A DNA stretch of 49,264 bases from an uncultured Clostridia bacterium (GTDB lineage Bacteria > Bacillota > Clostridia > Christensenellales > Borkfalkiaceae): contig CANRDY010000058.1 of NCBI GenBank assembly GCA_947629515.1, positions 1 to 49,264 on the forward strand, in the 5' to 3' direction. Shown one piece after another: positions 1-49,264 of the stretch (positions are counted from its first letter, which is position 1; each line of letters starts with the position of its first letter). The notes below the pieces were generated by a model, which was not told the origin of the DNA, searched no databases, and saw nothing but the letters and a program-made list of their open reading frames with translations. Both the position numbers and the translations under genes were made by a program.

Positions 1-71
1 TTAAATTCCTCAATATAGCAAAATAGCCCGAACGTCTTTTTTATAGTAAAGAAGTTCAAGCTATTAAGACT

Positions 72-153
72 TGGTGCCGCCGACAAGACTTGAACTTGCA
101 CCCTCGCGGACAGGATTCTAAGTCCTGCGCGTCTGCCATTCCGCCACGGCGGC
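72..153 (-). tRNA. tRNA-Leu (anticodon UAG), CCA encoded
   Basis: The minus strand folds as a class II tRNA. The acceptor stem pairs GCCGCCG with CGGCGGC and is followed by an encoded CCA. The anticodon stem CAGGA/TCCTG holds the loop CTTAGAA, giving anticodon UAG, which reads CUN leucine codons. A long variable arm, typical of Leu/Ser tRNAs, and a T-arm with TTCAAGT are present. The D-arm has the GGCGGAATGGCAGACGC layout common in bacterial tRNA-Leu. Its own promoter lies immediately upstream. No tRNA or rRNA neighbour is visible in the window, and no clear terminator is seen in the 71 bases left of it. Confidence 0.95.
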
Positions 154-172
154 GTTTTTTTATCTCCCTATT

Positions 173-201
173 ATTTTATAATATCCTTACAAAAAAGTCA
201 A
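173..201 (-). promoter_or_regulatory. sigma-A-type promoter for tRNA-Leu
   Basis: On the minus strand TTGACT (-35) and TAAAAT (-10) are separated by exactly 17 bases. The predicted transcription start lies about 10-15 bases before the mature tRNA 5' end, as expected for a short tRNA leader. A very GC-rich repetitive tract lies directly upstream of the -35. Confidence 0.7.
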
Positions 202-209
202 CTTTAAGT

Positions 210-352
210 GCGGGGCGCGGGCGCGGCGGGCGGTGCAGGTGCGGCGGGCGGTGCGCGGCGGGCGCGGCGAGCGAGGCGAGCGAGGCGAGCGGGCGCGGCG
301 GGCGCGGCGAGCGGGCGGTGCGGGCGGGGGTGACAGCCGCGCCCGCACCGCC
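210..352. repeat. GC-rich low-complexity tract with a 13-bp inverted repeat
   Basis: A run of about 140 bases built almost only from G and C words such as GCGGGCG, GCGCGGC and GCGAGCGAG, including adjacent copies of GCGAGCGAG. At its right end GGCGGTGCGGGCG (314-326) pairs perfectly with CGCCCGCACCGCC (340-352) across a 13-base loop. No U-tract follows on either strand, so it does not look like an intrinsic terminator. Short reading frames across it have no start-site support and biased composition. It separates the divergent tRNA and membrane-protein promoters. Its function is unknown; slippage-prone simple sequence is the conservative reading. Confidence 0.75.
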
Positions 353-448
353 AAAACTACGTCGGCTTGTCATTCGCTCGAATATTATTTTGAAAACACC
401 ACGTCCCCCTCTCCACGGTTGGAAGAGCATTATATGCGGTTACAACGC

Positions 449-477
449 TTGCTATTAATAAATTACAATGATATAAT
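449..477 (+). promoter_or_regulatory. Promoter for the Gly-rich membrane protein gene
   Basis: TTGCTA (-35, 4 of 6 consensus) and a perfect TATAAT (-10) are 17 bases apart. The predicted start near 484 gives a leader of about 90 bases before the next gene. Confidence 0.6.
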
Positions 478-573
478 ATTGACGTCAGGCATGCGATTTG
501 CGGCGGGATAGAAGTTTCGCAACGCCGTATGCCGCGCAGACCCAAAACTGCAAAATTCAGTTGAGAGGCAATT

Positions 574-1407
574 ATGAAAAGCAACGAATACAACGCCAAA
601 GAGCACGAGAATAATCGGCGCGACATAGACGAGCTTATCGCAAGCTCGCGCTCGGTTCGTCTCAATCGGCTCTGCGACCCCTCACACACCGCGCAAGCGG
701 ACGGTTCGAAAAAAAACTATCCGACCGCGGACAGCATGAAAGCGGGCACGGCTTACGTCACCTACTTCACCCCGCAAAACGCTTTCAGCACAACCCCCAA
801 GCCCAAGGCGGGCGGCGGTTATTCAAGCGGTTATTCGGGCGGCGCGGCGGGCGGCGCGGCGGGCGGCGCGGAATACGCCGAGAGCGAAAGGCGCAAGCGC
901 AAATACACCGACGAGGAGCTGGAAGAAAAGAACAACGCGGTGATGAAGTACTTGCTTGCGGGCGGCGTTATTGCCTGCATGATATACTTTTTGCAGCCCC
1001 GCTTTGAATTTGTAACCGACTGGCAAGTGTACGTTATAAGCATTTTCAAGTACTTTTTCAGCTATTCGATAGGCGGGCTGGGTATTCTGTTTTTCAGAGC
1101 GAGGAACAGCATTGTGATGATCGCCATCATCTTTGTCTGTTCGCTGTGCATAGATATATACTTTGTGCCGACCGTCACGTTCGATTACACCGCCGAGGAG
1201 CTTGCCTGCATTATTACCACCATCAGCGCGGCGGGCTTACTTATGCCGCTCTCCGTGTTCGGGAATAAAATCAGATCGCTTATCGTCGCAAAGGGCTTTG
1301 ACGCGAAAAAGGTCAAAAGAATTTACACAATTATAGAGCTTGTATTGTTTCTCGTCGCTCTGACCGCGGGTATATGCGGGGCGTTTATCATCAAACCCCG
1401 TGTTTGA
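574..1407 (+). CDS. Hypothetical membrane protein with Gly-rich N-terminal half
   Basis: A 277-residue protein I do not recognise. The start ATG has AGAGG about 6 bases upstream. Residues 1-125 are hydrophilic and probably disordered, with a Gly/Ala-rich stretch (SGGAAGGAAGGAEY) encoded by a near-perfect GC-rich tandem repeat, followed by a charged ERRKRK segment. From about residue 127 the protein is strongly hydrophobic with four to five predicted membrane spans (around 127-145, 152-175, 180-200, 210-228 and 250-272), ending FIIKPRV. There is no signal peptide or catalytic motif. It has its own promoter, and the -35 of the next gene's promoter lies only about 10 bases after its stop codon. 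The topology suggests a cytoplasmic disordered tail on a small integral membrane domain; function unknown. Confidence 0.8.
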   Translation: MKSNEYNAKEHENNRRDIDELIASSRSVRLNRLCDPSHTAQADGSKKNYPTADSMKAGTAYVTYFTPQNAFSTTPKPKAGGGYSSGYSGGAAGGAAGGAEYAESERRKRKYTDEELEEKNNAVMKYLLAGGVIACMIYFLQPRFEFVTDWQVYVISIFKYFFSYSIGGLGILFFRARNSIVMIAIIFVCSLCIDIYFVPTVTFDYTAEELACIITTISAAGLLMPLSVFGNKIRSLIVAKGFDAKKVKRIYTIIELVLFLVALTAGICGAFIIKPRV

Positions 1408-1416
1408 AAATAAGAA

Positions 1417-1445
1417 TTGACCCGATGTGCGAGGCGTAATATAAT
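1417..1445 (+). promoter_or_regulatory. Promoter for the DUF368 transporter gene
   Basis: TTGACC (-35) and TATAAT (-10) with a 17-base spacer. The predicted start near 1452 would give a leader of about 120 bases made largely of the six-copy GCGAAC repeat. Confidence 0.7.
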
Positions 1446-1473
1446 TATAGCAAATATATAGCAAAAAATTAAG

Positions 1474-1558
1474 GCGAACCCCTTTTGTGCGAACCTTTAT
1501 GCGGGCGAACGCATTTTAAGCGAACCTTTCCTATGGCGAACCTTTATACGGGCGAACC
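1474..1558 (+). repeat. Six direct GCGAAC repeats in the leader of the DUF368 gene
   Basis: GCGAAC occurs at 1474, 1489, 1505, 1520, 1536 and 1552, so the spacing is 15, 16, 15, 16 and 16 bases. Most copies extend to GCGAACCTTT or GGCGAACCTTTTAT. The array fills the space between the predicted transcription start and the start codon. The spacing is not a multiple of three and the frames are not conserved, so it is not a coding repeat. A regulatory array or an expanding minisatellite are both possible. Confidence 0.8.
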
Positions 1559-1572
1559 TTTTATTAAGCCTT

Positions 1573-2526
1573 ATGAGCATAAAAAAATTTTTCAAAAACT
1601 TAGCGTGCGGCGCGGCGATAGGCGTTGCGATGATAATCCCCGGAGTTTCGGGGGGAACGGTCGCGGTGCTTTTGAACGTGTACGACGAACTGATCGACTC
1701 GTTCAACGGGCTTAAAAAGAGGTTCGTTGCGAGCATATCCTTTTTGATCCCCGTGTTGCTGGGGGCGGTTCTTGCGTTCGCGGCGGCGTACTTCCCCTTA
1801 AAATTCGCGCTCGAACGCGCTCCTCTCCCCACCGTGCTGTTGTTTGCGGGGTTGATGCTCGGTTCTGTTCCCAAACTCTTTACGGACTGCAAGGGCGCGG
1901 GGTTTAAGCGAACCGACGTTGCGGCGATCGCACTGCCCTTTTTGGCGATAATCGGGGTGTGCGTGCTGAAACTGTACGTTTCGGCGGGGGACGCAGACCT
2001 TTCGACGACCATGCCCGCGTGGGGCTGGGCGGTTGTGTTCTTTGTGGCGGCGGCGGCGAGTTGCGCGCTGATTGTGCCCGGGGTGAGCGGAAGCATGCTG
2101 TTGATGATTTTGGGCTATTACGAGCCGATTTTGGGGCTTATAAGCGGCTTGATGAGCAACTTCTGGCATGCGGCGGGCGTGCTTGCGGTGTTTGCCGCGG
2201 GGCTGTTGGCGGGATTTTTCAGCATTGCAAAGCTGATGAAGTTCTTTTTGAATAAGTTTCCGCGCGGCACGCATTGGGCTATTTTCGGTTTTGTTCTCGG
2301 ATCGCTCCCCGCTATCTTTATCGTGTTCGATTACTCCGTCCGCCCCGACGCCATTCAAATCGGCGTTGGCGTTGCGCTGTGCGTTGTGGGCGCGCTCGGC
2401 ACGTTTTTGCTTACGAAATATGCCGAAAAGGTCGCCGCGAGGGCGGTCGAAAAGCGCGGCGAAATTCCCAAAAACGGCGTTGAAAATAACCCCGCCGATA
2501 CGCAGGACGGCGAGGATAAAGATTGA
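1573..2526 (+). CDS. popT: DUF368 family undecaprenyl-phosphate transporter (PopT-like)
   Basis: A 317-residue polytopic membrane protein of the DUF368 family. Members named PopT are known to return undecaprenyl phosphate across the cytoplasmic membrane, recycling the lipid carrier for peptidoglycan and teichoic acid synthesis. The family hallmarks are visible: an N-terminal PGVSGGT motif (about residues 23-29) and a second PGVSGS motif (about 168-173), the two halves of the internal repeat. About eight to ten hydrophobic spans follow, then a hydrophilic tail of about 35 residues. Length is normal. The start fits the family N-terminus (MSIKKFFKNLACGAAIGVAM), but no Shine-Dalgarno sequence precedes it; instead the leader is an array of GCGAAC repeats. 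A strong terminator lies about 25 bases after the stop. The carrier-recycling role is assigned by homology. Confidence 0.9.
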   Translation: MSIKKFFKNLACGAAIGVAMIIPGVSGGTVAVLLNVYDELIDSFNGLKKRFVASISFLIPVLLGAVLAFAAAYFPLKFALERAPLPTVLLFAGLMLGSVPKLFTDCKGAGFKRTDVAAIALPFLAIIGVCVLKLYVSAGDADLSTTMPAWGWAVVFFVAAAASCALIVPGVSGSMLLMILGYYEPILGLISGLMSNFWHAAGVLAVFAAGLLAGFFSIAKLMKFFLNKFPRGTHWAIFGFVLGSLPAIFIVFDYSVRPDAIQIGVGVALCVVGALGTFLLTKYAEKVAARAVEKRGEIPKNGVENNPADTQDGEDKD

Positions 2527-2550
2527 TTTATAATGATTTATGATAGTTAA

Positions 2551-2586
2551 GGGCGCGGCTTTTGTAAAAGCCGCGCCCTTTTTTTT
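2551..2586 (+). terminator. Rho-independent terminator between convergent genes
   Basis: GGGCGCGGCTTTT and AAAAGCCGCGCCC form a perfect 13-bp stem with a 2-base loop, followed by eight T residues on the plus strand. It ends the DUF368 transcript. Read on the minus strand it is followed only by TTAACTATC, so it may act weakly for the converging lipoprotein gene. Confidence 0.92.
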
Positions 2587-2598
2587 GCTTTGTTGCAC

Positions 2599-5500
2599 TT
2601 AATCGACGAGGGTAATTGTAACCTTGCCCTCTTGTACGGTTATCGTCCACGACGTTCCCGATACTTCGGTCACGGTGTAGGTTTCGTCCGCGCCCTTTTC
2701 GCACTTAACTATATAGTAGGTGTGATAAGTTGTTTCGCCCGTAACTTCCGTTGCGATCGTCAAAAGCAATACCTGATCGTCCACTATGTCGACATAGCTT
2801 CCGTTGTCGGCGTAACAAGTGTTAATGGTCTTCTTTTCGACGGTCGCCGATTTGTACGGCGCGTAGGGCTGTACGGTCGACGTGGTTCCTTCTCCATCGG
2901 GAGAACCGTCATCTTCGCCCGCCGAGCTGGCGTCAGCGGGGATAAATTCTATTCTGTAAAGAGTGCTTGAAATTATCTTGCCGCCGTCGCCCGTCTCCCT
3001 CGTTATGAAGTAGATCTTGCCGTCGTACAGATAATTCTTGTCGGGGGTAAGCTCTTCGCCGTTCTCCTTTATAATTACCGTGCGCGCCGAACCGACTGTT
3101 GAGCCCGTATCCGCATATCTTTCGGTCGCTATGACGTGTTCAACGGTTATTTCGATATTTTTCGCACCCGTAACGGTGGGCTTTTCGACGCGGGTGAACG
3201 CCTGAATTACGCTTACGTAGTAGCCGTTCAAAGTGGTGAACATGAAATACAAAGCATATTCTTTGCTGTCGTCTGCGTCGGTGAACTTAACGGTGTACAA
3301 GCCGCTCGAACTGTGCGTGTACTCGGTGGATTCGATAATTCCGACGGTCGGAGCCGCTTCCGCCTCTCCGTCTGCGGCAACGGTCGAAGCGAGCTTGCCG
3401 TTGGAGTTGAGTACCCCCGAACCCGACAATACTTCGATATGCACTTTATCTTCGGTGGGTTCTGCACTATTATCAGCCGCAAAGGTCTGGGTTACGGTTA
3501 TAGTACCGTAATTGTTCTTTACGCTGCCGCCCAGCCCCAACTGCGAAAGCGCGTAGTAGGTATACATGTAGCTGTACGAGACGGCTTGCATCTGCCATAT
3601 CATGGAGTTGAGCGAGAAGGACTTTTCGGTGTTCGAATAGGTGACCTCAAGCTCAAAGCGGTAGTTTGTTACGTTGAGGTACATCTTGTATTCGGTAGGC
3701 TCCTGATCTTCGCCGTTGCCGTAAACAGCCTCGCGCGAGACGGTCGCGCCCGAATAGGTTTGACCGTTAATGGTGAGCGTGGCGTTTACCGTGAACTCCT
3801 TTTTGTCGCCCGCGGGCGAGAAGTTCAAACCGTCAATGGAGTAATACTTGGTTTCGCCGCCCTCCGCCATGGGGAATTTATAACTCTCTTTATTGTCGGC
3901 CTTGCGCTCGAACTTTACCTGCCAGCCGTCGTTTTTAAAGTAGTCCTTGCTTTCGAAGTTTATCGTATCGCCCAAAGTGGGAACGCTTGTCGTGTCGGCG
4001 ACAAATCCGCAATCGTTGGCGTCTGCGCTCTCGATATCGTGCCTGTAAAGGGTTACGCGGTTTTGATCGTCTATCGTATAATAGCAACGCGTTTCGCCGT
4101 TGAGAATTACAAAGCCGTACTCCGAGAATTTGAGGGTTTGAAGGTCTGACGTGTAATAGCCCGTCTGCTGATACTCGTTCAACGTGACCGTGCCCGTGAT
4201 CGTATCGTAGTTGTAAAGTCCCGCGTGCGTGCTGTTTTCGTTTACGTAGTACAAAATGCCCTTGAAGCCCGTGCCCGATACCTCTTTGGTGATGAGCACA
4301 TAACTGCCGTTTTCGGTGCCCGCGCTCGTGTATCTGTACGCGGCTCCGTATGCGCGGAGCGCGAATACCGCCATATTTGCTTCGTTGACGAACGTCGCCT
4401 CGATGTCCTTGTCCTCAATCAAAAGCGCGGGATAGTTCGTGCCGCTCTGCGTTAAGTAGCCGAACATAGCGGTCATATCGCCCGAGACCTTATCGTTGGG
4501 TTCGAAGTGAATGGTCAGTCCGCGCCCGCCGTTTGCCGTTGCAAATACATTGTAGGTGCATGTTATGCCTTCGACTTTCACATGGGCGTCTTTCTCGCCG
4601 AGGGTGTAGATAGTCAGATTGCCGTAGCCGTCGAGAGAGGCGTAATAGCCGTCGAAGCTCATGTTGTCGACAAGCCTGTAATCGCCCGCTTCCGAACCGC
4701 GGCGCGTAAAGTGCTTGCCCTCTTTGGAGAGGTCGAATACGGTAGTTGCAGAACCGTTTACGAAACTTACGGTAACCTTGCCGTCGGCGTCGGTGGATAC
4801 GGTGTATCTGCCCGTAACGTCCTCGCCCTCAGCGGGGGTGTAAACGGCGTTGTAGCTGTATCCGTCGAGGTGGAGCTTTTTGCCGTACTTTGCCTGGTCT
4901 GCCGCGCTTTCGACGGTGTAGTCGCCGTTTATTTTGTCGTTATATCTTGTGAAATATCTCGTGGTCGAGGTCGCCGACGTGGCGATAAGGCGCATAAACT
5001 TGAAAGTAAGACTGCTTCCGTCCGTTTCGGTGAACTGCATTATCGCGTTTTCGCCCTCAACATCGACGTAAGTGCCCGTCTTTGTGTCGGTCGTAGGATC
5101 GCCCTCGCCGCCGACTGCGGGAGTTACGGTGTTGTACGTTGCGCCGCCCTTGCCGTCGAGCACAAGGTAGACGTTTCTGTCTGCCGTGCCGTCCTCTTTC
5201 ATGGCGTAATACGTGCCCCTCGAGGAATCGAGCTTGATATAGTGGCTGCCCTCTTCGATGAGTTCAATGCTAAGCGTGCCGCTGCCCGCAACTGTTATGG
5301 TGATTATGCTGTCTGCCGTGGTGTACGAACCCTGATAGGTGACTTCCTTGCCATCGCCGTCCTTTTCTTTGAGTACCGCGTACCCCGAGAAAAGGGTGAG
5401 AACGTTCTCTTCTTTGCTTTGTTCTTTATATTCCTTATAGTCGCCTACGTTTACGGGATCGCCGCCCTTTTTGACAGTTTTCCAATGGCTTGCGCCGAGC

Positions 5501-7851
5501 GAGCCTATCGAGGTGCTTGCCGTTCTTACGGTGAATACCACCTCTTTTACGTCTTTATCGAACGTGCTTGCGGTAAGTTCTTCGGTAATATCCGTCCTTT
5601 CGGTAAATTCGGCTCCGCCCAACAGGTTCTCGGAAATCGTCGCGGTGTACACGCCGTTCGCCGAGGTGTAAGTTCCGTGTGCGATCTTCAACAAACTGCT
5701 GTTTTCGGGATCGTAACAATAGACCGTAAGTTCGCCCGCCACGGTTTCGTTGAGAACCATGAGAGGGGTCGTGGTAAGGTTCGAACTGGTCTTGTCGTAG
5801 AAGCGGTATTCGGCGTAGTTCGGACCTTTGACGGTCATCACGTACTGTGCGACCGTCGCGCCCGTTGCGCCGTCCTGTACCGACAGAGTTCTTACCGTGA
5901 ACGAATAGACTTTGCCGCCCGCATAGACGTGCACTATGTTGCCGCCGAACGAGGAGACGGCGCCGACCGAGTAATAGCCCGTTACGGGCTCTCCGCTTGC
6001 GGTCGTGTATGTTGCGTTGAAAGTGCCGTCGAGGGTGAGCGTTGCGCCGTCGTCGGCGGTGTAGACGTGATCGTATGTCGAGTTGTAAGTCGCATAGCCG
6101 ACGCGCGTTCCCACGGTTATTATCTTTGCGACGAGAGCCGTGCTTCCCGAAGAAGTCGAAAGAGTCAAAACGTTGGTTTCGGCGTTTCTGCTGTACGAAT
6201 ATACGGTCGTGGACGTGCCCGAGTCGAGTATTGCGCTCGCGAACCCGTTAAGGGTCAAGCCGCCCGTAGTAGTAAAATATATGCCGTAGTTGCCGTCGGA
6301 GTCCTGACCGAGGGTGAAACGGGGCATTGCGCCGAAGCCGATCTCCTCGTCGTTCCTAACCCTGAATACGTTCATGGGAATGACCGCGCCCGTCCGGCTG
6401 TTGACGGCGTTCACCGAACCGAGCATCATCATTCTCGTCTGACCTGCGAGAACGCCCGAGGTGAATTTGACCGTATATATATAAGTTGCCGTATCGAAGC
6501 TGTAAGTTCCGACCGACGTTCCCACGTGCTGTTCGGTGTAGGTAATGCCGTTGAACGCATCGAGAATTATGTTGGTTCCGGGATAGATATGACTTCCGTC
6601 AAGCAGATAGAAAGTCATATCGGTGTAACCCTCGCCCGACTTATATACAAAGGTATAGTCGTCGTTTACTCTGCCCTCGAAGAGGGTCGTTTCGTCCTTT
6701 TCGAATAAGAACTCGCCATAATCCTTGTCGTATTCGCCACGGAAGAACACGCCCGAGCGTTCGAGATAGACCGTATCGCCGTTTTCGTCGGGAATGTACA
6801 GATAATCTGCGCCGCCCAGAACGTCGACGTAGCCCTGACACCATATCGCATAGAGATAGGTGTCGCCCGTTACTTTGACGGTTACGGGTTCATCCTCTTC
6901 CGTGCTTCCGAAGAGGTGCGACTCCATGAAGTTGGCTTCGTACTCGACCGCGCCGTAAGGGTCTGTGCCCCAGCCCAAAAGGTAATAGCCGGGCAACGTA
7001 AACTTGTTCGACGGAACGCTTATTTCGGTTTCGTACTTGTATGAGTTGCTTTCGACTTCGCTCTCCATGCCCTCGGGATAGTTGGAATCGAGGGTGAAGT
7101 TGTAGGACGTTCTGTTAAAATAGAGTTTGAAGCTGTTTTGCGCAACGTCCTCGGTGAGTGCCGCAAGGGCAACTTCTTCGCCGTTCTGCGCGTATTCGAA
7201 GCCGACGGGGGTCACCTGCGCCAACGCGGGAACTACGCCCGCGTATTCGTAGCCGACAAAGCTCTCGGCTTCCTGCTCGTATTGGGAATCGTCTGCGAGC
7301 TTTTGCAACATTCTCTGCACGGTGTACTTTACCTTGTACTTAGCCGTAAGAGTCGTGTCGCCCTGTGCGGTCTGCGCCGCCGAAAGCTCGTTTTCGCCCG
7401 AGAACCACGCGCCGAACTCGTGATCGGCGAGGGTGGGAACTATGTCCTCTATCGCGGCGGAAACCGAGCCGCCTTTTTTGACCTGCCTGGTCACGTCCGC
7501 GGTTGAACCGTTATACGAGCCGCCCGCAAGTTGCAAGGTCACGGTGTAAAGCTCCGTCCACTTTGCGTAGTAGGTCTTGCTCTCCTGCGCGGTGACTTTC
7601 GCCCCCGCCGCTATGGGGTTGCCCGAGAGGTCGGAGTTTTCGTACCAGCCCTCGAACGCGTATTTTTCACGCTGAGGGTTGGGCATTTCGTATTCCTGCC
7701 CCGCGTCCAGTTCCACGCTTTCGACGGGGTCTCCGCCGTTTACTTCGAAAGTCAGCGTGACCTTGTTTGCGGGAGCGCACGCCGCAAGCGCGACGCACAC
7801 CACCGACGCTATTATCAAAAGTCCGAGTAAAAGCCGTTTTGAGAATTTCAT
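2599..7851 (-). CDS. Giant lipoprotein with InlB, MucBP-like and beta-rich repeats
   Basis: A 1750-residue predicted surface lipoprotein. The N-terminus MKFSKRLLLGLLIIASVVCV with lipobox LAAC places the lipidated Cys at residue 25. InlB-type (Listeria-Bacteroides, Flg_new) repeats follow at about 30-100, 100-175 and 247-345, with typical FEGWY and YAKW signatures. A MucBP-like segment (YTVQRML...) sits at about 175-245. From about 350 to 1300 there are irregular beta-rich units around L-x-LDG-x-G-x-A-x-Y then G-x-Y, for example LHLDGYSYNAVY and YLVLDGKGGATY. The last 400 residues are also beta-rich but less repetitive, ending TITVQEGKVTITLVD. There is no LPXTG motif, C-terminal membrane span or catalytic motif. 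The start is supported by AAGGAAAG 6 bases upstream and a near-consensus promoter. A role in adhesion or polymer binding is inferred from the InlB/MucBP-type modules. Confidence 0.88.
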   Translation of the reverse strand: MKFSKRLLLGLLIIASVVCVALAACAPANKVTLTFEVNGGDPVESVELDAGQEYEMPNPQREKYAFEGWYENSDLSGNPIAAGAKVTAQESKTYYAKWTELYTVTLQLAGGSYNGSTADVTRQVKKGGSVSAAIEDIVPTLADHEFGAWFSGENELSAAQTAQGDTTLTAKYKVKYTVQRMLQKLADDSQYEQEAESFVGYEYAGVVPALAQVTPVGFEYAQNGEEVALAALTEDVAQNSFKLYFNRTSYNFTLDSNYPEGMESEVESNSYKYETEISVPSNKFTLPGYYLLGWGTDPYGAVEYEANFMESHLFGSTEEDEPVTVKVTGDTYLYAIWCQGYVDVLGGADYLYIPDENGDTVYLERSGVFFRGEYDKDYGEFLFEKDETTLFEGRVNDDYTFVYKSGEGYTDMTFYLLDGSHIYPGTNIILDAFNGITYTEQHVGTSVGTYSFDTATYIYTVKFTSGVLAGQTRMMMLGSVNAVNSRTGAVIPMNVFRVRNDEEIGFGAMPRFTLGQDSDGNYGIYFTTTGGLTLNGFASAILDSGTSTTVYSYSRNAETNVLTLSTSSGSTALVAKIITVGTRVGYATYNSTYDHVYTADDGATLTLDGTFNATYTTASGEPVTGYYSVGAVSSFGGNIVHVYAGGKVYSFTVRTLSVQDGATGATVAQYVMTVKGPNYAEYRFYDKTSSNLTTTPLMVLNETVAGELTVYCYDPENSSLLKIAHGTYTSANGVYTATISENLLGGAEFTERTDITEELTASTFDKDVKEVVFTVRTASTSIGSLGASHWKTVKKGGDPVNVGDYKEYKEQSKEENVLTLFSGYAVLKEKDGDGKEVTYQGSYTTADSIITITVAGSGTLSIELIEEGSHYIKLDSSRGTYYAMKEDGTADRNVYLVLDGKGGATYNTVTPAVGGEGDPTTDTKTGTYVDVEGENAIMQFTETDGSSLTFKFMRLIATSATSTTRYFTRYNDKINGDYTVESAADQAKYGKKLHLDGYSYNAVYTPAEGEDVTGRYTVSTDADGKVTVSFVNGSATTVFDLSKEGKHFTRRGSEAGDYRLVDNMSFDGYYASLDGYGNLTIYTLGEKDAHVKVEGITCTYNVFATANGGRGLTIHFEPNDKVSGDMTAMFGYLTQSGTNYPALLIEDKDIEATFVNEANMAVFALRAYGAAYRYTSAGTENGSYVLITKEVSGTGFKGILYYVNENSTHAGLYNYDTITGTVTLNEYQQTGYYTSDLQTLKFSEYGFVILNGETRCYYTIDDQNRVTLYRHDIESADANDCGFVADTTSVPTLGDTINFESKDYFKNDGWQVKFERKADNKESYKFPMAEGGETKYYSIDGLNFSPAGDKKEFTVNATLTINGQTYSGATVSREAVYGNGEDQEPTEYKMYLNVTNYRFELEVTYSNTEKSFSLNSMIWQMQAVSYSYMYTYYALSQLGLGGSVKNNYGTITVTQTFAADNSAEPTEDKVHIEVLSGSGVLNSNGKLASTVAADGEAEAAPTVGIIESTEYTHSSSGLYTVKFTDADDSKEYALYFMFTTLNGYYVSVIQAFTRVEKPTVTGAKNIEITVEHVIATERYADTGSTVGSARTVIIKENGEELTPDKNYLYDGKIYFITRETGDGGKIISSTLYRIEFIPADASSAGEDDGSPDGEGTTSTVQPYAPYKSATVEKKTINTCYADNGSYVDIVDDQVLLLTIATEVTGETTYHTYYIVKCEKGADETYTVTEVSGTSWTITVQEGKVTITLVD

Positions 7852-7882
7852 AATGATCTTTCCTTATTATAGCTTTTTATTT

Positions 7883-7911
7883 ATTGTATAACTTTTTTAT
7901 TATAATGTCAA
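7883..7911 (-). promoter_or_regulatory. Promoter for the 1750-residue lipoprotein gene
   Basis: Perfect TTGACA (-35) and TACAAT (-10) with a 17-base spacer on the minus strand. The predicted leader is about 25 bases. It lies in the 91-base gap after the LRR lipoprotein gene, where no terminator hairpin is visible, so readthrough from upstream is possible. Confidence 0.8.
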
Positions 7912-7942
7912 ATTGTATGATTCGGGAGTAATTTCACGCACG

Positions 7943-10807
7943 TTATTCCGCGGGGGATTGTGCGGAAGGATCGCCTTCCTCTGCGGGGGGTTCTTCTTCG
8001 GGTACTTCCTGCCATACGGCGTAAAGGGTCGTGCCCGAAGCCGCTTCCGAGATATAATTAAGCTCGTACTCGGCGGTCGTCGCGCCCTGCGTCGTCGCCC
8101 AGCCTAAGAACTCGTAGCCCGTGCGCGTGGGCGCGCCCACCCCGCCCCTTGCCTGTATATAGTGGAGCGTGTCGGCGGAAATTTCCACCGAAACAAGGTA
8201 GCCCTCTTCGGCGAACGTGCAGTTAAAGAGCACGGGTCTGTACATCGAGTTCCAGCCGCCGCCCATAAACTCCGTTATGTTTTTGCCGCTTCCCGTGTAG
8301 ATCGTAAGGCGCGGGCAGTTGTAAAAGGCGTTCAGACCGATATTGGGATCGCCCAAAATTACGAGCGTTTGCAAAAACTGTGCGCCCATGAAAGCAAACT
8401 CGCCGATAGTTTCGACGTTTGCGGGAATTACGAGCGAGGTCAAAGGAGTGCCGTAAAAGGCATACTTGCCTATCGTCTTTAACCCGCTTCCCAATTTAAG
8501 TTCGAAAACGCCCGACATGAGGAACGCGTAGTTATCTATCGTAACGAGCGAATCGGGGAGATCTACCGTTCCAAGGAACAGACATTCTCTGAAAGCAAAT
8601 TCGCCGATATACTCCAACGACCCCTCTTCGAACACGAGGTTTTGCAGGAATGTGCAACCCGCGAACGCCCTTTCGCCTATCGTTCTGCACGAAGCGGGAA
8701 TGATGACTTCCTGAAGCATCATGTCGCTGTAAAACGCACGCGTGCCTATGCTCGTCAACTCGTCGTTAAAGGTCACCTGCGTCAACGCCTGACAGTACGC
8801 AAACGAACGCGTCGCTATTTCGGTGACCTGCGTTCTTCCCAGATCTATCGAACCGAGGGAAACACAGCCGAAAAAGGCAAACTCGCCTATGCGCCTTAAA
8901 CGGCGGGGCAAGGTGATGCTTCTGAGCGCGCCGCAGTTGTAGAACACGAAGTCCTCTATCTCCGTAAGGTCTTCGCTGAGCGACGTTACCGAGGCAAGCC
9001 CCGTGCCGCTGAGCGAACCTGTGTTAAGGTGGCGTATGTTGCCCAACCCCTGAATCGTGGTTATGTTCTGCTGGTTGAACAGCGCGTATTCGGCAATACC
9101 CGTCACGCCCGAGGCGTTTACCGTGGCAGACGAAGCGTCGCTCTTTTCGGTGTTGAAGCCGACTATCCACGTTCCCGCCTTTACTACGGCGGATTCGGAA
9201 GTGTTCCAGAGAGCGGTGTTGTTGAACGCCCCCCTTCCTATATATTCAAGCCCAGCGGGGGTGATATACAATGCGTTGGAGACGTTGTTGTTGAGCGATT
9301 GACAACCTCTGAACGCGTAGTCGTCGATTTTTTTGAGATCTCTGAACTGCACGTTGCTGAGGTTTTCGTCGTTGCAAAAGGCGTATTCGCCGATGTACCT
9401 CAACCCCAACGCCGTGAACCTGTACAACACGGGCGCGCTGTAAAACGAGTATGCGCCGATATATTTTACCGAATCGGGCAGGGTGACGCTTTCGAGAAGC
9501 AAAGCCCCCACAAAGCCGAGCGAGGTCTGTTCGATGAACGCCTGATCGGCTATTCCCACGGTCCCGCCGCGCAATGTGTCGGCGGTTATGGAAGTGACGG
9601 TAACCTGCTGTTCGGGCATTACGTCCACAAGCCAATTGTCGGCGTAGATATAGCCCGTCTCGCTCTGCGCGGTGTAAAGCCCCGTGTTTATAAAGGCGTT
9701 CACGCCCACCGACGACAGCGTTTCGGGCAGATCGACGGAGGCGAGCGCGGTGCAGTCTCTGAAACAGCTCGAACCTATCGAAACGGTGTTTTCGGGAAGA
9801 GCTATAAAGGTGAGCGCGGCACATTCCTGGAACGCCGAACTTGCTATGGTGAGTTCGTGGTCTATTGCGGCAAAGGTAACTTCGCTAAGGGAGTTCATGC
9901 CTCTGAACGCGTCCTGAGCGACTGCCGTTACCCCGCTTCCTATTTTAAGCGAGGTCGCGCCCGTGGCGCGCTGGAACGCCGCTTCGCCTACCGCCGTTAC
10001 GGAATCGGGAATTTCAACGCTCTCCAAAGACGTGCACGAATAGAACGCCGAAGTGTCGATATACGTTACGCCGTCGGGGATAGTTACCGACTTCAACGAC
10101 GAACAATATGCGAACATATGGTCGGGAATTACCGTGAGCGACGCGGGGATATTGACCGTGGTAAGCGACGAACAGCCCTGAAAAGCCGCCGAGCCTATCG
10201 TCGTTACGCCGTCGGGCATGCTTACTTCGGTAAGGCGCGTGCAGTTGTTGAACGCGTTTTCGCCTATCCGCGTGACGTATTTGCCGAGTTTTACCTTGGT
10301 GACGAGCGAGATATTCGAGCGGAACGCACCCGCGCCGAGGCTCGTTACGGGTCTCCCTCTGTATTCGTCCTCTACCTCAACTTCGCCCGAGGCAGAACCT
10401 ATCCTCGTTATCTCGTACTCCGTACCGTTGTTTATGAGCGAATAGATAAGCCCCGTTTCGTGATCGCGGTGGAAGTTTATGACCTCCGACCAATCGGAGC
10501 TGACGTTGTTCTTTCCGCCCGTGGAGCATTTGACGCGCACTTCGTAGTCGCCCTCTTCGAGCGAGGACAGGGAATACGAAAGTCTCCTTGTCTCCTCTTC
10601 GACTACGACTTCGCCCGTGTCGGCTCTCTTCACCTGTATGGTGTACGTCCTTGCGCCCGCTACCGACTCCCACGTTAAAGTGTTGTCGATATCGATATCG
10701 TATCCGCTCGGCGCGGAGATAGTATCCTGCGCGCAAGCCGAGAACATAAATACCGAGAACAAGGCAATTATCAGCGTTATCGCAATCAAAAATTTAAATC
10801 TTTTCAT
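7943..10807 (-). CDS. BspA-type LRR lipoprotein closing the MoxR/VWA operon
   Basis: A 954-residue surface lipoprotein. The signal peptide (MKRFKFLIAITLIIALFSVF) ends in FSAC, with the lipid-modified Cys at residue 25. Residues about 28-114 resemble a fibronectin type III domain (LTWESVAGARTYTIQVKR). From about 118 to 850 run LRR_5/BspA-type repeats of about 23 residues with the pattern L-x-x-V-x-I-P-x-x-V-T-x-I-G-x-x-A-F-x-x-C. One InlB-type repeat (GYEFLGWA ... LYAVW) lies at about 865-935, then a Pro/Glu-rich tail. The ATG overlaps the stop of the upstream VWA gene as ATGA, implying translational coupling. BspA-type LRR domains usually mediate binding to host or partner proteins. The placement suggests a client or surface partner of the MoxR/VWA module (inference). 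Confidence 0.9.
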   Translation of the reverse strand: MKRFKFLIAITLIIALFSVFMFSACAQDTISAPSGYDIDIDNTLTWESVAGARTYTIQVKRADTGEVVVEEETRRLSYSLSSLEEGDYEVRVKCSTGGKNNVSSDWSEVINFHRDHETGLIYSLINNGTEYEITRIGSASGEVEVEDEYRGRPVTSLGAGAFRSNISLVTKVKLGKYVTRIGENAFNNCTRLTEVSMPDGVTTIGSAAFQGCSSLTTVNIPASLTVIPDHMFAYCSSLKSVTIPDGVTYIDTSAFYSCTSLESVEIPDSVTAVGEAAFQRATGATSLKIGSGVTAVAQDAFRGMNSLSEVTFAAIDHELTIASSAFQECAALTFIALPENTVSIGSSCFRDCTALASVDLPETLSSVGVNAFINTGLYTAQSETGYIYADNWLVDVMPEQQVTVTSITADTLRGGTVGIADQAFIEQTSLGFVGALLLESVTLPDSVKYIGAYSFYSAPVLYRFTALGLRYIGEYAFCNDENLSNVQFRDLKKIDDYAFRGCQSLNNNVSNALYITPAGLEYIGRGAFNNTALWNTSESAVVKAGTWIVGFNTEKSDASSATVNASGVTGIAEYALFNQQNITTIQGLGNIRHLNTGSLSGTGLASVTSLSEDLTEIEDFVFYNCGALRSITLPRRLRRIGEFAFFGCVSLGSIDLGRTQVTEIATRSFAYCQALTQVTFNDELTSIGTRAFYSDMMLQEVIIPASCRTIGERAFAGCTFLQNLVFEEGSLEYIGEFAFRECLFLGTVDLPDSLVTIDNYAFLMSGVFELKLGSGLKTIGKYAFYGTPLTSLVIPANVETIGEFAFMGAQFLQTLVILGDPNIGLNAFYNCPRLTIYTGSGKNITEFMGGGWNSMYRPVLFNCTFAEEGYLVSVEISADTLHYIQARGGVGAPTRTGYEFLGWATTQGATTAEYELNYISEAASGTTLYAVWQEVPEEEPPAEEGDPSAQSPAE

Positions 10808-13569
10808 TGTGCCGCCTTCTTTTCCCTGCGTTCACGGATAATTTCGTGTATCCACTTGAACTTGAATTTGCGAACCGCTATGTCGAGGAGGAACAGCACG
10901 ATAGACGTGATTATGAACGCCCATCGGGGGTCGAACACCTTGTCGACCGCGGTGTTGAAAGTTTCGAAAACCAACCAGGGTTCGTCCTCGGGTATCAAAG
11001 CTCCGCCGCCCTTCCGGGCAAGGGAAGCGAGCGCAGCCTCCGAATCGTAGTCCTCGGCAAAGGGCCAGAGGTCGTACTCCTCGGAATAGGAGAAGGATTT
11101 GAAGATCTCCTCGGTTATGACGCTTCCGTCGGCAAGATGCTTGTTTACGGTTATTCTGTACGTGCCCGCCTTTTTGAGGACAAACGTGCAACGCGCGTAG
11201 TTGTTGTCGCTGCCGAGGACGGAAGTCATATACATGTCGCCCTGCTGTTCGGCGGGAAGTTCGTTGAGCGGAATTTCCGTTCCGCCCGTAACGTCCGATA
11301 TTACTCCGTCGATATATTCGCCCTCGTTTAAGGCGGTGAATATGGTCAGGCGGTTGATGTAGTTGTCCTCTTCGAGGGTCAGGGTCATATCCTTCGGCTC
11401 TATGTCCGAAAGGGGCATAACGTAGTCGACGAAGTTCTTTATTATCTTTATTCCGTTCTCGTCCGCCATGAACTGCCCCGACCAGTCGCCGCCTTTAAGA
11501 TCGCACATAAAGCTGCCCACTCTGCCCTCGCCGAACGCCCACACGGCAAGCAGAGGCACGCTGAACGGTCCGCTTAAAACCACCTCTGCGCCGTCCCTCG
11601 ACTTTGTGCCGAAGTACCCGCCTAAATTGACGTTCAAAAGGTTTGCATTTTTATCGTAGTTTACTCCGTTCATTATGTCGGAGAAAGTGTTGCTGACGGT
11701 AGGCGCGAACGGTGTGTAGACCGTCTCCTGTATCATATCCGACTTCAAGTCGTCGCGGAGCTGTTGGGGAAGTTTGTTGGCAACTATGCTGTAAACCCCG
11801 CCGCCGCCGACCTGCGCAAGCTGTTCCATATTTTCGCCCGCCTGCGAATCGACCGAGTTGGCTATCATTATTACCGAAAGGGTTATGCCCAAATCGTCGT
11901 GTACGTGCCGCGTCTCGGCGATATAATCGGGCATATCCGATGAGGCGGGTTCGCCGTCGGTGATCAAAATAATATGCCTTTTATCGACCTGATTGAGGTT
12001 GTTGAGGGCGATGCCCGCACGCATTATCGAATCCGAATAAATGGTGGAAGCTCCCGCGCTTAACGTCATTATCTTCTCTTTTATGTCGGACTTATACACA
12101 CAGCTCGTAAGCGGGACCTGAATTTCGTAGGTGTCGTCCATCGACATTACGCCCAAAAAGTCCCTTTCGTGCAGGGTGTCGGGGTCGTCGAGACAGTCGA
12201 TAGCCGCCTGTTTTGCCCATTCTATCTTCTCCCTGCCCTCGTACTCGGCTTCCATACTGCCCGAAGTATCGATGAGGAGCATAACGCCTATGGGTGGCGT
12301 GTAGTTTATAGCCTGCACGGGGAGCATCTGCTGGAAGTCGGTATCCTTCATGTCGTCCCTGTTGTAGGCGTGCGCGTTGCCCTCGGCGTCGGTTCCGCCC
12401 ACGGTCAAAAGCCCGCCGCCGTAGTCGTATACATAGCTGTAAACCAGCTTGTCAAGCCCGACGTCGGTCAGATCTTTGTTGGAGATGTTGTTGAGTATTA
12501 TCTGGTCGTACCGCCTCAGTTCGTCGACCGTTGCGGGGATAGCGTCGCTGCCGTTCAAATTGAGAATATCGGCTTCGTAATCGGGCGTGAGCACTTCCTG
12601 CAATTTTGTCGATTCGCCCTCGCTTTGCTCTATTATGAGCACTTTGTTGAACACTTCGAGGTAGACGAACGTGCGGTATCCGTTATTCACGCTCATGTGC
12701 GAAGCGTCCTCGTCGAGCGCAGCCCTGAGTTCGTGGAGTTCTTTCGAGGCGAAAGTGACGTTGAATTGAACGGTCTGCTCGCCCGCGATCAGATCGAAAG
12801 TCTGCTCCGAACTGAGTTCGTTGTTGTCGTAGAGAGCGATGGTCGTGCCCGAAGCCGCCTCTTTGCACTTTACGGTGACTTCCACGGTGTACTCGACTTC
12901 GGGTTTTAAGTATCTGTCGGGATACTTTATGCCCAAAATCTGAATGTTGTCGTTTTCGTATTCCGACGAAATATTTACTACGTCGGTCTTTATGCCCTTG
13001 ACGGCTATCGAGCGAATTACGCTCTGCGCCTCTTCGTCGGTCTCTTTGCCGTCGGTGACGAGCACTATTTTCGCCGTTTGGGGATAGGTGAACTGCTGCT
13101 CGGCAAATTTCAGTGCGGCGGCAATGTCGGTCGCGCTGGTATCGGGCTGTTCGGCGGAAAGATAATCGCCGTATACCCCGCCCAAATCGTAGGTGAGCGG
13201 CGCGGCGTAGACCTGATCGAACCCGAACGTTATTACGCCCACTTTAAGGCTTTCGTCGCCGCTCTGGTCGATGAGCTGTTTTACAAAGTCGTCGCGGCGT
13301 TCCGACGATACCTCTTCGGTGTCGGACACGTCGACGAGAAGTATGAGTTCGTTTTCCTTATTGTCCACCTGATAGCTTATGGTAAGTCCCGCAAGCACTA
13401 AGATGCAAAGGGTCATAACTATCATGTGCAAGGTTATGCTTATTACTCTGTTGCGGTTCCTGCGGTACTTTTTCGACAGTCTGAAATAGGGGATCAGAGT
13501 CAACGCGAGGGCGGGTACAATCAGTAGTAACAGCCAGGGATATTGAAAATGTATGGCTAAATTGTGCAT
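10804..13569 (-). CDS. Membrane protein with two VWA domains and a glutamine-amidotransferase-like fold
   Basis: A 921-residue protein. Two N-terminal membrane spans (about 11-29 and 43-65) and one near the C-terminus (about 883-903) bracket a large external region. The first VWA-like domain (about 76-200) has a degenerate metal site, DVSDT at 80-84. The second has an intact MIDAS, DTSGS at 434-438, with later ITDG. Between them, about 305-425, KVLIIEQ ... YDQIILNN ... GGGLLTVGG resembles the class I glutamine-amidotransferase-like fold found in this type of VWA membrane protein, with no obvious catalytic Cys. The C-terminus is basic (RERREKKAAQ). The start has AAGGAGGT 5 bases upstream. It follows the BatA-like gene by 12 bases and overlaps the LRR lipoprotein gene by 4. 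VWA MIDAS domains normally bind protein partners through a metal ion; the substrate is unknown. Confidence 0.88.
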   Translation of the reverse strand: MHNLAIHFQYPWLLLLIVPALALTLIPYFRLSKKYRRNRNRVISITLHMIVMTLCILVLAGLTISYQVDNKENELILLVDVSDTEEVSSERRDDFVKQLIDQSGDESLKVGVITFGFDQVYAAPLTYDLGGVYGDYLSAEQPDTSATDIAAALKFAEQQFTYPQTAKIVLVTDGKETDEEAQSVIRSIAVKGIKTDVVNISSEYENDNIQILGIKYPDRYLKPEVEYTVEVTVKCKEAASGTTIALYDNNELSSEQTFDLIAGEQTVQFNVTFASKELHELRAALDEDASHMSVNNGYRTFVYLEVFNKVLIIEQSEGESTKLQEVLTPDYEADILNLNGSDAIPATVDELRRYDQIILNNISNKDLTDVGLDKLVYSYVYDYGGGLLTVGGTDAEGNAHAYNRDDMKDTDFQQMLPVQAINYTPPIGVMLLIDTSGSMEAEYEGREKIEWAKQAAIDCLDDPDTLHERDFLGVMSMDDTYEIQVPLTSCVYKSDIKEKIMTLSAGASTIYSDSIMRAGIALNNLNQVDKRHIILITDGEPASSDMPDYIAETRHVHDDLGITLSVIMIANSVDSQAGENMEQLAQVGGGGVYSIVANKLPQQLRDDLKSDMIQETVYTPFAPTVSNTFSDIMNGVNYDKNANLLNVNLGGYFGTKSRDGAEVVLSGPFSVPLLAVWAFGEGRVGSFMCDLKGGDWSGQFMADENGIKIIKNFVDYVMPLSDIEPKDMTLTLEEDNYINRLTIFTALNEGEYIDGVISDVTGGTEIPLNELPAEQQGDMYMTSVLGSDNNYARCTFVLKKAGTYRITVNKHLADGSVITEEIFKSFSYSEEYDLWPFAEDYDSEAALASLARKGGGALIPEDEPWLVFETFNTAVDKVFDPRWAFIITSIVLFLLDIAVRKFKFKWIHEIIRERREKKAAQ

Positions 13570-13581
13570 TTGTACCTCCTT

Positions 13582-15543
13582 TTAATTATCGCGCGACTTC
13601 AACAGCCACTCCGCAAACAGCAACGCAACCAGAACGGCGGCGATCCAGAGCAAGAGGTCGTCGATATAGTCGGTGGTCGCAACGCTCTCGAAAGGATCGC
13701 TCAACGTATCGGCATGCGCCCATATGTCGCTTTCGGAAGAGGGAACGTTTACGAATATCTTTACGGGATTAATGCTCTTACCGTAATAGGTAGTCTGCGA
13801 AAGGGTGTAAGTTCCGGGAACGGTGAACTTCATTTTGAAGGGAAATTCGCTCACTGCCTCGCTCTCGCCCGAAGCATAGGTTACGGTCATTCTTTCGCCG
13901 CGGGTGTCGATTTCCATTTCGCCGTTGACTTCACAGTAATAAGAATCGGCAATAGTCGGAATAAAATACGAGAATAAGTTGTCGAAAATGTAGAACCATT
14001 CGGGCAACTTGATTATGTTCGAATAGTGAACGCTGAAAGGCAGAACGGCAAGTTTTCTCTCCTTGTCGTTGCGTACGAAGAACGCGGGGTCGTTGTTTAT
14101 CTTCATGCAGACTTCGAAACTCGGGTCGAGCGTGACCACGCTGTAATAGCTTACCCTTATGAGTTCCGCCATAACGTCGGTCATGGCGGGGCTTGTCGAA
14201 CCCGCGTCGATGAGGTTTACGGGGCTGCGCTGGTCGCCGCCCGAAGCCTCTATTCTGAACCCCGAGTCCGTGGGAGCGATGTTTGGATCGAGCAAAATCA
14301 CCGCGCCGTCCGTGGGAAGATTCCTCGGCGCAAAGTGTTCGAAAATATACAGATCGAAGCCCTCGGTCGAGTATGCGCCGCCTTCCTTTACTTCGGTCAC
14401 CTGAATGTTCCACGTCTTGCTGTGAAGGTTTACGACCTGGTCGAGGGCGTCGGGAACGAATACGTTGGGGTCGGTGCTGTAATACTGGACTTTTATCATC
14501 TCGCGCTGACCGCCGTATACGTAGAAGTTGTCGTCTACGTCGAGAGCGTCGTCCACGTCTATCGATACGTTTATGCTGTTGAACGCGTAAATGGGCGAAC
14601 CGTCGCCGAACGCATAATAGAGCACGTCGTCGTTGTCCTGCCCGCCGTCTTTGCTGAACACTACCGTTTTAACGCTTCCCGCATTGCAGAAAACCTGCTT
14701 GCTGAACGTTAAGTCCTGTTCGCCGAGGTCGTAATTCGAGATAGCCCCGCTGAACCTTACGTTGACTTCCAGTTCTCTGTCCGTGCCGTAGCACGCGACC
14801 TGTACCCTCAGAAGATACATTCCGTCTACAAAGTCGGTTTGGGCGTTGAGGATCGCGGCGTTCCACTCCCCGCTGTCGGTCACAGATTCTATGTGCACGT
14901 TCTTGTTTTCGGTGAGATAGTCGAACTGCGTGTCGGTGTATACATATATCTGCGTTTCGGGGTTTTCGGCAATAATTTCGCTCGTCAGCTTCATCGCCTC
15001 GTCGAGGTCGGAACGCGAATACGAGCACGCATACTCGTTCTCGTTGAGGTCGTAGAGCATATCGAGCTGGGAGCTGTCGGAAGCCGACGCGCGGCGGAAG
15101 AGATATTCGGGGGCGTCGTCGGCGATTATCACCGAACCGTAGCCTCCGCCGTCGAGCGTGTTTTCGATGAGGGTCGCAGCCTTGTCGACGGCTCTGTGAA
15201 AGCGGGTCTCGCCCATGGTCTGGGCGTACATGCTTGCCGAAGAGTCGATTATGGCTATAACGTCGTTGCCCGAGATCTTCGTCTCGTGCACGATCGCGGG
15301 CTGGGCAAGTATAAACGCCATGGCGACGAGAATGAGCACCTGACAGATAAACAGCAGTATGTTCCTCAGTTTGTTTATGGGAACTCTCTTCTTTCTGTAT
15401 TTGAGGCTGAGCTTCCATACGAAAGTACTCGAGACGTTGCGCGTTAAATAGTTGGGCTTTATCAGATAGATGATGATGAGCGCGAGCACGCCCAAAAGCC
15501 CTATAAGCCCCAAAGGAATCAATAATGAGAAAACTGCGTTCAC
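13582..15543 (-). CDS. BatA-like VWA membrane protein
   Basis: A 653-residue protein of the BatA/aerotolerance type. Two N-terminal spans (about 5-27 and 60-80) flank a basic loop and are followed by AQPAIVHETKI, then a VWA domain with MIDAS DSSAS at 100-104. The rest is a mostly beta external region, with a final span (about 628-645) ending LKSRDN. Start choice: GTG overlapping the upstream stop as GTGA, with GGAGG 10 bases upstream. In MoxR operons such proteins sit in the membrane and act with the ATPase and the DUF58 protein; the precise role is unknown in Clostridia. The MIDAS has Ala in the fourth position, which is tolerated because only D, S and S ligate. Confidence 0.88.
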   Translation of the reverse strand: MNAVFSLLIPLGLIGLLGVLALIIIYLIKPNYLTRNVSSTFVWKLSLKYRKKRVPINKLRNILLFICQVLILVAMAFILAQPAIVHETKISGNDVIAIIDSSASMYAQTMGETRFHRAVDKAATLIENTLDGGGYGSVIIADDAPEYLFRRASASDSSQLDMLYDLNENEYACSYSRSDLDEAMKLTSEIIAENPETQIYVYTDTQFDYLTENKNVHIESVTDSGEWNAAILNAQTDFVDGMYLLRVQVACYGTDRELEVNVRFSGAISNYDLGEQDLTFSKQVFCNAGSVKTVVFSKDGGQDNDDVLYYAFGDGSPIYAFNSINVSIDVDDALDVDDNFYVYGGQREMIKVQYYSTDPNVFVPDALDQVVNLHSKTWNIQVTEVKEGGAYSTEGFDLYIFEHFAPRNLPTDGAVILLDPNIAPTDSGFRIEASGGDQRSPVNLIDAGSTSPAMTDVMAELIRVSYYSVVTLDPSFEVCMKINNDPAFFVRNDKERKLAVLPFSVHYSNIIKLPEWFYIFDNLFSYFIPTIADSYYCEVNGEMEIDTRGERMTVTYASGESEAVSEFPFKMKFTVPGTYTLSQTTYYGKSINPVKIFVNVPSSESDIWAHADTLSDPFESVATTDYIDDLLLWIAAVLVALLFAEWLLKSRDN

Positions 15544-16439
15544 GACATTATATCCTCCTTCAGAAGTTCGCTGAAAAGCACCTTTTCGATGGGCATATCG
15601 GTGGACAGGGTTATAAAGCCCGCGTCGCGCCTGGTGCAGAATGACTTAATGTCCGCTTTGAAATCTTTAAGAGCCTCGGCGTAAGCGGCAAGCATGCCGC
15701 GGGTTATTTTGATTTTGAGGTTTTTAGTGTCGGAAAGATCGACCGCTTCGGAGTCGATGAGGTTTATTCTGCCGTCGAACGCGGGATCGAGCTCTTCGGG
15801 CGTGGCGATCTGAATAAGGAGAACCTGCCTTTTTTTATAGCACAAATAGTCGACCGCCTTTTTCCAATTGCTTTCGGTGAAGAAATCGGAAATAATAACG
15901 GTCAACCCGTTTCTGTCGCCCGTGTCGGGACAGCTCTTTATGCACGCTTCTATATCCGCGTCGTCGGCAAACTCGATTTCTTCGATAGCCGAAACGGCTC
16001 TGAAAAAGGCGTTTTTGCCGATAATTACCCCAAAAGGATTTACAGAAGTATTGCCGACCATAAAATTGATCGACAACTTATCCATACTCTGAACCGCCAA
16101 AAAGCCCAATGCGGCGGCGGCGGCTTTGGCATAAGCGGCTTTCTGCGGACTTAATTTACCCATTGAGCCCGAGCAGTCCAAAAAAATCTGCACCTGCATC
16201 TGCCTTTCATCGGTAAAGAGCTTCAAAAAGTACTTTTCGAACCTGCTGAAAAGGTTCCAGTCGATCCTACGTATATCATCGCCTAATTGATACTCCCTGA
16301 AGTCGGAAAACTCTACGGTCTGCCCGTACGTTTTAACTAAATGCTTTCCTCCGAAATAACCGGCAAGGCTCGATTTCAAATTCAATGACAACGCTTCCAG
16401 CCTGCTGAAAAACTCGTCATTCAAATATGAAACTTTCAC
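15540..16439 (-). CDS. DUF58 domain protein (VWA-like, MoxR partner)
   Basis: A 299-residue soluble protein. The DUF58 hallmark, GDDIRRIDWNLFSRFEKYFLKLF, spans about residues 53-75. It is followed by a VWA-like core with MIDAS-type DCSGS at 88-92 and a conserved VIISDFF strand near 174-180. Length is normal for the family. Start is GTG with GGAG 8 bases upstream and no better ATG nearby. It follows the MoxR gene by 19 bases and overlaps the BatA-like gene by 4. The MoxR-DUF58-BatA order is the standard arrangement of this module, in which DUF58 proteins are thought to bridge the AAA+ ATPase and the membrane VWA proteins. Confidence 0.92.
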   Translation of the reverse strand: MKVSYLNDEFFSRLEALSLNLKSSLAGYFGGKHLVKTYGQTVEFSDFREYQLGDDIRRIDWNLFSRFEKYFLKLFTDERQMQVQIFLDCSGSMGKLSPQKAAYAKAAAAALGFLAVQSMDKLSINFMVGNTSVNPFGVIIGKNAFFRAVSAIEEIEFADDADIEACIKSCPDTGDRNGLTVIISDFFTESNWKKAVDYLCYKKRQVLLIQIATPEELDPAFDGRINLIDSEAVDLSDTKNLKIKITRGMLAAYAEALKDFKADIKSFCTRRDAGFITLSTDMPIEKVLFSELLKEDIMS

Positions 16440-16458
16440 TTAATCATCTCCGGGTGTG

Positions 16459-17457
16459 TTATAGAGTTTTCTTGTATTTTTTGTCCACTTCGTCCAAAAT
16501 CATGGTTATAATTTCGTCTGCCGAAATTCTCTCGGCAACCGCTTCGAAGTTGAGCTTTATGCGGTGACGGAGAACGGGATAGGCAAGTTCGGTCAGATCG
16601 GAATAAGCCACGTTGAACCTGCCCTTGATCAACGCCATTACCTTTGCCGCGGAGATTATCGCCTGACCCGCACGGGGGCTTGCGCCCACGCGCACGTACT
16701 TTTTGGAGGCTTCGGTGGCGCACTCGCTGTCGGGGTGGGTAGCCGAAGTTATTATCATGGCGTACTTCAACACCTCTTCGGCGACGGGGATCTGGTTTGC
16801 CGTCTGGCGCATGAGCAACAGCTGTTCGCCGTTGCACGCCTTGTCGGCAACTTCCGCCATGGTCTTCTGGGTCATGTTGACTATCTGCATAAGCTCGTCC
16901 AAACCGGGGTTGGGAACGAGGAGTTTGAACATAAAGCGGTCCATCTGCGCTTCGGGCAGGGGATAGGTTCCGTCCTGCTCTATGGGGTTCTGCGTCGCAA
17001 GCACGAAGAACGGTTCGCTCAGTCTTCTCGAAACGCCCATAACGGTTACGGTGTGCTCCTGCATGGCTTCGAGGAGCGCGGACTGCGTTTTGGGCGTAGC
17101 GCGGTTGATTTCGTCCGCAAGGATTATGTTGCTGAACACGGGACCGGGCTGGAAGCTGAAAGTCGAATTTCCCTTGTCGTCCTTAACTATAATGTTGGTA
17201 CCCGTAACGTCGGCGGGCATGAGGTCGGGGGTGAACTGTATCCTCGAAAAGGGCAGATCGAATACTCTGCCGAGGCTTCTTACAAGCCTTGTTTTGCCTA
17301 CGCCGGGAACGCCCTCCAAAAGAACGTTGCCGCCCGCTATCATGGCGATTACCGTGCCCTGCACTACTTTTTCCTGTCCGATGATATCGCGCGAAATTTG
17401 TGTGAATATCTCGTTACACTGTGCGCTGAACTGCTTGATGTCGTTTTCCGTTACCAT
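16459..17457 (-). CDS. MoxR-family AAA+ ATPase
   Basis: A 332-residue AAA+ ATPase of the MoxR (MRP) subfamily. Walker A is GVPGVGKT with Lys55, Walker B is IILADE with Asp115-Glu116, followed by INRATPKTQSALLEAMQE. The sensor-1 segment is VLATQNPIEQDGTYPLPEAQ, and the C-terminal lid contains GASPRAG. Length is typical. MoxR ATPases couple ATP hydrolysis to remodelling or metal insertion of client proteins together with VWA proteins. The start ATG has AAGGATAG upstream. A 141-base gap separates it from the preceding gene, long enough for an internal promoter or leader. Confidence 0.95.
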   Translation of the reverse strand: MVTENDIKQFSAQCNEIFTQISRDIIGQEKVVQGTVIAMIAGGNVLLEGVPGVGKTRLVRSLGRVFDLPFSRIQFTPDLMPADVTGTNIIVKDDKGNSTFSFQPGPVFSNIILADEINRATPKTQSALLEAMQEHTVTVMGVSRRLSEPFFVLATQNPIEQDGTYPLPEAQMDRFMFKLLVPNPGLDELMQIVNMTQKTMAEVADKACNGEQLLLMRQTANQIPVAEEVLKYAMIITSATHPDSECATEASKKYVRVGASPRAGQAIISAAKVMALIKGRFNVAYSDLTELAYPVLRHRIKLNFEAVAERISADEIITMILDEVDKKYKKTL

Positions 17458-17473
17458 AATCTATCCTTAAAAA

Positions 17474-17502
17474 ATTATTATTGACTTTTTCTTTTGAGTA
17501 AA
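17474..17502 (-). promoter_or_regulatory. Possible weak internal promoter before moxR-type gene
   Basis: TTTACT and AATAAT are spaced 17 bases apart on the minus strand, directly before the ATPase gene. Both boxes are imperfect. It could raise expression of the MoxR-VWA genes independently of the first gene of the unit, but AT-rich chance matches are easy here. Confidence 0.3.
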
Positions 17503-17517
17503 TCGGGTTTTGCCGCC

Positions 17518-17547
17518 TTTTTCGGGAACGCGGTTTTTCGGGAACGC
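17518..17547. repeat. Two direct copies of TTTTTCGGGAACGC in a 141-base gap
   Basis: The 14-mer occurs at 17518-17531 and 17534-17547, a 16-base period close to that of the leader array before the DUF368 gene. The rest of this gap (17458-17598) is GC-rich (GCCGCCGCCC) next to the upstream gene and AT-rich next to moxR. No gene is visible in it. Confidence 0.6.
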
Positions 17548-17598
17548 CGCTCTGCCGCCGCCCTTTCAGCGGGCTTTGCCGACGTTTTATATCGGGCT

Positions 17599-18717
17599 TT
17601 AATCGCCGCCCTTGCCCTTGCCGAGCGAGTCGAAATAGTCCGAAACGGCTCCCTTGCGGTCTTCGGACACGTTGTTGTCGCCGCCGAGCCGGTCGTTAGC
17701 CTCGTCGCGCGCCTCGCCTATCTCGTCGCCGTAGTAGGTGTTGCCGTCGTTTATCTGGTCGCTCGCCTTATCTCTCGAGCCCGACGCGCTCGGGTCGCTC
17801 GTGTCGGGGGAGGGCTCGCCGTCGCCGGGGTCGCCCGACGAAGGTTCGCCGTCGGAAGGTTCGCCGTCCTGAGGCGGTCCGTTGTTGCCCGAGTTGCTGT
17901 CCTGGAAGTTATCCTGCGGTTCGGTGAGATCTTCCACCGTAACGGCGGCAAAGAGCGCCTTGACGCTGATATTCTCGTCGACGTCTATGTCGTGTCTGTA
18001 CGGATCGTCAACGCCGTCGGACCAGCCGATGAACACATAATTCGCGTCGGCGACCGCATAGATCTGCGGCGCGCTCTCGCCCTCGTTCACCGAATAACCA
18101 AGCTCTTTTTGGCTTTCGCCGTCGAACTCGGGGGTGTACTCGATTATTCCGCCCTTGCCCTCGCCCACCGTGTATTTAATGGTGAACACGCGGGCGCGGG
18201 GACCGCCGCCCAACGCCGTTATTCCGCCGGGCAGTATGCCCGCGCAGTGCAGCGAAGAGACCGTCGCCATGCCGAGCGTGAAGAACCCGACGATACAGGC
18301 GGTTACTATAAGCGCGACCGAAACGACTATCTTTACAAGCATATGGTCGACGGAGTTCAACGCCTTTACCGCGTCCTCCCTTTGAACCTTGGCTATGTAC
18401 GAGGTGTCGTTTTCAAGCTCGGTCATGGTCAAAAGCCGCTCTTCGAGCCCCAGCTCGTCGACGCGCTTTGCGATAGACTTTGTGGTGGGGCGGAATTTGG
18501 TCGCGTAAACCACGGGCGCGGTTATGCCCGCCCCCAAAAGGGCAAGCCCCAACGCCACAAAAATTCCGTACTTGAAATCGGCAAGCCACAGTGCGAACGC
18601 CGAAACTATCAGAAGCCCGCCGCCCACTACAAGCCCGCACAAGAGGGCTTTTATCACTCCCTCGCGCGCGATGCGTTTGTGATACTTTGCAAACAAGTTC
18701 TTGTTTCCGTCTGCCAT
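17599..18717 (-). CDS. Membrane protein with external InlB-like domain, first gene of the MoxR/VWA operon
   Basis: A 372-residue protein not recognised as a named family. Two membrane spans (about 22-45 and 50-71) and a third (about 128-152) surround a cytoplasmic helical segment containing KRVDELGLEERLLTMTELE, loosely reminiscent of the DUF4175-type proteins found beside MoxR/VWA genes elsewhere. Residues about 176-258 form one divergent InlB-type repeat (FIGWSDG ... VKALFA), followed by a low-complexity Pro/Asp/Gly/Glu linker (EPSDGEPSSGDPGDGEPSPD) and a charged tail. Start choice: MADGNK, with AAGGAG 6 bases upstream; an ATG-less extension 25 codons upstream lacks a ribosome site. It heads a unit with a consensus promoter and a leader hairpin. 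An InlB-like fold on the first protein and LRR/InlB modules on the last suggest a surface-protein-related task (inference). Confidence 0.82.
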   Translation of the reverse strand: MADGNKNLFAKYHKRIAREGVIKALLCGLVVGGGLLIVSAFALWLADFKYGIFVALGLALLGAGITAPVVYATKFRPTTKSIAKRVDELGLEERLLTMTELENDTSYIAKVQREDAVKALNSVDHMLVKIVVSVALIVTACIVGFFTLGMATVSSLHCAGILPGGITALGGGPRARVFTIKYTVGEGKGGIIEYTPEFDGESQKELGYSVNEGESAPQIYAVADANYVFIGWSDGVDDPYRHDIDVDENISVKALFAAVTVEDLTEPQDNFQDSNSGNNGPPQDGEPSDGEPSSGDPGDGEPSPDTSDPSASGSRDKASDQINDGNTYYGDEIGEARDEANDRLGGDNNVSEDRKGAVSDYFDSLGKGKGGD

Positions 18718-18802
18718 GGTCTGCTCCTTTGCGCAAAATTTGCGCGTGAGTTTTATCCATTTTATGTGTATATATTCAAAATTTATACACATTAATTGCC
18801 TA

Positions 18803-18832
18803 AACCTCTGCGGCTTTTGCGCCGCAGAGGTT
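18803..18832 (-). promoter_or_regulatory. 12-bp hairpin at the 5' end of the MoxR/VWA operon transcript
   Basis: AACCTCTGCGGC and GCCGCAGAGGTT form a perfect 12-bp stem with a 6-base loop. It lies about 5 bases after the predicted transcription start of the downstream unit, so it would be a 5'-terminal stem-loop in that mRNA. For transcripts running on from the giant LRR gene it could be a terminator, but only TTTAGG follows. Either use is possible. Confidence 0.7.
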
Positions 18833-18843
18833 AAGTTTAGTTA

Positions 18844-18872
18844 ATTATATTACATTTTTTATACAATGTCAA
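18844..18872 (-). promoter_or_regulatory. Consensus promoter of the MoxR/VWA-LRR operon
   Basis: Perfect TTGACA and perfect TATAAT with a 17-base spacer, the best promoter in the window. It starts 28 bases after the stop codon of the giant LRR gene. The predicted leader of about 120 bases carries the 12-bp hairpin. Confidence 0.85.
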
Positions 18873-18900
18873 TCAATTTACCGCTGTTGCGGGCGAGGCG

Positions 18901-21900
18901 TTAATCGGTCGCGAGCAACTCGTCGATATTTTGACTGAAATGTAAGGTTGCGGGGCAGGACGAACGCCAATCGACGCCGAGGAGCGAAGATACGGTGTAC
19001 TCGCTGTCTTTGAAGTAGATATTGTTCTGTTCGGTCCAGCCCTCGAACGCGTTGGCGTATACCTGCGTGGTCGCGGTGTAAGGAAGAACCGTACCCTTCA
19101 TGTAGAGGCTCATCTTCGGGTTGCTGCCGAATACTTTGGTGTAGAACCACCAGTCGCATTCGACTATAACCGTTTCGAGGTTAGGGCAACCGCCGAACTG
19201 CGATACGCCCGAAGTCGAATAGATATAGGACGCGCTCGAAGTCGACGACGAATACGTAACGCCGAGCGTTCTGCTCTTTATGGTGAGCTTGGTGAGCGAT
19301 TCGCCCGCGAACACGTTGTCGCCCAGATAGGTGAGACCTTCGGGAATGGTAACTTCGCTTATCTTGGTATCGGCGAACGCGCCTTTGAGAATTTCCACGT
19401 CGGTGGGGATCTCTATCGAGGTTATGCCCGTTCCGCTGAACGCGTAGTCGTTAATCTTTTCGACGGTCCCGGGAATGGTGAACGCGGTGAGAGCCGTGCA
19501 GTCACGGAACCAGTTGTTGCCGATTATAGTCACGTCTTCGCCCAAAGTTATCTGATTGAGCGATTCGCAACCCTGGAACAGGTTCGTCGCGAGCAATTTG
19601 TCGCCGTTGGAAAGAACCGAAGCTACGCACTCGTTGTTTATGGTAACGTGGGTGACCGCGGTGTAGGCGAACGCGTTGTTGCCTATCGTTTCGACCGTTT
19701 CGGGAATTGTGAAGTCGCCCGCTATGCCGCTTGCCTCGAAGGCGTGCTCGTCTATCTTAACTATGTTGTTGGACGAAATGTCGAACGAGGTGAGAGCTTT
19801 GGCGTTTCTGAACCAATACTTGCCGATTACGGTGACGTTGTTCAAAGTGAGATTTGCAAGCGATTCGCAACCGTCGAACAGATAGGTCGGGGTCGCAGTC
19901 GTAGCAATCTGAACATACTGCAAATCTCCGTTGACGGTCGCCGAGGTCAGCTCCATGCAGTTAAGGAACGCGTTGTTGCCGATGCTTGCGATATTTTCGG
20001 GAATGGTCACCGATTGAAGTCCGCTGCCTTCGAAGGCGTTGCTTCCTATCGTCTGACCCTCTTTCAGCTCAATTGACTTCAACGCGGTGCAGCCCTTGAA
20101 CATCTGGTCGCTTATCGTCATGCCCTCTTTGAGCGTTACCGTCGCAAGGGAGGTACAATTTCTGAACACGTACAGACCCACCGTGGTGAGCGCGGGAATA
20201 TCGAGACTTATCTCGGTTACCGAGCTCTCCTCGAACGCGTTCTGTTTTATGGTGGTAACGGCGTCGCCGAGGTTTACCTTGCCTATGTGCTTGTTGCCCT
20301 TGAACGCGTTATCGCCGATTATCTGGGTTCCCTCTTTTACGGTGAAGTCTGCGCTCTGAACCGCGCTCGCGTCGCCGAGGGTGATCACGCCCTCGTCGCT
20401 GACGGTGTAGAACGCGTTGTTTTCGAGAATGATCTGCGAATCTTCTCCGCCGTCGAAGGTGAAGGTGATATTGTCGCAACCGAGGAACACGCCGTAGCCG
20501 AACGAGCTGAGGTACTGAGGTAGGTGAACTTGCTTCAACTGAGTGCCCGCAAACGCGTTATACCCTATCGTCGTGGTGCTGTCGCCGAAAGTTACTTCGG
20601 TAAGTCCGCTGTCCTGGAACGCCGTCTGCTGAACCGTCTGCACGTTGGTGAGGTCTATCGATTTAAGAGCCGTGCAACCCATGAACGCGGAACCCTGAAT
20701 GGTCTTTATAGAGTCGGACAGAGTTACGCTGTCGAGCGCGGTGCAACCGTTGAACATGCTCATATAGATTATGCTGCCGGTGTATGCGCTGAGGTCGACC
20801 GTTTTGAGCTGCGTGCAGTACCTGAACAGATAGTTGCTGAGACCCGTTGCCGTTAAGTTGGCGGGCGCGGTGAACTCCGTAATAGCCGTACCCTCGAACA
20901 CGTTTGAGCCGAACGAAGTTATGCTGTCGGGGATATCGATGGTCTGAAGAGAGGAGCAGTTGAGGAACATGTTGTTGGAGAACTTGGTCACATGGAATCC
21001 CGTGCCGAAAGTTACCTTGGAAAGGTTCGTGCAACCGCTGAACAAGCCCGTTCCCAGGTTGGAGTCGGTGCTTATGCTGCCGGGGATATTCGCGCTCGAA
21101 AGCGACGTGCAACCCTGGAACAAGCTGTTGCCGAGCTTGGTGACGCACTCGGGGATGGTTATCGATTGGAGCGCGGTGCAACCGTAGAACAAGTTGGTGT
21201 TGAGCGTTTCGCCGTTGTAGTCGGGAGCGAACTCGACCGTTTGAAGCGTGGTGCTGTCGCGGAAGGTGTTCTGACCCGAAGCCATGGCGTTCTTGGGGAA
21301 GATGACCTTGGTAAGTTTGGGGGTGTAGACCTCTTCCACTTCCTTGCAGACGAACACGTACGTGCCTATCTTGCTGTCCTTGTCGAACGCGGGCATGGTT
21401 ATGGTCGAGAACCCGCAGTTGCGGAAGGCATACTGACCTAAGATGACAAGTCCGTTAAGTCCGCTTAAATCGAGGTGACCCTTGGCGCCGCTTACGCCCG
21501 TCGCGCCTACTTTGACGTAGTCGAGCTTGTAGCAGTCGGCGAACATGTAGCCGTCTATGTGGGTAAGCCCTTCGGGAAGATCTACCTCTTCGAGGTTGGT
21601 GCAACCCATGAACATATACGAACTCTTGTTCGTGGCTGTCGCCGTGCCGCCCGGTTTAGCCTTGATAGTAGTCCACATGCTGAGGTTCGAGAGGTCTATC
21701 TTCGTCAACGAGGTGCATCCGAAGAACGCCGCGGGAACTATGAACTCGATGGAGTTGGGAAGTTTTACGCTCGTAAGCTCGGTGCAACCCGCAAACACGC
21801 CGCGGGTTATGCCGCTGGTGGTCACGGTCGGGGTCGAACTCGAAGGGAACGAAGTGTTGCCCGTGCCGAGGTTTTTGAGTTTGGTCTGCTTCGAAAGGTC

Positions 21901-24900
21901 GATAGACTGCAATTTGGACATATAGAACGCCGCGTTGCCGATCGTTTCGATAACGCCGTCCTTGGGGAACACGAGCGTAGGCAAGCCCGATTCCTTGAAC
22001 GCGTTTTCGCCTATGTTTTTAATCGTTTCGTTAAGGGTAACGCTCTGAAGTTCGGTCGTGCCCTCGAACGTGTTCTTCGCTATCTCGGTCAGTTTGGTCT
22101 TGCTGAGGTCGATGGTCTTGAGCGGGGTGTTCTTGAACGCGCTTTCGCCTATCTTGGTAAGACCGTCGGGCAGGGATATCGTTTGAAGTTCGGTGTTCTC
22201 GAACATGTTCGCGCCTATCTGAGTGACTTTGGTCTTGCTGAGGTCGATGGTCGTGAGAGCGGTGTTCTTGAACGCGTTTGCGCCTATCGTGGCGAGCTGT
22301 ATTTCCTGTCCGCCCAATACCGTTCTGAACTCAACGGACGCGAGGTTGATGCAATCGAGGAACGCGTTTTCGCCTATTACCTGCAACGAGGTGGGAAGCG
22401 ACAGAGACGTGACGCCTATCTGACCCTTAAAGGCGTTGGCGTAGATCTCTACCGTGCCGTCGGCAACCTGATACGCGTCTTTTGCCTCGCTGTACGCAAG
22501 CATGAGCGTCGTGCCCTTTTCCTTGCCCGTATCTTTTGCCTGCGCCGTGTAGAGAGCCGTGCCGTCGGAATAGAAAGCGGTGTTGTCCTCCGCCACTATT
22601 ATGTTGGTCAAGGCGGGGCACATTGTGAACACGTAGCCGTCGACTTTGCCTTTTTCGTAGCCCTTAAGGTCGGTTACCGAAGCCGAAAGGGTAACGGTGG
22701 TGAGCTTGGTGCAACCCATAAACAGGTTCTTGCCGAGGGTCAGGCTCTTTACTTCTTCTGCGCCGTCGTCGCCCTTCTGTTGGGTAATTTTGGGGAAGGT
22801 GAACGAGGTCAGCCCCGTCGCCGCAAAGCATTCATTAGTTATGGTTTCGAGCTTCGAACCTTCTTCGAACTCAACGCTCGCAAGGCTGCTGCACTTGTTG
22901 AACGTTGAACCGTGCAAACCCGAAGTCGTGTGGTTGTAGCCTATGAAGGTCACCGAAGCGGGAATTTTTATGGTGGTAAGGCTTCTGCAGTTCTCGAAAG
23001 CGTAAAGTCCGAGCTTTGTTACGGTGCTGCCCGTGCCGAAGTCGACGCTTCTGAGCGCGTGGCAGCTTTCGAACGTGCCGTTTTCGATAAAGTCTATATG
23101 GCAGCCGCCCTGGAACGTAACCGTTTCGAGCTGATCGCAGTAAGCAAATGCGTAGCCGCGCGTAGGGCTCGAGCTCGACGTGTCGGTATTTACCATCGAC
23201 GTTACCGAGCTGGGAATGGTTAAGTTCTTTATCGAGGAGTAAGCGAACGCGTACGCGCCGATCTGCGTTAAGCCGTCGGGGAAAGTTACATCCTCGAGCT
23301 CGGAGCAACGATAGAACGCGTCGTCGCCTATTACCTTTAAGTTGTTCCAGGTGATGGTCTTTAACGGGGTGTACGCAAAGCTGTACTTGCCTTGTATCTT
23401 TTCGAGACCCTTAGGCAGAGTTAAGGTGGTTATGCCCGTGTGTGAGAAAGCGTAATCGCCGATATATTTGAGCTTGCTTGCGTTCTCTCCATCGCCGTCG
23501 GTTATGGTGACGGTGGTCAGCTTGGCGTCGTTATTGAACACGTAGCCGCCGTAGTTGTAAGTGGACGTAGAAGATACTTTATACGTGCCCTCCGAGCCGA
23601 TCTTTTCAAGCGAGGCGGGGAGCGTTACCGAAGTGAGTTCGGTGCAGTTCGCGAACGCGCCGTGACCGAGCTCTTTAAGCCTTTCGGGAAGCTCGAGCGT
23701 CTTTACGGGAGTTCCCGTGAACGCGCCGTAGTCGTTGCTGTTGTAGGTTGCGCCCGGCTTTATCAGCAGGTCGACCTTTGCGATCTCCATGGGAGTCGCT
23801 TCGAACGTGATGGTCTGAAGTTTCGCGCACTTCATGAGCGCGCCCAGACCTATCGACGTTACGGTGTAGGGGATCTCTATTTCGGTGAGCCCGTTGCACC
23901 TTGCGAACGCCATGTCGCCTATCACTTCGAGACCCTTGGGAAGGTTTACCGAGGTAAGGTTTTTGCAACCCTCGTAAACTGTGGTAGAAGTCGACTTGTT
24001 GAACGCGAACATATCTATCGTAAGATGATCCGCCGTGTCGTCTTCGAACGTTACCGTCTCTATCTGCGAATCCTTGAACGCGTACGACTTTATCTCGGAT
24101 ACGGTCTTGGGGATCTCGAGCGAACCCGTTTTGCCGACGGGGCAGTACAGAAGCACGTCTATCTCGTCGGAGTCGGCTTTCTTTGCGTACAGAACGCCGT
24201 CTTTCGAAGCGTAATTCTTGTTGCCCTCGGTTACGGTTATGGTCGTAAGAGCCGAGCAACCGTCGAATATCTCGATAGTCGTGTATGCCGAATAGTTGGG
24301 GTAAGACTTGGTATTTGCGTCGTACGAAGTGGTAGCTATAGAAGTTACCGACTTGGGAATGGTGACGCTTGTAAGCAGTTTGCAGTCTTTGAACGCCTGC
24401 GAGCCTATAGTTGTGGTACGCTCGGGAAGCACGATGCTTGCAAGTTTGCGGCATCCGCTGAACGCCATGTTGCCTATGGTGAGCGGAGCGGGGTTGCCGC
24501 TGGCGTCGGCGATGAACGTTATGCTTATAAGTTCGTTGCATCCTCTGAACGCTTCGTTGGCGATGGAGGTCAACGTCTTGGGAAGGGTTATGCCCGTGAG
24601 GTTGGTCTTATCCTTAAATACGTTCGCGCCGACCTCCGTAAGGGTATCGACCGCGTTGTATTCGCCCTGCTTTGCCGCGGGATAGTATACAAGTGAGGTC
24701 TTTTCGCCGTTGTAAACAACGCCCTCCCTGTCGGACCAGTAGTTGGTGTTCTGACTATCGATATTTACGGAGGTAAGTTTTGAACCGAACACGCCCGCTA
24801 TATCGATGTTTGCCACATACTGACCGAAATGCACCGTGGTAAGATAGGTGCTCTTGGAAGTCGTGGCGAACGCGTCTGCCGCAAAGTTAAGCGTTCTTGC

Positions 24901-27900
24901 CGCGTCGCTGCCCGTTTTGGGTGCGCCGCTGTTGACGGTTACCTCTTTGAGTTTGCTCGTTGAACCGAACGCGTTTTTATCGAGCTTGATGAGGTTTTCG
25001 GGAAGCGTGAGTGCGGTTATGCCCGTACCGTAGAACGCCTGCTCGCCTATCGTAAGGTCGACGTCTTTCGCCGTACCCTCGAAAGTGAGCGTTGCGAGAG
25101 CCGAAGCGTGTGCGAACGCGTAGGACTTAATGTTTGTCACATAGCCCGGTATGGTTACTTTGAGAATATTCTTGTTGGAAGCCGCGCTGCCCTGGCTGGC
25201 GTCTCTGAACGCGTGCGAGCCTATCGAGGATACGCCCGTGGGGATCCTGACGTTGGTGCCGTCTTTTGCGGTGGGATAGAATACCAGCTCCTTTGTGCTG
25301 CCTGCAAGCCATTTGCAAAGCACGCCGTCGATAGAGCAGTATTCGCCCGCCGCGCCCGTGTCGCCGACTACGTTGATGGTTCCGAGCAACGAGCACGAAC
25401 GGAACGTGAGGTTGGCTACGTCGTCGCTGTACGTGGTTATCGACGACATCTTCGCGGGAAGGGTCACTTCCTTAAGCGACGTGAGCGAGTAGAACGCGCT
25501 CTTCTGCATGGCGAGAGCAGACGTTCTGGTTTTGGACGCGCTTATGTCGTTGTCGAAGGTTATTTTTTGTATGTTGGAGCAAAGGCGGAACGCCTCGGTC
25601 TGTACCGTGACGACGGTAGAGGGTATTCTGACTTCGGTGATGCCCGAAACGCGGTAGAACGCCCTTGCGAGTATTACCTGCACGCCGTCGGGAACCTGAT
25701 AAATTCCGACGTTCTTGCCGATGGGGAAGTACGCAAGCGACTGTGCGCCGCTTTCGGGATCGAGCGCGATGAGCACGCCGTCGACAGACTTATAATATTC
25801 GTCGGTGACAGCCATCGTTGCGGGAACTATGTTGACCGCGCGGAGCGACGAGCAGCCCGAGAACGCAAGCGCGTCTGCGCCTATCGTTATGTGCCTTACG
25901 CTCGAAGGAATGTTTATCGTTTCGACATTGTTGCAATCGGCGAAAGAGGAAACGTTTACGACGGTTTGACCGAGGTAGGTTTCGGGTACCGTTATTTCTT
26001 TAAGCAGGTTAGTGCCCGTGCCCTTGCTGACCGCATAGCCGCCCGATACCGCGTCGAAGGTGAATACCTCTGCCCAGTGGGCGTGCAGATCGGTTACGGC
26101 TTTGTTGGTGAAAGGTTCGCTGCTCTTGCCGCGATAGTCGGCATACTTCACGCCGCCGCCGTCGGGAGCCGTATACCAGCCCTCGAATACGTAACGAACG
26201 TCGGAGGATTCGGGAACGGGGAGTTCGAGCAACGATTCGAAGTCAACGTCGGCAACGCCGGGTTCTTCGGTCGCCCACGATCCGCCGTGGAGCGCGATGT
26301 GAATGACGTCGGGGGTAAAGCCCGCGTACAGTTCGATATCGGTCTTGTCGGTGAAATAGTACGAGTCGTACAGATGACCCTCGCCCTTTACGCCGTTGGG
26401 TGCGGTGTACCAGCCGTCGAACGTGAAGCTGTCTTTTACTATATCGCTTACGAACTCGACGCGGTCGCCGTCGGCAAGGTATTGGGGATCGACTTCGGCA
26501 ACGTTATAACCCTCGACGTGGAAAGTTACCTTGTACGCCGTTACGGTTATGCTGTTGCCCGAAGCCTCCGCTCCCACGGGGGTTACGGTTATGGTGTTGT
26601 TTTTGCCGTTGAGGGCAACTTTCGCGGAGAAGCCCTCCACCGTCTGAGGTTCGGCGGTGGGAACTACGTCCGAAGTTACCTTTACCTGATATTGGGTAAC
26701 GCCGAATACGGGAGTCCAGCTTACTTCGCCGTCCTTGTAAACGATCGCGGAGATCGTATCCGAGAAAGTTACTTCCTCGGAGGGAAGGCTCGCCGCCGCG
26801 CCCGTGCCCGCGCTTACCGATACGGTGTGGCTCTTGGTCGCGCCGAAGTAGGTCGTAAGATCTGCGCTCGTGCCCGTTACTTCGTGCGCCGCGCCGTCTA
26901 CGGTGAGGGTGTATGTGTTGTTCGCGCCCTCGACCTCGTTCCAGCCGAACGTGGTGCCGCCCGTGAACGTGAGGTTCCGAGGGGTGGCAAGTCTGCTCTT
27001 GGTGTAGCTTAAAGCCGCCGCGGCGGGAGACTTCCAGTTCCTCGCCCTGGGGGTGACTTCTATGCTGTAAGTACCCGCGTTGAGGTACTTCATGTCAAAT
27101 TCGGTAGCCGCGCCGACGTTGGTGGGTTCAACCACAGCCGCGCCGTCTTTGGTTACTTTGACTTCGTACGACTCCGCGCCCGCAACCGCGCTCCAGCTTA
27201 CCTTTTCGGCGTTGCCGTCTGCGGAAAGTCCGCTGACCGCCGCAAGCGTTCTGGTGAAGTTGTAGGGTCTCGAAACGGACGACGCAAAGCCGTCTGCCTC
27301 GGCGTATACCGTGAAGGTTATGCCGTCGTCGCCCATGTCGCAACGGGAGAAGTTATAGCTCGTGCCGTCCAAAGCGAGTTTGGTGTGCACGTTGCGGTGT
27401 CCCGCCAGCCCGCAATTTACGGTTATATAATATTTGGTAGCGTTTTCAACGCCGTTGAAGATAAGGGTGTTTTCTTCTACCTTGAACGAGGAAACCCTTG
27501 CGAGAGCCTTGTTGTTGAAGTAAGCCGTAGTGCTCTCCTCGGTTCCTTCGCAGGACACGGTGACGACATATTCGCCCTCGTCGTGCTCGGCGAAGCTGAA
27601 GGGGAACTGAGCGTTTCCTATGCCGCTTTCGCTTGCAATTACCGTGCCCGCGGCGGTTTTAATCTCTACGGAGTAGCTCTTGTTCAAACCCTGCGAAGCC
27701 CAGGTTACGCCGTCCGCCGAAACGGATACGGGCATAGCCTCGTCGTTATATACCGCAAAGAGCGTGGTATTTTCGGCAAGAGCCATATCCTCGGTGTACT
27801 GATAGCTGAGCTTGTCGGCAGAGTCAAACATGCTGACCCACCAGCCCGTAAAGGTTGCGTCAGCCTTCTGGGCTTCGGGAAGGTTGAATACCTTGCCGCC

Positions 27901-28533
27901 CTTGGTTCTGGTGCTCGCGATAGCGTCGCCGCCGAGAGTATTATATGTTACATCGAATTCGGGGTCTGCCGGATCGACGTAACGCGCATACAGCGTAAGA
28001 TTGCCCGTAACGGGACGGGTGAACGAATAATAAGTCCCGCTGAAATTGGTGGAATCGGTATACCAGTCTACAAAGGTCTGACCCGTTTTCGTGGGATCGG
28101 TCGCGGGCTTCGTCACCGTTTTTCCGTTAAGAACCGTTGCGTCGGGTATCTCACCCGAGCCGCCGTTCAAATCGAAGTGAACGGTGTATTCGACCTTACG
28201 GATGAACTTGTAGTCCACGCTGTTATAGTTCATCTGGACGGTCTCGTTTCTGTAGGTCGCGGCGACCGTGCCGCCGTCGAACGTGAAGGTCATAGCGGCG
28301 CCGTCAAGCGAATAATCGCCCGACTTCTCTTCGCCCGCTACGTTCCAGGTGAACTTATAACCTTTGATAAGTTCAAGCGTGTTGCGCTGCGTACCTATGT
28401 CGCAATAGTACTCGCCGTTTTCGGCAGTGGGCTCGGGATCCGGCTGCTCTTCGGGAGCGCAGGCGGACATTATCCCCAGTACTCCGAAAACTGCGACGAT
28501 TGCCATAAGCAACATTATCAGCTTACGTCTCAT
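18901..28533 (-). CDS. Giant BspA-type LRR/InlB lipoprotein, 3210 residues
   Basis: A monocistronic surface lipoprotein. The signal peptide ends in MSAC with the lipidated Cys at residue 25. Residues about 40-110 (YKFTWNVAGEEKSGDYSLDG) resemble the beta-rich units of the 1750-residue lipoprotein. InlB-type repeats follow at about 115-187 and 194-264, then four to five fibronectin-III-like units (about 268-690), two more InlB repeats (about 695-850), and some 2200 residues of BspA/LRR_5 repeats of about 23 residues. At least five DGVLY-type inserts interrupt the LRR. The last 90 residues leave the pattern and end SQNIDELLATD. There is no LPXTG or C-terminal span, so lipid anchoring is the only visible attachment. 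The start is backed by AAGGAG 8 bases upstream. Likely adhesion or polymer recognition, inferred from domain type only. Confidence 0.93.
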   Translation of the reverse strand: MRRKLIMLLMAIVAVFGVLGIMSACAPEEQPDPEPTAENGEYYCDIGTQRNTLELIKGYKFTWNVAGEEKSGDYSLDGAAMTFTFDGGTVAATYRNETVQMNYNSVDYKFIRKVEYTVHFDLNGGSGEIPDATVLNGKTVTKPATDPTKTGQTFVDWYTDSTNFSGTYYSFTRPVTGNLTLYARYVDPADPEFDVTYNTLGGDAIASTRTKGGKVFNLPEAQKADATFTGWWVSMFDSADKLSYQYTEDMALAENTTLFAVYNDEAMPVSVSADGVTWASQGLNKSYSVEIKTAAGTVIASESGIGNAQFPFSFAEHDEGEYVVTVSCEGTEESTTAYFNNKALARVSSFKVEENTLIFNGVENATKYYITVNCGLAGHRNVHTKLALDGTSYNFSRCDMGDDGITFTVYAEADGFASSVSRPYNFTRTLAAVSGLSADGNAEKVSWSAVAGAESYEVKVTKDGAAVVEPTNVGAATEFDMKYLNAGTYSIEVTPRARNWKSPAAAALSYTKSRLATPRNLTFTGGTTFGWNEVEGANNTYTLTVDGAAHEVTGTSADLTTYFGATKSHTVSVSAGTGAAASLPSEEVTFSDTISAIVYKDGEVSWTPVFGVTQYQVKVTSDVVPTAEPQTVEGFSAKVALNGKNNTITVTPVGAEASGNSITVTAYKVTFHVEGYNVAEVDPQYLADGDRVEFVSDIVKDSFTFDGWYTAPNGVKGEGHLYDSYYFTDKTDIELYAGFTPDVIHIALHGGSWATEEPGVADVDFESLLELPVPESSDVRYVFEGWYTAPDGGGVKYADYRGKSSEPFTNKAVTDLHAHWAEVFTFDAVSGGYAVSKGTGTNLLKEITVPETYLGQTVVNVSSFADCNNVETINIPSSVRHITIGADALAFSGCSSLRAVNIVPATMAVTDEYYKSVDGVLIALDPESGAQSLAYFPIGKNVGIYQVPDGVQVILARAFYRVSGITEVRIPSTVVTVQTEAFRLCSNIQKITFDNDISASKTRTSALAMQKSAFYSLTSLKEVTLPAKMSSITTYSDDVANLTFRSCSLLGTINVVGDTGAAGEYCSIDGVLCKWLAGSTKELVFYPTAKDGTNVRIPTGVSSIGSHAFRDASQGSAASNKNILKVTIPGYVTNIKSYAFAHASALATLTFEGTAKDVDLTIGEQAFYGTGITALTLPENLIKLDKNAFGSTSKLKEVTVNSGAPKTGSDAARTLNFAADAFATTSKSTYLTTVHFGQYVANIDIAGVFGSKLTSVNIDSQNTNYWSDREGVVYNGEKTSLVYYPAAKQGEYNAVDTLTEVGANVFKDKTNLTGITLPKTLTSIANEAFRGCNELISITFIADASGNPAPLTIGNMAFSGCRKLASIVLPERTTTIGSQAFKDCKLLTSVTIPKSVTSIATTSYDANTKSYPNYSAYTTIEIFDGCSALTTITVTEGNKNYASKDGVLYAKKADSDEIDVLLYCPVGKTGSLEIPKTVSEIKSYAFKDSQIETVTFEDDTADHLTIDMFAFNKSTSTTVYEGCKNLTSVNLPKGLEVIGDMAFARCNGLTEIEIPYTVTSIGLGALMKCAKLQTITFEATPMEIAKVDLLIKPGATYNSNDYGAFTGTPVKTLELPERLKELGHGAFANCTELTSVTLPASLEKIGSEGTYKVSSTSTYNYGGYVFNNDAKLTTVTITDGDGENASKLKYIGDYAFSHTGITTLTLPKGLEKIQGKYSFAYTPLKTITWNNLKVIGDDAFYRCSELEDVTFPDGLTQIGAYAFAYSSIKNLTIPSSVTSMVNTDTSSSSPTRGYAFAYCDQLETVTFQGGCHIDFIENGTFESCHALRSVDFGTGSTVTKLGLYAFENCRSLTTIKIPASVTFIGYNHTTSGLHGSTFNKCSSLASVEFEEGSKLETITNECFAATGLTSFTFPKITQQKGDDGAEEVKSLTLGKNLFMGCTKLTTVTLSASVTDLKGYEKGKVDGYVFTMCPALTNIIVAEDNTAFYSDGTALYTAQAKDTGKEKGTTLMLAYSEAKDAYQVADGTVEIYANAFKGQIGVTSLSLPTSLQVIGENAFLDCINLASVEFRTVLGGQEIQLATIGANAFKNTALTTIDLSKTKVTQIGANMFENTELQTISLPDGLTKIGESAFKNTPLKTIDLSKTKLTEIAKNTFEGTTELQSVTLNETIKNIGENAFKESGLPTLVFPKDGVIETIGNAAFYMSKLQSIDLSKQTKLKNLGTGNTSFPSSSTPTVTTSGITRGVFAGCTELTSVKLPNSIEFIVPAAFFGCTSLTKIDLSNLSMWTTIKAKPGGTATATNKSSYMFMGCTNLEEVDLPEGLTHIDGYMFADCYKLDYVKVGATGVSGAKGHLDLSGLNGLVILGQYAFRNCGFSTITMPAFDKDSKIGTYVFVCKEVEEVYTPKLTKVIFPKNAMASGQNTFRDSTTLQTVEFAPDYNGETLNTNLFYGCTALQSITIPECVTKLGNSLFQGCTSLSSANIPGSISTDSNLGTGLFSGCTNLSKVTFGTGFHVTKFSNNMFLNCSSLQTIDIPDSITSFGSNVFEGTAITEFTAPANLTATGLSNYLFRYCTQLKTVDLSAYTGSIIYMSMFNGCTALDSVTLSDSIKTIQGSAFMGCTALKSIDLTNVQTVQQTAFQDSGLTEVTFGDSTTTIGYNAFAGTQLKQVHLPQYLSSFGYGVFLGCDNITFTFDGGEDSQIILENNAFYTVSDEGVITLGDASAVQSADFTVKEGTQIIGDNAFKGNKHIGKVNLGDAVTTIKQNAFEESSVTEISLDIPALTTVGLYVFRNCTSLATVTLKEGMTISDQMFKGCTALKSIELKEGQTIGSNAFEGSGLQSVTIPENIASIGNNAFLNCMELTSATVNGDLQYVQIATTATPTYLFDGCESLANLTLNNVTVIGKYWFRNAKALTSFDISSNNIVKIDEHAFEASGIAGDFTIPETVETIGNNAFAYTAVTHVTINNECVASVLSNGDKLLATNLFQGCESLNQITLGEDVTIIGNNWFRDCTALTAFTIPGTVEKINDYAFSGTGITSIEIPTDVEILKGAFADTKISEVTIPEGLTYLGDNVFAGESLTKLTIKSRTLGVTYSSSTSSASYIYSTSGVSQFGGCPNLETVIVECDWWFYTKVFGSNPKMSLYMKGTVLPYTATTQVYANAFEGWTEQNNIYFKDSEYTVSSLLGVDWRSSCPATLHFSQNIDELLATD

Positions 28534-28764
28534 GTTTTGTTCTCCTTTATATATCTTTTACCTTTTTTGCAAATTCTTTCGGCTTGCGCGCCTTTCGCCT
28601 CTTTTTCCGTTCGAACCGTTAAATTGGGCTGAACCGTTTTATTTGGGGTGAACCGCTTTTCGGGGCGGTCGAGCCGAGCCGTCGGTTGGTCGCAGAGCCT
28701 TGATCTTCATATTTCGGGCGGCAAAATCTTTTACGAATATACCGCTTCCAGCCTATGAAAATAT
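28534..28764 (-). promoter_or_regulatory. Long (about 230-base) leader of the giant LRR gene with GAACCG repeats
   Basis: From the predicted transcription start to the ATG no gene is visible. Read on the plus strand it contains GAACCG at 28613, 28631 and 28650 (spacing 18 and 19 bases), two of them as TGAACCG preceded by TTGGG/GGGG, so the mRNA carries CGGTTC/CGGTTCA words. I recognise no riboswitch. The unusual length may allow structure-based control. Confidence 0.5.
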
Positions 28765-28770
28765 ATAATT

Positions 28771-28799
28771 ATTATAATATTGCAAAATATCAAAGTCAA
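28771..28799 (-). promoter_or_regulatory. Promoter of the giant LRR lipoprotein gene
   Basis: TTGACT and a perfect TATAAT with a 17-base spacer on the minus strand. The flanking sequence up to about 28960 is strongly AT-rich and contains no gene. Confidence 0.8.
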
Positions 28800-28950
28800 G
28801 TTTATTTAACCGAAAATCGCATAAATTTACACTTAAATTATAAACTTTTTGCCCGATTTGGGCGGGTAAAATTTATAAACGCATAAATATGCGGAATTTT
28901 TAAATATATTCACATAAACTTTACGCAATTTTTAAAAACTCACCCCGTCC

Positions 28951-28997
28951 CCGTCAAAAAACGGCTCCCGCCCGCGGCAAAAAGCCGCGGGCGGGAG
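28951..28997 (-). terminator. Terminator region after the protease-Opp operon
   Basis: CTCCCGCCCGCGGC and GCCGCGGGCGGGAG form a 14-bp stem with a 5-base loop (28965-28997). In the minus-strand transcript it is followed by CCGTTTTTTGACGG, itself a 4-bp mini-hairpin whose loop is the T-run (28951-28964). It lies about 50 bases after the last gene of the operon. The T-run starts 3 bases after the stem, slightly unusual for an intrinsic terminator. Confidence 0.7.
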
Positions 28998-29047
28998 TTC
29001 ACATAAATTATCTTATTGTTTTTATTTAAGCCCGTGAAAGACCGAGT

Positions 29048-29302
29048 TCAATTGAGCCACAGCCAAACGACGAGAAAGGCGATTGAGACCGAGATCAGAA
29101 TGGCGAATAAAAAGGGCAACGTAGCCGCGAACGCGCCGCGGATCATCGCGCGCTTTTCTTTGCGGGTGGGCTTTTCGGCTTTAAGGCTTTCGCGGTTCTT
29201 GCGCACTTCCTCGGGCTCGTACCACGGCATGCCCTCCACGTTCATGTTGGCTATCGTCCGCCCGTCGTCGTAGTCCTCGGGCTTATTTCTTTTTTTCTTC
29301 AT
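29048..29302 (-). CDS. Small single-span membrane protein, last gene of the protease-Opp operon
   Basis: An 84-residue protein that I do not recognise. Residues 1-55 are hydrophilic and highly charged (MKKKRNKPEDYDDGR, and KAEKPTRKEKRA), followed by one strong C-terminal span (about 57-83) ending VVWLWLN. This gives a tail-anchored topology with the charged part in the cytoplasm. Its ATG lies inside the last codons of oppF in another frame, overlapping by 20 bases, with no clear Shine-Dalgarno site, so translation probably depends on that of oppF. Position in the operon suggests an accessory of the Opp complex; this is inference. Confidence 0.7.
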   Translation of the reverse strand: MKKKRNKPEDYDDGRTIANMNVEGMPWYEPEEVRKNRESLKAEKPTRKEKRAMIRGAFAATLPFLFAILISVSIAFLVVWLWLN

Positions 29303-31136
29303 GTTCGAGAGCGGCTTGTTTGATTTTTTCGCGGTCGAGGTATCCGCCGCTGTAATCCTCTTCCTCTTCGACTTCCTGCGAATACAGGTGGCACGCTACC
29401 TTGTGCCCGCCGCCGTAGTCCTTGAACACGGGCGTCACCTTTGCGCATATGTCCATACACTGCGAACAGCGCGTGTGGAACTTACAGCCCTGCGGGGGAT
29501 TGGCGGGGCTGGGTATGTCTCCGCCTAAAATTATACGGTTCATCGTGGCGTGAGGATCGGGCATGGGGACTGCCGAGAGCAACGCCTTGGTGTAGGGGTG
29601 CATGGGGTTCGAAAAGAGATCCTCTTTCGAACCGAACTCAACGAGGTTGCCCAAATACATAACGCCTACGTCGTCGGATATGTGCTGAACGACCGAAAGA
29701 TCGTGCGAGATGAACAGATACGTAAGGTTGAGTTCGTTCTGCAACTTCCTCAAAAGGTTTATTATCTGCGCCTGAACCGACACGTCGAGAGCCGATACGG
29801 GCTCGTCGCAGACTATGAACTCGGGGTTGTACGCAAGCGCGCGGGCTATGCACACACGCTGTCTCTGTCCGCCCGAAAATTCGTGGGGGTAGCGGTCGTA
29901 ATGGTAATCCTGCAAGCCGCAACGGCGCATTATGTCGAGCACGTATTCCTTTCTTTTGACCGCGTCGGGAATGAGCTTGTGGACTATTATGCCCTCTTCT
30001 ATTATCTCGCCGACCGACATGCGCGAGTCGAGCGAGGAATAGGGATCCTGAAAAATTATCTGAAGGTCGCGGCGCAGACGGCGCATTTCCTTATATTTGA
30101 GCCTTGCGAGGTCGACGCCCTTTTCGGCTAACTTCTCGCAGTTGTCGAACTGCTCCGAGGCGTTTTCGGCTTTAAGCTCTTCTATCTTTTGAACGTACCC
30201 GTCGCGCGCTTCCGTGGCGGTTTTCAAATCTTCTTCCGCCGTTTCGAGGGCGGCTTTCGCCTTTGTGGTTTTGCTCTCCGCCGAGGAACTTCCGCCGTCG
30301 GTGCGCTTTTCCTGCGCGGATTTCGCCTTGTCAAACCTGCGTTGGGCGGCGTCGCGCTTGTTGGTGAGTTTGAGAACGGTCTTGTCGGCTTCGAGCTTTT
30401 TCAAGATCAACGGTTCGAACTTTGCATAAGCCTCGTCGTCGAGAACTATAAACCCGCCGAGCACGCTGACTATGTTCACAAAGTGCATTTTGGCAAGCCT
30501 TGCGGCGTTGCCCGCCGCGCTCTCCGCGCGCGCACGCTCCTTTTTGAGTTTGCTCCTTTGGGTGTAAAGGGTCTTTACGGGCGCGTAGATGAGCTTTGCC
30601 TTTTCAGCCTGCTCCTTGCTCGCCGTTTTGAGAGCCTTTTTGAAGTTTGCAAGCTCGATATTTTCAAAGGGCGAACCGAGTTCCGAAAGTTGGGCTTTTG
30701 CCTCCTCTTCGGCTTTTTCGGTCTCCGCCTTTACCTGCTCGTAGCGCGCGGTGACTTCCGAAAGTTTGTCCGCGAATATCCTTGCTTTGACTTCCTCGTC
30801 GAATTGGCTCTTTTTGAGGCGGGCGGCGTTTTTGACGGTACGGGTGAAATATTTGGGCGCAACGCCCGCGTAAGTTCTGCCGTTATAAAAGGTGTTGCCC
30901 GAAGTCTGCTCGTGCAGTTGCAGAACCGTTCTGCCGAGGGTGGTCTTGCCGCAGCCCGATTCGCCGACTATGCCGAGCGTTTTGCCCTTGCGTATCGAAA
31001 GCGAAACCCCGTCGACAGCCTTCAATATCTTCGAAGGTCTGCCCAAAAGATCCTTGTCGAGCACGAAATATTTGCACAGATCGTCGACTTTAAGGATTAT
31101 TTCGTCGTCGGAAAGTTGTGAATTTTTGTTATCCAT
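29283..31136 (-). CDS. oppF: Oligopeptide ABC transporter ATPase OppF with a large coiled-coil insertion
   Basis: One of the two ATPases of the Opp peptide importer. From the chosen start (617 residues): Walker A GESGCGKT with Lys64, Q-loop IIFQDP with Gln363, signature FSGGQR at 420-425, Walker B IVCDEP with Asp444-Glu445, and the H-loop in ISHDLS. OppF is normally about 320 residues. Here about 255 residues, highly charged and helical (many Lys, Glu, Ala), are inserted at about 87-345 between the strand after Walker A and the Q-loop. The C-terminal oligopeptide domain has CX5CX2CX3C and ACHLY. Start choice: MDNKNSQ, with GGAG 6 bases upstream and an 8-base overlap with oppD; an in-frame ATG 5 codons earlier lacks a site. 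Unit: oppA-B-C-D-F. Confidence 0.93.
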   Translation of the reverse strand: MDNKNSQLSDDEIILKVDDLCKYFVLDKDLLGRPSKILKAVDGVSLSIRKGKTLGIVGESGCGKTTLGRTVLQLHEQTSGNTFYNGRTYAGVAPKYFTRTVKNAARLKKSQFDEEVKARIFADKLSEVTARYEQVKAETEKAEEEAKAQLSELGSPFENIELANFKKALKTASKEQAEKAKLIYAPVKTLYTQRSKLKKERARAESAAGNAARLAKMHFVNIVSVLGGFIVLDDEAYAKFEPLILKKLEADKTVLKLTNKRDAAQRRFDKAKSAQEKRTDGGSSSAESKTTKAKAALETAEEDLKTATEARDGYVQKIEELKAENASEQFDNCEKLAEKGVDLARLKYKEMRRLRRDLQIIFQDPYSSLDSRMSVGEIIEEGIIVHKLIPDAVKRKEYVLDIMRRCGLQDYHYDRYPHEFSGGQRQRVCIARALAYNPEFIVCDEPVSALDVSVQAQIINLLRKLQNELNLTYLFISHDLSVVQHISDDVGVMYLGNLVEFGSKEDLFSNPMHPYTKALLSAVPMPDPHATMNRIILGGDIPSPANPPQGCKFHTRCSQCMDICAKVTPVFKDYGGGHKVACHLYSQEVEEEEDYSGGYLDREKIKQAALEHEEKKK

Positions 31137-32514
31137 TTTCTTCTCCGTCATACAGATGGCACGCTACGAAGTGCGTTTCGCTCACTTGTTTGAGTGCGGG
31201 ATAATCGCCCGAGCACGCCTTTGTGCACTTGCCGCATCTGTCCTTAAAGTAACAGTAGTCGGGCATATCTATGGGGTTGGGCACGTTGCCGGGTATGTTG
31301 TAAAGCTGGTCGGTGTTCTTGTTTATGACGGGCTTCGACTTCTGCAAGCCCACGGTGTAGGGGTGAAGGGGGTTGTCGAAAATATCGTAGACCGTGCCCT
31401 TTTCTATGACCCTGCCCGCGTACATTACCACCACGTAGTCCGCCATGGACGCTATAACGCCCAGATCGTGCGTGATGAGCATTATGGAACCATCGACCTT
31501 TTCCTTTATCTCGCGCAGAAGTTCGAGTATCTGCGCCTGTATCGTGACGTCGAGCGCGGTCGTAGGCTCGTCGGCTATTATGAGTTTGGGGTTGCAGGCG
31601 AGCGCCATTGCTATCATTACCCTCTGCCTCATTCCGCCCGAAAGCTCGTGCGGGTAGCGCGTGTATATGTTGTCGGGCATGGCTATGCCGACCATTTTGA
31701 GCATTTCTATGGAACGCTCTTTCGCGCCCGCCCTGTCTACCCCGGGCGTGTGCAACAACACGACCTCGTCAAGCTGGTTGCCTATCGTGAACACGGGGTT
31801 CAAGGAAGTCATCGGCTCCTGAAATATCATCGATATCTCTTTACCGCGTATCTTGCGCATTTCGCCGAGCGGCATTTTGGCTATATCGTACACCTTGTCT
31901 TCCATCTCGTACACGGGGAAGCCGTTTTTGTCCTTAGCCTGTACCTTTTCGAGAACGGGGTTGCCCTCTTTGTCGAGCACGGGTTTGCCCTTTTTGTCGA
32001 GCCTGGGCGCGGTCTTTACAACGCGCTCCCCGTCCTTTTCTTCGTACTCGTATACGGGAATGTACTTGCCGTCGGCGCCCTTTACGTAGTCGCGGGTCTT
32101 AAAGCGTATGCTTCCCCCCACTATCTGACCTATCGGTCCCTGCACAAGCTGCATTACGGAGAGCGAAGTGACGCTCTTGCCGCAACCCGATTCGCCCACC
32201 ACGCCGACTACCGAACGCTTGGGTATGTCGAAAGTAACGCCGTCGACGGCTTTCGAAACGCCCGCGTCGGTGAAAAAGTAGGTCTGCAAGCCGTCGATCT
32301 CGAGAATGTTGTCCTCGTCGCGCATATGCGCGAGATATTCGCTCTCGTTGACGAACTTGCGCTTTTTCTTCTTTTCGTAAGCGCGGGTGATGCGCGCGTT
32401 GTCGCGCGAGATCTTGCGGGCTTCCTTACCCGAGATAAAGTGCTCGTCGTTCTTATGGGTCAAGTCATCGATCTTCGACTTTATTTTTTGTATAAACGTC
32501 TTTTTTTCGCTCAT
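31129..32514 (-). CDS. oppD: Oligopeptide ABC transporter ATPase OppD with an insertion
   Basis: 461 residues, against about 335-350 usually. After a basic N-terminal extension of about 65 residues come Walker A GESGCGKS (Lys113), Q-loop MIFQEP (Gln232), signature LSGGMRQR (291-298), Walker B IIADEP (Asp315-Glu316) and the H-loop LITHDLG. About 65-70 extra residues lie between Walker A and the Q-loop (about 140-207), the same place as the OppF insertion. They consist of short repeats with DK-x-G-x-PV and PVYE motifs. The C-terminal domain carries CX5CX2CX3C (Cys421, 427, 430, 434) and ACHLY; some Opp/Dpp ATPases carry an iron-sulfur cluster here. The ATG follows the oppC stop by one base. Confidence 0.94.
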   Translation of the reverse strand: MSEKKTFIQKIKSKIDDLTHKNDEHFISGKEARKISRDNARITRAYEKKKKRKFVNESEYLAHMRDEDNILEIDGLQTYFFTDAGVSKAVDGVTFDIPKRSVVGVVGESGCGKSVTSLSVMQLVQGPIGQIVGGSIRFKTRDYVKGADGKYIPVYEYEEKDGERVVKTAPRLDKKGKPVLDKEGNPVLEKVQAKDKNGFPVYEMEDKVYDIAKMPLGEMRKIRGKEISMIFQEPMTSLNPVFTIGNQLDEVVLLHTPGVDRAGAKERSIEMLKMVGIAMPDNIYTRYPHELSGGMRQRVMIAMALACNPKLIIADEPTTALDVTIQAQILELLREIKEKVDGSIMLITHDLGVIASMADYVVVMYAGRVIEKGTVYDIFDNPLHPYTVGLQKSKPVINKNTDQLYNIPGNVPNPIDMPDYCYFKDRCGKCTKACSGDYPALKQVSETHFVACHLYDGEENG

Positions 32515-32515
32515 T

Positions 32516-33559
32516 TTATTTCTTCATCTTAGGGTCGAATGCGTCCCTTAAACCGTCGCCGAGAAAGTTGAAACCGAGAACCGACAAAATTATGGTTACG
32601 CCCGACGGCGCCCATACCCACGGAGCGGTCGACAGTATCTCGGTATCCTTTGCAAGGTTGACCATCTTGCCCCAGCTCGCCTGAGGATAGGGAACGCCGA
32701 GGTTTAAGTAAGAGAGCGTGGCTTCAAACAGGATTATGTTGCCGAGCGACAGCGTCATCGAAACTATCAGCTGCGGGATAATGTTGGGGATAAGGTGCTT
32801 GAACACCTTGCGCGGCGTGGAGAATCCTCCCGCCTCCGCCGCTACGATAAATTCCTGTTCGCGCAAGTATAGTATCTGCCCTCGGACGAGCCGCGCGATA
32901 CCCGTCCAGCTGAGGATAGTCAACGCGCCCAACAGCACGTAAATTCTGAACTGTTCGTCCAGCTTGTACTCGTCGAGCAACGCGCTTATTATAAGCATTA
33001 TCGGCAGTTGGGGAATACAGTTGATGATGTCGATTATTCGCATCATCGCCATGTCGAAGCCTCCGCCCAAATAGCCCGCAAGTCCGCCGATTATCATTCC
33101 CAAAAGGGTGTTGACGAACACGACCATAAGGCTTAAAGTGAGCGAGATCCTGCCGCCGTACATAAGCCTTGTGAGCACGTCCATGCCCTCTTTGTCGCAA
33201 CCGAGAACGTGCACTCTGCCGTCGCTGCTGCGCGAGAAGGGCGCGGCGAGCTTAGCCCAGTCGGTCCTGAACTCTTTGACGTATATTACGTCCTCCGACA
33301 CGTCGTATTCCGAATAGGTAACGGGCGCGAGGTTGCGGTCGACTTCGGTTTCGCCCCAGCCCGTGAACACGGGTCCGACGAAGCTGAAAAGGAACATCAG
33401 AATTATTATAACAAGTCCCACTATCGACAGCTTCGAACGGAAAAAGCGTTTGACGACGAGCTTCCACGGAGCAATTACCCTTACCTTGTCGGAAAGGGAT
33501 TGCTGTTCGTCGCTTTCGACGCTCTCGTTTTCGGGCGCAACGTTTGTGTTGTCTTCCAT
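32516..33559 (-). CDS. oppC: Oligopeptide ABC transporter permease OppC
   Basis: A 347-residue inner-membrane permease with the OppC N-terminal domain. A hydrophilic N-tail (about 1-30) precedes the first span (about 44-66), then an external loop and five more spans. The EAA loop that contacts the ATPases is visible as FIVAAEAGGFSTPRKVFKHL. The C-terminus LNFLGDGLRDAFDPKMKK is canonical. Length is slightly above average because of the external loop (about 68-135). The start has AAGGAG 5 bases upstream; oppB ends 10 bases before it. Confidence 0.95.
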   Translation of the reverse strand: MEDNTNVAPENESVESDEQQSLSDKVRVIAPWKLVVKRFFRSKLSIVGLVIIILMFLFSFVGPVFTGWGETEVDRNLAPVTYSEYDVSEDVIYVKEFRTDWAKLAAPFSRSSDGRVHVLGCDKEGMDVLTRLMYGGRISLTLSLMVVFVNTLLGMIIGGLAGYLGGGFDMAMMRIIDIINCIPQLPIMLIISALLDEYKLDEQFRIYVLLGALTILSWTGIARLVRGQILYLREQEFIVAAEAGGFSTPRKVFKHLIPNIIPQLIVSMTLSLGNIILFEATLSYLNLGVPYPQASWGKMVNLAKDTEILSTAPWVWAPSGVTIILSVLGFNFLGDGLRDAFDPKMKK

Positions 33560-33569
33560 CGTAGCTCCT

Positions 33570-34562
33570 TTATTTTTCCAGCTTGACCCGAGGGTCTACA
33601 AGCATATAGGCTATATCCGTCAAAAACGTACCTATAACCGTCAGAATTGCCAAGAACATCATATAGCCCATTATGAAGGGCACGTCGCCGTTTTGCATCG
33701 CCTGATAGGAAATACGACCTATGCCGTCGAACGCAAACACCTCTTCGAGGATCATCATTCCGCCGAAAAGTCCCGGCAACAGCCCCGCCATCATGGTGAC
33801 GAGGGGTATCATTGTGTTGCGGAAAACATGCTTATATACGACCGTCCGCTCCGAAAGTCCCTTTGCCCTTGCCGTCCTTATGTAGTCGGCGTTGAGCACT
33901 TCGAGTGTGTTGGTACGCGTGTGGCGCATTATGCCGCCGAGGGAGATGAGCACTATCGTTATCATGGGTAAGATCATGTGATAGAGCATATCCCCCACCC
34001 GCGCAAAGCCCATGAGGTTTGCGTCGGACAGCGTTCCCTGCCCGGGGAACCAGCCCAAGTCGGTCGCAAAGATCTTAATGAGTATGGTTCCCACGAAGAA
34101 CGAGGGCAACGAAATGCCGATTACGGTTATAACGGTTATGGTGTAGTCGTATACGCTGTATTGGCTTGTTGCGGCTTTTACGCCGAGAGGCACTGCAATT
34201 ATATATTCGAGCACGAACGCCACTATCGCAACCGCAAAGGACTGCCACATGTAACGCTGTATAGCGTCGGTCACGGGTTCGTTATAGCAGAACGACATGC
34301 CGAGGTTGCCCTGAATGGCGTTGCCGAGCCAATTGAAGTAGCCCGAAATTATGCCGCCGAACGAGTTGTCGTCAAGCCCGTAAATGGCTTTAAGCTCCTG
34401 TATCTGCTCGGGCGTTATTTCGGTACCGTTGCCCATGCCCGCCACCATTCTGTCGATGTAGTCGACGGGCAGCAAACGCATAAGGATATACAATATCAAA
34501 GAGACCACGAGCAAAGATAAAATTGCGTAAAAGATCCTCTTTACAAGATACTTTATTGTCAT
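33570..34562 (-). CDS. oppB: Oligopeptide ABC transporter permease OppB
   Basis: A 330-residue permease paired with OppC. The N-terminus MTIKYLVKRIFYAILSLLVV is the first span; six spans in total. The EAA loop reads YIRTARAKGLSERTVVYKHV, and the end DIAYMLVDPRVKLEK is canonical for OppB. The start has AAGGA 8 bases upstream and follows the oppA stop by 35 bases. No insertion is visible here, unlike OppA, OppD and OppF. Confidence 0.95.
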   Translation of the reverse strand: MTIKYLVKRIFYAILSLLVVSLILYILMRLLPVDYIDRMVAGMGNGTEITPEQIQELKAIYGLDDNSFGGIISGYFNWLGNAIQGNLGMSFCYNEPVTDAIQRYMWQSFAVAIVAFVLEYIIAVPLGVKAATSQYSVYDYTITVITVIGISLPSFFVGTILIKIFATDLGWFPGQGTLSDANLMGFARVGDMLYHMILPMITIVLISLGGIMRHTRTNTLEVLNADYIRTARAKGLSERTVVYKHVFRNTMIPLVTMMAGLLPGLFGGMMILEEVFAFDGIGRISYQAMQNGDVPFIMGYMMFLAILTVIGTFLTDIAYMLVDPRVKLEK

Positions 34563-34597
34563 TTGGATATTCCTTGTTTATTTGGGATATTACCCGC

Positions 34598-37171
34598 TTA
34601 CTTGGAAATGTTGAGTTCTACCTGCCAGATGTTCGAAAGAGGGCTTCTGAACGCCGTTACGTCCTCGAGGTGAAGCGACTCGTTCTTTATTACCGAAGTG
34701 TTCCATACGAAGAGGTTATCCCTTTGATAGAGAGGGAACTCCACGTAGAGATCCATTACATAGTCGAGAGCGGTGCTGTACATTTCCTTACGCGCTTCTT
34801 TGTCGTCTATTTCACGCGCCTGATCGATTATCCTCGAAAGTTTTTCGATTATATCGTATTCCTGATAGTAATACGAGGTGTCGTTCAATATGGCGTTATA
34901 GCCCCAGTTGAGCACCGAAGTAGCCTTGCTGTCCATGTGGTAGACCTGATACATATCGGGGTCGATAGTCGACGACCACGCCGCCGCCCACACTTCGAGC
35001 GTGCCCTGCTGCAACTTTCTGAGCGCGTTCGAATCCTTGGTAACGGTTATTTCGAAGCCGCACTCGTTGAGGATCTCCGCCGCAAGACGAAGGGTCTGCG
35101 CCGCGGGGTGATCCTCGGTGTCGCCCGCTATGGTGAAGGTGTATTTAAGGGTGTCGTCCGCCGCATTCTGCAAAGTGCCGTTTGAATTGGGATTGGTGAA
35201 GCCCGCTGCCTGTACGAGCGGTTTGACCGCCGCTATTGCCGCAGTTTTGAACTCGTCGGAGGTGGCGAACTGGGTGTCGCCCCAGAATACGCTCTTGCAG
35301 CCCGTGGGATAAGCCCAGCTCTCTATGGACATGGGACGGTAAATGGGGCTTGCCGCGCCGCCGTAGTACGCTATGGCAAGATCGGGGTTGAACGCCGTCA
35401 TTATTGCTTTACGGATATTGATATCCTTAACGTATCTGGCGTTTACGCCTATATAGCCGTAGCCGAGGTTGGAAACCTGTTCGAAATCTATCCCCTCGCC
35501 GTTGGTTTTCATATTCTTCACTCTGTTGATATTGTCCTGCGTGGCGTTGGGATCGGCATAGTCTATTTCTTTGGTTTTACCCGTTACCATATCGAACTTC
35601 TGGTTGGACGAAATGGTCTTGTACTGAATGTACTTGATCTTGGGCTGACCCAGAACGAAATCGTCGTTGCGGACGAAGTTGACTATGCTGTTGTTGTAGA
35701 AATCGGCAAGCGCGTTCGAAGCGTTGGGATCGGAGACGTTCGCCTTGTAAGGACCCGCGCCGACGGGCACGAGCTTTTGCCTTACGCTGTTCATGAAGTC
35801 CGCGCTGGCGTACTCTACGCCGAAGTCGGCACATTCCGCACTGTAAACGTCCGCCGCCATTGCCTTTTCGACAAGTTCGGGGGTGGAATAATAGTGCAGA
35901 GGCGCAACTTCGAAGCTGAAGTTATAGATAGCCTTGGGGTCAACGCCGTCGATGACTATTTTGAGAACGTCAAGCTCTTTGCCGAGATTTATGGGCGTAC
36001 CCGTCTGCGTGGGTATACTGCTCATCTTTTCTACGGTTATACCCGAAACGTTCTTGTAGGTTATGCCCGTATCGGCAAAGTATTTGCCCATAAGGTCGGA
36101 GGCGATATACTCTTCAATAGTTTGAGATGTCGCATATTTATAGCCGAACAGTTTCCTCATGCTGTCCTTGAACCCGGTAGGCGAACTGGTACTATAAAAG
36201 TTATTGAAAATTTCGTTTATAATATCATCTTTGTTATGACTCTTGCTGTCCCAGCCATTATATTGAATTGGTTCGTAATAATGACTGCCGTCAGGACGAG
36301 ACTTTCTTTGAACTTCAATCTCACTATACATCTGCAAAAAGATCTGCCAAGGCTCGGTGAGTCCCATTTCCTTGTAGCTTTCGGAGTCTACAGAACCTTC
36401 CGCCGAAGCCCAGTCGGTGTTCATCTCTTCCTTGAAATAACTCTTTGACTGCTCTATATATTCCATATATGTTTTCGAGCGCAGTCCCTCATCAAATTCA
36501 TATGAATTATTAAGATCGGACATAGGGTTGCCCGCGTCCTCGTCAGCCCACTCGACTATGTTCTGCATAATCGTTCTTGCATACTGCGTGAACAGGTTGT
36601 CGATCTGCTCCTGCTGGTTTTCGTCTTCCGTCTGCGTTCTGTATCTCTGCAAGCCCTTTATCTTGGTGGAATACATGGTGGAAGAACCCGAATACGCTCT
36701 GTCGAGATACATATACAGGTTGAAGAGCACGTCGTGTATAGTGAGAGGCACGCCGTCGCTGAACTTGATGTTGTCCTTTATGGCGAAGTAGTAAGTGGTG
36801 TAGTAGTTGTCGTAGTCGTTGCCGTTTACTTCCTTGCTGCCCGTGGTAACGCTCGAATAATGCGAGACGACCGTGGGCTGTGCGCCGTTGGCAACGGCTT
36901 CGGGCGAATCGTCGGCGTTCGCAACGATATTGCCGTCTTTATCGGTCGCAAGCATGGAAATCTGGGTCTGCGCCACTACCGAGCTGTCCGCGCCCGACGT
37001 TGAGAAGAAGGGGTTGAAAACGCCGTCGAGTGCGTCCGTGGAAATTCTCAATGGCGTATCTTCGGTGATCGCGTCGCCCGAGCATGCGGGCAAGCACGTT
37101 ACTGCCGTTACGCAGGCGAGCACGGTGCACGCCGCCAACGCCAATTTCTTTTTAATGTTCTTTTTGCGCAT
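34598..37171 (-). CDS. oppA: Oligopeptide-binding lipoprotein OppA, enlarged
   Basis: The extracytoplasmic solute-binding protein (SBP family 5) that delivers peptides to OppBC. The signal peptide ends in LPAC with the lipid Cys at residue 30. The family signature IKFSDGVPLTIHDVLFNLYM spans about 134-153 and GAGPYK is at 471-476. It has 857 residues, against about 520-600 usually. The excess is mostly one segment at about 165-395, rich in Asn, Gln, Tyr and acidic residues (RYRTQTEDENQQEQIDNLF, DGSHYYEPIQYNGWDSKSH), placed between the signature and the ligand-binding hinge. The start has AGGAG 6 bases upstream. A 39-base gap with no hairpin or promoter separates it from the lipoprotein gene before it, so it appears to share the protease operon. 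Confidence 0.93.
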   Translation of the reverse strand: MRKKNIKKKLALAACTVLACVTAVTCLPACSGDAITEDTPLRISTDALDGVFNPFFSTSGADSSVVAQTQISMLATDKDGNIVANADDSPEAVANGAQPTVVSHYSSVTTGSKEVNGNDYDNYYTTYYFAIKDNIKFSDGVPLTIHDVLFNLYMYLDRAYSGSSTMYSTKIKGLQRYRTQTEDENQQEQIDNLFTQYARTIMQNIVEWADEDAGNPMSDLNNSYEFDEGLRSKTYMEYIEQSKSYFKEEMNTDWASAEGSVDSESYKEMGLTEPWQIFLQMYSEIEVQRKSRPDGSHYYEPIQYNGWDSKSHNKDDIINEIFNNFYSTSSPTGFKDSMRKLFGYKYATSQTIEEYIASDLMGKYFADTGITYKNVSGITVEKMSSIPTQTGTPINLGKELDVLKIVIDGVDPKAIYNFSFEVAPLHYYSTPELVEKAMAADVYSAECADFGVEYASADFMNSVRQKLVPVGAGPYKANVSDPNASNALADFYNNSIVNFVRNDDFVLGQPKIKYIQYKTISSNQKFDMVTGKTKEIDYADPNATQDNINRVKNMKTNGEGIDFEQVSNLGYGYIGVNARYVKDINIRKAIMTAFNPDLAIAYYGGAASPIYRPMSIESWAYPTGCKSVFWGDTQFATSDEFKTAAIAAVKPLVQAAGFTNPNSNGTLQNAADDTLKYTFTIAGDTEDHPAAQTLRLAAEILNECGFEITVTKDSNALRKLQQGTLEVWAAAWSSTIDPDMYQVYHMDSKATSVLNWGYNAILNDTSYYYQEYDIIEKLSRIIDQAREIDDKEARKEMYSTALDYVMDLYVEFPLYQRDNLFVWNTSVIKNESLHLEDVTAFRSPLSNIWQVELNISK

Positions 37172-37210
37172 ATATATCTCCTGTAATTTTTATTTATTTC
37201 AAACCATATT

Positions 37211-38434
37211 TCAGGTCGTTTGTTGTGACAGAGAACAGCTCTCGCACGTTACGCCCGAAAGCGTCTCTTTGTTGCCGCACACGATATTTGCGAAAGGTCC
37301 GCCAAGCTCGCTCTTGTTGTATAACACATTACCTATAAATATACCTCTGTCTCCGCTACTTCCCAAATTGGGCATCGAGAACGTGATATTTACATTTCTA
37401 AGGGTAACGTTTTCGCAAGGAGCCGATCCGTCTGCCTGACCCGCGAGCACGCCCATGTTTACCTTTGAAGGGTTGCCCCTGTGGGTGACGGTTATGGTTA
37501 CGTTCTCGAAGGTTATATTACTTATCTTTGCGTTAGCCCCCAGACGGCGGAACAGTCCGTAGTTCTGCTGTCCCACGCCCGTATCGGAGTAGCTTACGGC
37601 AAAGTTCTTTACGGTGCGGTTATTGCCGACTATCGTGCCCGCGTAGTTGGTTATTACGTTGACCGACGTGTCCTCTTCGGCAAAGTCTATGTCCGCCGTA
37701 AGGTACATGCTTGTGCCGCCGCGCATGGCGTTGCGGAATTCGGTGGTGGAAGATACGAGCGTGTACGTGCCCTCTATCCTCTTAACGTATACCCTTTCGA
37801 CCTCCGCGCCCGTTTGAAGTTTATGCGTGTAGGGGAACTCCACGGGCTGTGTGCACGCGCTGTCGTAGTAGTATTCTCTTAAATTGGTGTAGCCCGATAC
37901 GTCTTTCAACGCCGAGTCGAGCTTGGTTTTTTCGACGGAGTTCGAGCCAGTGTCCACGTATATCTTGGAGTTGGGAGTGTCGTCTACGTTGTAGATATCG
38001 AGTCTGAACCTCAATTGCCATACGGCAAACAGCGTCAGATCGCCGCTTACCCTGTCTTGTTCGAAGTTCCAGAACACGGTGTTGCCGTTTACATCCTTTT
38101 TGTAGTTGACGACGCCGCCCTCCTCTTCGCCCTCGGCAAAACCTACGAGGGTGTAGTCCTCTTTTGAGGGGATAAGATTCTGCTTTACAAGACCTTCGTA
38201 TGAGATGAGCGCGTCGGGCTTGACGTAGAGCTTAGCCACGTCCGAAGGGTTGTTGCCGTTATTGGTGATCGCGCCGCCCAGATAGTCGAGGGTGACTATG
38301 TTCGAATACCCTCTGTCTATCACCTTGTCGGGCGAAAGCGTAAAGTTTCCGCTGCACGCCGTGAGCGTGCATACGCCCGCAACGACCGCCAGCAATGCGA
38401 TCAGAATATTCCTTTTGAGCCTGTTATGCCTCAT
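37211..38434 (-). CDS. Lipoprotein with InlB-like repeats and a C-terminal beta-helix-like region
   Basis: A 407-residue predicted surface lipoprotein of no named family. The signal peptide ends in LTAC with Cys27. Two InlB-type regions follow (about 45-140, with VGFAEGEE ... LTLFAVWQL, and about 142-225). The last 180 residues (ADIDFAEEDTSVNVITNYAG, then NYGLFRRLGANAKISNITFE) repeat G-N/x-F/I-N-V strands as in GLUG or right-handed beta-helix proteins. The ATG lies inside the end of the upstream LRR gene, an 11-base overlap, with GAGGA just upstream. It lies between the LRR lipoprotein and oppA, so a substrate-capture role is conceivable but unproven. No catalytic residues are identifiable. 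Confidence 0.85.
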   Translation of the reverse strand: MRHNRLKRNILIALLAVVAGVCTLTACSGNFTLSPDKVIDRGYSNIVTLDYLGGAITNNGNNPSDVAKLYVKPDALISYEGLVKQNLIPSKEDYTLVGFAEGEEEGGVVNYKKDVNGNTVFWNFEQDRVSGDLTLFAVWQLRFRLDIYNVDDTPNSKIYVDTGSNSVEKTKLDSALKDVSGYTNLREYYYDSACTQPVEFPYTHKLQTGAEVERVYVKRIEGTYTLVSSTTEFRNAMRGGTSMYLTADIDFAEEDTSVNVITNYAGTIVGNNRTVKNFAVSYSDTGVGQQNYGLFRRLGANAKISNITFENVTITVTHRGNPSKVNMGVLAGQADGSAPCENVTLRNVNITFSMPNLGSSGDRGIFIGNVLYNKSELGGPFANIVCGNKETLSGVTCESCSLSQQTT

Positions 38435-41400
38435 CGTATTCCTCTACCGACTTTACTTTTTCTTTCATCTCGCTCCAGCTTTCGGCTTGCTTGTAGCTTT
38501 CGACGCTGTCTGCGGGAACGTATATAAGGCAGTCGTAAGAACCTCTGACGAAATTCCTGTATTCGGCTTCGTCGTCCTCGATTTTGGTGTTTACCGTGGG
38601 AACGGTCTCCGAATATATTACAACTGCTTTAAGTTTTTCGCAATCTGCAAAGCTCATCGCGCCTATCGTAAGCGTTCCTTCAAGCATGGCTTCGCCCGAA
38701 CCGAGGGTGACGGTTTCGAGCTGAGGGCACGCTTCGAACGCACGCGCGCCTATCGAGGTGAGTTTAGAACCCAAATTTATCGTCTTTAACGCCGAGTGGT
38801 AGAACGCCGAGTCGCCGAGGGTATCTATGTTTTCGGAGTCGAAAGTCAGAGTGAAGTCCTCGTTCATCTCGTATACGCCGCCCAAAGCCGTGGAATAGGT
38901 CATTCCCGCGTAGGCGAACGCACTGCCGCCTATCGACGTGACGGAAGCGGGTATTATTACCTCGCGAAGCGAGCTGTTGTATCTGTAAGACGAGCCGCTC
39001 GTGCCGACGTATATCGAGCGGGAAGCGAGGAACGCGCCCTCGCCTATCGCGGTCACGCCGTCGAGAAGTTCGACTTTCGAAATGTAGCGGCAGTATGCGA
39101 ACGCCGCATCGCCGATGGTCTGAACGCTGCCGGGAATTATCACTTCCGTAAGCGAAGAACAGCTTATGAACGCGCCCTCGGCAATTTCGGTTATGCCATC
39201 GAAATTATAGTCCTCGACAGCCGTTGCGGCGTAGGCGTATTTGCCTATCTTTGTAATATTGCTGCCCGAAGTCGTTTCGACCTCTTTGAGGTTGGTTATA
39301 TACGCGAACGCGAAATCGGGAACGGCGGTTATATCGTTCCTCAACGTTATCTTTGTGAGCGTGGTGGAGATAAAGTGGTTGTCGTTCAGATCGTCCTCGC
39401 CGTCGCTCGTCGTAACGCTCGCGCCGAAGATATAGGGCATGTAGTTGTTGGCTCCCGCCGAACCGCCGATAAACGATACCGTAAGTTCGGTCATTGCCGA
39501 AAATCTGAACGCACCGCTCTCGATCTGCGTTACCGTTTGGGGAACATTGACGATCTTTACCGAGCTGTACGCGAACGCGTCGGTAACTATCTTCTGAACG
39601 CCCTCCGCGAACATTATCGCCGTCTTGCCCGCGGGAACGCAGACAAGGTTCTTGAAATCGGAAGAATAAAGACAGCCGTCGTAGCTCTTGTATCTGCAAC
39701 CCGAAGCCTCGTCTATAAGGATCGCGGTAAGGGCCGTGTCGCCGTAGAACACGTGGGCGGGGTTGTCGCCCGCAAACGTGGTGAAGTTCGCGCCCAGCAC
39801 TATATTCTCTATCGCGGTGAATGCAAAGGCGTAATCGCCTATCGATACCACGTTGTCGATGCCCTCTACCTCTTCAAGCCCCGTACAGCCGTAAAAGGCG
39901 TACGCGGGAAGGGAAGTTACTTCGCCCGTCAAAGTTACGGTTTTAAGGGTCGCGGGCACATATCCCGTGCCGTTGCCGCCCGCCGCTTCGCCGAAATAGT
40001 AAGCTATTCCGCCGCTTTGGGGGAACGCCGAAAGCGTGAGGTTTACGAGTTTGTCCGCCCCTTTGAGCGCGCCCTGCTTCAACGTTACGCCCGCGCCGAA
40101 TTCAAGGGTTTTGACCGCGCTCGACGAGAACGCCCCGTTTTCGACCGAGCTCACGCCCTCGGGCAGGGTGAACTCCTCGTTTTTGGAGACGTATCTGTAA
40201 AGCGATCTCGTTTCACCCGATACCTTGTAGAGGTTGCCGTCCTCGACCGCAAACGCGCTGCTTGCCGACGTTACGGCGGAGAGCGACTTGCAGTCGTCGA
40301 GCACACATTCGCCCATGGTGCGCACGCTTGCGGGAATGTTGAACGCGGTTATGCCCGAGTTGGAGAAAGCGTAGTTGCCTATCGCCGTAACCGTTGAACC
40401 GAGGTCTACCGAAGTCAGCCTCGAGCAAGCCGAAAAGGCGTAATCGCCTATCGACTGAAGCCTCGGGGAGAACTTCACCGAACGCAGGTCAGAACAGCCC
40501 GAAAAGACGCTTTCGCTTACAACGCTTACGTTTTCGAGCGAACCGATATTTCTGAGCCTGTTGCAGGAGTAGAACGCAGAGGCGTCGATCCTGCTCACTT
40601 CGCCGAGGTTTATTTCGAAGAGATAATTGCACTCCGAAAAGGCGTTCGCGCCTATCGTTTTAACGCTGTCGGGCAGTATAACCTCCACTACCTTGTCGTT
40701 GTTCAAAAACGCGTCTCTTGCAATGGAGGTTACCTGCTGACCCTCATAGAACTTGGGGATTATTACCTTCGAACCGCCCGTGTAGCCCGTTACCGAGCCC
40801 GCCGATATCTGCAAGCCGTCGCTGTACGACTGCGCATAAAGGGTCGTATCGGCGGCCGCGGGTCTGCCGAAAGTATATCTTTGGTTATATCTTGAATCGC
40901 TGAACCAATCGGTGAGAAGTATGCCATCGCCGAGGTCGGGTTCGAACTTTGTAACGCTTTCGCCCTTTTTAACGGGTACTACGGCGTAAGTCTGTTCGTT
41001 AATTACATAGGTCATATAGGCATAGTTGGAATCGTTGTTCCACTGCGCCTTTAAGGTTATCGACTCTTCGGGCATTCTGTCGAAGCCGAAGGGAACGCCG
41101 TTGAGCGTCCAGCCGCCGAACACATACCCCTCTTTGGTGGGAGCCTGCGGCTCGGAGACGGGCTTGCCCGAAAACTCGACTATGGAGTCGACCGCCGTTC
41201 CGCCGTCCGAATCGAAATCGATGCGCGAGGTGGTAAGCCCCAGCCAATTGGCGTAGAGCGTTGCGTCGCCCTCGGGCATTACAAAGGTGTATTCCGCGGT
41301 GAACGCGGGCTTGGTACACTCCTCGTCGCTGTACCAATTGTCGAAAGTGTAGTAGTCCTTTTCGGGATCGTCGGGGCGGGAGACCGTCTGCCCCGCGGCG

Positions 41401-41558
41401 TAGGAAGCCTCGGGTATCTGAGTTCCACCTCTTGAATCGAAGGTCAACTTATAGGTGGTTTCGCCCGCGCAACCCGCGCACGAACCCGCGCACGCCGCAA
41501 ATATGCCCGCCGTGCCGGCTATGGCTATCAACAGGGAAATTACAAAACGCTTTTTCAT
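38424..41558 (-). CDS. BspA-type LRR lipoprotein in the protease-Opp operon
   Basis: A 1044-residue surface lipoprotein. The signal peptide ends in FAAC with Cys23, followed by two more Cys (CAGSCAGCAGE), an unusual cluster just after the lipid anchor. Three InlB-type repeats lie at about 34-106, 109-173 and 178-245, then BspA/LRR_5 repeats from about 247 to 1015 with the usual L-x-x-I-x-I-P ... I-G-x-x-A-F pattern and two DGCLY-type inserts. The tail SWSEMKEKVKSVEEYDEA is charged. The ATG overlaps the protease stop as ATGA, and GGAG lies about 9 bases upstream. This is translationally linked to the protease, which carries the same repeat type, so joint action at the surface is likely (inference). 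Confidence 0.92.
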   Translation of the reverse strand: MKKRFVISLLIAIAGTAGIFAACAGSCAGCAGETTYKLTFDSRGGTQIPEASYAAGQTVSRPDDPEKDYYTFDNWYSDEECTKPAFTAEYTFVMPEGDATLYANWLGLTTSRIDFDSDGGTAVDSIVEFSGKPVSEPQAPTKEGYVFGGWTLNGVPFGFDRMPEESITLKAQWNNDSNYAYMTYVINEQTYAVVPVKKGESVTKFEPDLGDGILLTDWFSDSRYNQRYTFGRPAAADTTLYAQSYSDGLQISAGSVTGYTGGSKVIIPKFYEGQQVTSIARDAFLNNDKVVEVILPDSVKTIGANAFSECNYLFEINLGEVSRIDASAFYSCNRLRNIGSLENVSVVSESVFSGCSDLRSVKFSPRLQSIGDYAFSACSRLTSVDLGSTVTAIGNYAFSNSGITAFNIPASVRTMGECVLDDCKSLSAVTSASSAFAVEDGNLYKVSGETRSLYRYVSKNEEFTLPEGVSSVENGAFSSSAVKTLEFGAGVTLKQGALKGADKLVNLTLSAFPQSGGIAYYFGEAAGGNGTGYVPATLKTVTLTGEVTSLPAYAFYGCTGLEEVEGIDNVVSIGDYAFAFTAIENIVLGANFTTFAGDNPAHVFYGDTALTAILIDEASGCRYKSYDGCLYSSDFKNLVCVPAGKTAIMFAEGVQKIVTDAFAYSSVKIVNVPQTVTQIESGAFRFSAMTELTVSFIGGSAGANNYMPYIFGASVTTSDGEDDLNDNHFISTTLTKITLRNDITAVPDFAFAYITNLKEVETTSGSNITKIGKYAYAATAVEDYNFDGITEIAEGAFISCSSLTEVIIPGSVQTIGDAAFAYCRYISKVELLDGVTAIGEGAFLASRSIYVGTSGSSYRYNSSLREVIIPASVTSIGGSAFAYAGMTYSTALGGVYEMNEDFTLTFDSENIDTLGDSAFYHSALKTINLGSKLTSIGARAFEACPQLETVTLGSGEAMLEGTLTIGAMSFADCEKLKAVVIYSETVPTVNTKIEDDEAEYRNFVRGSYDCLIYVPADSVESYKQAESWSEMKEKVKSVEEYDEA

Positions 41559-44500
41559 GACTTTCTGCTCCCCCTTGCCGCGAACGCCGCTATTGCGATC
41601 GCCGCAACAACCGAAGCTATCGCCGCAAGTATTCCGCCCGCCGAAGTATTGTTTTGTACGTTTTCGATTTCGACTATCGAAGCGACGACTTCGTTGCCTC
41701 CGTCGACCGCCGAGGTATTCTGCGAAAGTTCGGGGTGAGCGGCGTTATACAACTCGGTCACCCTTGCGACGGCGGCGTTGAGTTTGGTGACGAAATCCGC
41801 GGGGATAAACGCCATCTGGTCGCTGTCGAGCAGATTGTAAAGTCTGCGGTAAGAGAGCACTGCGGTGTAGTCGTCGACCGTGAGCGCGTTTAGATCTATC
41901 GCCTCGATATTCTCGTAAAGGGCTATCGTGCTCTGGCTCTCCTGCACGTCGGTGCGCGTTGCCACGTCGCCGACATATTGCTTCCACAGGCGGCTGTCGT
42001 AGCCCTGCCCGTTTGCGGGGACCGAAATGGCGACGCCCGCCGTCTCCTCTTCGGAATAGTCCTTTTTGAAGTTGTTATAGGTGTATTGGTTGAGCACGTA
42101 ATCGCTCTCGAGTACGGGCGCGGTCACGCAGTTCATTGTTATGCTTGCAAGCGCGTCCGCGTTGTAGAACGCCCCCGCGCCTATGCTCAAAAGAGTTGTG
42201 GGAAGGGTGACCGAAGTTACGTTCGGGTTATCCGCAACGGCGTACGCCTCGATGCGAACCGTTCTGTCGAGAACCGTGAGAGCCGTAACGTTTGCCGCGG
42301 AGGGCAGACAGAACAGCTCGAATTTGCCGTTAGAAAGAGTGCGGTAGATCGCGCCGTCGCCCTCGTGCACGAAGTACGCTCCGCCCTCGGCTATCGTGAC
42401 CGTTGCAAGAGCGGTAGCTCCGTTGAACGCGCGGGGCGCAAGGCTTTCGACCGCGGGAAGGGCAAGGCTCGAAATATCCGTACCCTTGAACGCATACGCC
42501 TGTATGCTCTTTACCGCGGGTATCGTAAGCGAGGCGAGGCTCGCCGCGTTTTCGAACGCGTGTTCTCCCACGTTTTCGGCTTTTGCGAAGTTCGCCGCGG
42601 TAAGTTTGCTGTTTTCGAACGCGTACGCGCCGATCTCCTTTACCTCTCCGAGGTTCGCCTCGGTGAATATCGCTCCCGCAAAGGCGTGGTCGCCTATCGT
42701 CGTCAGCTTGGGCGCGGTTATAGCCGCAAGTTTCGAGGGCGTCCCTCTGCCTACCGCAAACGCATACGCGCCCACTTCGGTAAGCTCGTCCGCCTTTATC
42801 GCGGCGAGCGCGGTGTTGGAGAACGCGTAGTCGCCCACCTTTGTTACCGCTCCGAAGTCGTCGGCTTCGGGACTTGCGGCAGAATAGATATGCTCTATCC
42901 TGCTGTCTGCGAACGCGCGCGCGCCTATTTCGACAACGCTTGCGGGAAGTACTATCGAGGTAATTCCCGAGTCCGCGAACGCATAGGGTGCGATCGCCGT
43001 TATTCCCTCGCAGAGGGTGACGGACGTAAGTTTTTCGCATCCGCCGAACACTCCCTCGCCGAGAGCAGTTATATTGCTTCCCGTAAGGTCTGCCGAAGCA
43101 ACTTCCGAATCCGCAAAGGCGTAAGCTCCGAGCGAGGTGAAGCCTCCGAGGCTCGTTGCCGTCACCGCCGCCAGATCGGTTCCCGCAAAGGTATAAGCGG
43201 GCAACTCTTTGAGCGCGGAGTTATTGACAAAGCCCGCGACGTGTTTGCAGAACCCGAACGCGCCCGTGCCGAGGTAGGTTACGCTTGCGGGGATAGTTAT
43301 GGTGTAATCCTGCGTGCCGTCGTCGGTGTACGCAAAGGCGTAATCGCCGATATATTGGACGTTTGCGGGGATAGTTACCTGCGCAAGCGCAGTCTGCGAG
43401 AAGGCGTTGCTGCCTATCGAAATTATGTTGTTCGTTCCGTTCAGCGTATTTATTCTGGAATATACGAACGCGCCGTCGCCTATCTCGCGGACGTTGTTGA
43501 AGTTGACCGTCCTCAACGCCTGATTATAGCTGAACGCGTTTTTGCCTATCTTCAAAACGTCTGTCGGAACGGTGAACGTGCCGTTGTTTGCATACTGCTT
43601 TGCAAAGGGTGCGACAACGAGCGTTTTGCCCGACTTATCGTAGAGTATGCCGTCCCGCGCCTGCATATATCTTGCGCCCGCAACGGCTTTGAACGAAGTC
43701 AGCCTTACGCAGTTGATGAACGCGCCCGTGCCCACGTCGTTGAGGTTGGTGTACGCCGAAGCCGTGACGTTGGTGAGCTGTGAATCCTGCGCAAACGCCC
43801 GCTCGCCTATTTTGGTAAGCCCGTCGGGAAGTTTGAAGTCGGTCAACGACGAGCAGTAAGCAAACGTGCGATCGCCTATCGCGCCCACCGTGCCGTTGAA
43901 CTTGACCGTTCTCAGAGCCGAGCAGTCGTAGAACGCGTAGTCGCCCAACGCCGTCAGATCGGAATTTATAACTACGCTTTTGAGCGACGTGCAGTTTGCA
44001 AACGCGTAGTCGCCGAGGGCAGAGCCGTTGAACTCGACGTTGCGCAACGCAACGCACTCTATAAACGCGTTTTCGCCTATCTGCGTGTACTTGCCCGTTA
44101 TTATGTTTTCGAGGGAATAGCATGCGGCGAACGCCAGCGCGCCCATATACTTAACGCCCGTTATGTCGAGCGTTTTAAGCCCCGAGCACATGCAGAACGT
44201 GCGGCTTCCCACAAACGACACGTGCGAAAGATCGAGCGTTTCGAGAGATGGACAGTTGTAGAACGCCAGATCGTTTATTGTGGTGACATGGTTTAAATTT
44301 ATGGTCGAGAGCTTGGGGTTCCACGCAAAGGCGTAAATGCCTATGGTTGCGCAACTTTCGGGAAGCTGTACTTCTTCGAGGTTGTCGCAGCCATAGAACG
44401 CCGCTTCGTTTATCGTTTCGACGCCCTCGGGTATTATTACCTTTTTAATATATTCGTTGCCGAAGAACGCGCTGCGGGAAATGTAGAGCACGCCGAGGTC

Positions 44501-47500
44501 GTCGGGTATCTCCACAACGCCGTTCTCGTCGCCCCTGCCGTTGTACTTTTCGAGATAGCGGCTTTCGACGGAGAACTCCTCTTTGAGCCTTATCACGCAG
44601 GAGCTGTTTATGAGCGAGTTCTTGACGCGCACCGTAACGCTTGCCGAACCGAAGTAGTCGAGAACGGTCACGGTCGCCTTGCTGCTGTCGGTCGGGTCGA
44701 CGTCGATCCTTATCTTAGCGGTGTTGCTCGAACTCCACGTGAGTTCGTAGTTGTTGTTGGTCTTGTTATAGGGTTCTACCGTGGCGGATATCTGCCGCGA
44801 TTCGCCCACCACCATTTCCATTATCGTGTCGGAAAGGGTTATTCCCGTAATGGAAATTTCGCCCTTGTTCCTGTCTCTTACGGTTACCGTCTTTGTGGCT
44901 TCGATGCGCTTTTGCACGCCCTCGTCGTAATCGAACACTTCGGCATAGGCGGTGATCGTCACCGTGCCCGCAGAAACGCCCGTTACAATGCCGTCCTTTA
45001 CGATGGCTTTGGTCTCGTCCGAGCTTTCCCACTTAACGCCGTCGGTCAAAACGCCCCTCGGCTCTATATTGAGTTCGCCCGTTAAGTTGACCTGACCGTT
45101 GATGTCGATGGTCTTACCGTCGTTGTTTCTGAACGAAAGTCCCGTTACTTCGGAAATATAGCTGTTGAGACAGATGAACTGCTGAACTCTGTTACGGGCG
45201 TAGTCGACCGCCTCGATGTAGAGGTTGCCGTCGTTTTCCATTATCTGGTTCCAATAGGGAGTTATGTCGAGTTTGTACTTGTTTACAGTGCCGCGCACAA
45301 CTTCGGGCGTGGGGATCATTCCCGATACGAGCGCGACCGAATCTACGGGCGTGTCGCCGTCCATTTCCCTGCAAGTGCTGATGAAGAAGCCCTGCAGATA
45401 GTGGTTATCGTAAAAGGCGAGTTCGAGGTATCTGCGGGTTATGTTGCCGTTGGCGTCCATGTCGTACTTTATCGTCGTCTCGTCGCCGACAAGCACGGGC
45501 GATTCGTTATCGATATAGAACGTGAACGAGAACTTGTTGTTATTGTTCTGTCTTTCGCCGTATTCGCCCTCTAAGAAACATTCGAGTTCGAGGGTGTACT
45601 TTGCGTTGTTGGGAAGTTTAAGTTCGTTGACGTTAAACCCGACGTCGACCCACGCGCCCCTCTCCTGTAAGCCGCTCGACTTGCCCGCGTTGTACGAAGT
45701 GCGTTCGAACACAAGCTCGCCCGTGAATGCGTCTTTTATCTTTATTTCAATGCGCTTTGCGCACCTTATAAGTCCGAGAGAAATGCCGTCGAGCTTGTAA
45801 AGCCCGTCTATGTTCTGCGTTAGCGAAGCCTTGTCCTCGAGAATGGGAACGTCGTCGTAGCCGTCCGCAAGGATATAGCCCGTCTGTCCCATGCCCCACA
45901 TCGCTTCCTGCGGGTCGCCGTTTACGCTCTGCGAGAGGAACTCGCCCATGGGGAGCGATCCGTATACAAGGGGTTTGAGCTTATCCTCTTCGAGTATGGA
46001 GCTGTCGACTTCCTGCGCGCCCACTTCGTACGCCGATACGTCGAGAATGGGAGCCGCAGACCAATCCCCGTAGAACGCGAGGAAGGGAATGTTGAGGTCG
46101 ATGCCGCCCGCGTCCTGCGCGAGGAGTTTGACAAAGCCCTCAACGAACATGCCGTTGGCGAAGTTGCCGTTGAGGTACGCCTTGTCATCGGCGGAGAGGG
46201 TCACCGTTACCGTGACTTTTGCGTCGGAATACCCGGGCACTATAAGGTTGTCGCCCGAAAGCACCGACTTAACGCCGCTGACCGTTTCCACATTGCGCTC
46301 TATGCCGCAGTCGTTGAAGATGTAAGGGGTCTCGGCTACGGTTATCTCGTCAGAGGACATCGACTCGGTCATAACGACGGGTGAAATTTTATAGGTCAAA
46401 GGTTTGTTGGAAGTGTTCGAAACGTTGAACGTAAGCTCGTAAACGCCCTTCTTTTCAACATCGTCGCCCAAAGAGAGTTTGGTCTTGTTCTGCCCTTCCA
46501 CATAAATATATCCGCGCGAGGTGACCGCCTTGCCTATGTCGGCAAGTCCCGCGCCCTGCTTTCTGGGCGAATAGGGGCTGCCCACCTCGTTATATGCGAT
46601 AGTCGCCGTGCTCATAGCAAGGCGATAGGTCATATCGGTAACTTCCTGCGGGGTGAAGTCGGGATAGCTCTCCTTTACGTACTGCCTTATGAGAATTATC
46701 GCGCCCGCCATGTTGGGACAAGCCATCGAAGTTCCGCTCATGGTATCGTAACCGCCGCGGACCGCCGAGTATATCTCGCCGCCGTGCGCGGTTATGTCGG
46801 GTTTGAGTTCGAGGTCGGGAAGGGTGCCCCAGCTCGAGAACTCAGACATGAAAGGACCCGCCTGATTCTTTTTGGAGAGGTATATCGTGCCCGTTCCCCT
46901 GCTCTCGAAGTGCTTGCCTATGTCCATAGTGACCGAGCACGCGGGCAGTTTGGAACGACCTATCGACATGCTTATTACGCCCGAGACGTTGTTGTAGATT
47001 ATACAGCCGACCGCCCCCGCTTCTTCCGCGGCGAGCACTTTGTCTTCAAAGGTCGAAACGCCGCGCTTTATTACGGCTATCTTGCCCCTTACGTCGAGTC
47101 CGCTGTAATTGGAATACTCGCCCGTGCCGGGGACTACCACGTAGTCGAATGTCGCTTCCTCGCGAGAGCCGAGCATCTCTTCGACGAAGTTCTTGTTGTC
47201 GCCGTTGGCTTTCGCACTCTCTTTGAAGTACACGTCGAGCTCGCCGTCGGCAACGGCGTAATATGACTTGACGCCGCTTATCGAAGCGACCGCCATTGCG
47301 GCGGGATAGCTTGCGGGCGAACCTACCGTGCCCGAGTCGGGATTGGTGGCGAGGTTGGTATTTCCCCAAAGGGAATTATACGCCGAAGAATAGTCGTTCG
47401 AAGCCGCGCATATGAGGCAGATACCCGAAGCGCGAATGGAATCGTAAATGAGGTTTACCTCTTCCTTGTCGCCCTCGCGCGCAAAGCCGCAGGAACTGCC

Positions 47501-48556
47501 GAGCGACATGTTTATGGCGTCGACGCCGAGGAGCACGCAGTCCGAAAGGGCGGCGAGTATGTCGGGCGTTTCCGCGCCCTGATCCTCGTTGCCAAACACC
47601 TTCATTATGGCGAGCTGTGCGTTTACGGCAACGCCCGTTATAACATCGTCGTCGCCGCCTATTATGCCCGCGACGTGGGTGCCGTGGTCGTTCACGGGGA
47701 ATACGTCGTGATCTTTGTCGGCGTAGTCGTATGCGTAGGGAACTTTATAGCTGATATAGACGTCGTCCGTTTCGAGTTCCTCGTTCTGATTGGCGAGGTT
47801 GAGGCGGGCGGCTTCGAGATTGCCCACCTCGTTGGTAACGTCGTCGTAAGTGAGCGCGAGGTCGTCGGTGTCGAGGTTGGGGAAGTTCTCCATGGCGAAC
47901 GCCGAGTGGGAATAATCAAGCCCCGTGTCGAGTATGGCTATTACCGTTCCCTGTCCCGTATAGCTCGTAACGTTGCCCGAGTTGTAAATACCCGTGTCTT
48001 CCCACACGTTTACGTTGTTTTCGGTAACTTCGGGAAGGGCGTAGGTATCGGAGATCATTACCGATTTGAAAACCCCGCTCTCCTCTATCTTCTCCACGTC
48101 GCCGTATTTAACGAGCATCGACAAGCCGTTGAATATCGCCGTGTAGTGATATTTTGTATCGTAAACCATTCCGCCAAGCTCTTTCAACGCCTGCTGCTGG
48201 CTGTCCAAAAGCTCTTCGGAATACATCGCGCCGTAGCTCGTCGCGGCAAATTCGCCCGCCGTCATGCCGAGGCGTTGGGCTTCGGTCATAAGACTTCTGT
48301 CGTCTACCGTGCCTATTATCCACACCTTTTCGCCGTCGTCGGGACGGTTGACCGAATCGGAATAGTCCAGCTCGGACGACGACGATACGGGAGTCGCGCC
48401 CGACGCGTCGGATACCGACACCGAGCTTTGGGCGGACGCCGAAACGGCAGGTTTGTAATCGGCGAGGGTAAGCCCGCCGATGAGCGCGCCGCACATCAAA
48501 AGGCTTAACGCCGCCTGTAAGGATCTACGCAATTTTTTTCTGGTTGAAATTAACAC
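41555..48556 (-). CDS. Subtilisin-like (S8) surface protease with PA, BIG2 and LRR domains
   Basis: A 2333-residue secreted protease, first gene of its operon. The signal peptide covers about 1-43. The S8 triad is visible: Asp210 in AILDTGLDY, His291 in NDHGTHVAG and Ser610 in SGTSMACPN, with oxyanion Asn387 in CAASN. A PA domain is inserted at about 425-560 and an Fn3-like C5a-peptidase-type domain at about 690-830. Two BIG2-like domains follow at about 1138-1227 and 1235-1313, then BspA-type LRR from about 1345 to 2130. The C-terminus is a hydrophobic span and basic tail (AAIAIAAFAARGSRKS) without LPXTG. The start is GTG, with GGGTGAT 5 bases upstream. The catalytic half resembles lactocepin/C5a-peptidase enzymes that cut host or dietary proteins; the LRR half is larger than the catalytic domain. 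Confidence 0.93.
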   Translation of the reverse strand: MLISTRKKLRRSLQAALSLLMCGALIGGLTLADYKPAVSASAQSSVSVSDASGATPVSSSSELDYSDSVNRPDDGEKVWIIGTVDDRSLMTEAQRLGMTAGEFAATSYGAMYSEELLDSQQQALKELGGMVYDTKYHYTAIFNGLSMLVKYGDVEKIEESGVFKSVMISDTYALPEVTENNVNVWEDTGIYNSGNVTSYTGQGTVIAILDTGLDYSHSAFAMENFPNLDTDDLALTYDDVTNEVGNLEAARLNLANQNEELETDDVYISYKVPYAYDYADKDHDVFPVNDHGTHVAGIIGGDDDVITGVAVNAQLAIMKVFGNEDQGAETPDILAALSDCVLLGVDAINMSLGSSCGFAREGDKEEVNLIYDSIRASGICLICAASNDYSSAYNSLWGNTNLATNPDSGTVGSPASYPAAMAVASISGVKSYYAVADGELDVYFKESAKANGDNKNFVEEMLGSREEATFDYVVVPGTGEYSNYSGLDVRGKIAVIKRGVSTFEDKVLAAEEAGAVGCIIYNNVSGVISMSIGRSKLPACSVTMDIGKHFESRGTGTIYLSKKNQAGPFMSEFSSWGTLPDLELKPDITAHGGEIYSAVRGGYDTMSGTSMACPNMAGAIILIRQYVKESYPDFTPQEVTDMTYRLAMSTATIAYNEVGSPYSPRKQGAGLADIGKAVTSRGYIYVEGQNKTKLSLGDDVEKKGVYELTFNVSNTSNKPLTYKISPVVMTESMSSDEITVAETPYIFNDCGIERNVETVSGVKSVLSGDNLIVPGYSDAKVTVTVTLSADDKAYLNGNFANGMFVEGFVKLLAQDAGGIDLNIPFLAFYGDWSAAPILDVSAYEVGAQEVDSSILEEDKLKPLVYGSLPMGEFLSQSVNGDPQEAMWGMGQTGYILADGYDDVPILEDKASLTQNIDGLYKLDGISLGLIRCAKRIEIKIKDAFTGELVFERTSYNAGKSSGLQERGAWVDVGFNVNELKLPNNAKYTLELECFLEGEYGERQNNNNKFSFTFYIDNESPVLVGDETTIKYDMDANGNITRRYLELAFYDNHYLQGFFISTCREMDGDTPVDSVALVSGMIPTPEVVRGTVNKYKLDITPYWNQIMENDGNLYIEAVDYARNRVQQFICLNSYISEVTGLSFRNNDGKTIDINGQVNLTGELNIEPRGVLTDGVKWESSDETKAIVKDGIVTGVSAGTVTITAYAEVFDYDEGVQKRIEATKTVTVRDRNKGEISITGITLSDTIMEMVVGESRQISATVEPYNKTNNNYELTWSSSNTAKIRIDVDPTDSSKATVTVLDYFGSASVTVRVKNSLINSSCVIRLKEEFSVESRYLEKYNGRGDENGVVEIPDDLGVLYISRSAFFGNEYIKKVIIPEGVETINEAAFYGCDNLEEVQLPESCATIGIYAFAWNPKLSTINLNHVTTINDLAFYNCPSLETLDLSHVSFVGSRTFCMCSGLKTLDITGVKYMGALAFAACYSLENIITGKYTQIGENAFIECVALRNVEFNGSALGDYAFANCTSLKSVVINSDLTALGDYAFYDCSALRTVKFNGTVGAIGDRTFAYCSSLTDFKLPDGLTKIGERAFAQDSQLTNVTASAYTNLNDVGTGAFINCVRLTSFKAVAGARYMQARDGILYDKSGKTLVVAPFAKQYANNGTFTVPTDVLKIGKNAFSYNQALRTVNFNNVREIGDGAFVYSRINTLNGTNNIISIGSNAFSQTALAQVTIPANVQYIGDYAFAYTDDGTQDYTITIPASVTYLGTGAFGFCKHVAGFVNNSALKELPAYTFAGTDLAAVTATSLGGFTSLGAYAFADSEVASADLTGSNITALGEGVFGGCEKLTSVTLCEGITAIAPYAFADSGITSIVLPASVVEIGARAFADSRIEHIYSAASPEADDFGAVTKVGDYAFSNTALAAIKADELTEVGAYAFAVGRGTPSKLAAITAPKLTTIGDHAFAGAIFTEANLGEVKEIGAYAFENSKLTAANFAKAENVGEHAFENAASLASLTIPAVKSIQAYAFKGTDISSLALPAVESLAPRAFNGATALATVTIAEGGAYFVHEGDGAIYRTLSNGKFELFCLPSAANVTALTVLDRTVRIEAYAVADNPNVTSVTLPTTLLSIGAGAFYNADALASITMNCVTAPVLESDYVLNQYTYNNFKKDYSEEETAGVAISVPANGQGYDSRLWKQYVGDVATRTDVQESQSTIALYENIEAIDLNALTVDDYTAVLSYRRLYNLLDSDQMAFIPADFVTKLNAAVARVTELYNAAHPELSQNTSAVDGGNEVVASIVEIENVQNNTSAGGILAAIASVVAAIAIAAFAARGSRKS

Positions 48557-48578
48557 GTTTAATCACCCGTTTTCTATC

Positions 48579-48620
48579 TGTATCGGGAACGCAAAACGAA
48601 CGCCGATTTTTATCGATACA
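48579..48620 (-). promoter_or_regulatory. Short stem at the 5' end of the protease-Opp transcript
   Basis: TGTATCG (48579-48585) and CGATACA (48614-48620) can pair as a 7-bp stem enclosing 28 bases. Its outer end coincides with the predicted transcription start, so the mRNA may begin with a hairpin, as in the MoxR/VWA unit. It is a weaker structure and could be chance. Confidence 0.35.
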
Positions 48621-48627
48621 CTATAAT

Positions 48628-48656
48628 ATTGTAAACGTGTAAAACCACTTTGTCAA
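48628..48656 (-). promoter_or_regulatory. Promoter of the protease-Opp operon
   Basis: Perfect TTGACA and TACAAT with a 17-base spacer. The leader is about 65 bases. A 10-bp palindrome GTCAATTGAC (48657-48666) abuts the -35 on its upstream side, a plausible but unproven operator. Upstream to about 48730 the sequence is AT-rich. Confidence 0.8.
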
Positions 48657-48666
48657 GTCAATTGAC

Positions 48667-48922
48667 CCCTAAATTGAAATACGGGGCTGAAAAGTTATTT
48701 ATAATTATATAATTAAAAATTATACTAAAAAGGGCGGCTTTTGGGCGATTTTGAGCCGATTTTATGCGTTTTTAGCCCGAATCCGCAAAACCGCGCCCCG
48801 ACTTTTGAAGTAAGCGGGCAGTTTTTCGCAAGGACTTCTTGCGCCCCGACGCGTAAAATTTTATGCAAAATTTATTAAATTATTCATTGTGCAGATGAAC
48901 ATACGGGCAACCCAAACAAAAC
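48667..48922. other. Gene-free AT-rich then GC-mixed intergenic stretch
   Basis: Between the protease promoter and the terminator of the next unit I see no supportable gene. 48690-48720 is almost pure A/T. 48730-48800 has short G/C-rich words (GGGCGGC, GAGCCGATTTTATGCG) with no exact array. Confidence 0.5.
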
Positions 48923-48955
48923 GCCGCCACGCCTTACGGATAAAGGCGGGGCGGC
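48923..48955 (-). terminator. Terminator of the gene entering from the right edge
   Basis: GCCGCCACGCCTT pairs with AAGGCGGGGCGGC with one mismatch, giving a 13-bp stem and 7-base loop. On the minus strand it is followed by GTTTTGTTTGGG. It lies about 150 bases after the stop of the partial gene. On the plus strand TTGCGGTCTTTTT follows, so it may work both ways. Confidence 0.65.
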
Positions 48956-49107
48956 TTGCGGTCTTTTTAAGAGGTTACGGTCAAAAGTAAGCCCGACGGG
49001 CGACAACGGTTGCGGGCGGACGGCTGAGCCGGGGGACGGATCGGGGAAATACGATTCGATAAAAGGCGGTTCGATAAAGGCGGGAAAGGCGGAAAAAAAG
49101 ATAATGG

Positions 49108-49264
49108 TCACTCGGTGAGGGAATTTTCGAGGACAAGGCAGAGGGACGAGAGAACGGTAAGGGTCTCGAAGATGGCGTTCGAATCGTCGGCGGTCAGCCC
49201 GCCCTTGGCTACCGCGCCGTTGACTACGACCGCCGCGTAGTTGAAAGACTTGAACAGTCTGTTA
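49108..49264 (-). CDS. C-terminal end of an unrecognised protein, cut by the window edge
   Basis: An open frame on the minus strand enters from the right edge and ends at TGA (49108-49110). The visible 51 residues begin NRLFKSFNYAAVVVNGAVAKGG and end LVLENSLTE. Codon choice (GCC, CTT, GAC, AAC) matches the neighbouring genes, and the reading frame is open with no stop. The mix of small hydrophobic and polar residues is compatible with a soluble or partly membrane-associated tail. No family is recognisable from so short a piece. A terminator-like hairpin follows downstream. Confidence 0.65.
   Translation of the reverse strand, partial: NRLFKSFNYAAVVVNGAVAKGGLTADDSNAIFETLTVLSSLCLVLENSLTE

Follow-up and report, generated by a model that had tools for sequence, protein, structure and literature searches.

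A conserved gene array pairs a surface S8 protease with an Opp-type importer and suggests a protein-foraging cassette in Clostridia

Introduction

Protein use by gut bacteria is less well mapped than glycan use. On a contig from the draft genome of an uncultured gut Clostridia bacterium (G000; 1.70 Mb, 59 contigs, completeness 92.6%), genes for a large S8 protease, two lipoproteins and a complete Opp-type importer lie head to tail, and this raises the question of whether they form one system or merely happen to be neighbours. Here, we analyse this stretch of 49,264 nucleotides (hereafter the window) together with genomes of its genus, family, order and phylum. We consider it probable, by a fair margin over even chances, that the unit is a dedicated cassette for foraging on extracellular protein, coupling proteolysis to import.

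Results

Nine genes in a tight array

On the minus strand, nine same-strand open reading frames are transcribed from 48556 to 29048 in the order S8 protease, 1044-aa LRR lipoprotein, 407-aa lipoprotein, OppA, OppB, OppC, OppD, OppF and an 84-aa protein (identities assigned by Pfam and NCBIfam profile searches). The protease and LRR lipoprotein genes overlap by 4 bases and the two lipoprotein genes by 11; gaps of 39 (407-aa lipoprotein/OppA), 35 (OppA/OppB), 10 (OppB/OppC) and 1 base (OppC/OppD) follow, then overlaps of 23 (OppD/OppF) and 20 bases (OppF/84-aa gene), so that spacing ranges from -23 to +39 over the whole unit. The initial annotation had described just such a tight array, with overlaps of 4, 11, 8 and 20 bases and gaps of at most 39, and the frame positions and junctions confirm it; the overlap of 8, however, is obtained only if OppF starts at an in-frame ATG five codons on. 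PF00082 and PF00496 each matched a single protein of G000, in both cases inside the unit; with the draft 92.6% complete, this is suggestive of their being the sole S8 and SBP_bac_5 proteins of the genome.

The array was also said to carry a promoter only at its start and a terminator only at its end. A sigma-70-type match, TTGACA-17-TACAAT (48628..48656, minus strand, 11/12 positions), precedes the first gene and is the top promoter match within the scanned 30000-49264; the first claim is thus plausible but not proven, given internal minus-strand matches at 10/12 (two, at 36350 and 34375) and at 9/12 (eight). Promoter-like sites on both strands number 20, against 13.0 +/- 3.8 in shuffled sequences. 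At the other end stands an intrinsic terminator hairpin (28965..28997, minus strand) with a 14-bp stem (13 G-C) and a T tail; the folding energy of the 61-nt stretch is -41.8 kcal/mol (z -7.06), a value that none of 200 shuffles attained. Five weak 5-bp terminator-like sites, one of them at 29128, occur on the minus strand inside the unit, the count on both strands (26) matching the 26.0 expected from shuffles. The downstream neighbour gene has its own promoter match (11/12, 28799-28771). Layout, promoter match and terminator fit a putative single transcription unit running from the S8 gene to the 84-aa gene.

A putatively membrane-anchored relative of streptococcal surface proteases

The protease (41555..48556, minus strand; 2333 aa, GTG start) is assigned by Pfam, structure matches and catalytic motifs, and comprises a signal peptide, an S8 domain (PF00082, E 2.3e-42) with a PA insert (PF02225, E 9.2e-14), an Fn3-like domain (fn3_5, PF06280, E 5.7e-9), Big_2 and a long BspA-type LRR_5 region; the DTG, HGTH and GTSM motifs carrying the catalytic Asp, His and Ser were all located. 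Among solved structures it comes closest to streptococcal C5a peptidase, chemokine protease C and cell envelope proteinases (E 1e-59 to 2e-67; best E 2.1e-67), which share the combination of S8, PA insert and Fn3-like domain; unlike them, the window's protease has the LRR_5 region and no LPXTG-type tail. A score of 270.5 bits against a cut-off of 1400 places it outside the NCBIfam SGO_0316/SGO_0317 subfamily. Its last 42 residues contain, instead of a sortase anchor of the LPXTG type, a helix-like stretch (2303-2330) and a basic tail, which would anchor the enzyme in the membrane. Such a helix-like stretch lies within the last 130 residues in 50 of 57 full-length protease sequences, and seven of the 57 have a lipobox-like N-terminus (L054, L055, L056 and L082 among opp-first loci; L047, L057 and L081 among protease-first loci). 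The motif patterns applied to the relatives give no conservation count, since the His pattern was too strict and missed most, and the Asp pattern missed some. Among the named relatives found, that of Candidatus Scatosoma pullistercoris (Clostridia) is the closest, at 58% identity. One lipobox-bearing protease of the cassette type (L047) adjoins a 407-aa-type lipoprotein in a record titled uncultured Anaeroplasma sp., which may reflect a binning error or a transfer.

An Opp/App-type importer with an enlarged binding protein

An SBP_bac_5 lipoprotein, two BPD_transp_1 permeases and two ABC_tran + oligo_HPY ATPases in one array make this an Opp/App-type importer. The OppA-like lipoprotein (34598..37171, minus strand; 857 aa) is identified by Pfam and by sequence and fold matches: it has an AppA-like fold plus several hundred extra residues (489 residues align with Bacillus subtilis AppA, 1XOC, whose deposited chain is 520 aa), AppA being its best sequence match (E 8.5e-19) and tied best by fold. 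NikZ, MoaA and EppA match the fold at Z near that of AppA, so that by fold OppA groups with binders of peptides, of nickel complexes and of opines alike. The permeases OppB (33570..34562) and OppC (32516..33559), both on the minus strand, have Opp4B and Opp4C as best NCBIfam matches, below cut-off, and the ATPases OppD (31129..32514) and OppF (29283..31151; 622 aa), on the same strand, are identified by Pfam and NCBIfam. Scores fall short of the NCBIfam equivalog cut-offs for named Opp subunits (Opp4C 307 against 350, Opp4A 73 against 650); oligopeptides would be the putative cargo. In OppF, 303 residues separate Walker A from the Q-loop, about 250 more than usual (48-67 in 37 relatives with both motifs), and the insert looks coiled-coil-like by eye. 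The 84-aa protein (29048..29302, minus strand) has one C-terminal membrane helix and shows a DDG-T---M-NVEG--WY type pattern; its relatives follow OppF in many loci.

The protease and the importer occur together across the order

Presence was scored as a match at threshold (protease 1e-30 and OppA 1e-20 in the genus; 1e-40 in the family and order) in three samples that overlap in genomes and are not additive. Among the 61 genomes of the genus sample, 45 have both proteins, one the protease only, one OppA only and 14 neither; the 41 genomes that carry the pair on a single contig all have the two genes side by side in the same orientation (38 protease-first, 3 opp-first), and the other four have them on different contigs. 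In genus genomes that lack the cassette a more distant OppB is frequent, and G003 and G037, both among the 14, have a cassette-like OppB piece. The family sample (n=151) divides into 74 with both, 1 with the protease only, 3 with OppA only and 73 with neither, and adjacency with co-orientation holds in 66 of 67 one-contig cases (56 protease-first, 10 opp-first); the genes are on different contigs in seven. In the order sample (n=247; protease in 73, OppA in 71) both are found in 60 genomes, the protease alone in 13, OppA alone in 11 and neither in 163, with 54/54 one-contig pairs adjacent and co-oriented (49 protease-first, 5 opp-first) and six pairs on different contigs, including the distant types of G301 and G362 (f10). 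Linkage in the order sample extends over seven families (f1, f3, f15, f18, f22, f26, f29). Conservation across the three samples leads us to reject a chance stack of same-strand genes.

The expectation that protease and opp genes are neighbours in related genomes thus stands for 66 of the 67 one-contig family genomes and fails in three: G131, where they lie 233 kb apart on one contig, and G102 and G136, where they are on different contigs whose neighbourhoods were examined. All three nevertheless keep both. The remaining different-contig cases may be contig breaks.

The 13 order genomes with a protease and no matching OppA belong to f10 (11) and f6 (2), and loci were examined for five of them (L121, L123, L124, L125, L128), together with L122 and L127 (f10 genomes scored as having both, with a distant OppA elsewhere) and L126 from one further genome: no opp set lies beside the distant S8 protease in any of these eight loci, of which L123 and L127 are on short or cut contigs, and L122 has one ATPase beside the protease, 33% identical to OppF. 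In the phylum sample, nine of 398 genomes have a protease match at E 1e-60, one of them the window's own, and the best other protease is 37-39% identical; at this threshold the protease type looks restricted to the order.

Where the cassette is present it comes in two layouts, protease-first or opp-first, with the genes together in both. All 56 loci of L029-L089 with at least two cassette genes found have them on one strand, five more having the protease alone. Measured from longest open reading frames, and hence with approximate start sites, gaps are at most 60 bases for OppB-OppC (36/36), OppC-OppD (35/35) and OppD-OppF (34/34), as well as for lipoprotein-OppA in 37 of 44 and protease-lipoprotein in 22 of 28. 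A further 20 loci from six other families (L090-L109) all contain the protease, the 407-aa-type lipoprotein and OppA, and 19 contain OppB; in L108, which ends beyond OppA, about 7.6 kb separate protease and lipoprotein. Loci L050-L109 were mostly selected for having linked matches.

The two genes share a history

Pairwise distances were compared between protease (first 950 residues) and OppA for 55 pairs, drawn from the window, 51 linked loci and three unlinked genomes. They correlate with r 0.88, a value reached in 0 of 2000 permutations, and in 46 of the 55 the nearest neighbour by protease also ranks in the top three by OppA. One clade of 10 members, with genomes from f1, f18 and f29, appears in the FastTree phylogenies of both proteins with support 1.0. 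Identity of the window's protease to the nine other clade members is 53-60%; to the nine proteases of its own genus in this set it averages 47% and never exceeds 50%. Because the protease and OppA trees share a clade that spans three families, they indicate that the cassette is inherited as a unit and probably transferred: movement of the whole cassette between families is probably the simplest reading of the two gene trees, deep duplication followed by loss being what may have happened instead. In the trees of both proteins G131, G102 and G136, with their unlinked genes, make up a single clade; that these genomes keep both parts, and that the parts still co-group, argues for a joint function beyond linkage. 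Co-occurrence, adjacency, concordant trees and the protease-lipoprotein fusions described below strongly support the functional link between protease and Opp that was initially proposed.

How the cassette came together can be approached from OppA-only genomes, for which nine of 11 loci in the order sample were examined (L085 and L113-L120; all but G244 and G326). In seven complete protease-free loci (L113-L119), B, C, D and F come after an OppA that is 800-909 aa long; six also have the small protein, and neither the protease nor the 407-aa-type lipoprotein is matched in any of the seven. This protease-free operon, found in f4, f10, f15, f16 and f21 of the same order, has the same OppA-B-C-D-F order as the cassette. 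On a contig cut at 8 kb (L120), the lipoprotein accompanies OppA without a protease. The protease looks like an addition because opp genes also occur without it in other families; the starting point was probably an opp operon that already had the small protein, with the lipoprotein and the protease joining it later. Two further ideas are weakened by the same loci: that the small membrane protein is a protease partner (it follows OppF in six of the seven), and that the extra OppA residues evolved for protease docking (they are present without the protease).

One steady lipoprotein, one subtype marker

The 1044-aa lipoprotein (38424..41558, minus strand) contains LRR_5 and List_Bact (InlB-type) repeats by Pfam. 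It had been taken for an integral part of the system, a view that we abandon: it follows the protease in 10/10 members of the window's subtype clade, whereas only a weaker LRR match is found in five of the other 45 tree-set entries (G119, G014, G029, G057, and G131 on the opp side). It marks the window's subtype and is rejected as a core member.

The 407-aa lipoprotein (37211..38434, minus strand) is the steadier partner. Alignment and a structure model (mean pLDDT 82) point to InlB-type repeats and a small beta-helix-like part; neither it nor the 84-aa protein has a Pfam match at E 0.001, and its fold search returned nothing at E <=0.001, an InlB B-repeat appearing at rank 36 (E 0.058). The lipobox Cys is invariant in 28/28 aligned sequences, and Flg_new is present in 14 of them. 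Matches occur in 36 of the 61 genus genomes, mostly weak, and both the 407-aa-type lipoprotein and the small protein go unmatched in some of the loci searched.

In five of 21 named loci (L038-L042), part of this lipoprotein is fused to the protease as its C-terminal domain. There, protease and OppA are only 12-47 bases apart, which leaves no room for a separate lipoprotein gene. The fusions run from the helix at the usual protease end through a charged linker and a further helix to the lipoprotein domain (L041 has one extra helix), and with two helices both domains would sit outside; in L038 and L039 just the first half of the lipoprotein domain aligns. L038 resembles L039 and L041 resembles L042, which implies fewer than five independent fusion events.

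Discussion

In the reading that we favour, the S8 protease would be exported and, tethered through its C-terminal helix to the outside of the membrane, would cut extracellular proteins; the LRR region and the co-encoded lipoproteins would probably help to hold substrate or machinery at the surface; the lipoprotein OppA would capture the released oligopeptides, and OppBCDF would import them. Gene identities, layout, conservation, joint inheritance and the fusions are what the sequences show; that the enzyme is active, that the cargo is peptide, that substrate is docked and handed over and that one transcript spans the genes is what we infer. The scheme is not unprecedented: lactococcal PrtP/lactocepin likewise combines a surface S8 protease with the Opp oligopeptide importer. 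In Lactococcus, prtP is reported to be monocistronic and opp to be co-transcribed with pepO1 (PMC4712225); here, in contrast, protease and opp form one array with lipoproteins, and the protease differs from its lactococcal counterpart by its LRR region and C-terminal membrane helix. The logic would be that of Lactococcus; the gene arrangement is new, extends across the order and brings in additional surface lipoproteins. Several open-access literature searches returned no paper combining all the features searched.

Other functions can be envisaged. The protease could cut specific surface targets in the manner of C5a peptidase, with Opp recycling the cell's own surface or wall peptides: the closest solved proteases are indeed streptococcal C5a peptidase and a chemokine protease, and many LRR and InlB-type surface proteins adjoin the unit. 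Yet the protease is paired with one Opp type across seven families and in both layouts, which is easier to reconcile with feeding or recycling by the two together than with a single-target task, and nutritional cell envelope proteinases belong to the same S8 group, so we regard target-specific cutting as unlikely. Peptide signalling, in which the protease would trim or destroy a peptide signal and Opp import it for sensing, seems to us more unlikely still. Opp systems of other Gram-positives do retrieve signalling peptides, and a regulator could be adjacent in relatives, where neighbours were mapped by position only; but Pfam reveals neither a regulator nor a small secreted peptide among the nine genes, and a signalling role would tie up the one SBP_bac_5 protein found in the genome. 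Import of a non-peptide ligand (a metal chelate, an opine or a sugar), with the protease confined to surface maturation, is just as improbable: it draws on the NikZ, MoaA and EppA fold matches, and against it stand AppA as best sequence match, the Opp4-type permeases and the consistent pairing with the protease across samples.

Should protein foraging be the function, the conserved combination of a single protease type and a single importer type in seven families of the order could serve as a marker for likely protein-foraging lineages, and it suggests a role for proteins so far named only LRR or hypothetical lipoproteins. Substrate capture and hand-over become directly testable with recombinant parts. 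More speculatively, and with rather less confidence than we place in foraging itself, gut Clostridia might pass the cassette on horizontally as a protein utilisation unit, comparable to what glycan-utilisation loci are for Bacteroidota; membrane-held protease, beta-helix lipoprotein and OppA would then form one physical complex that channels peptides to the importer.

Genes flanking the unit

After the unit comes a giant gene with its own promoter match (18901-28533), encoding a 3210-aa lipoprotein-like LRR_5 protein with 18 LRR_5 stretches. A second minus-strand array (2599-18792) encodes a MoxR-type AAA ATPase, DUF58, BatA/VWA and VWA proteins, then LRR_5 and InlB-repeat proteins.
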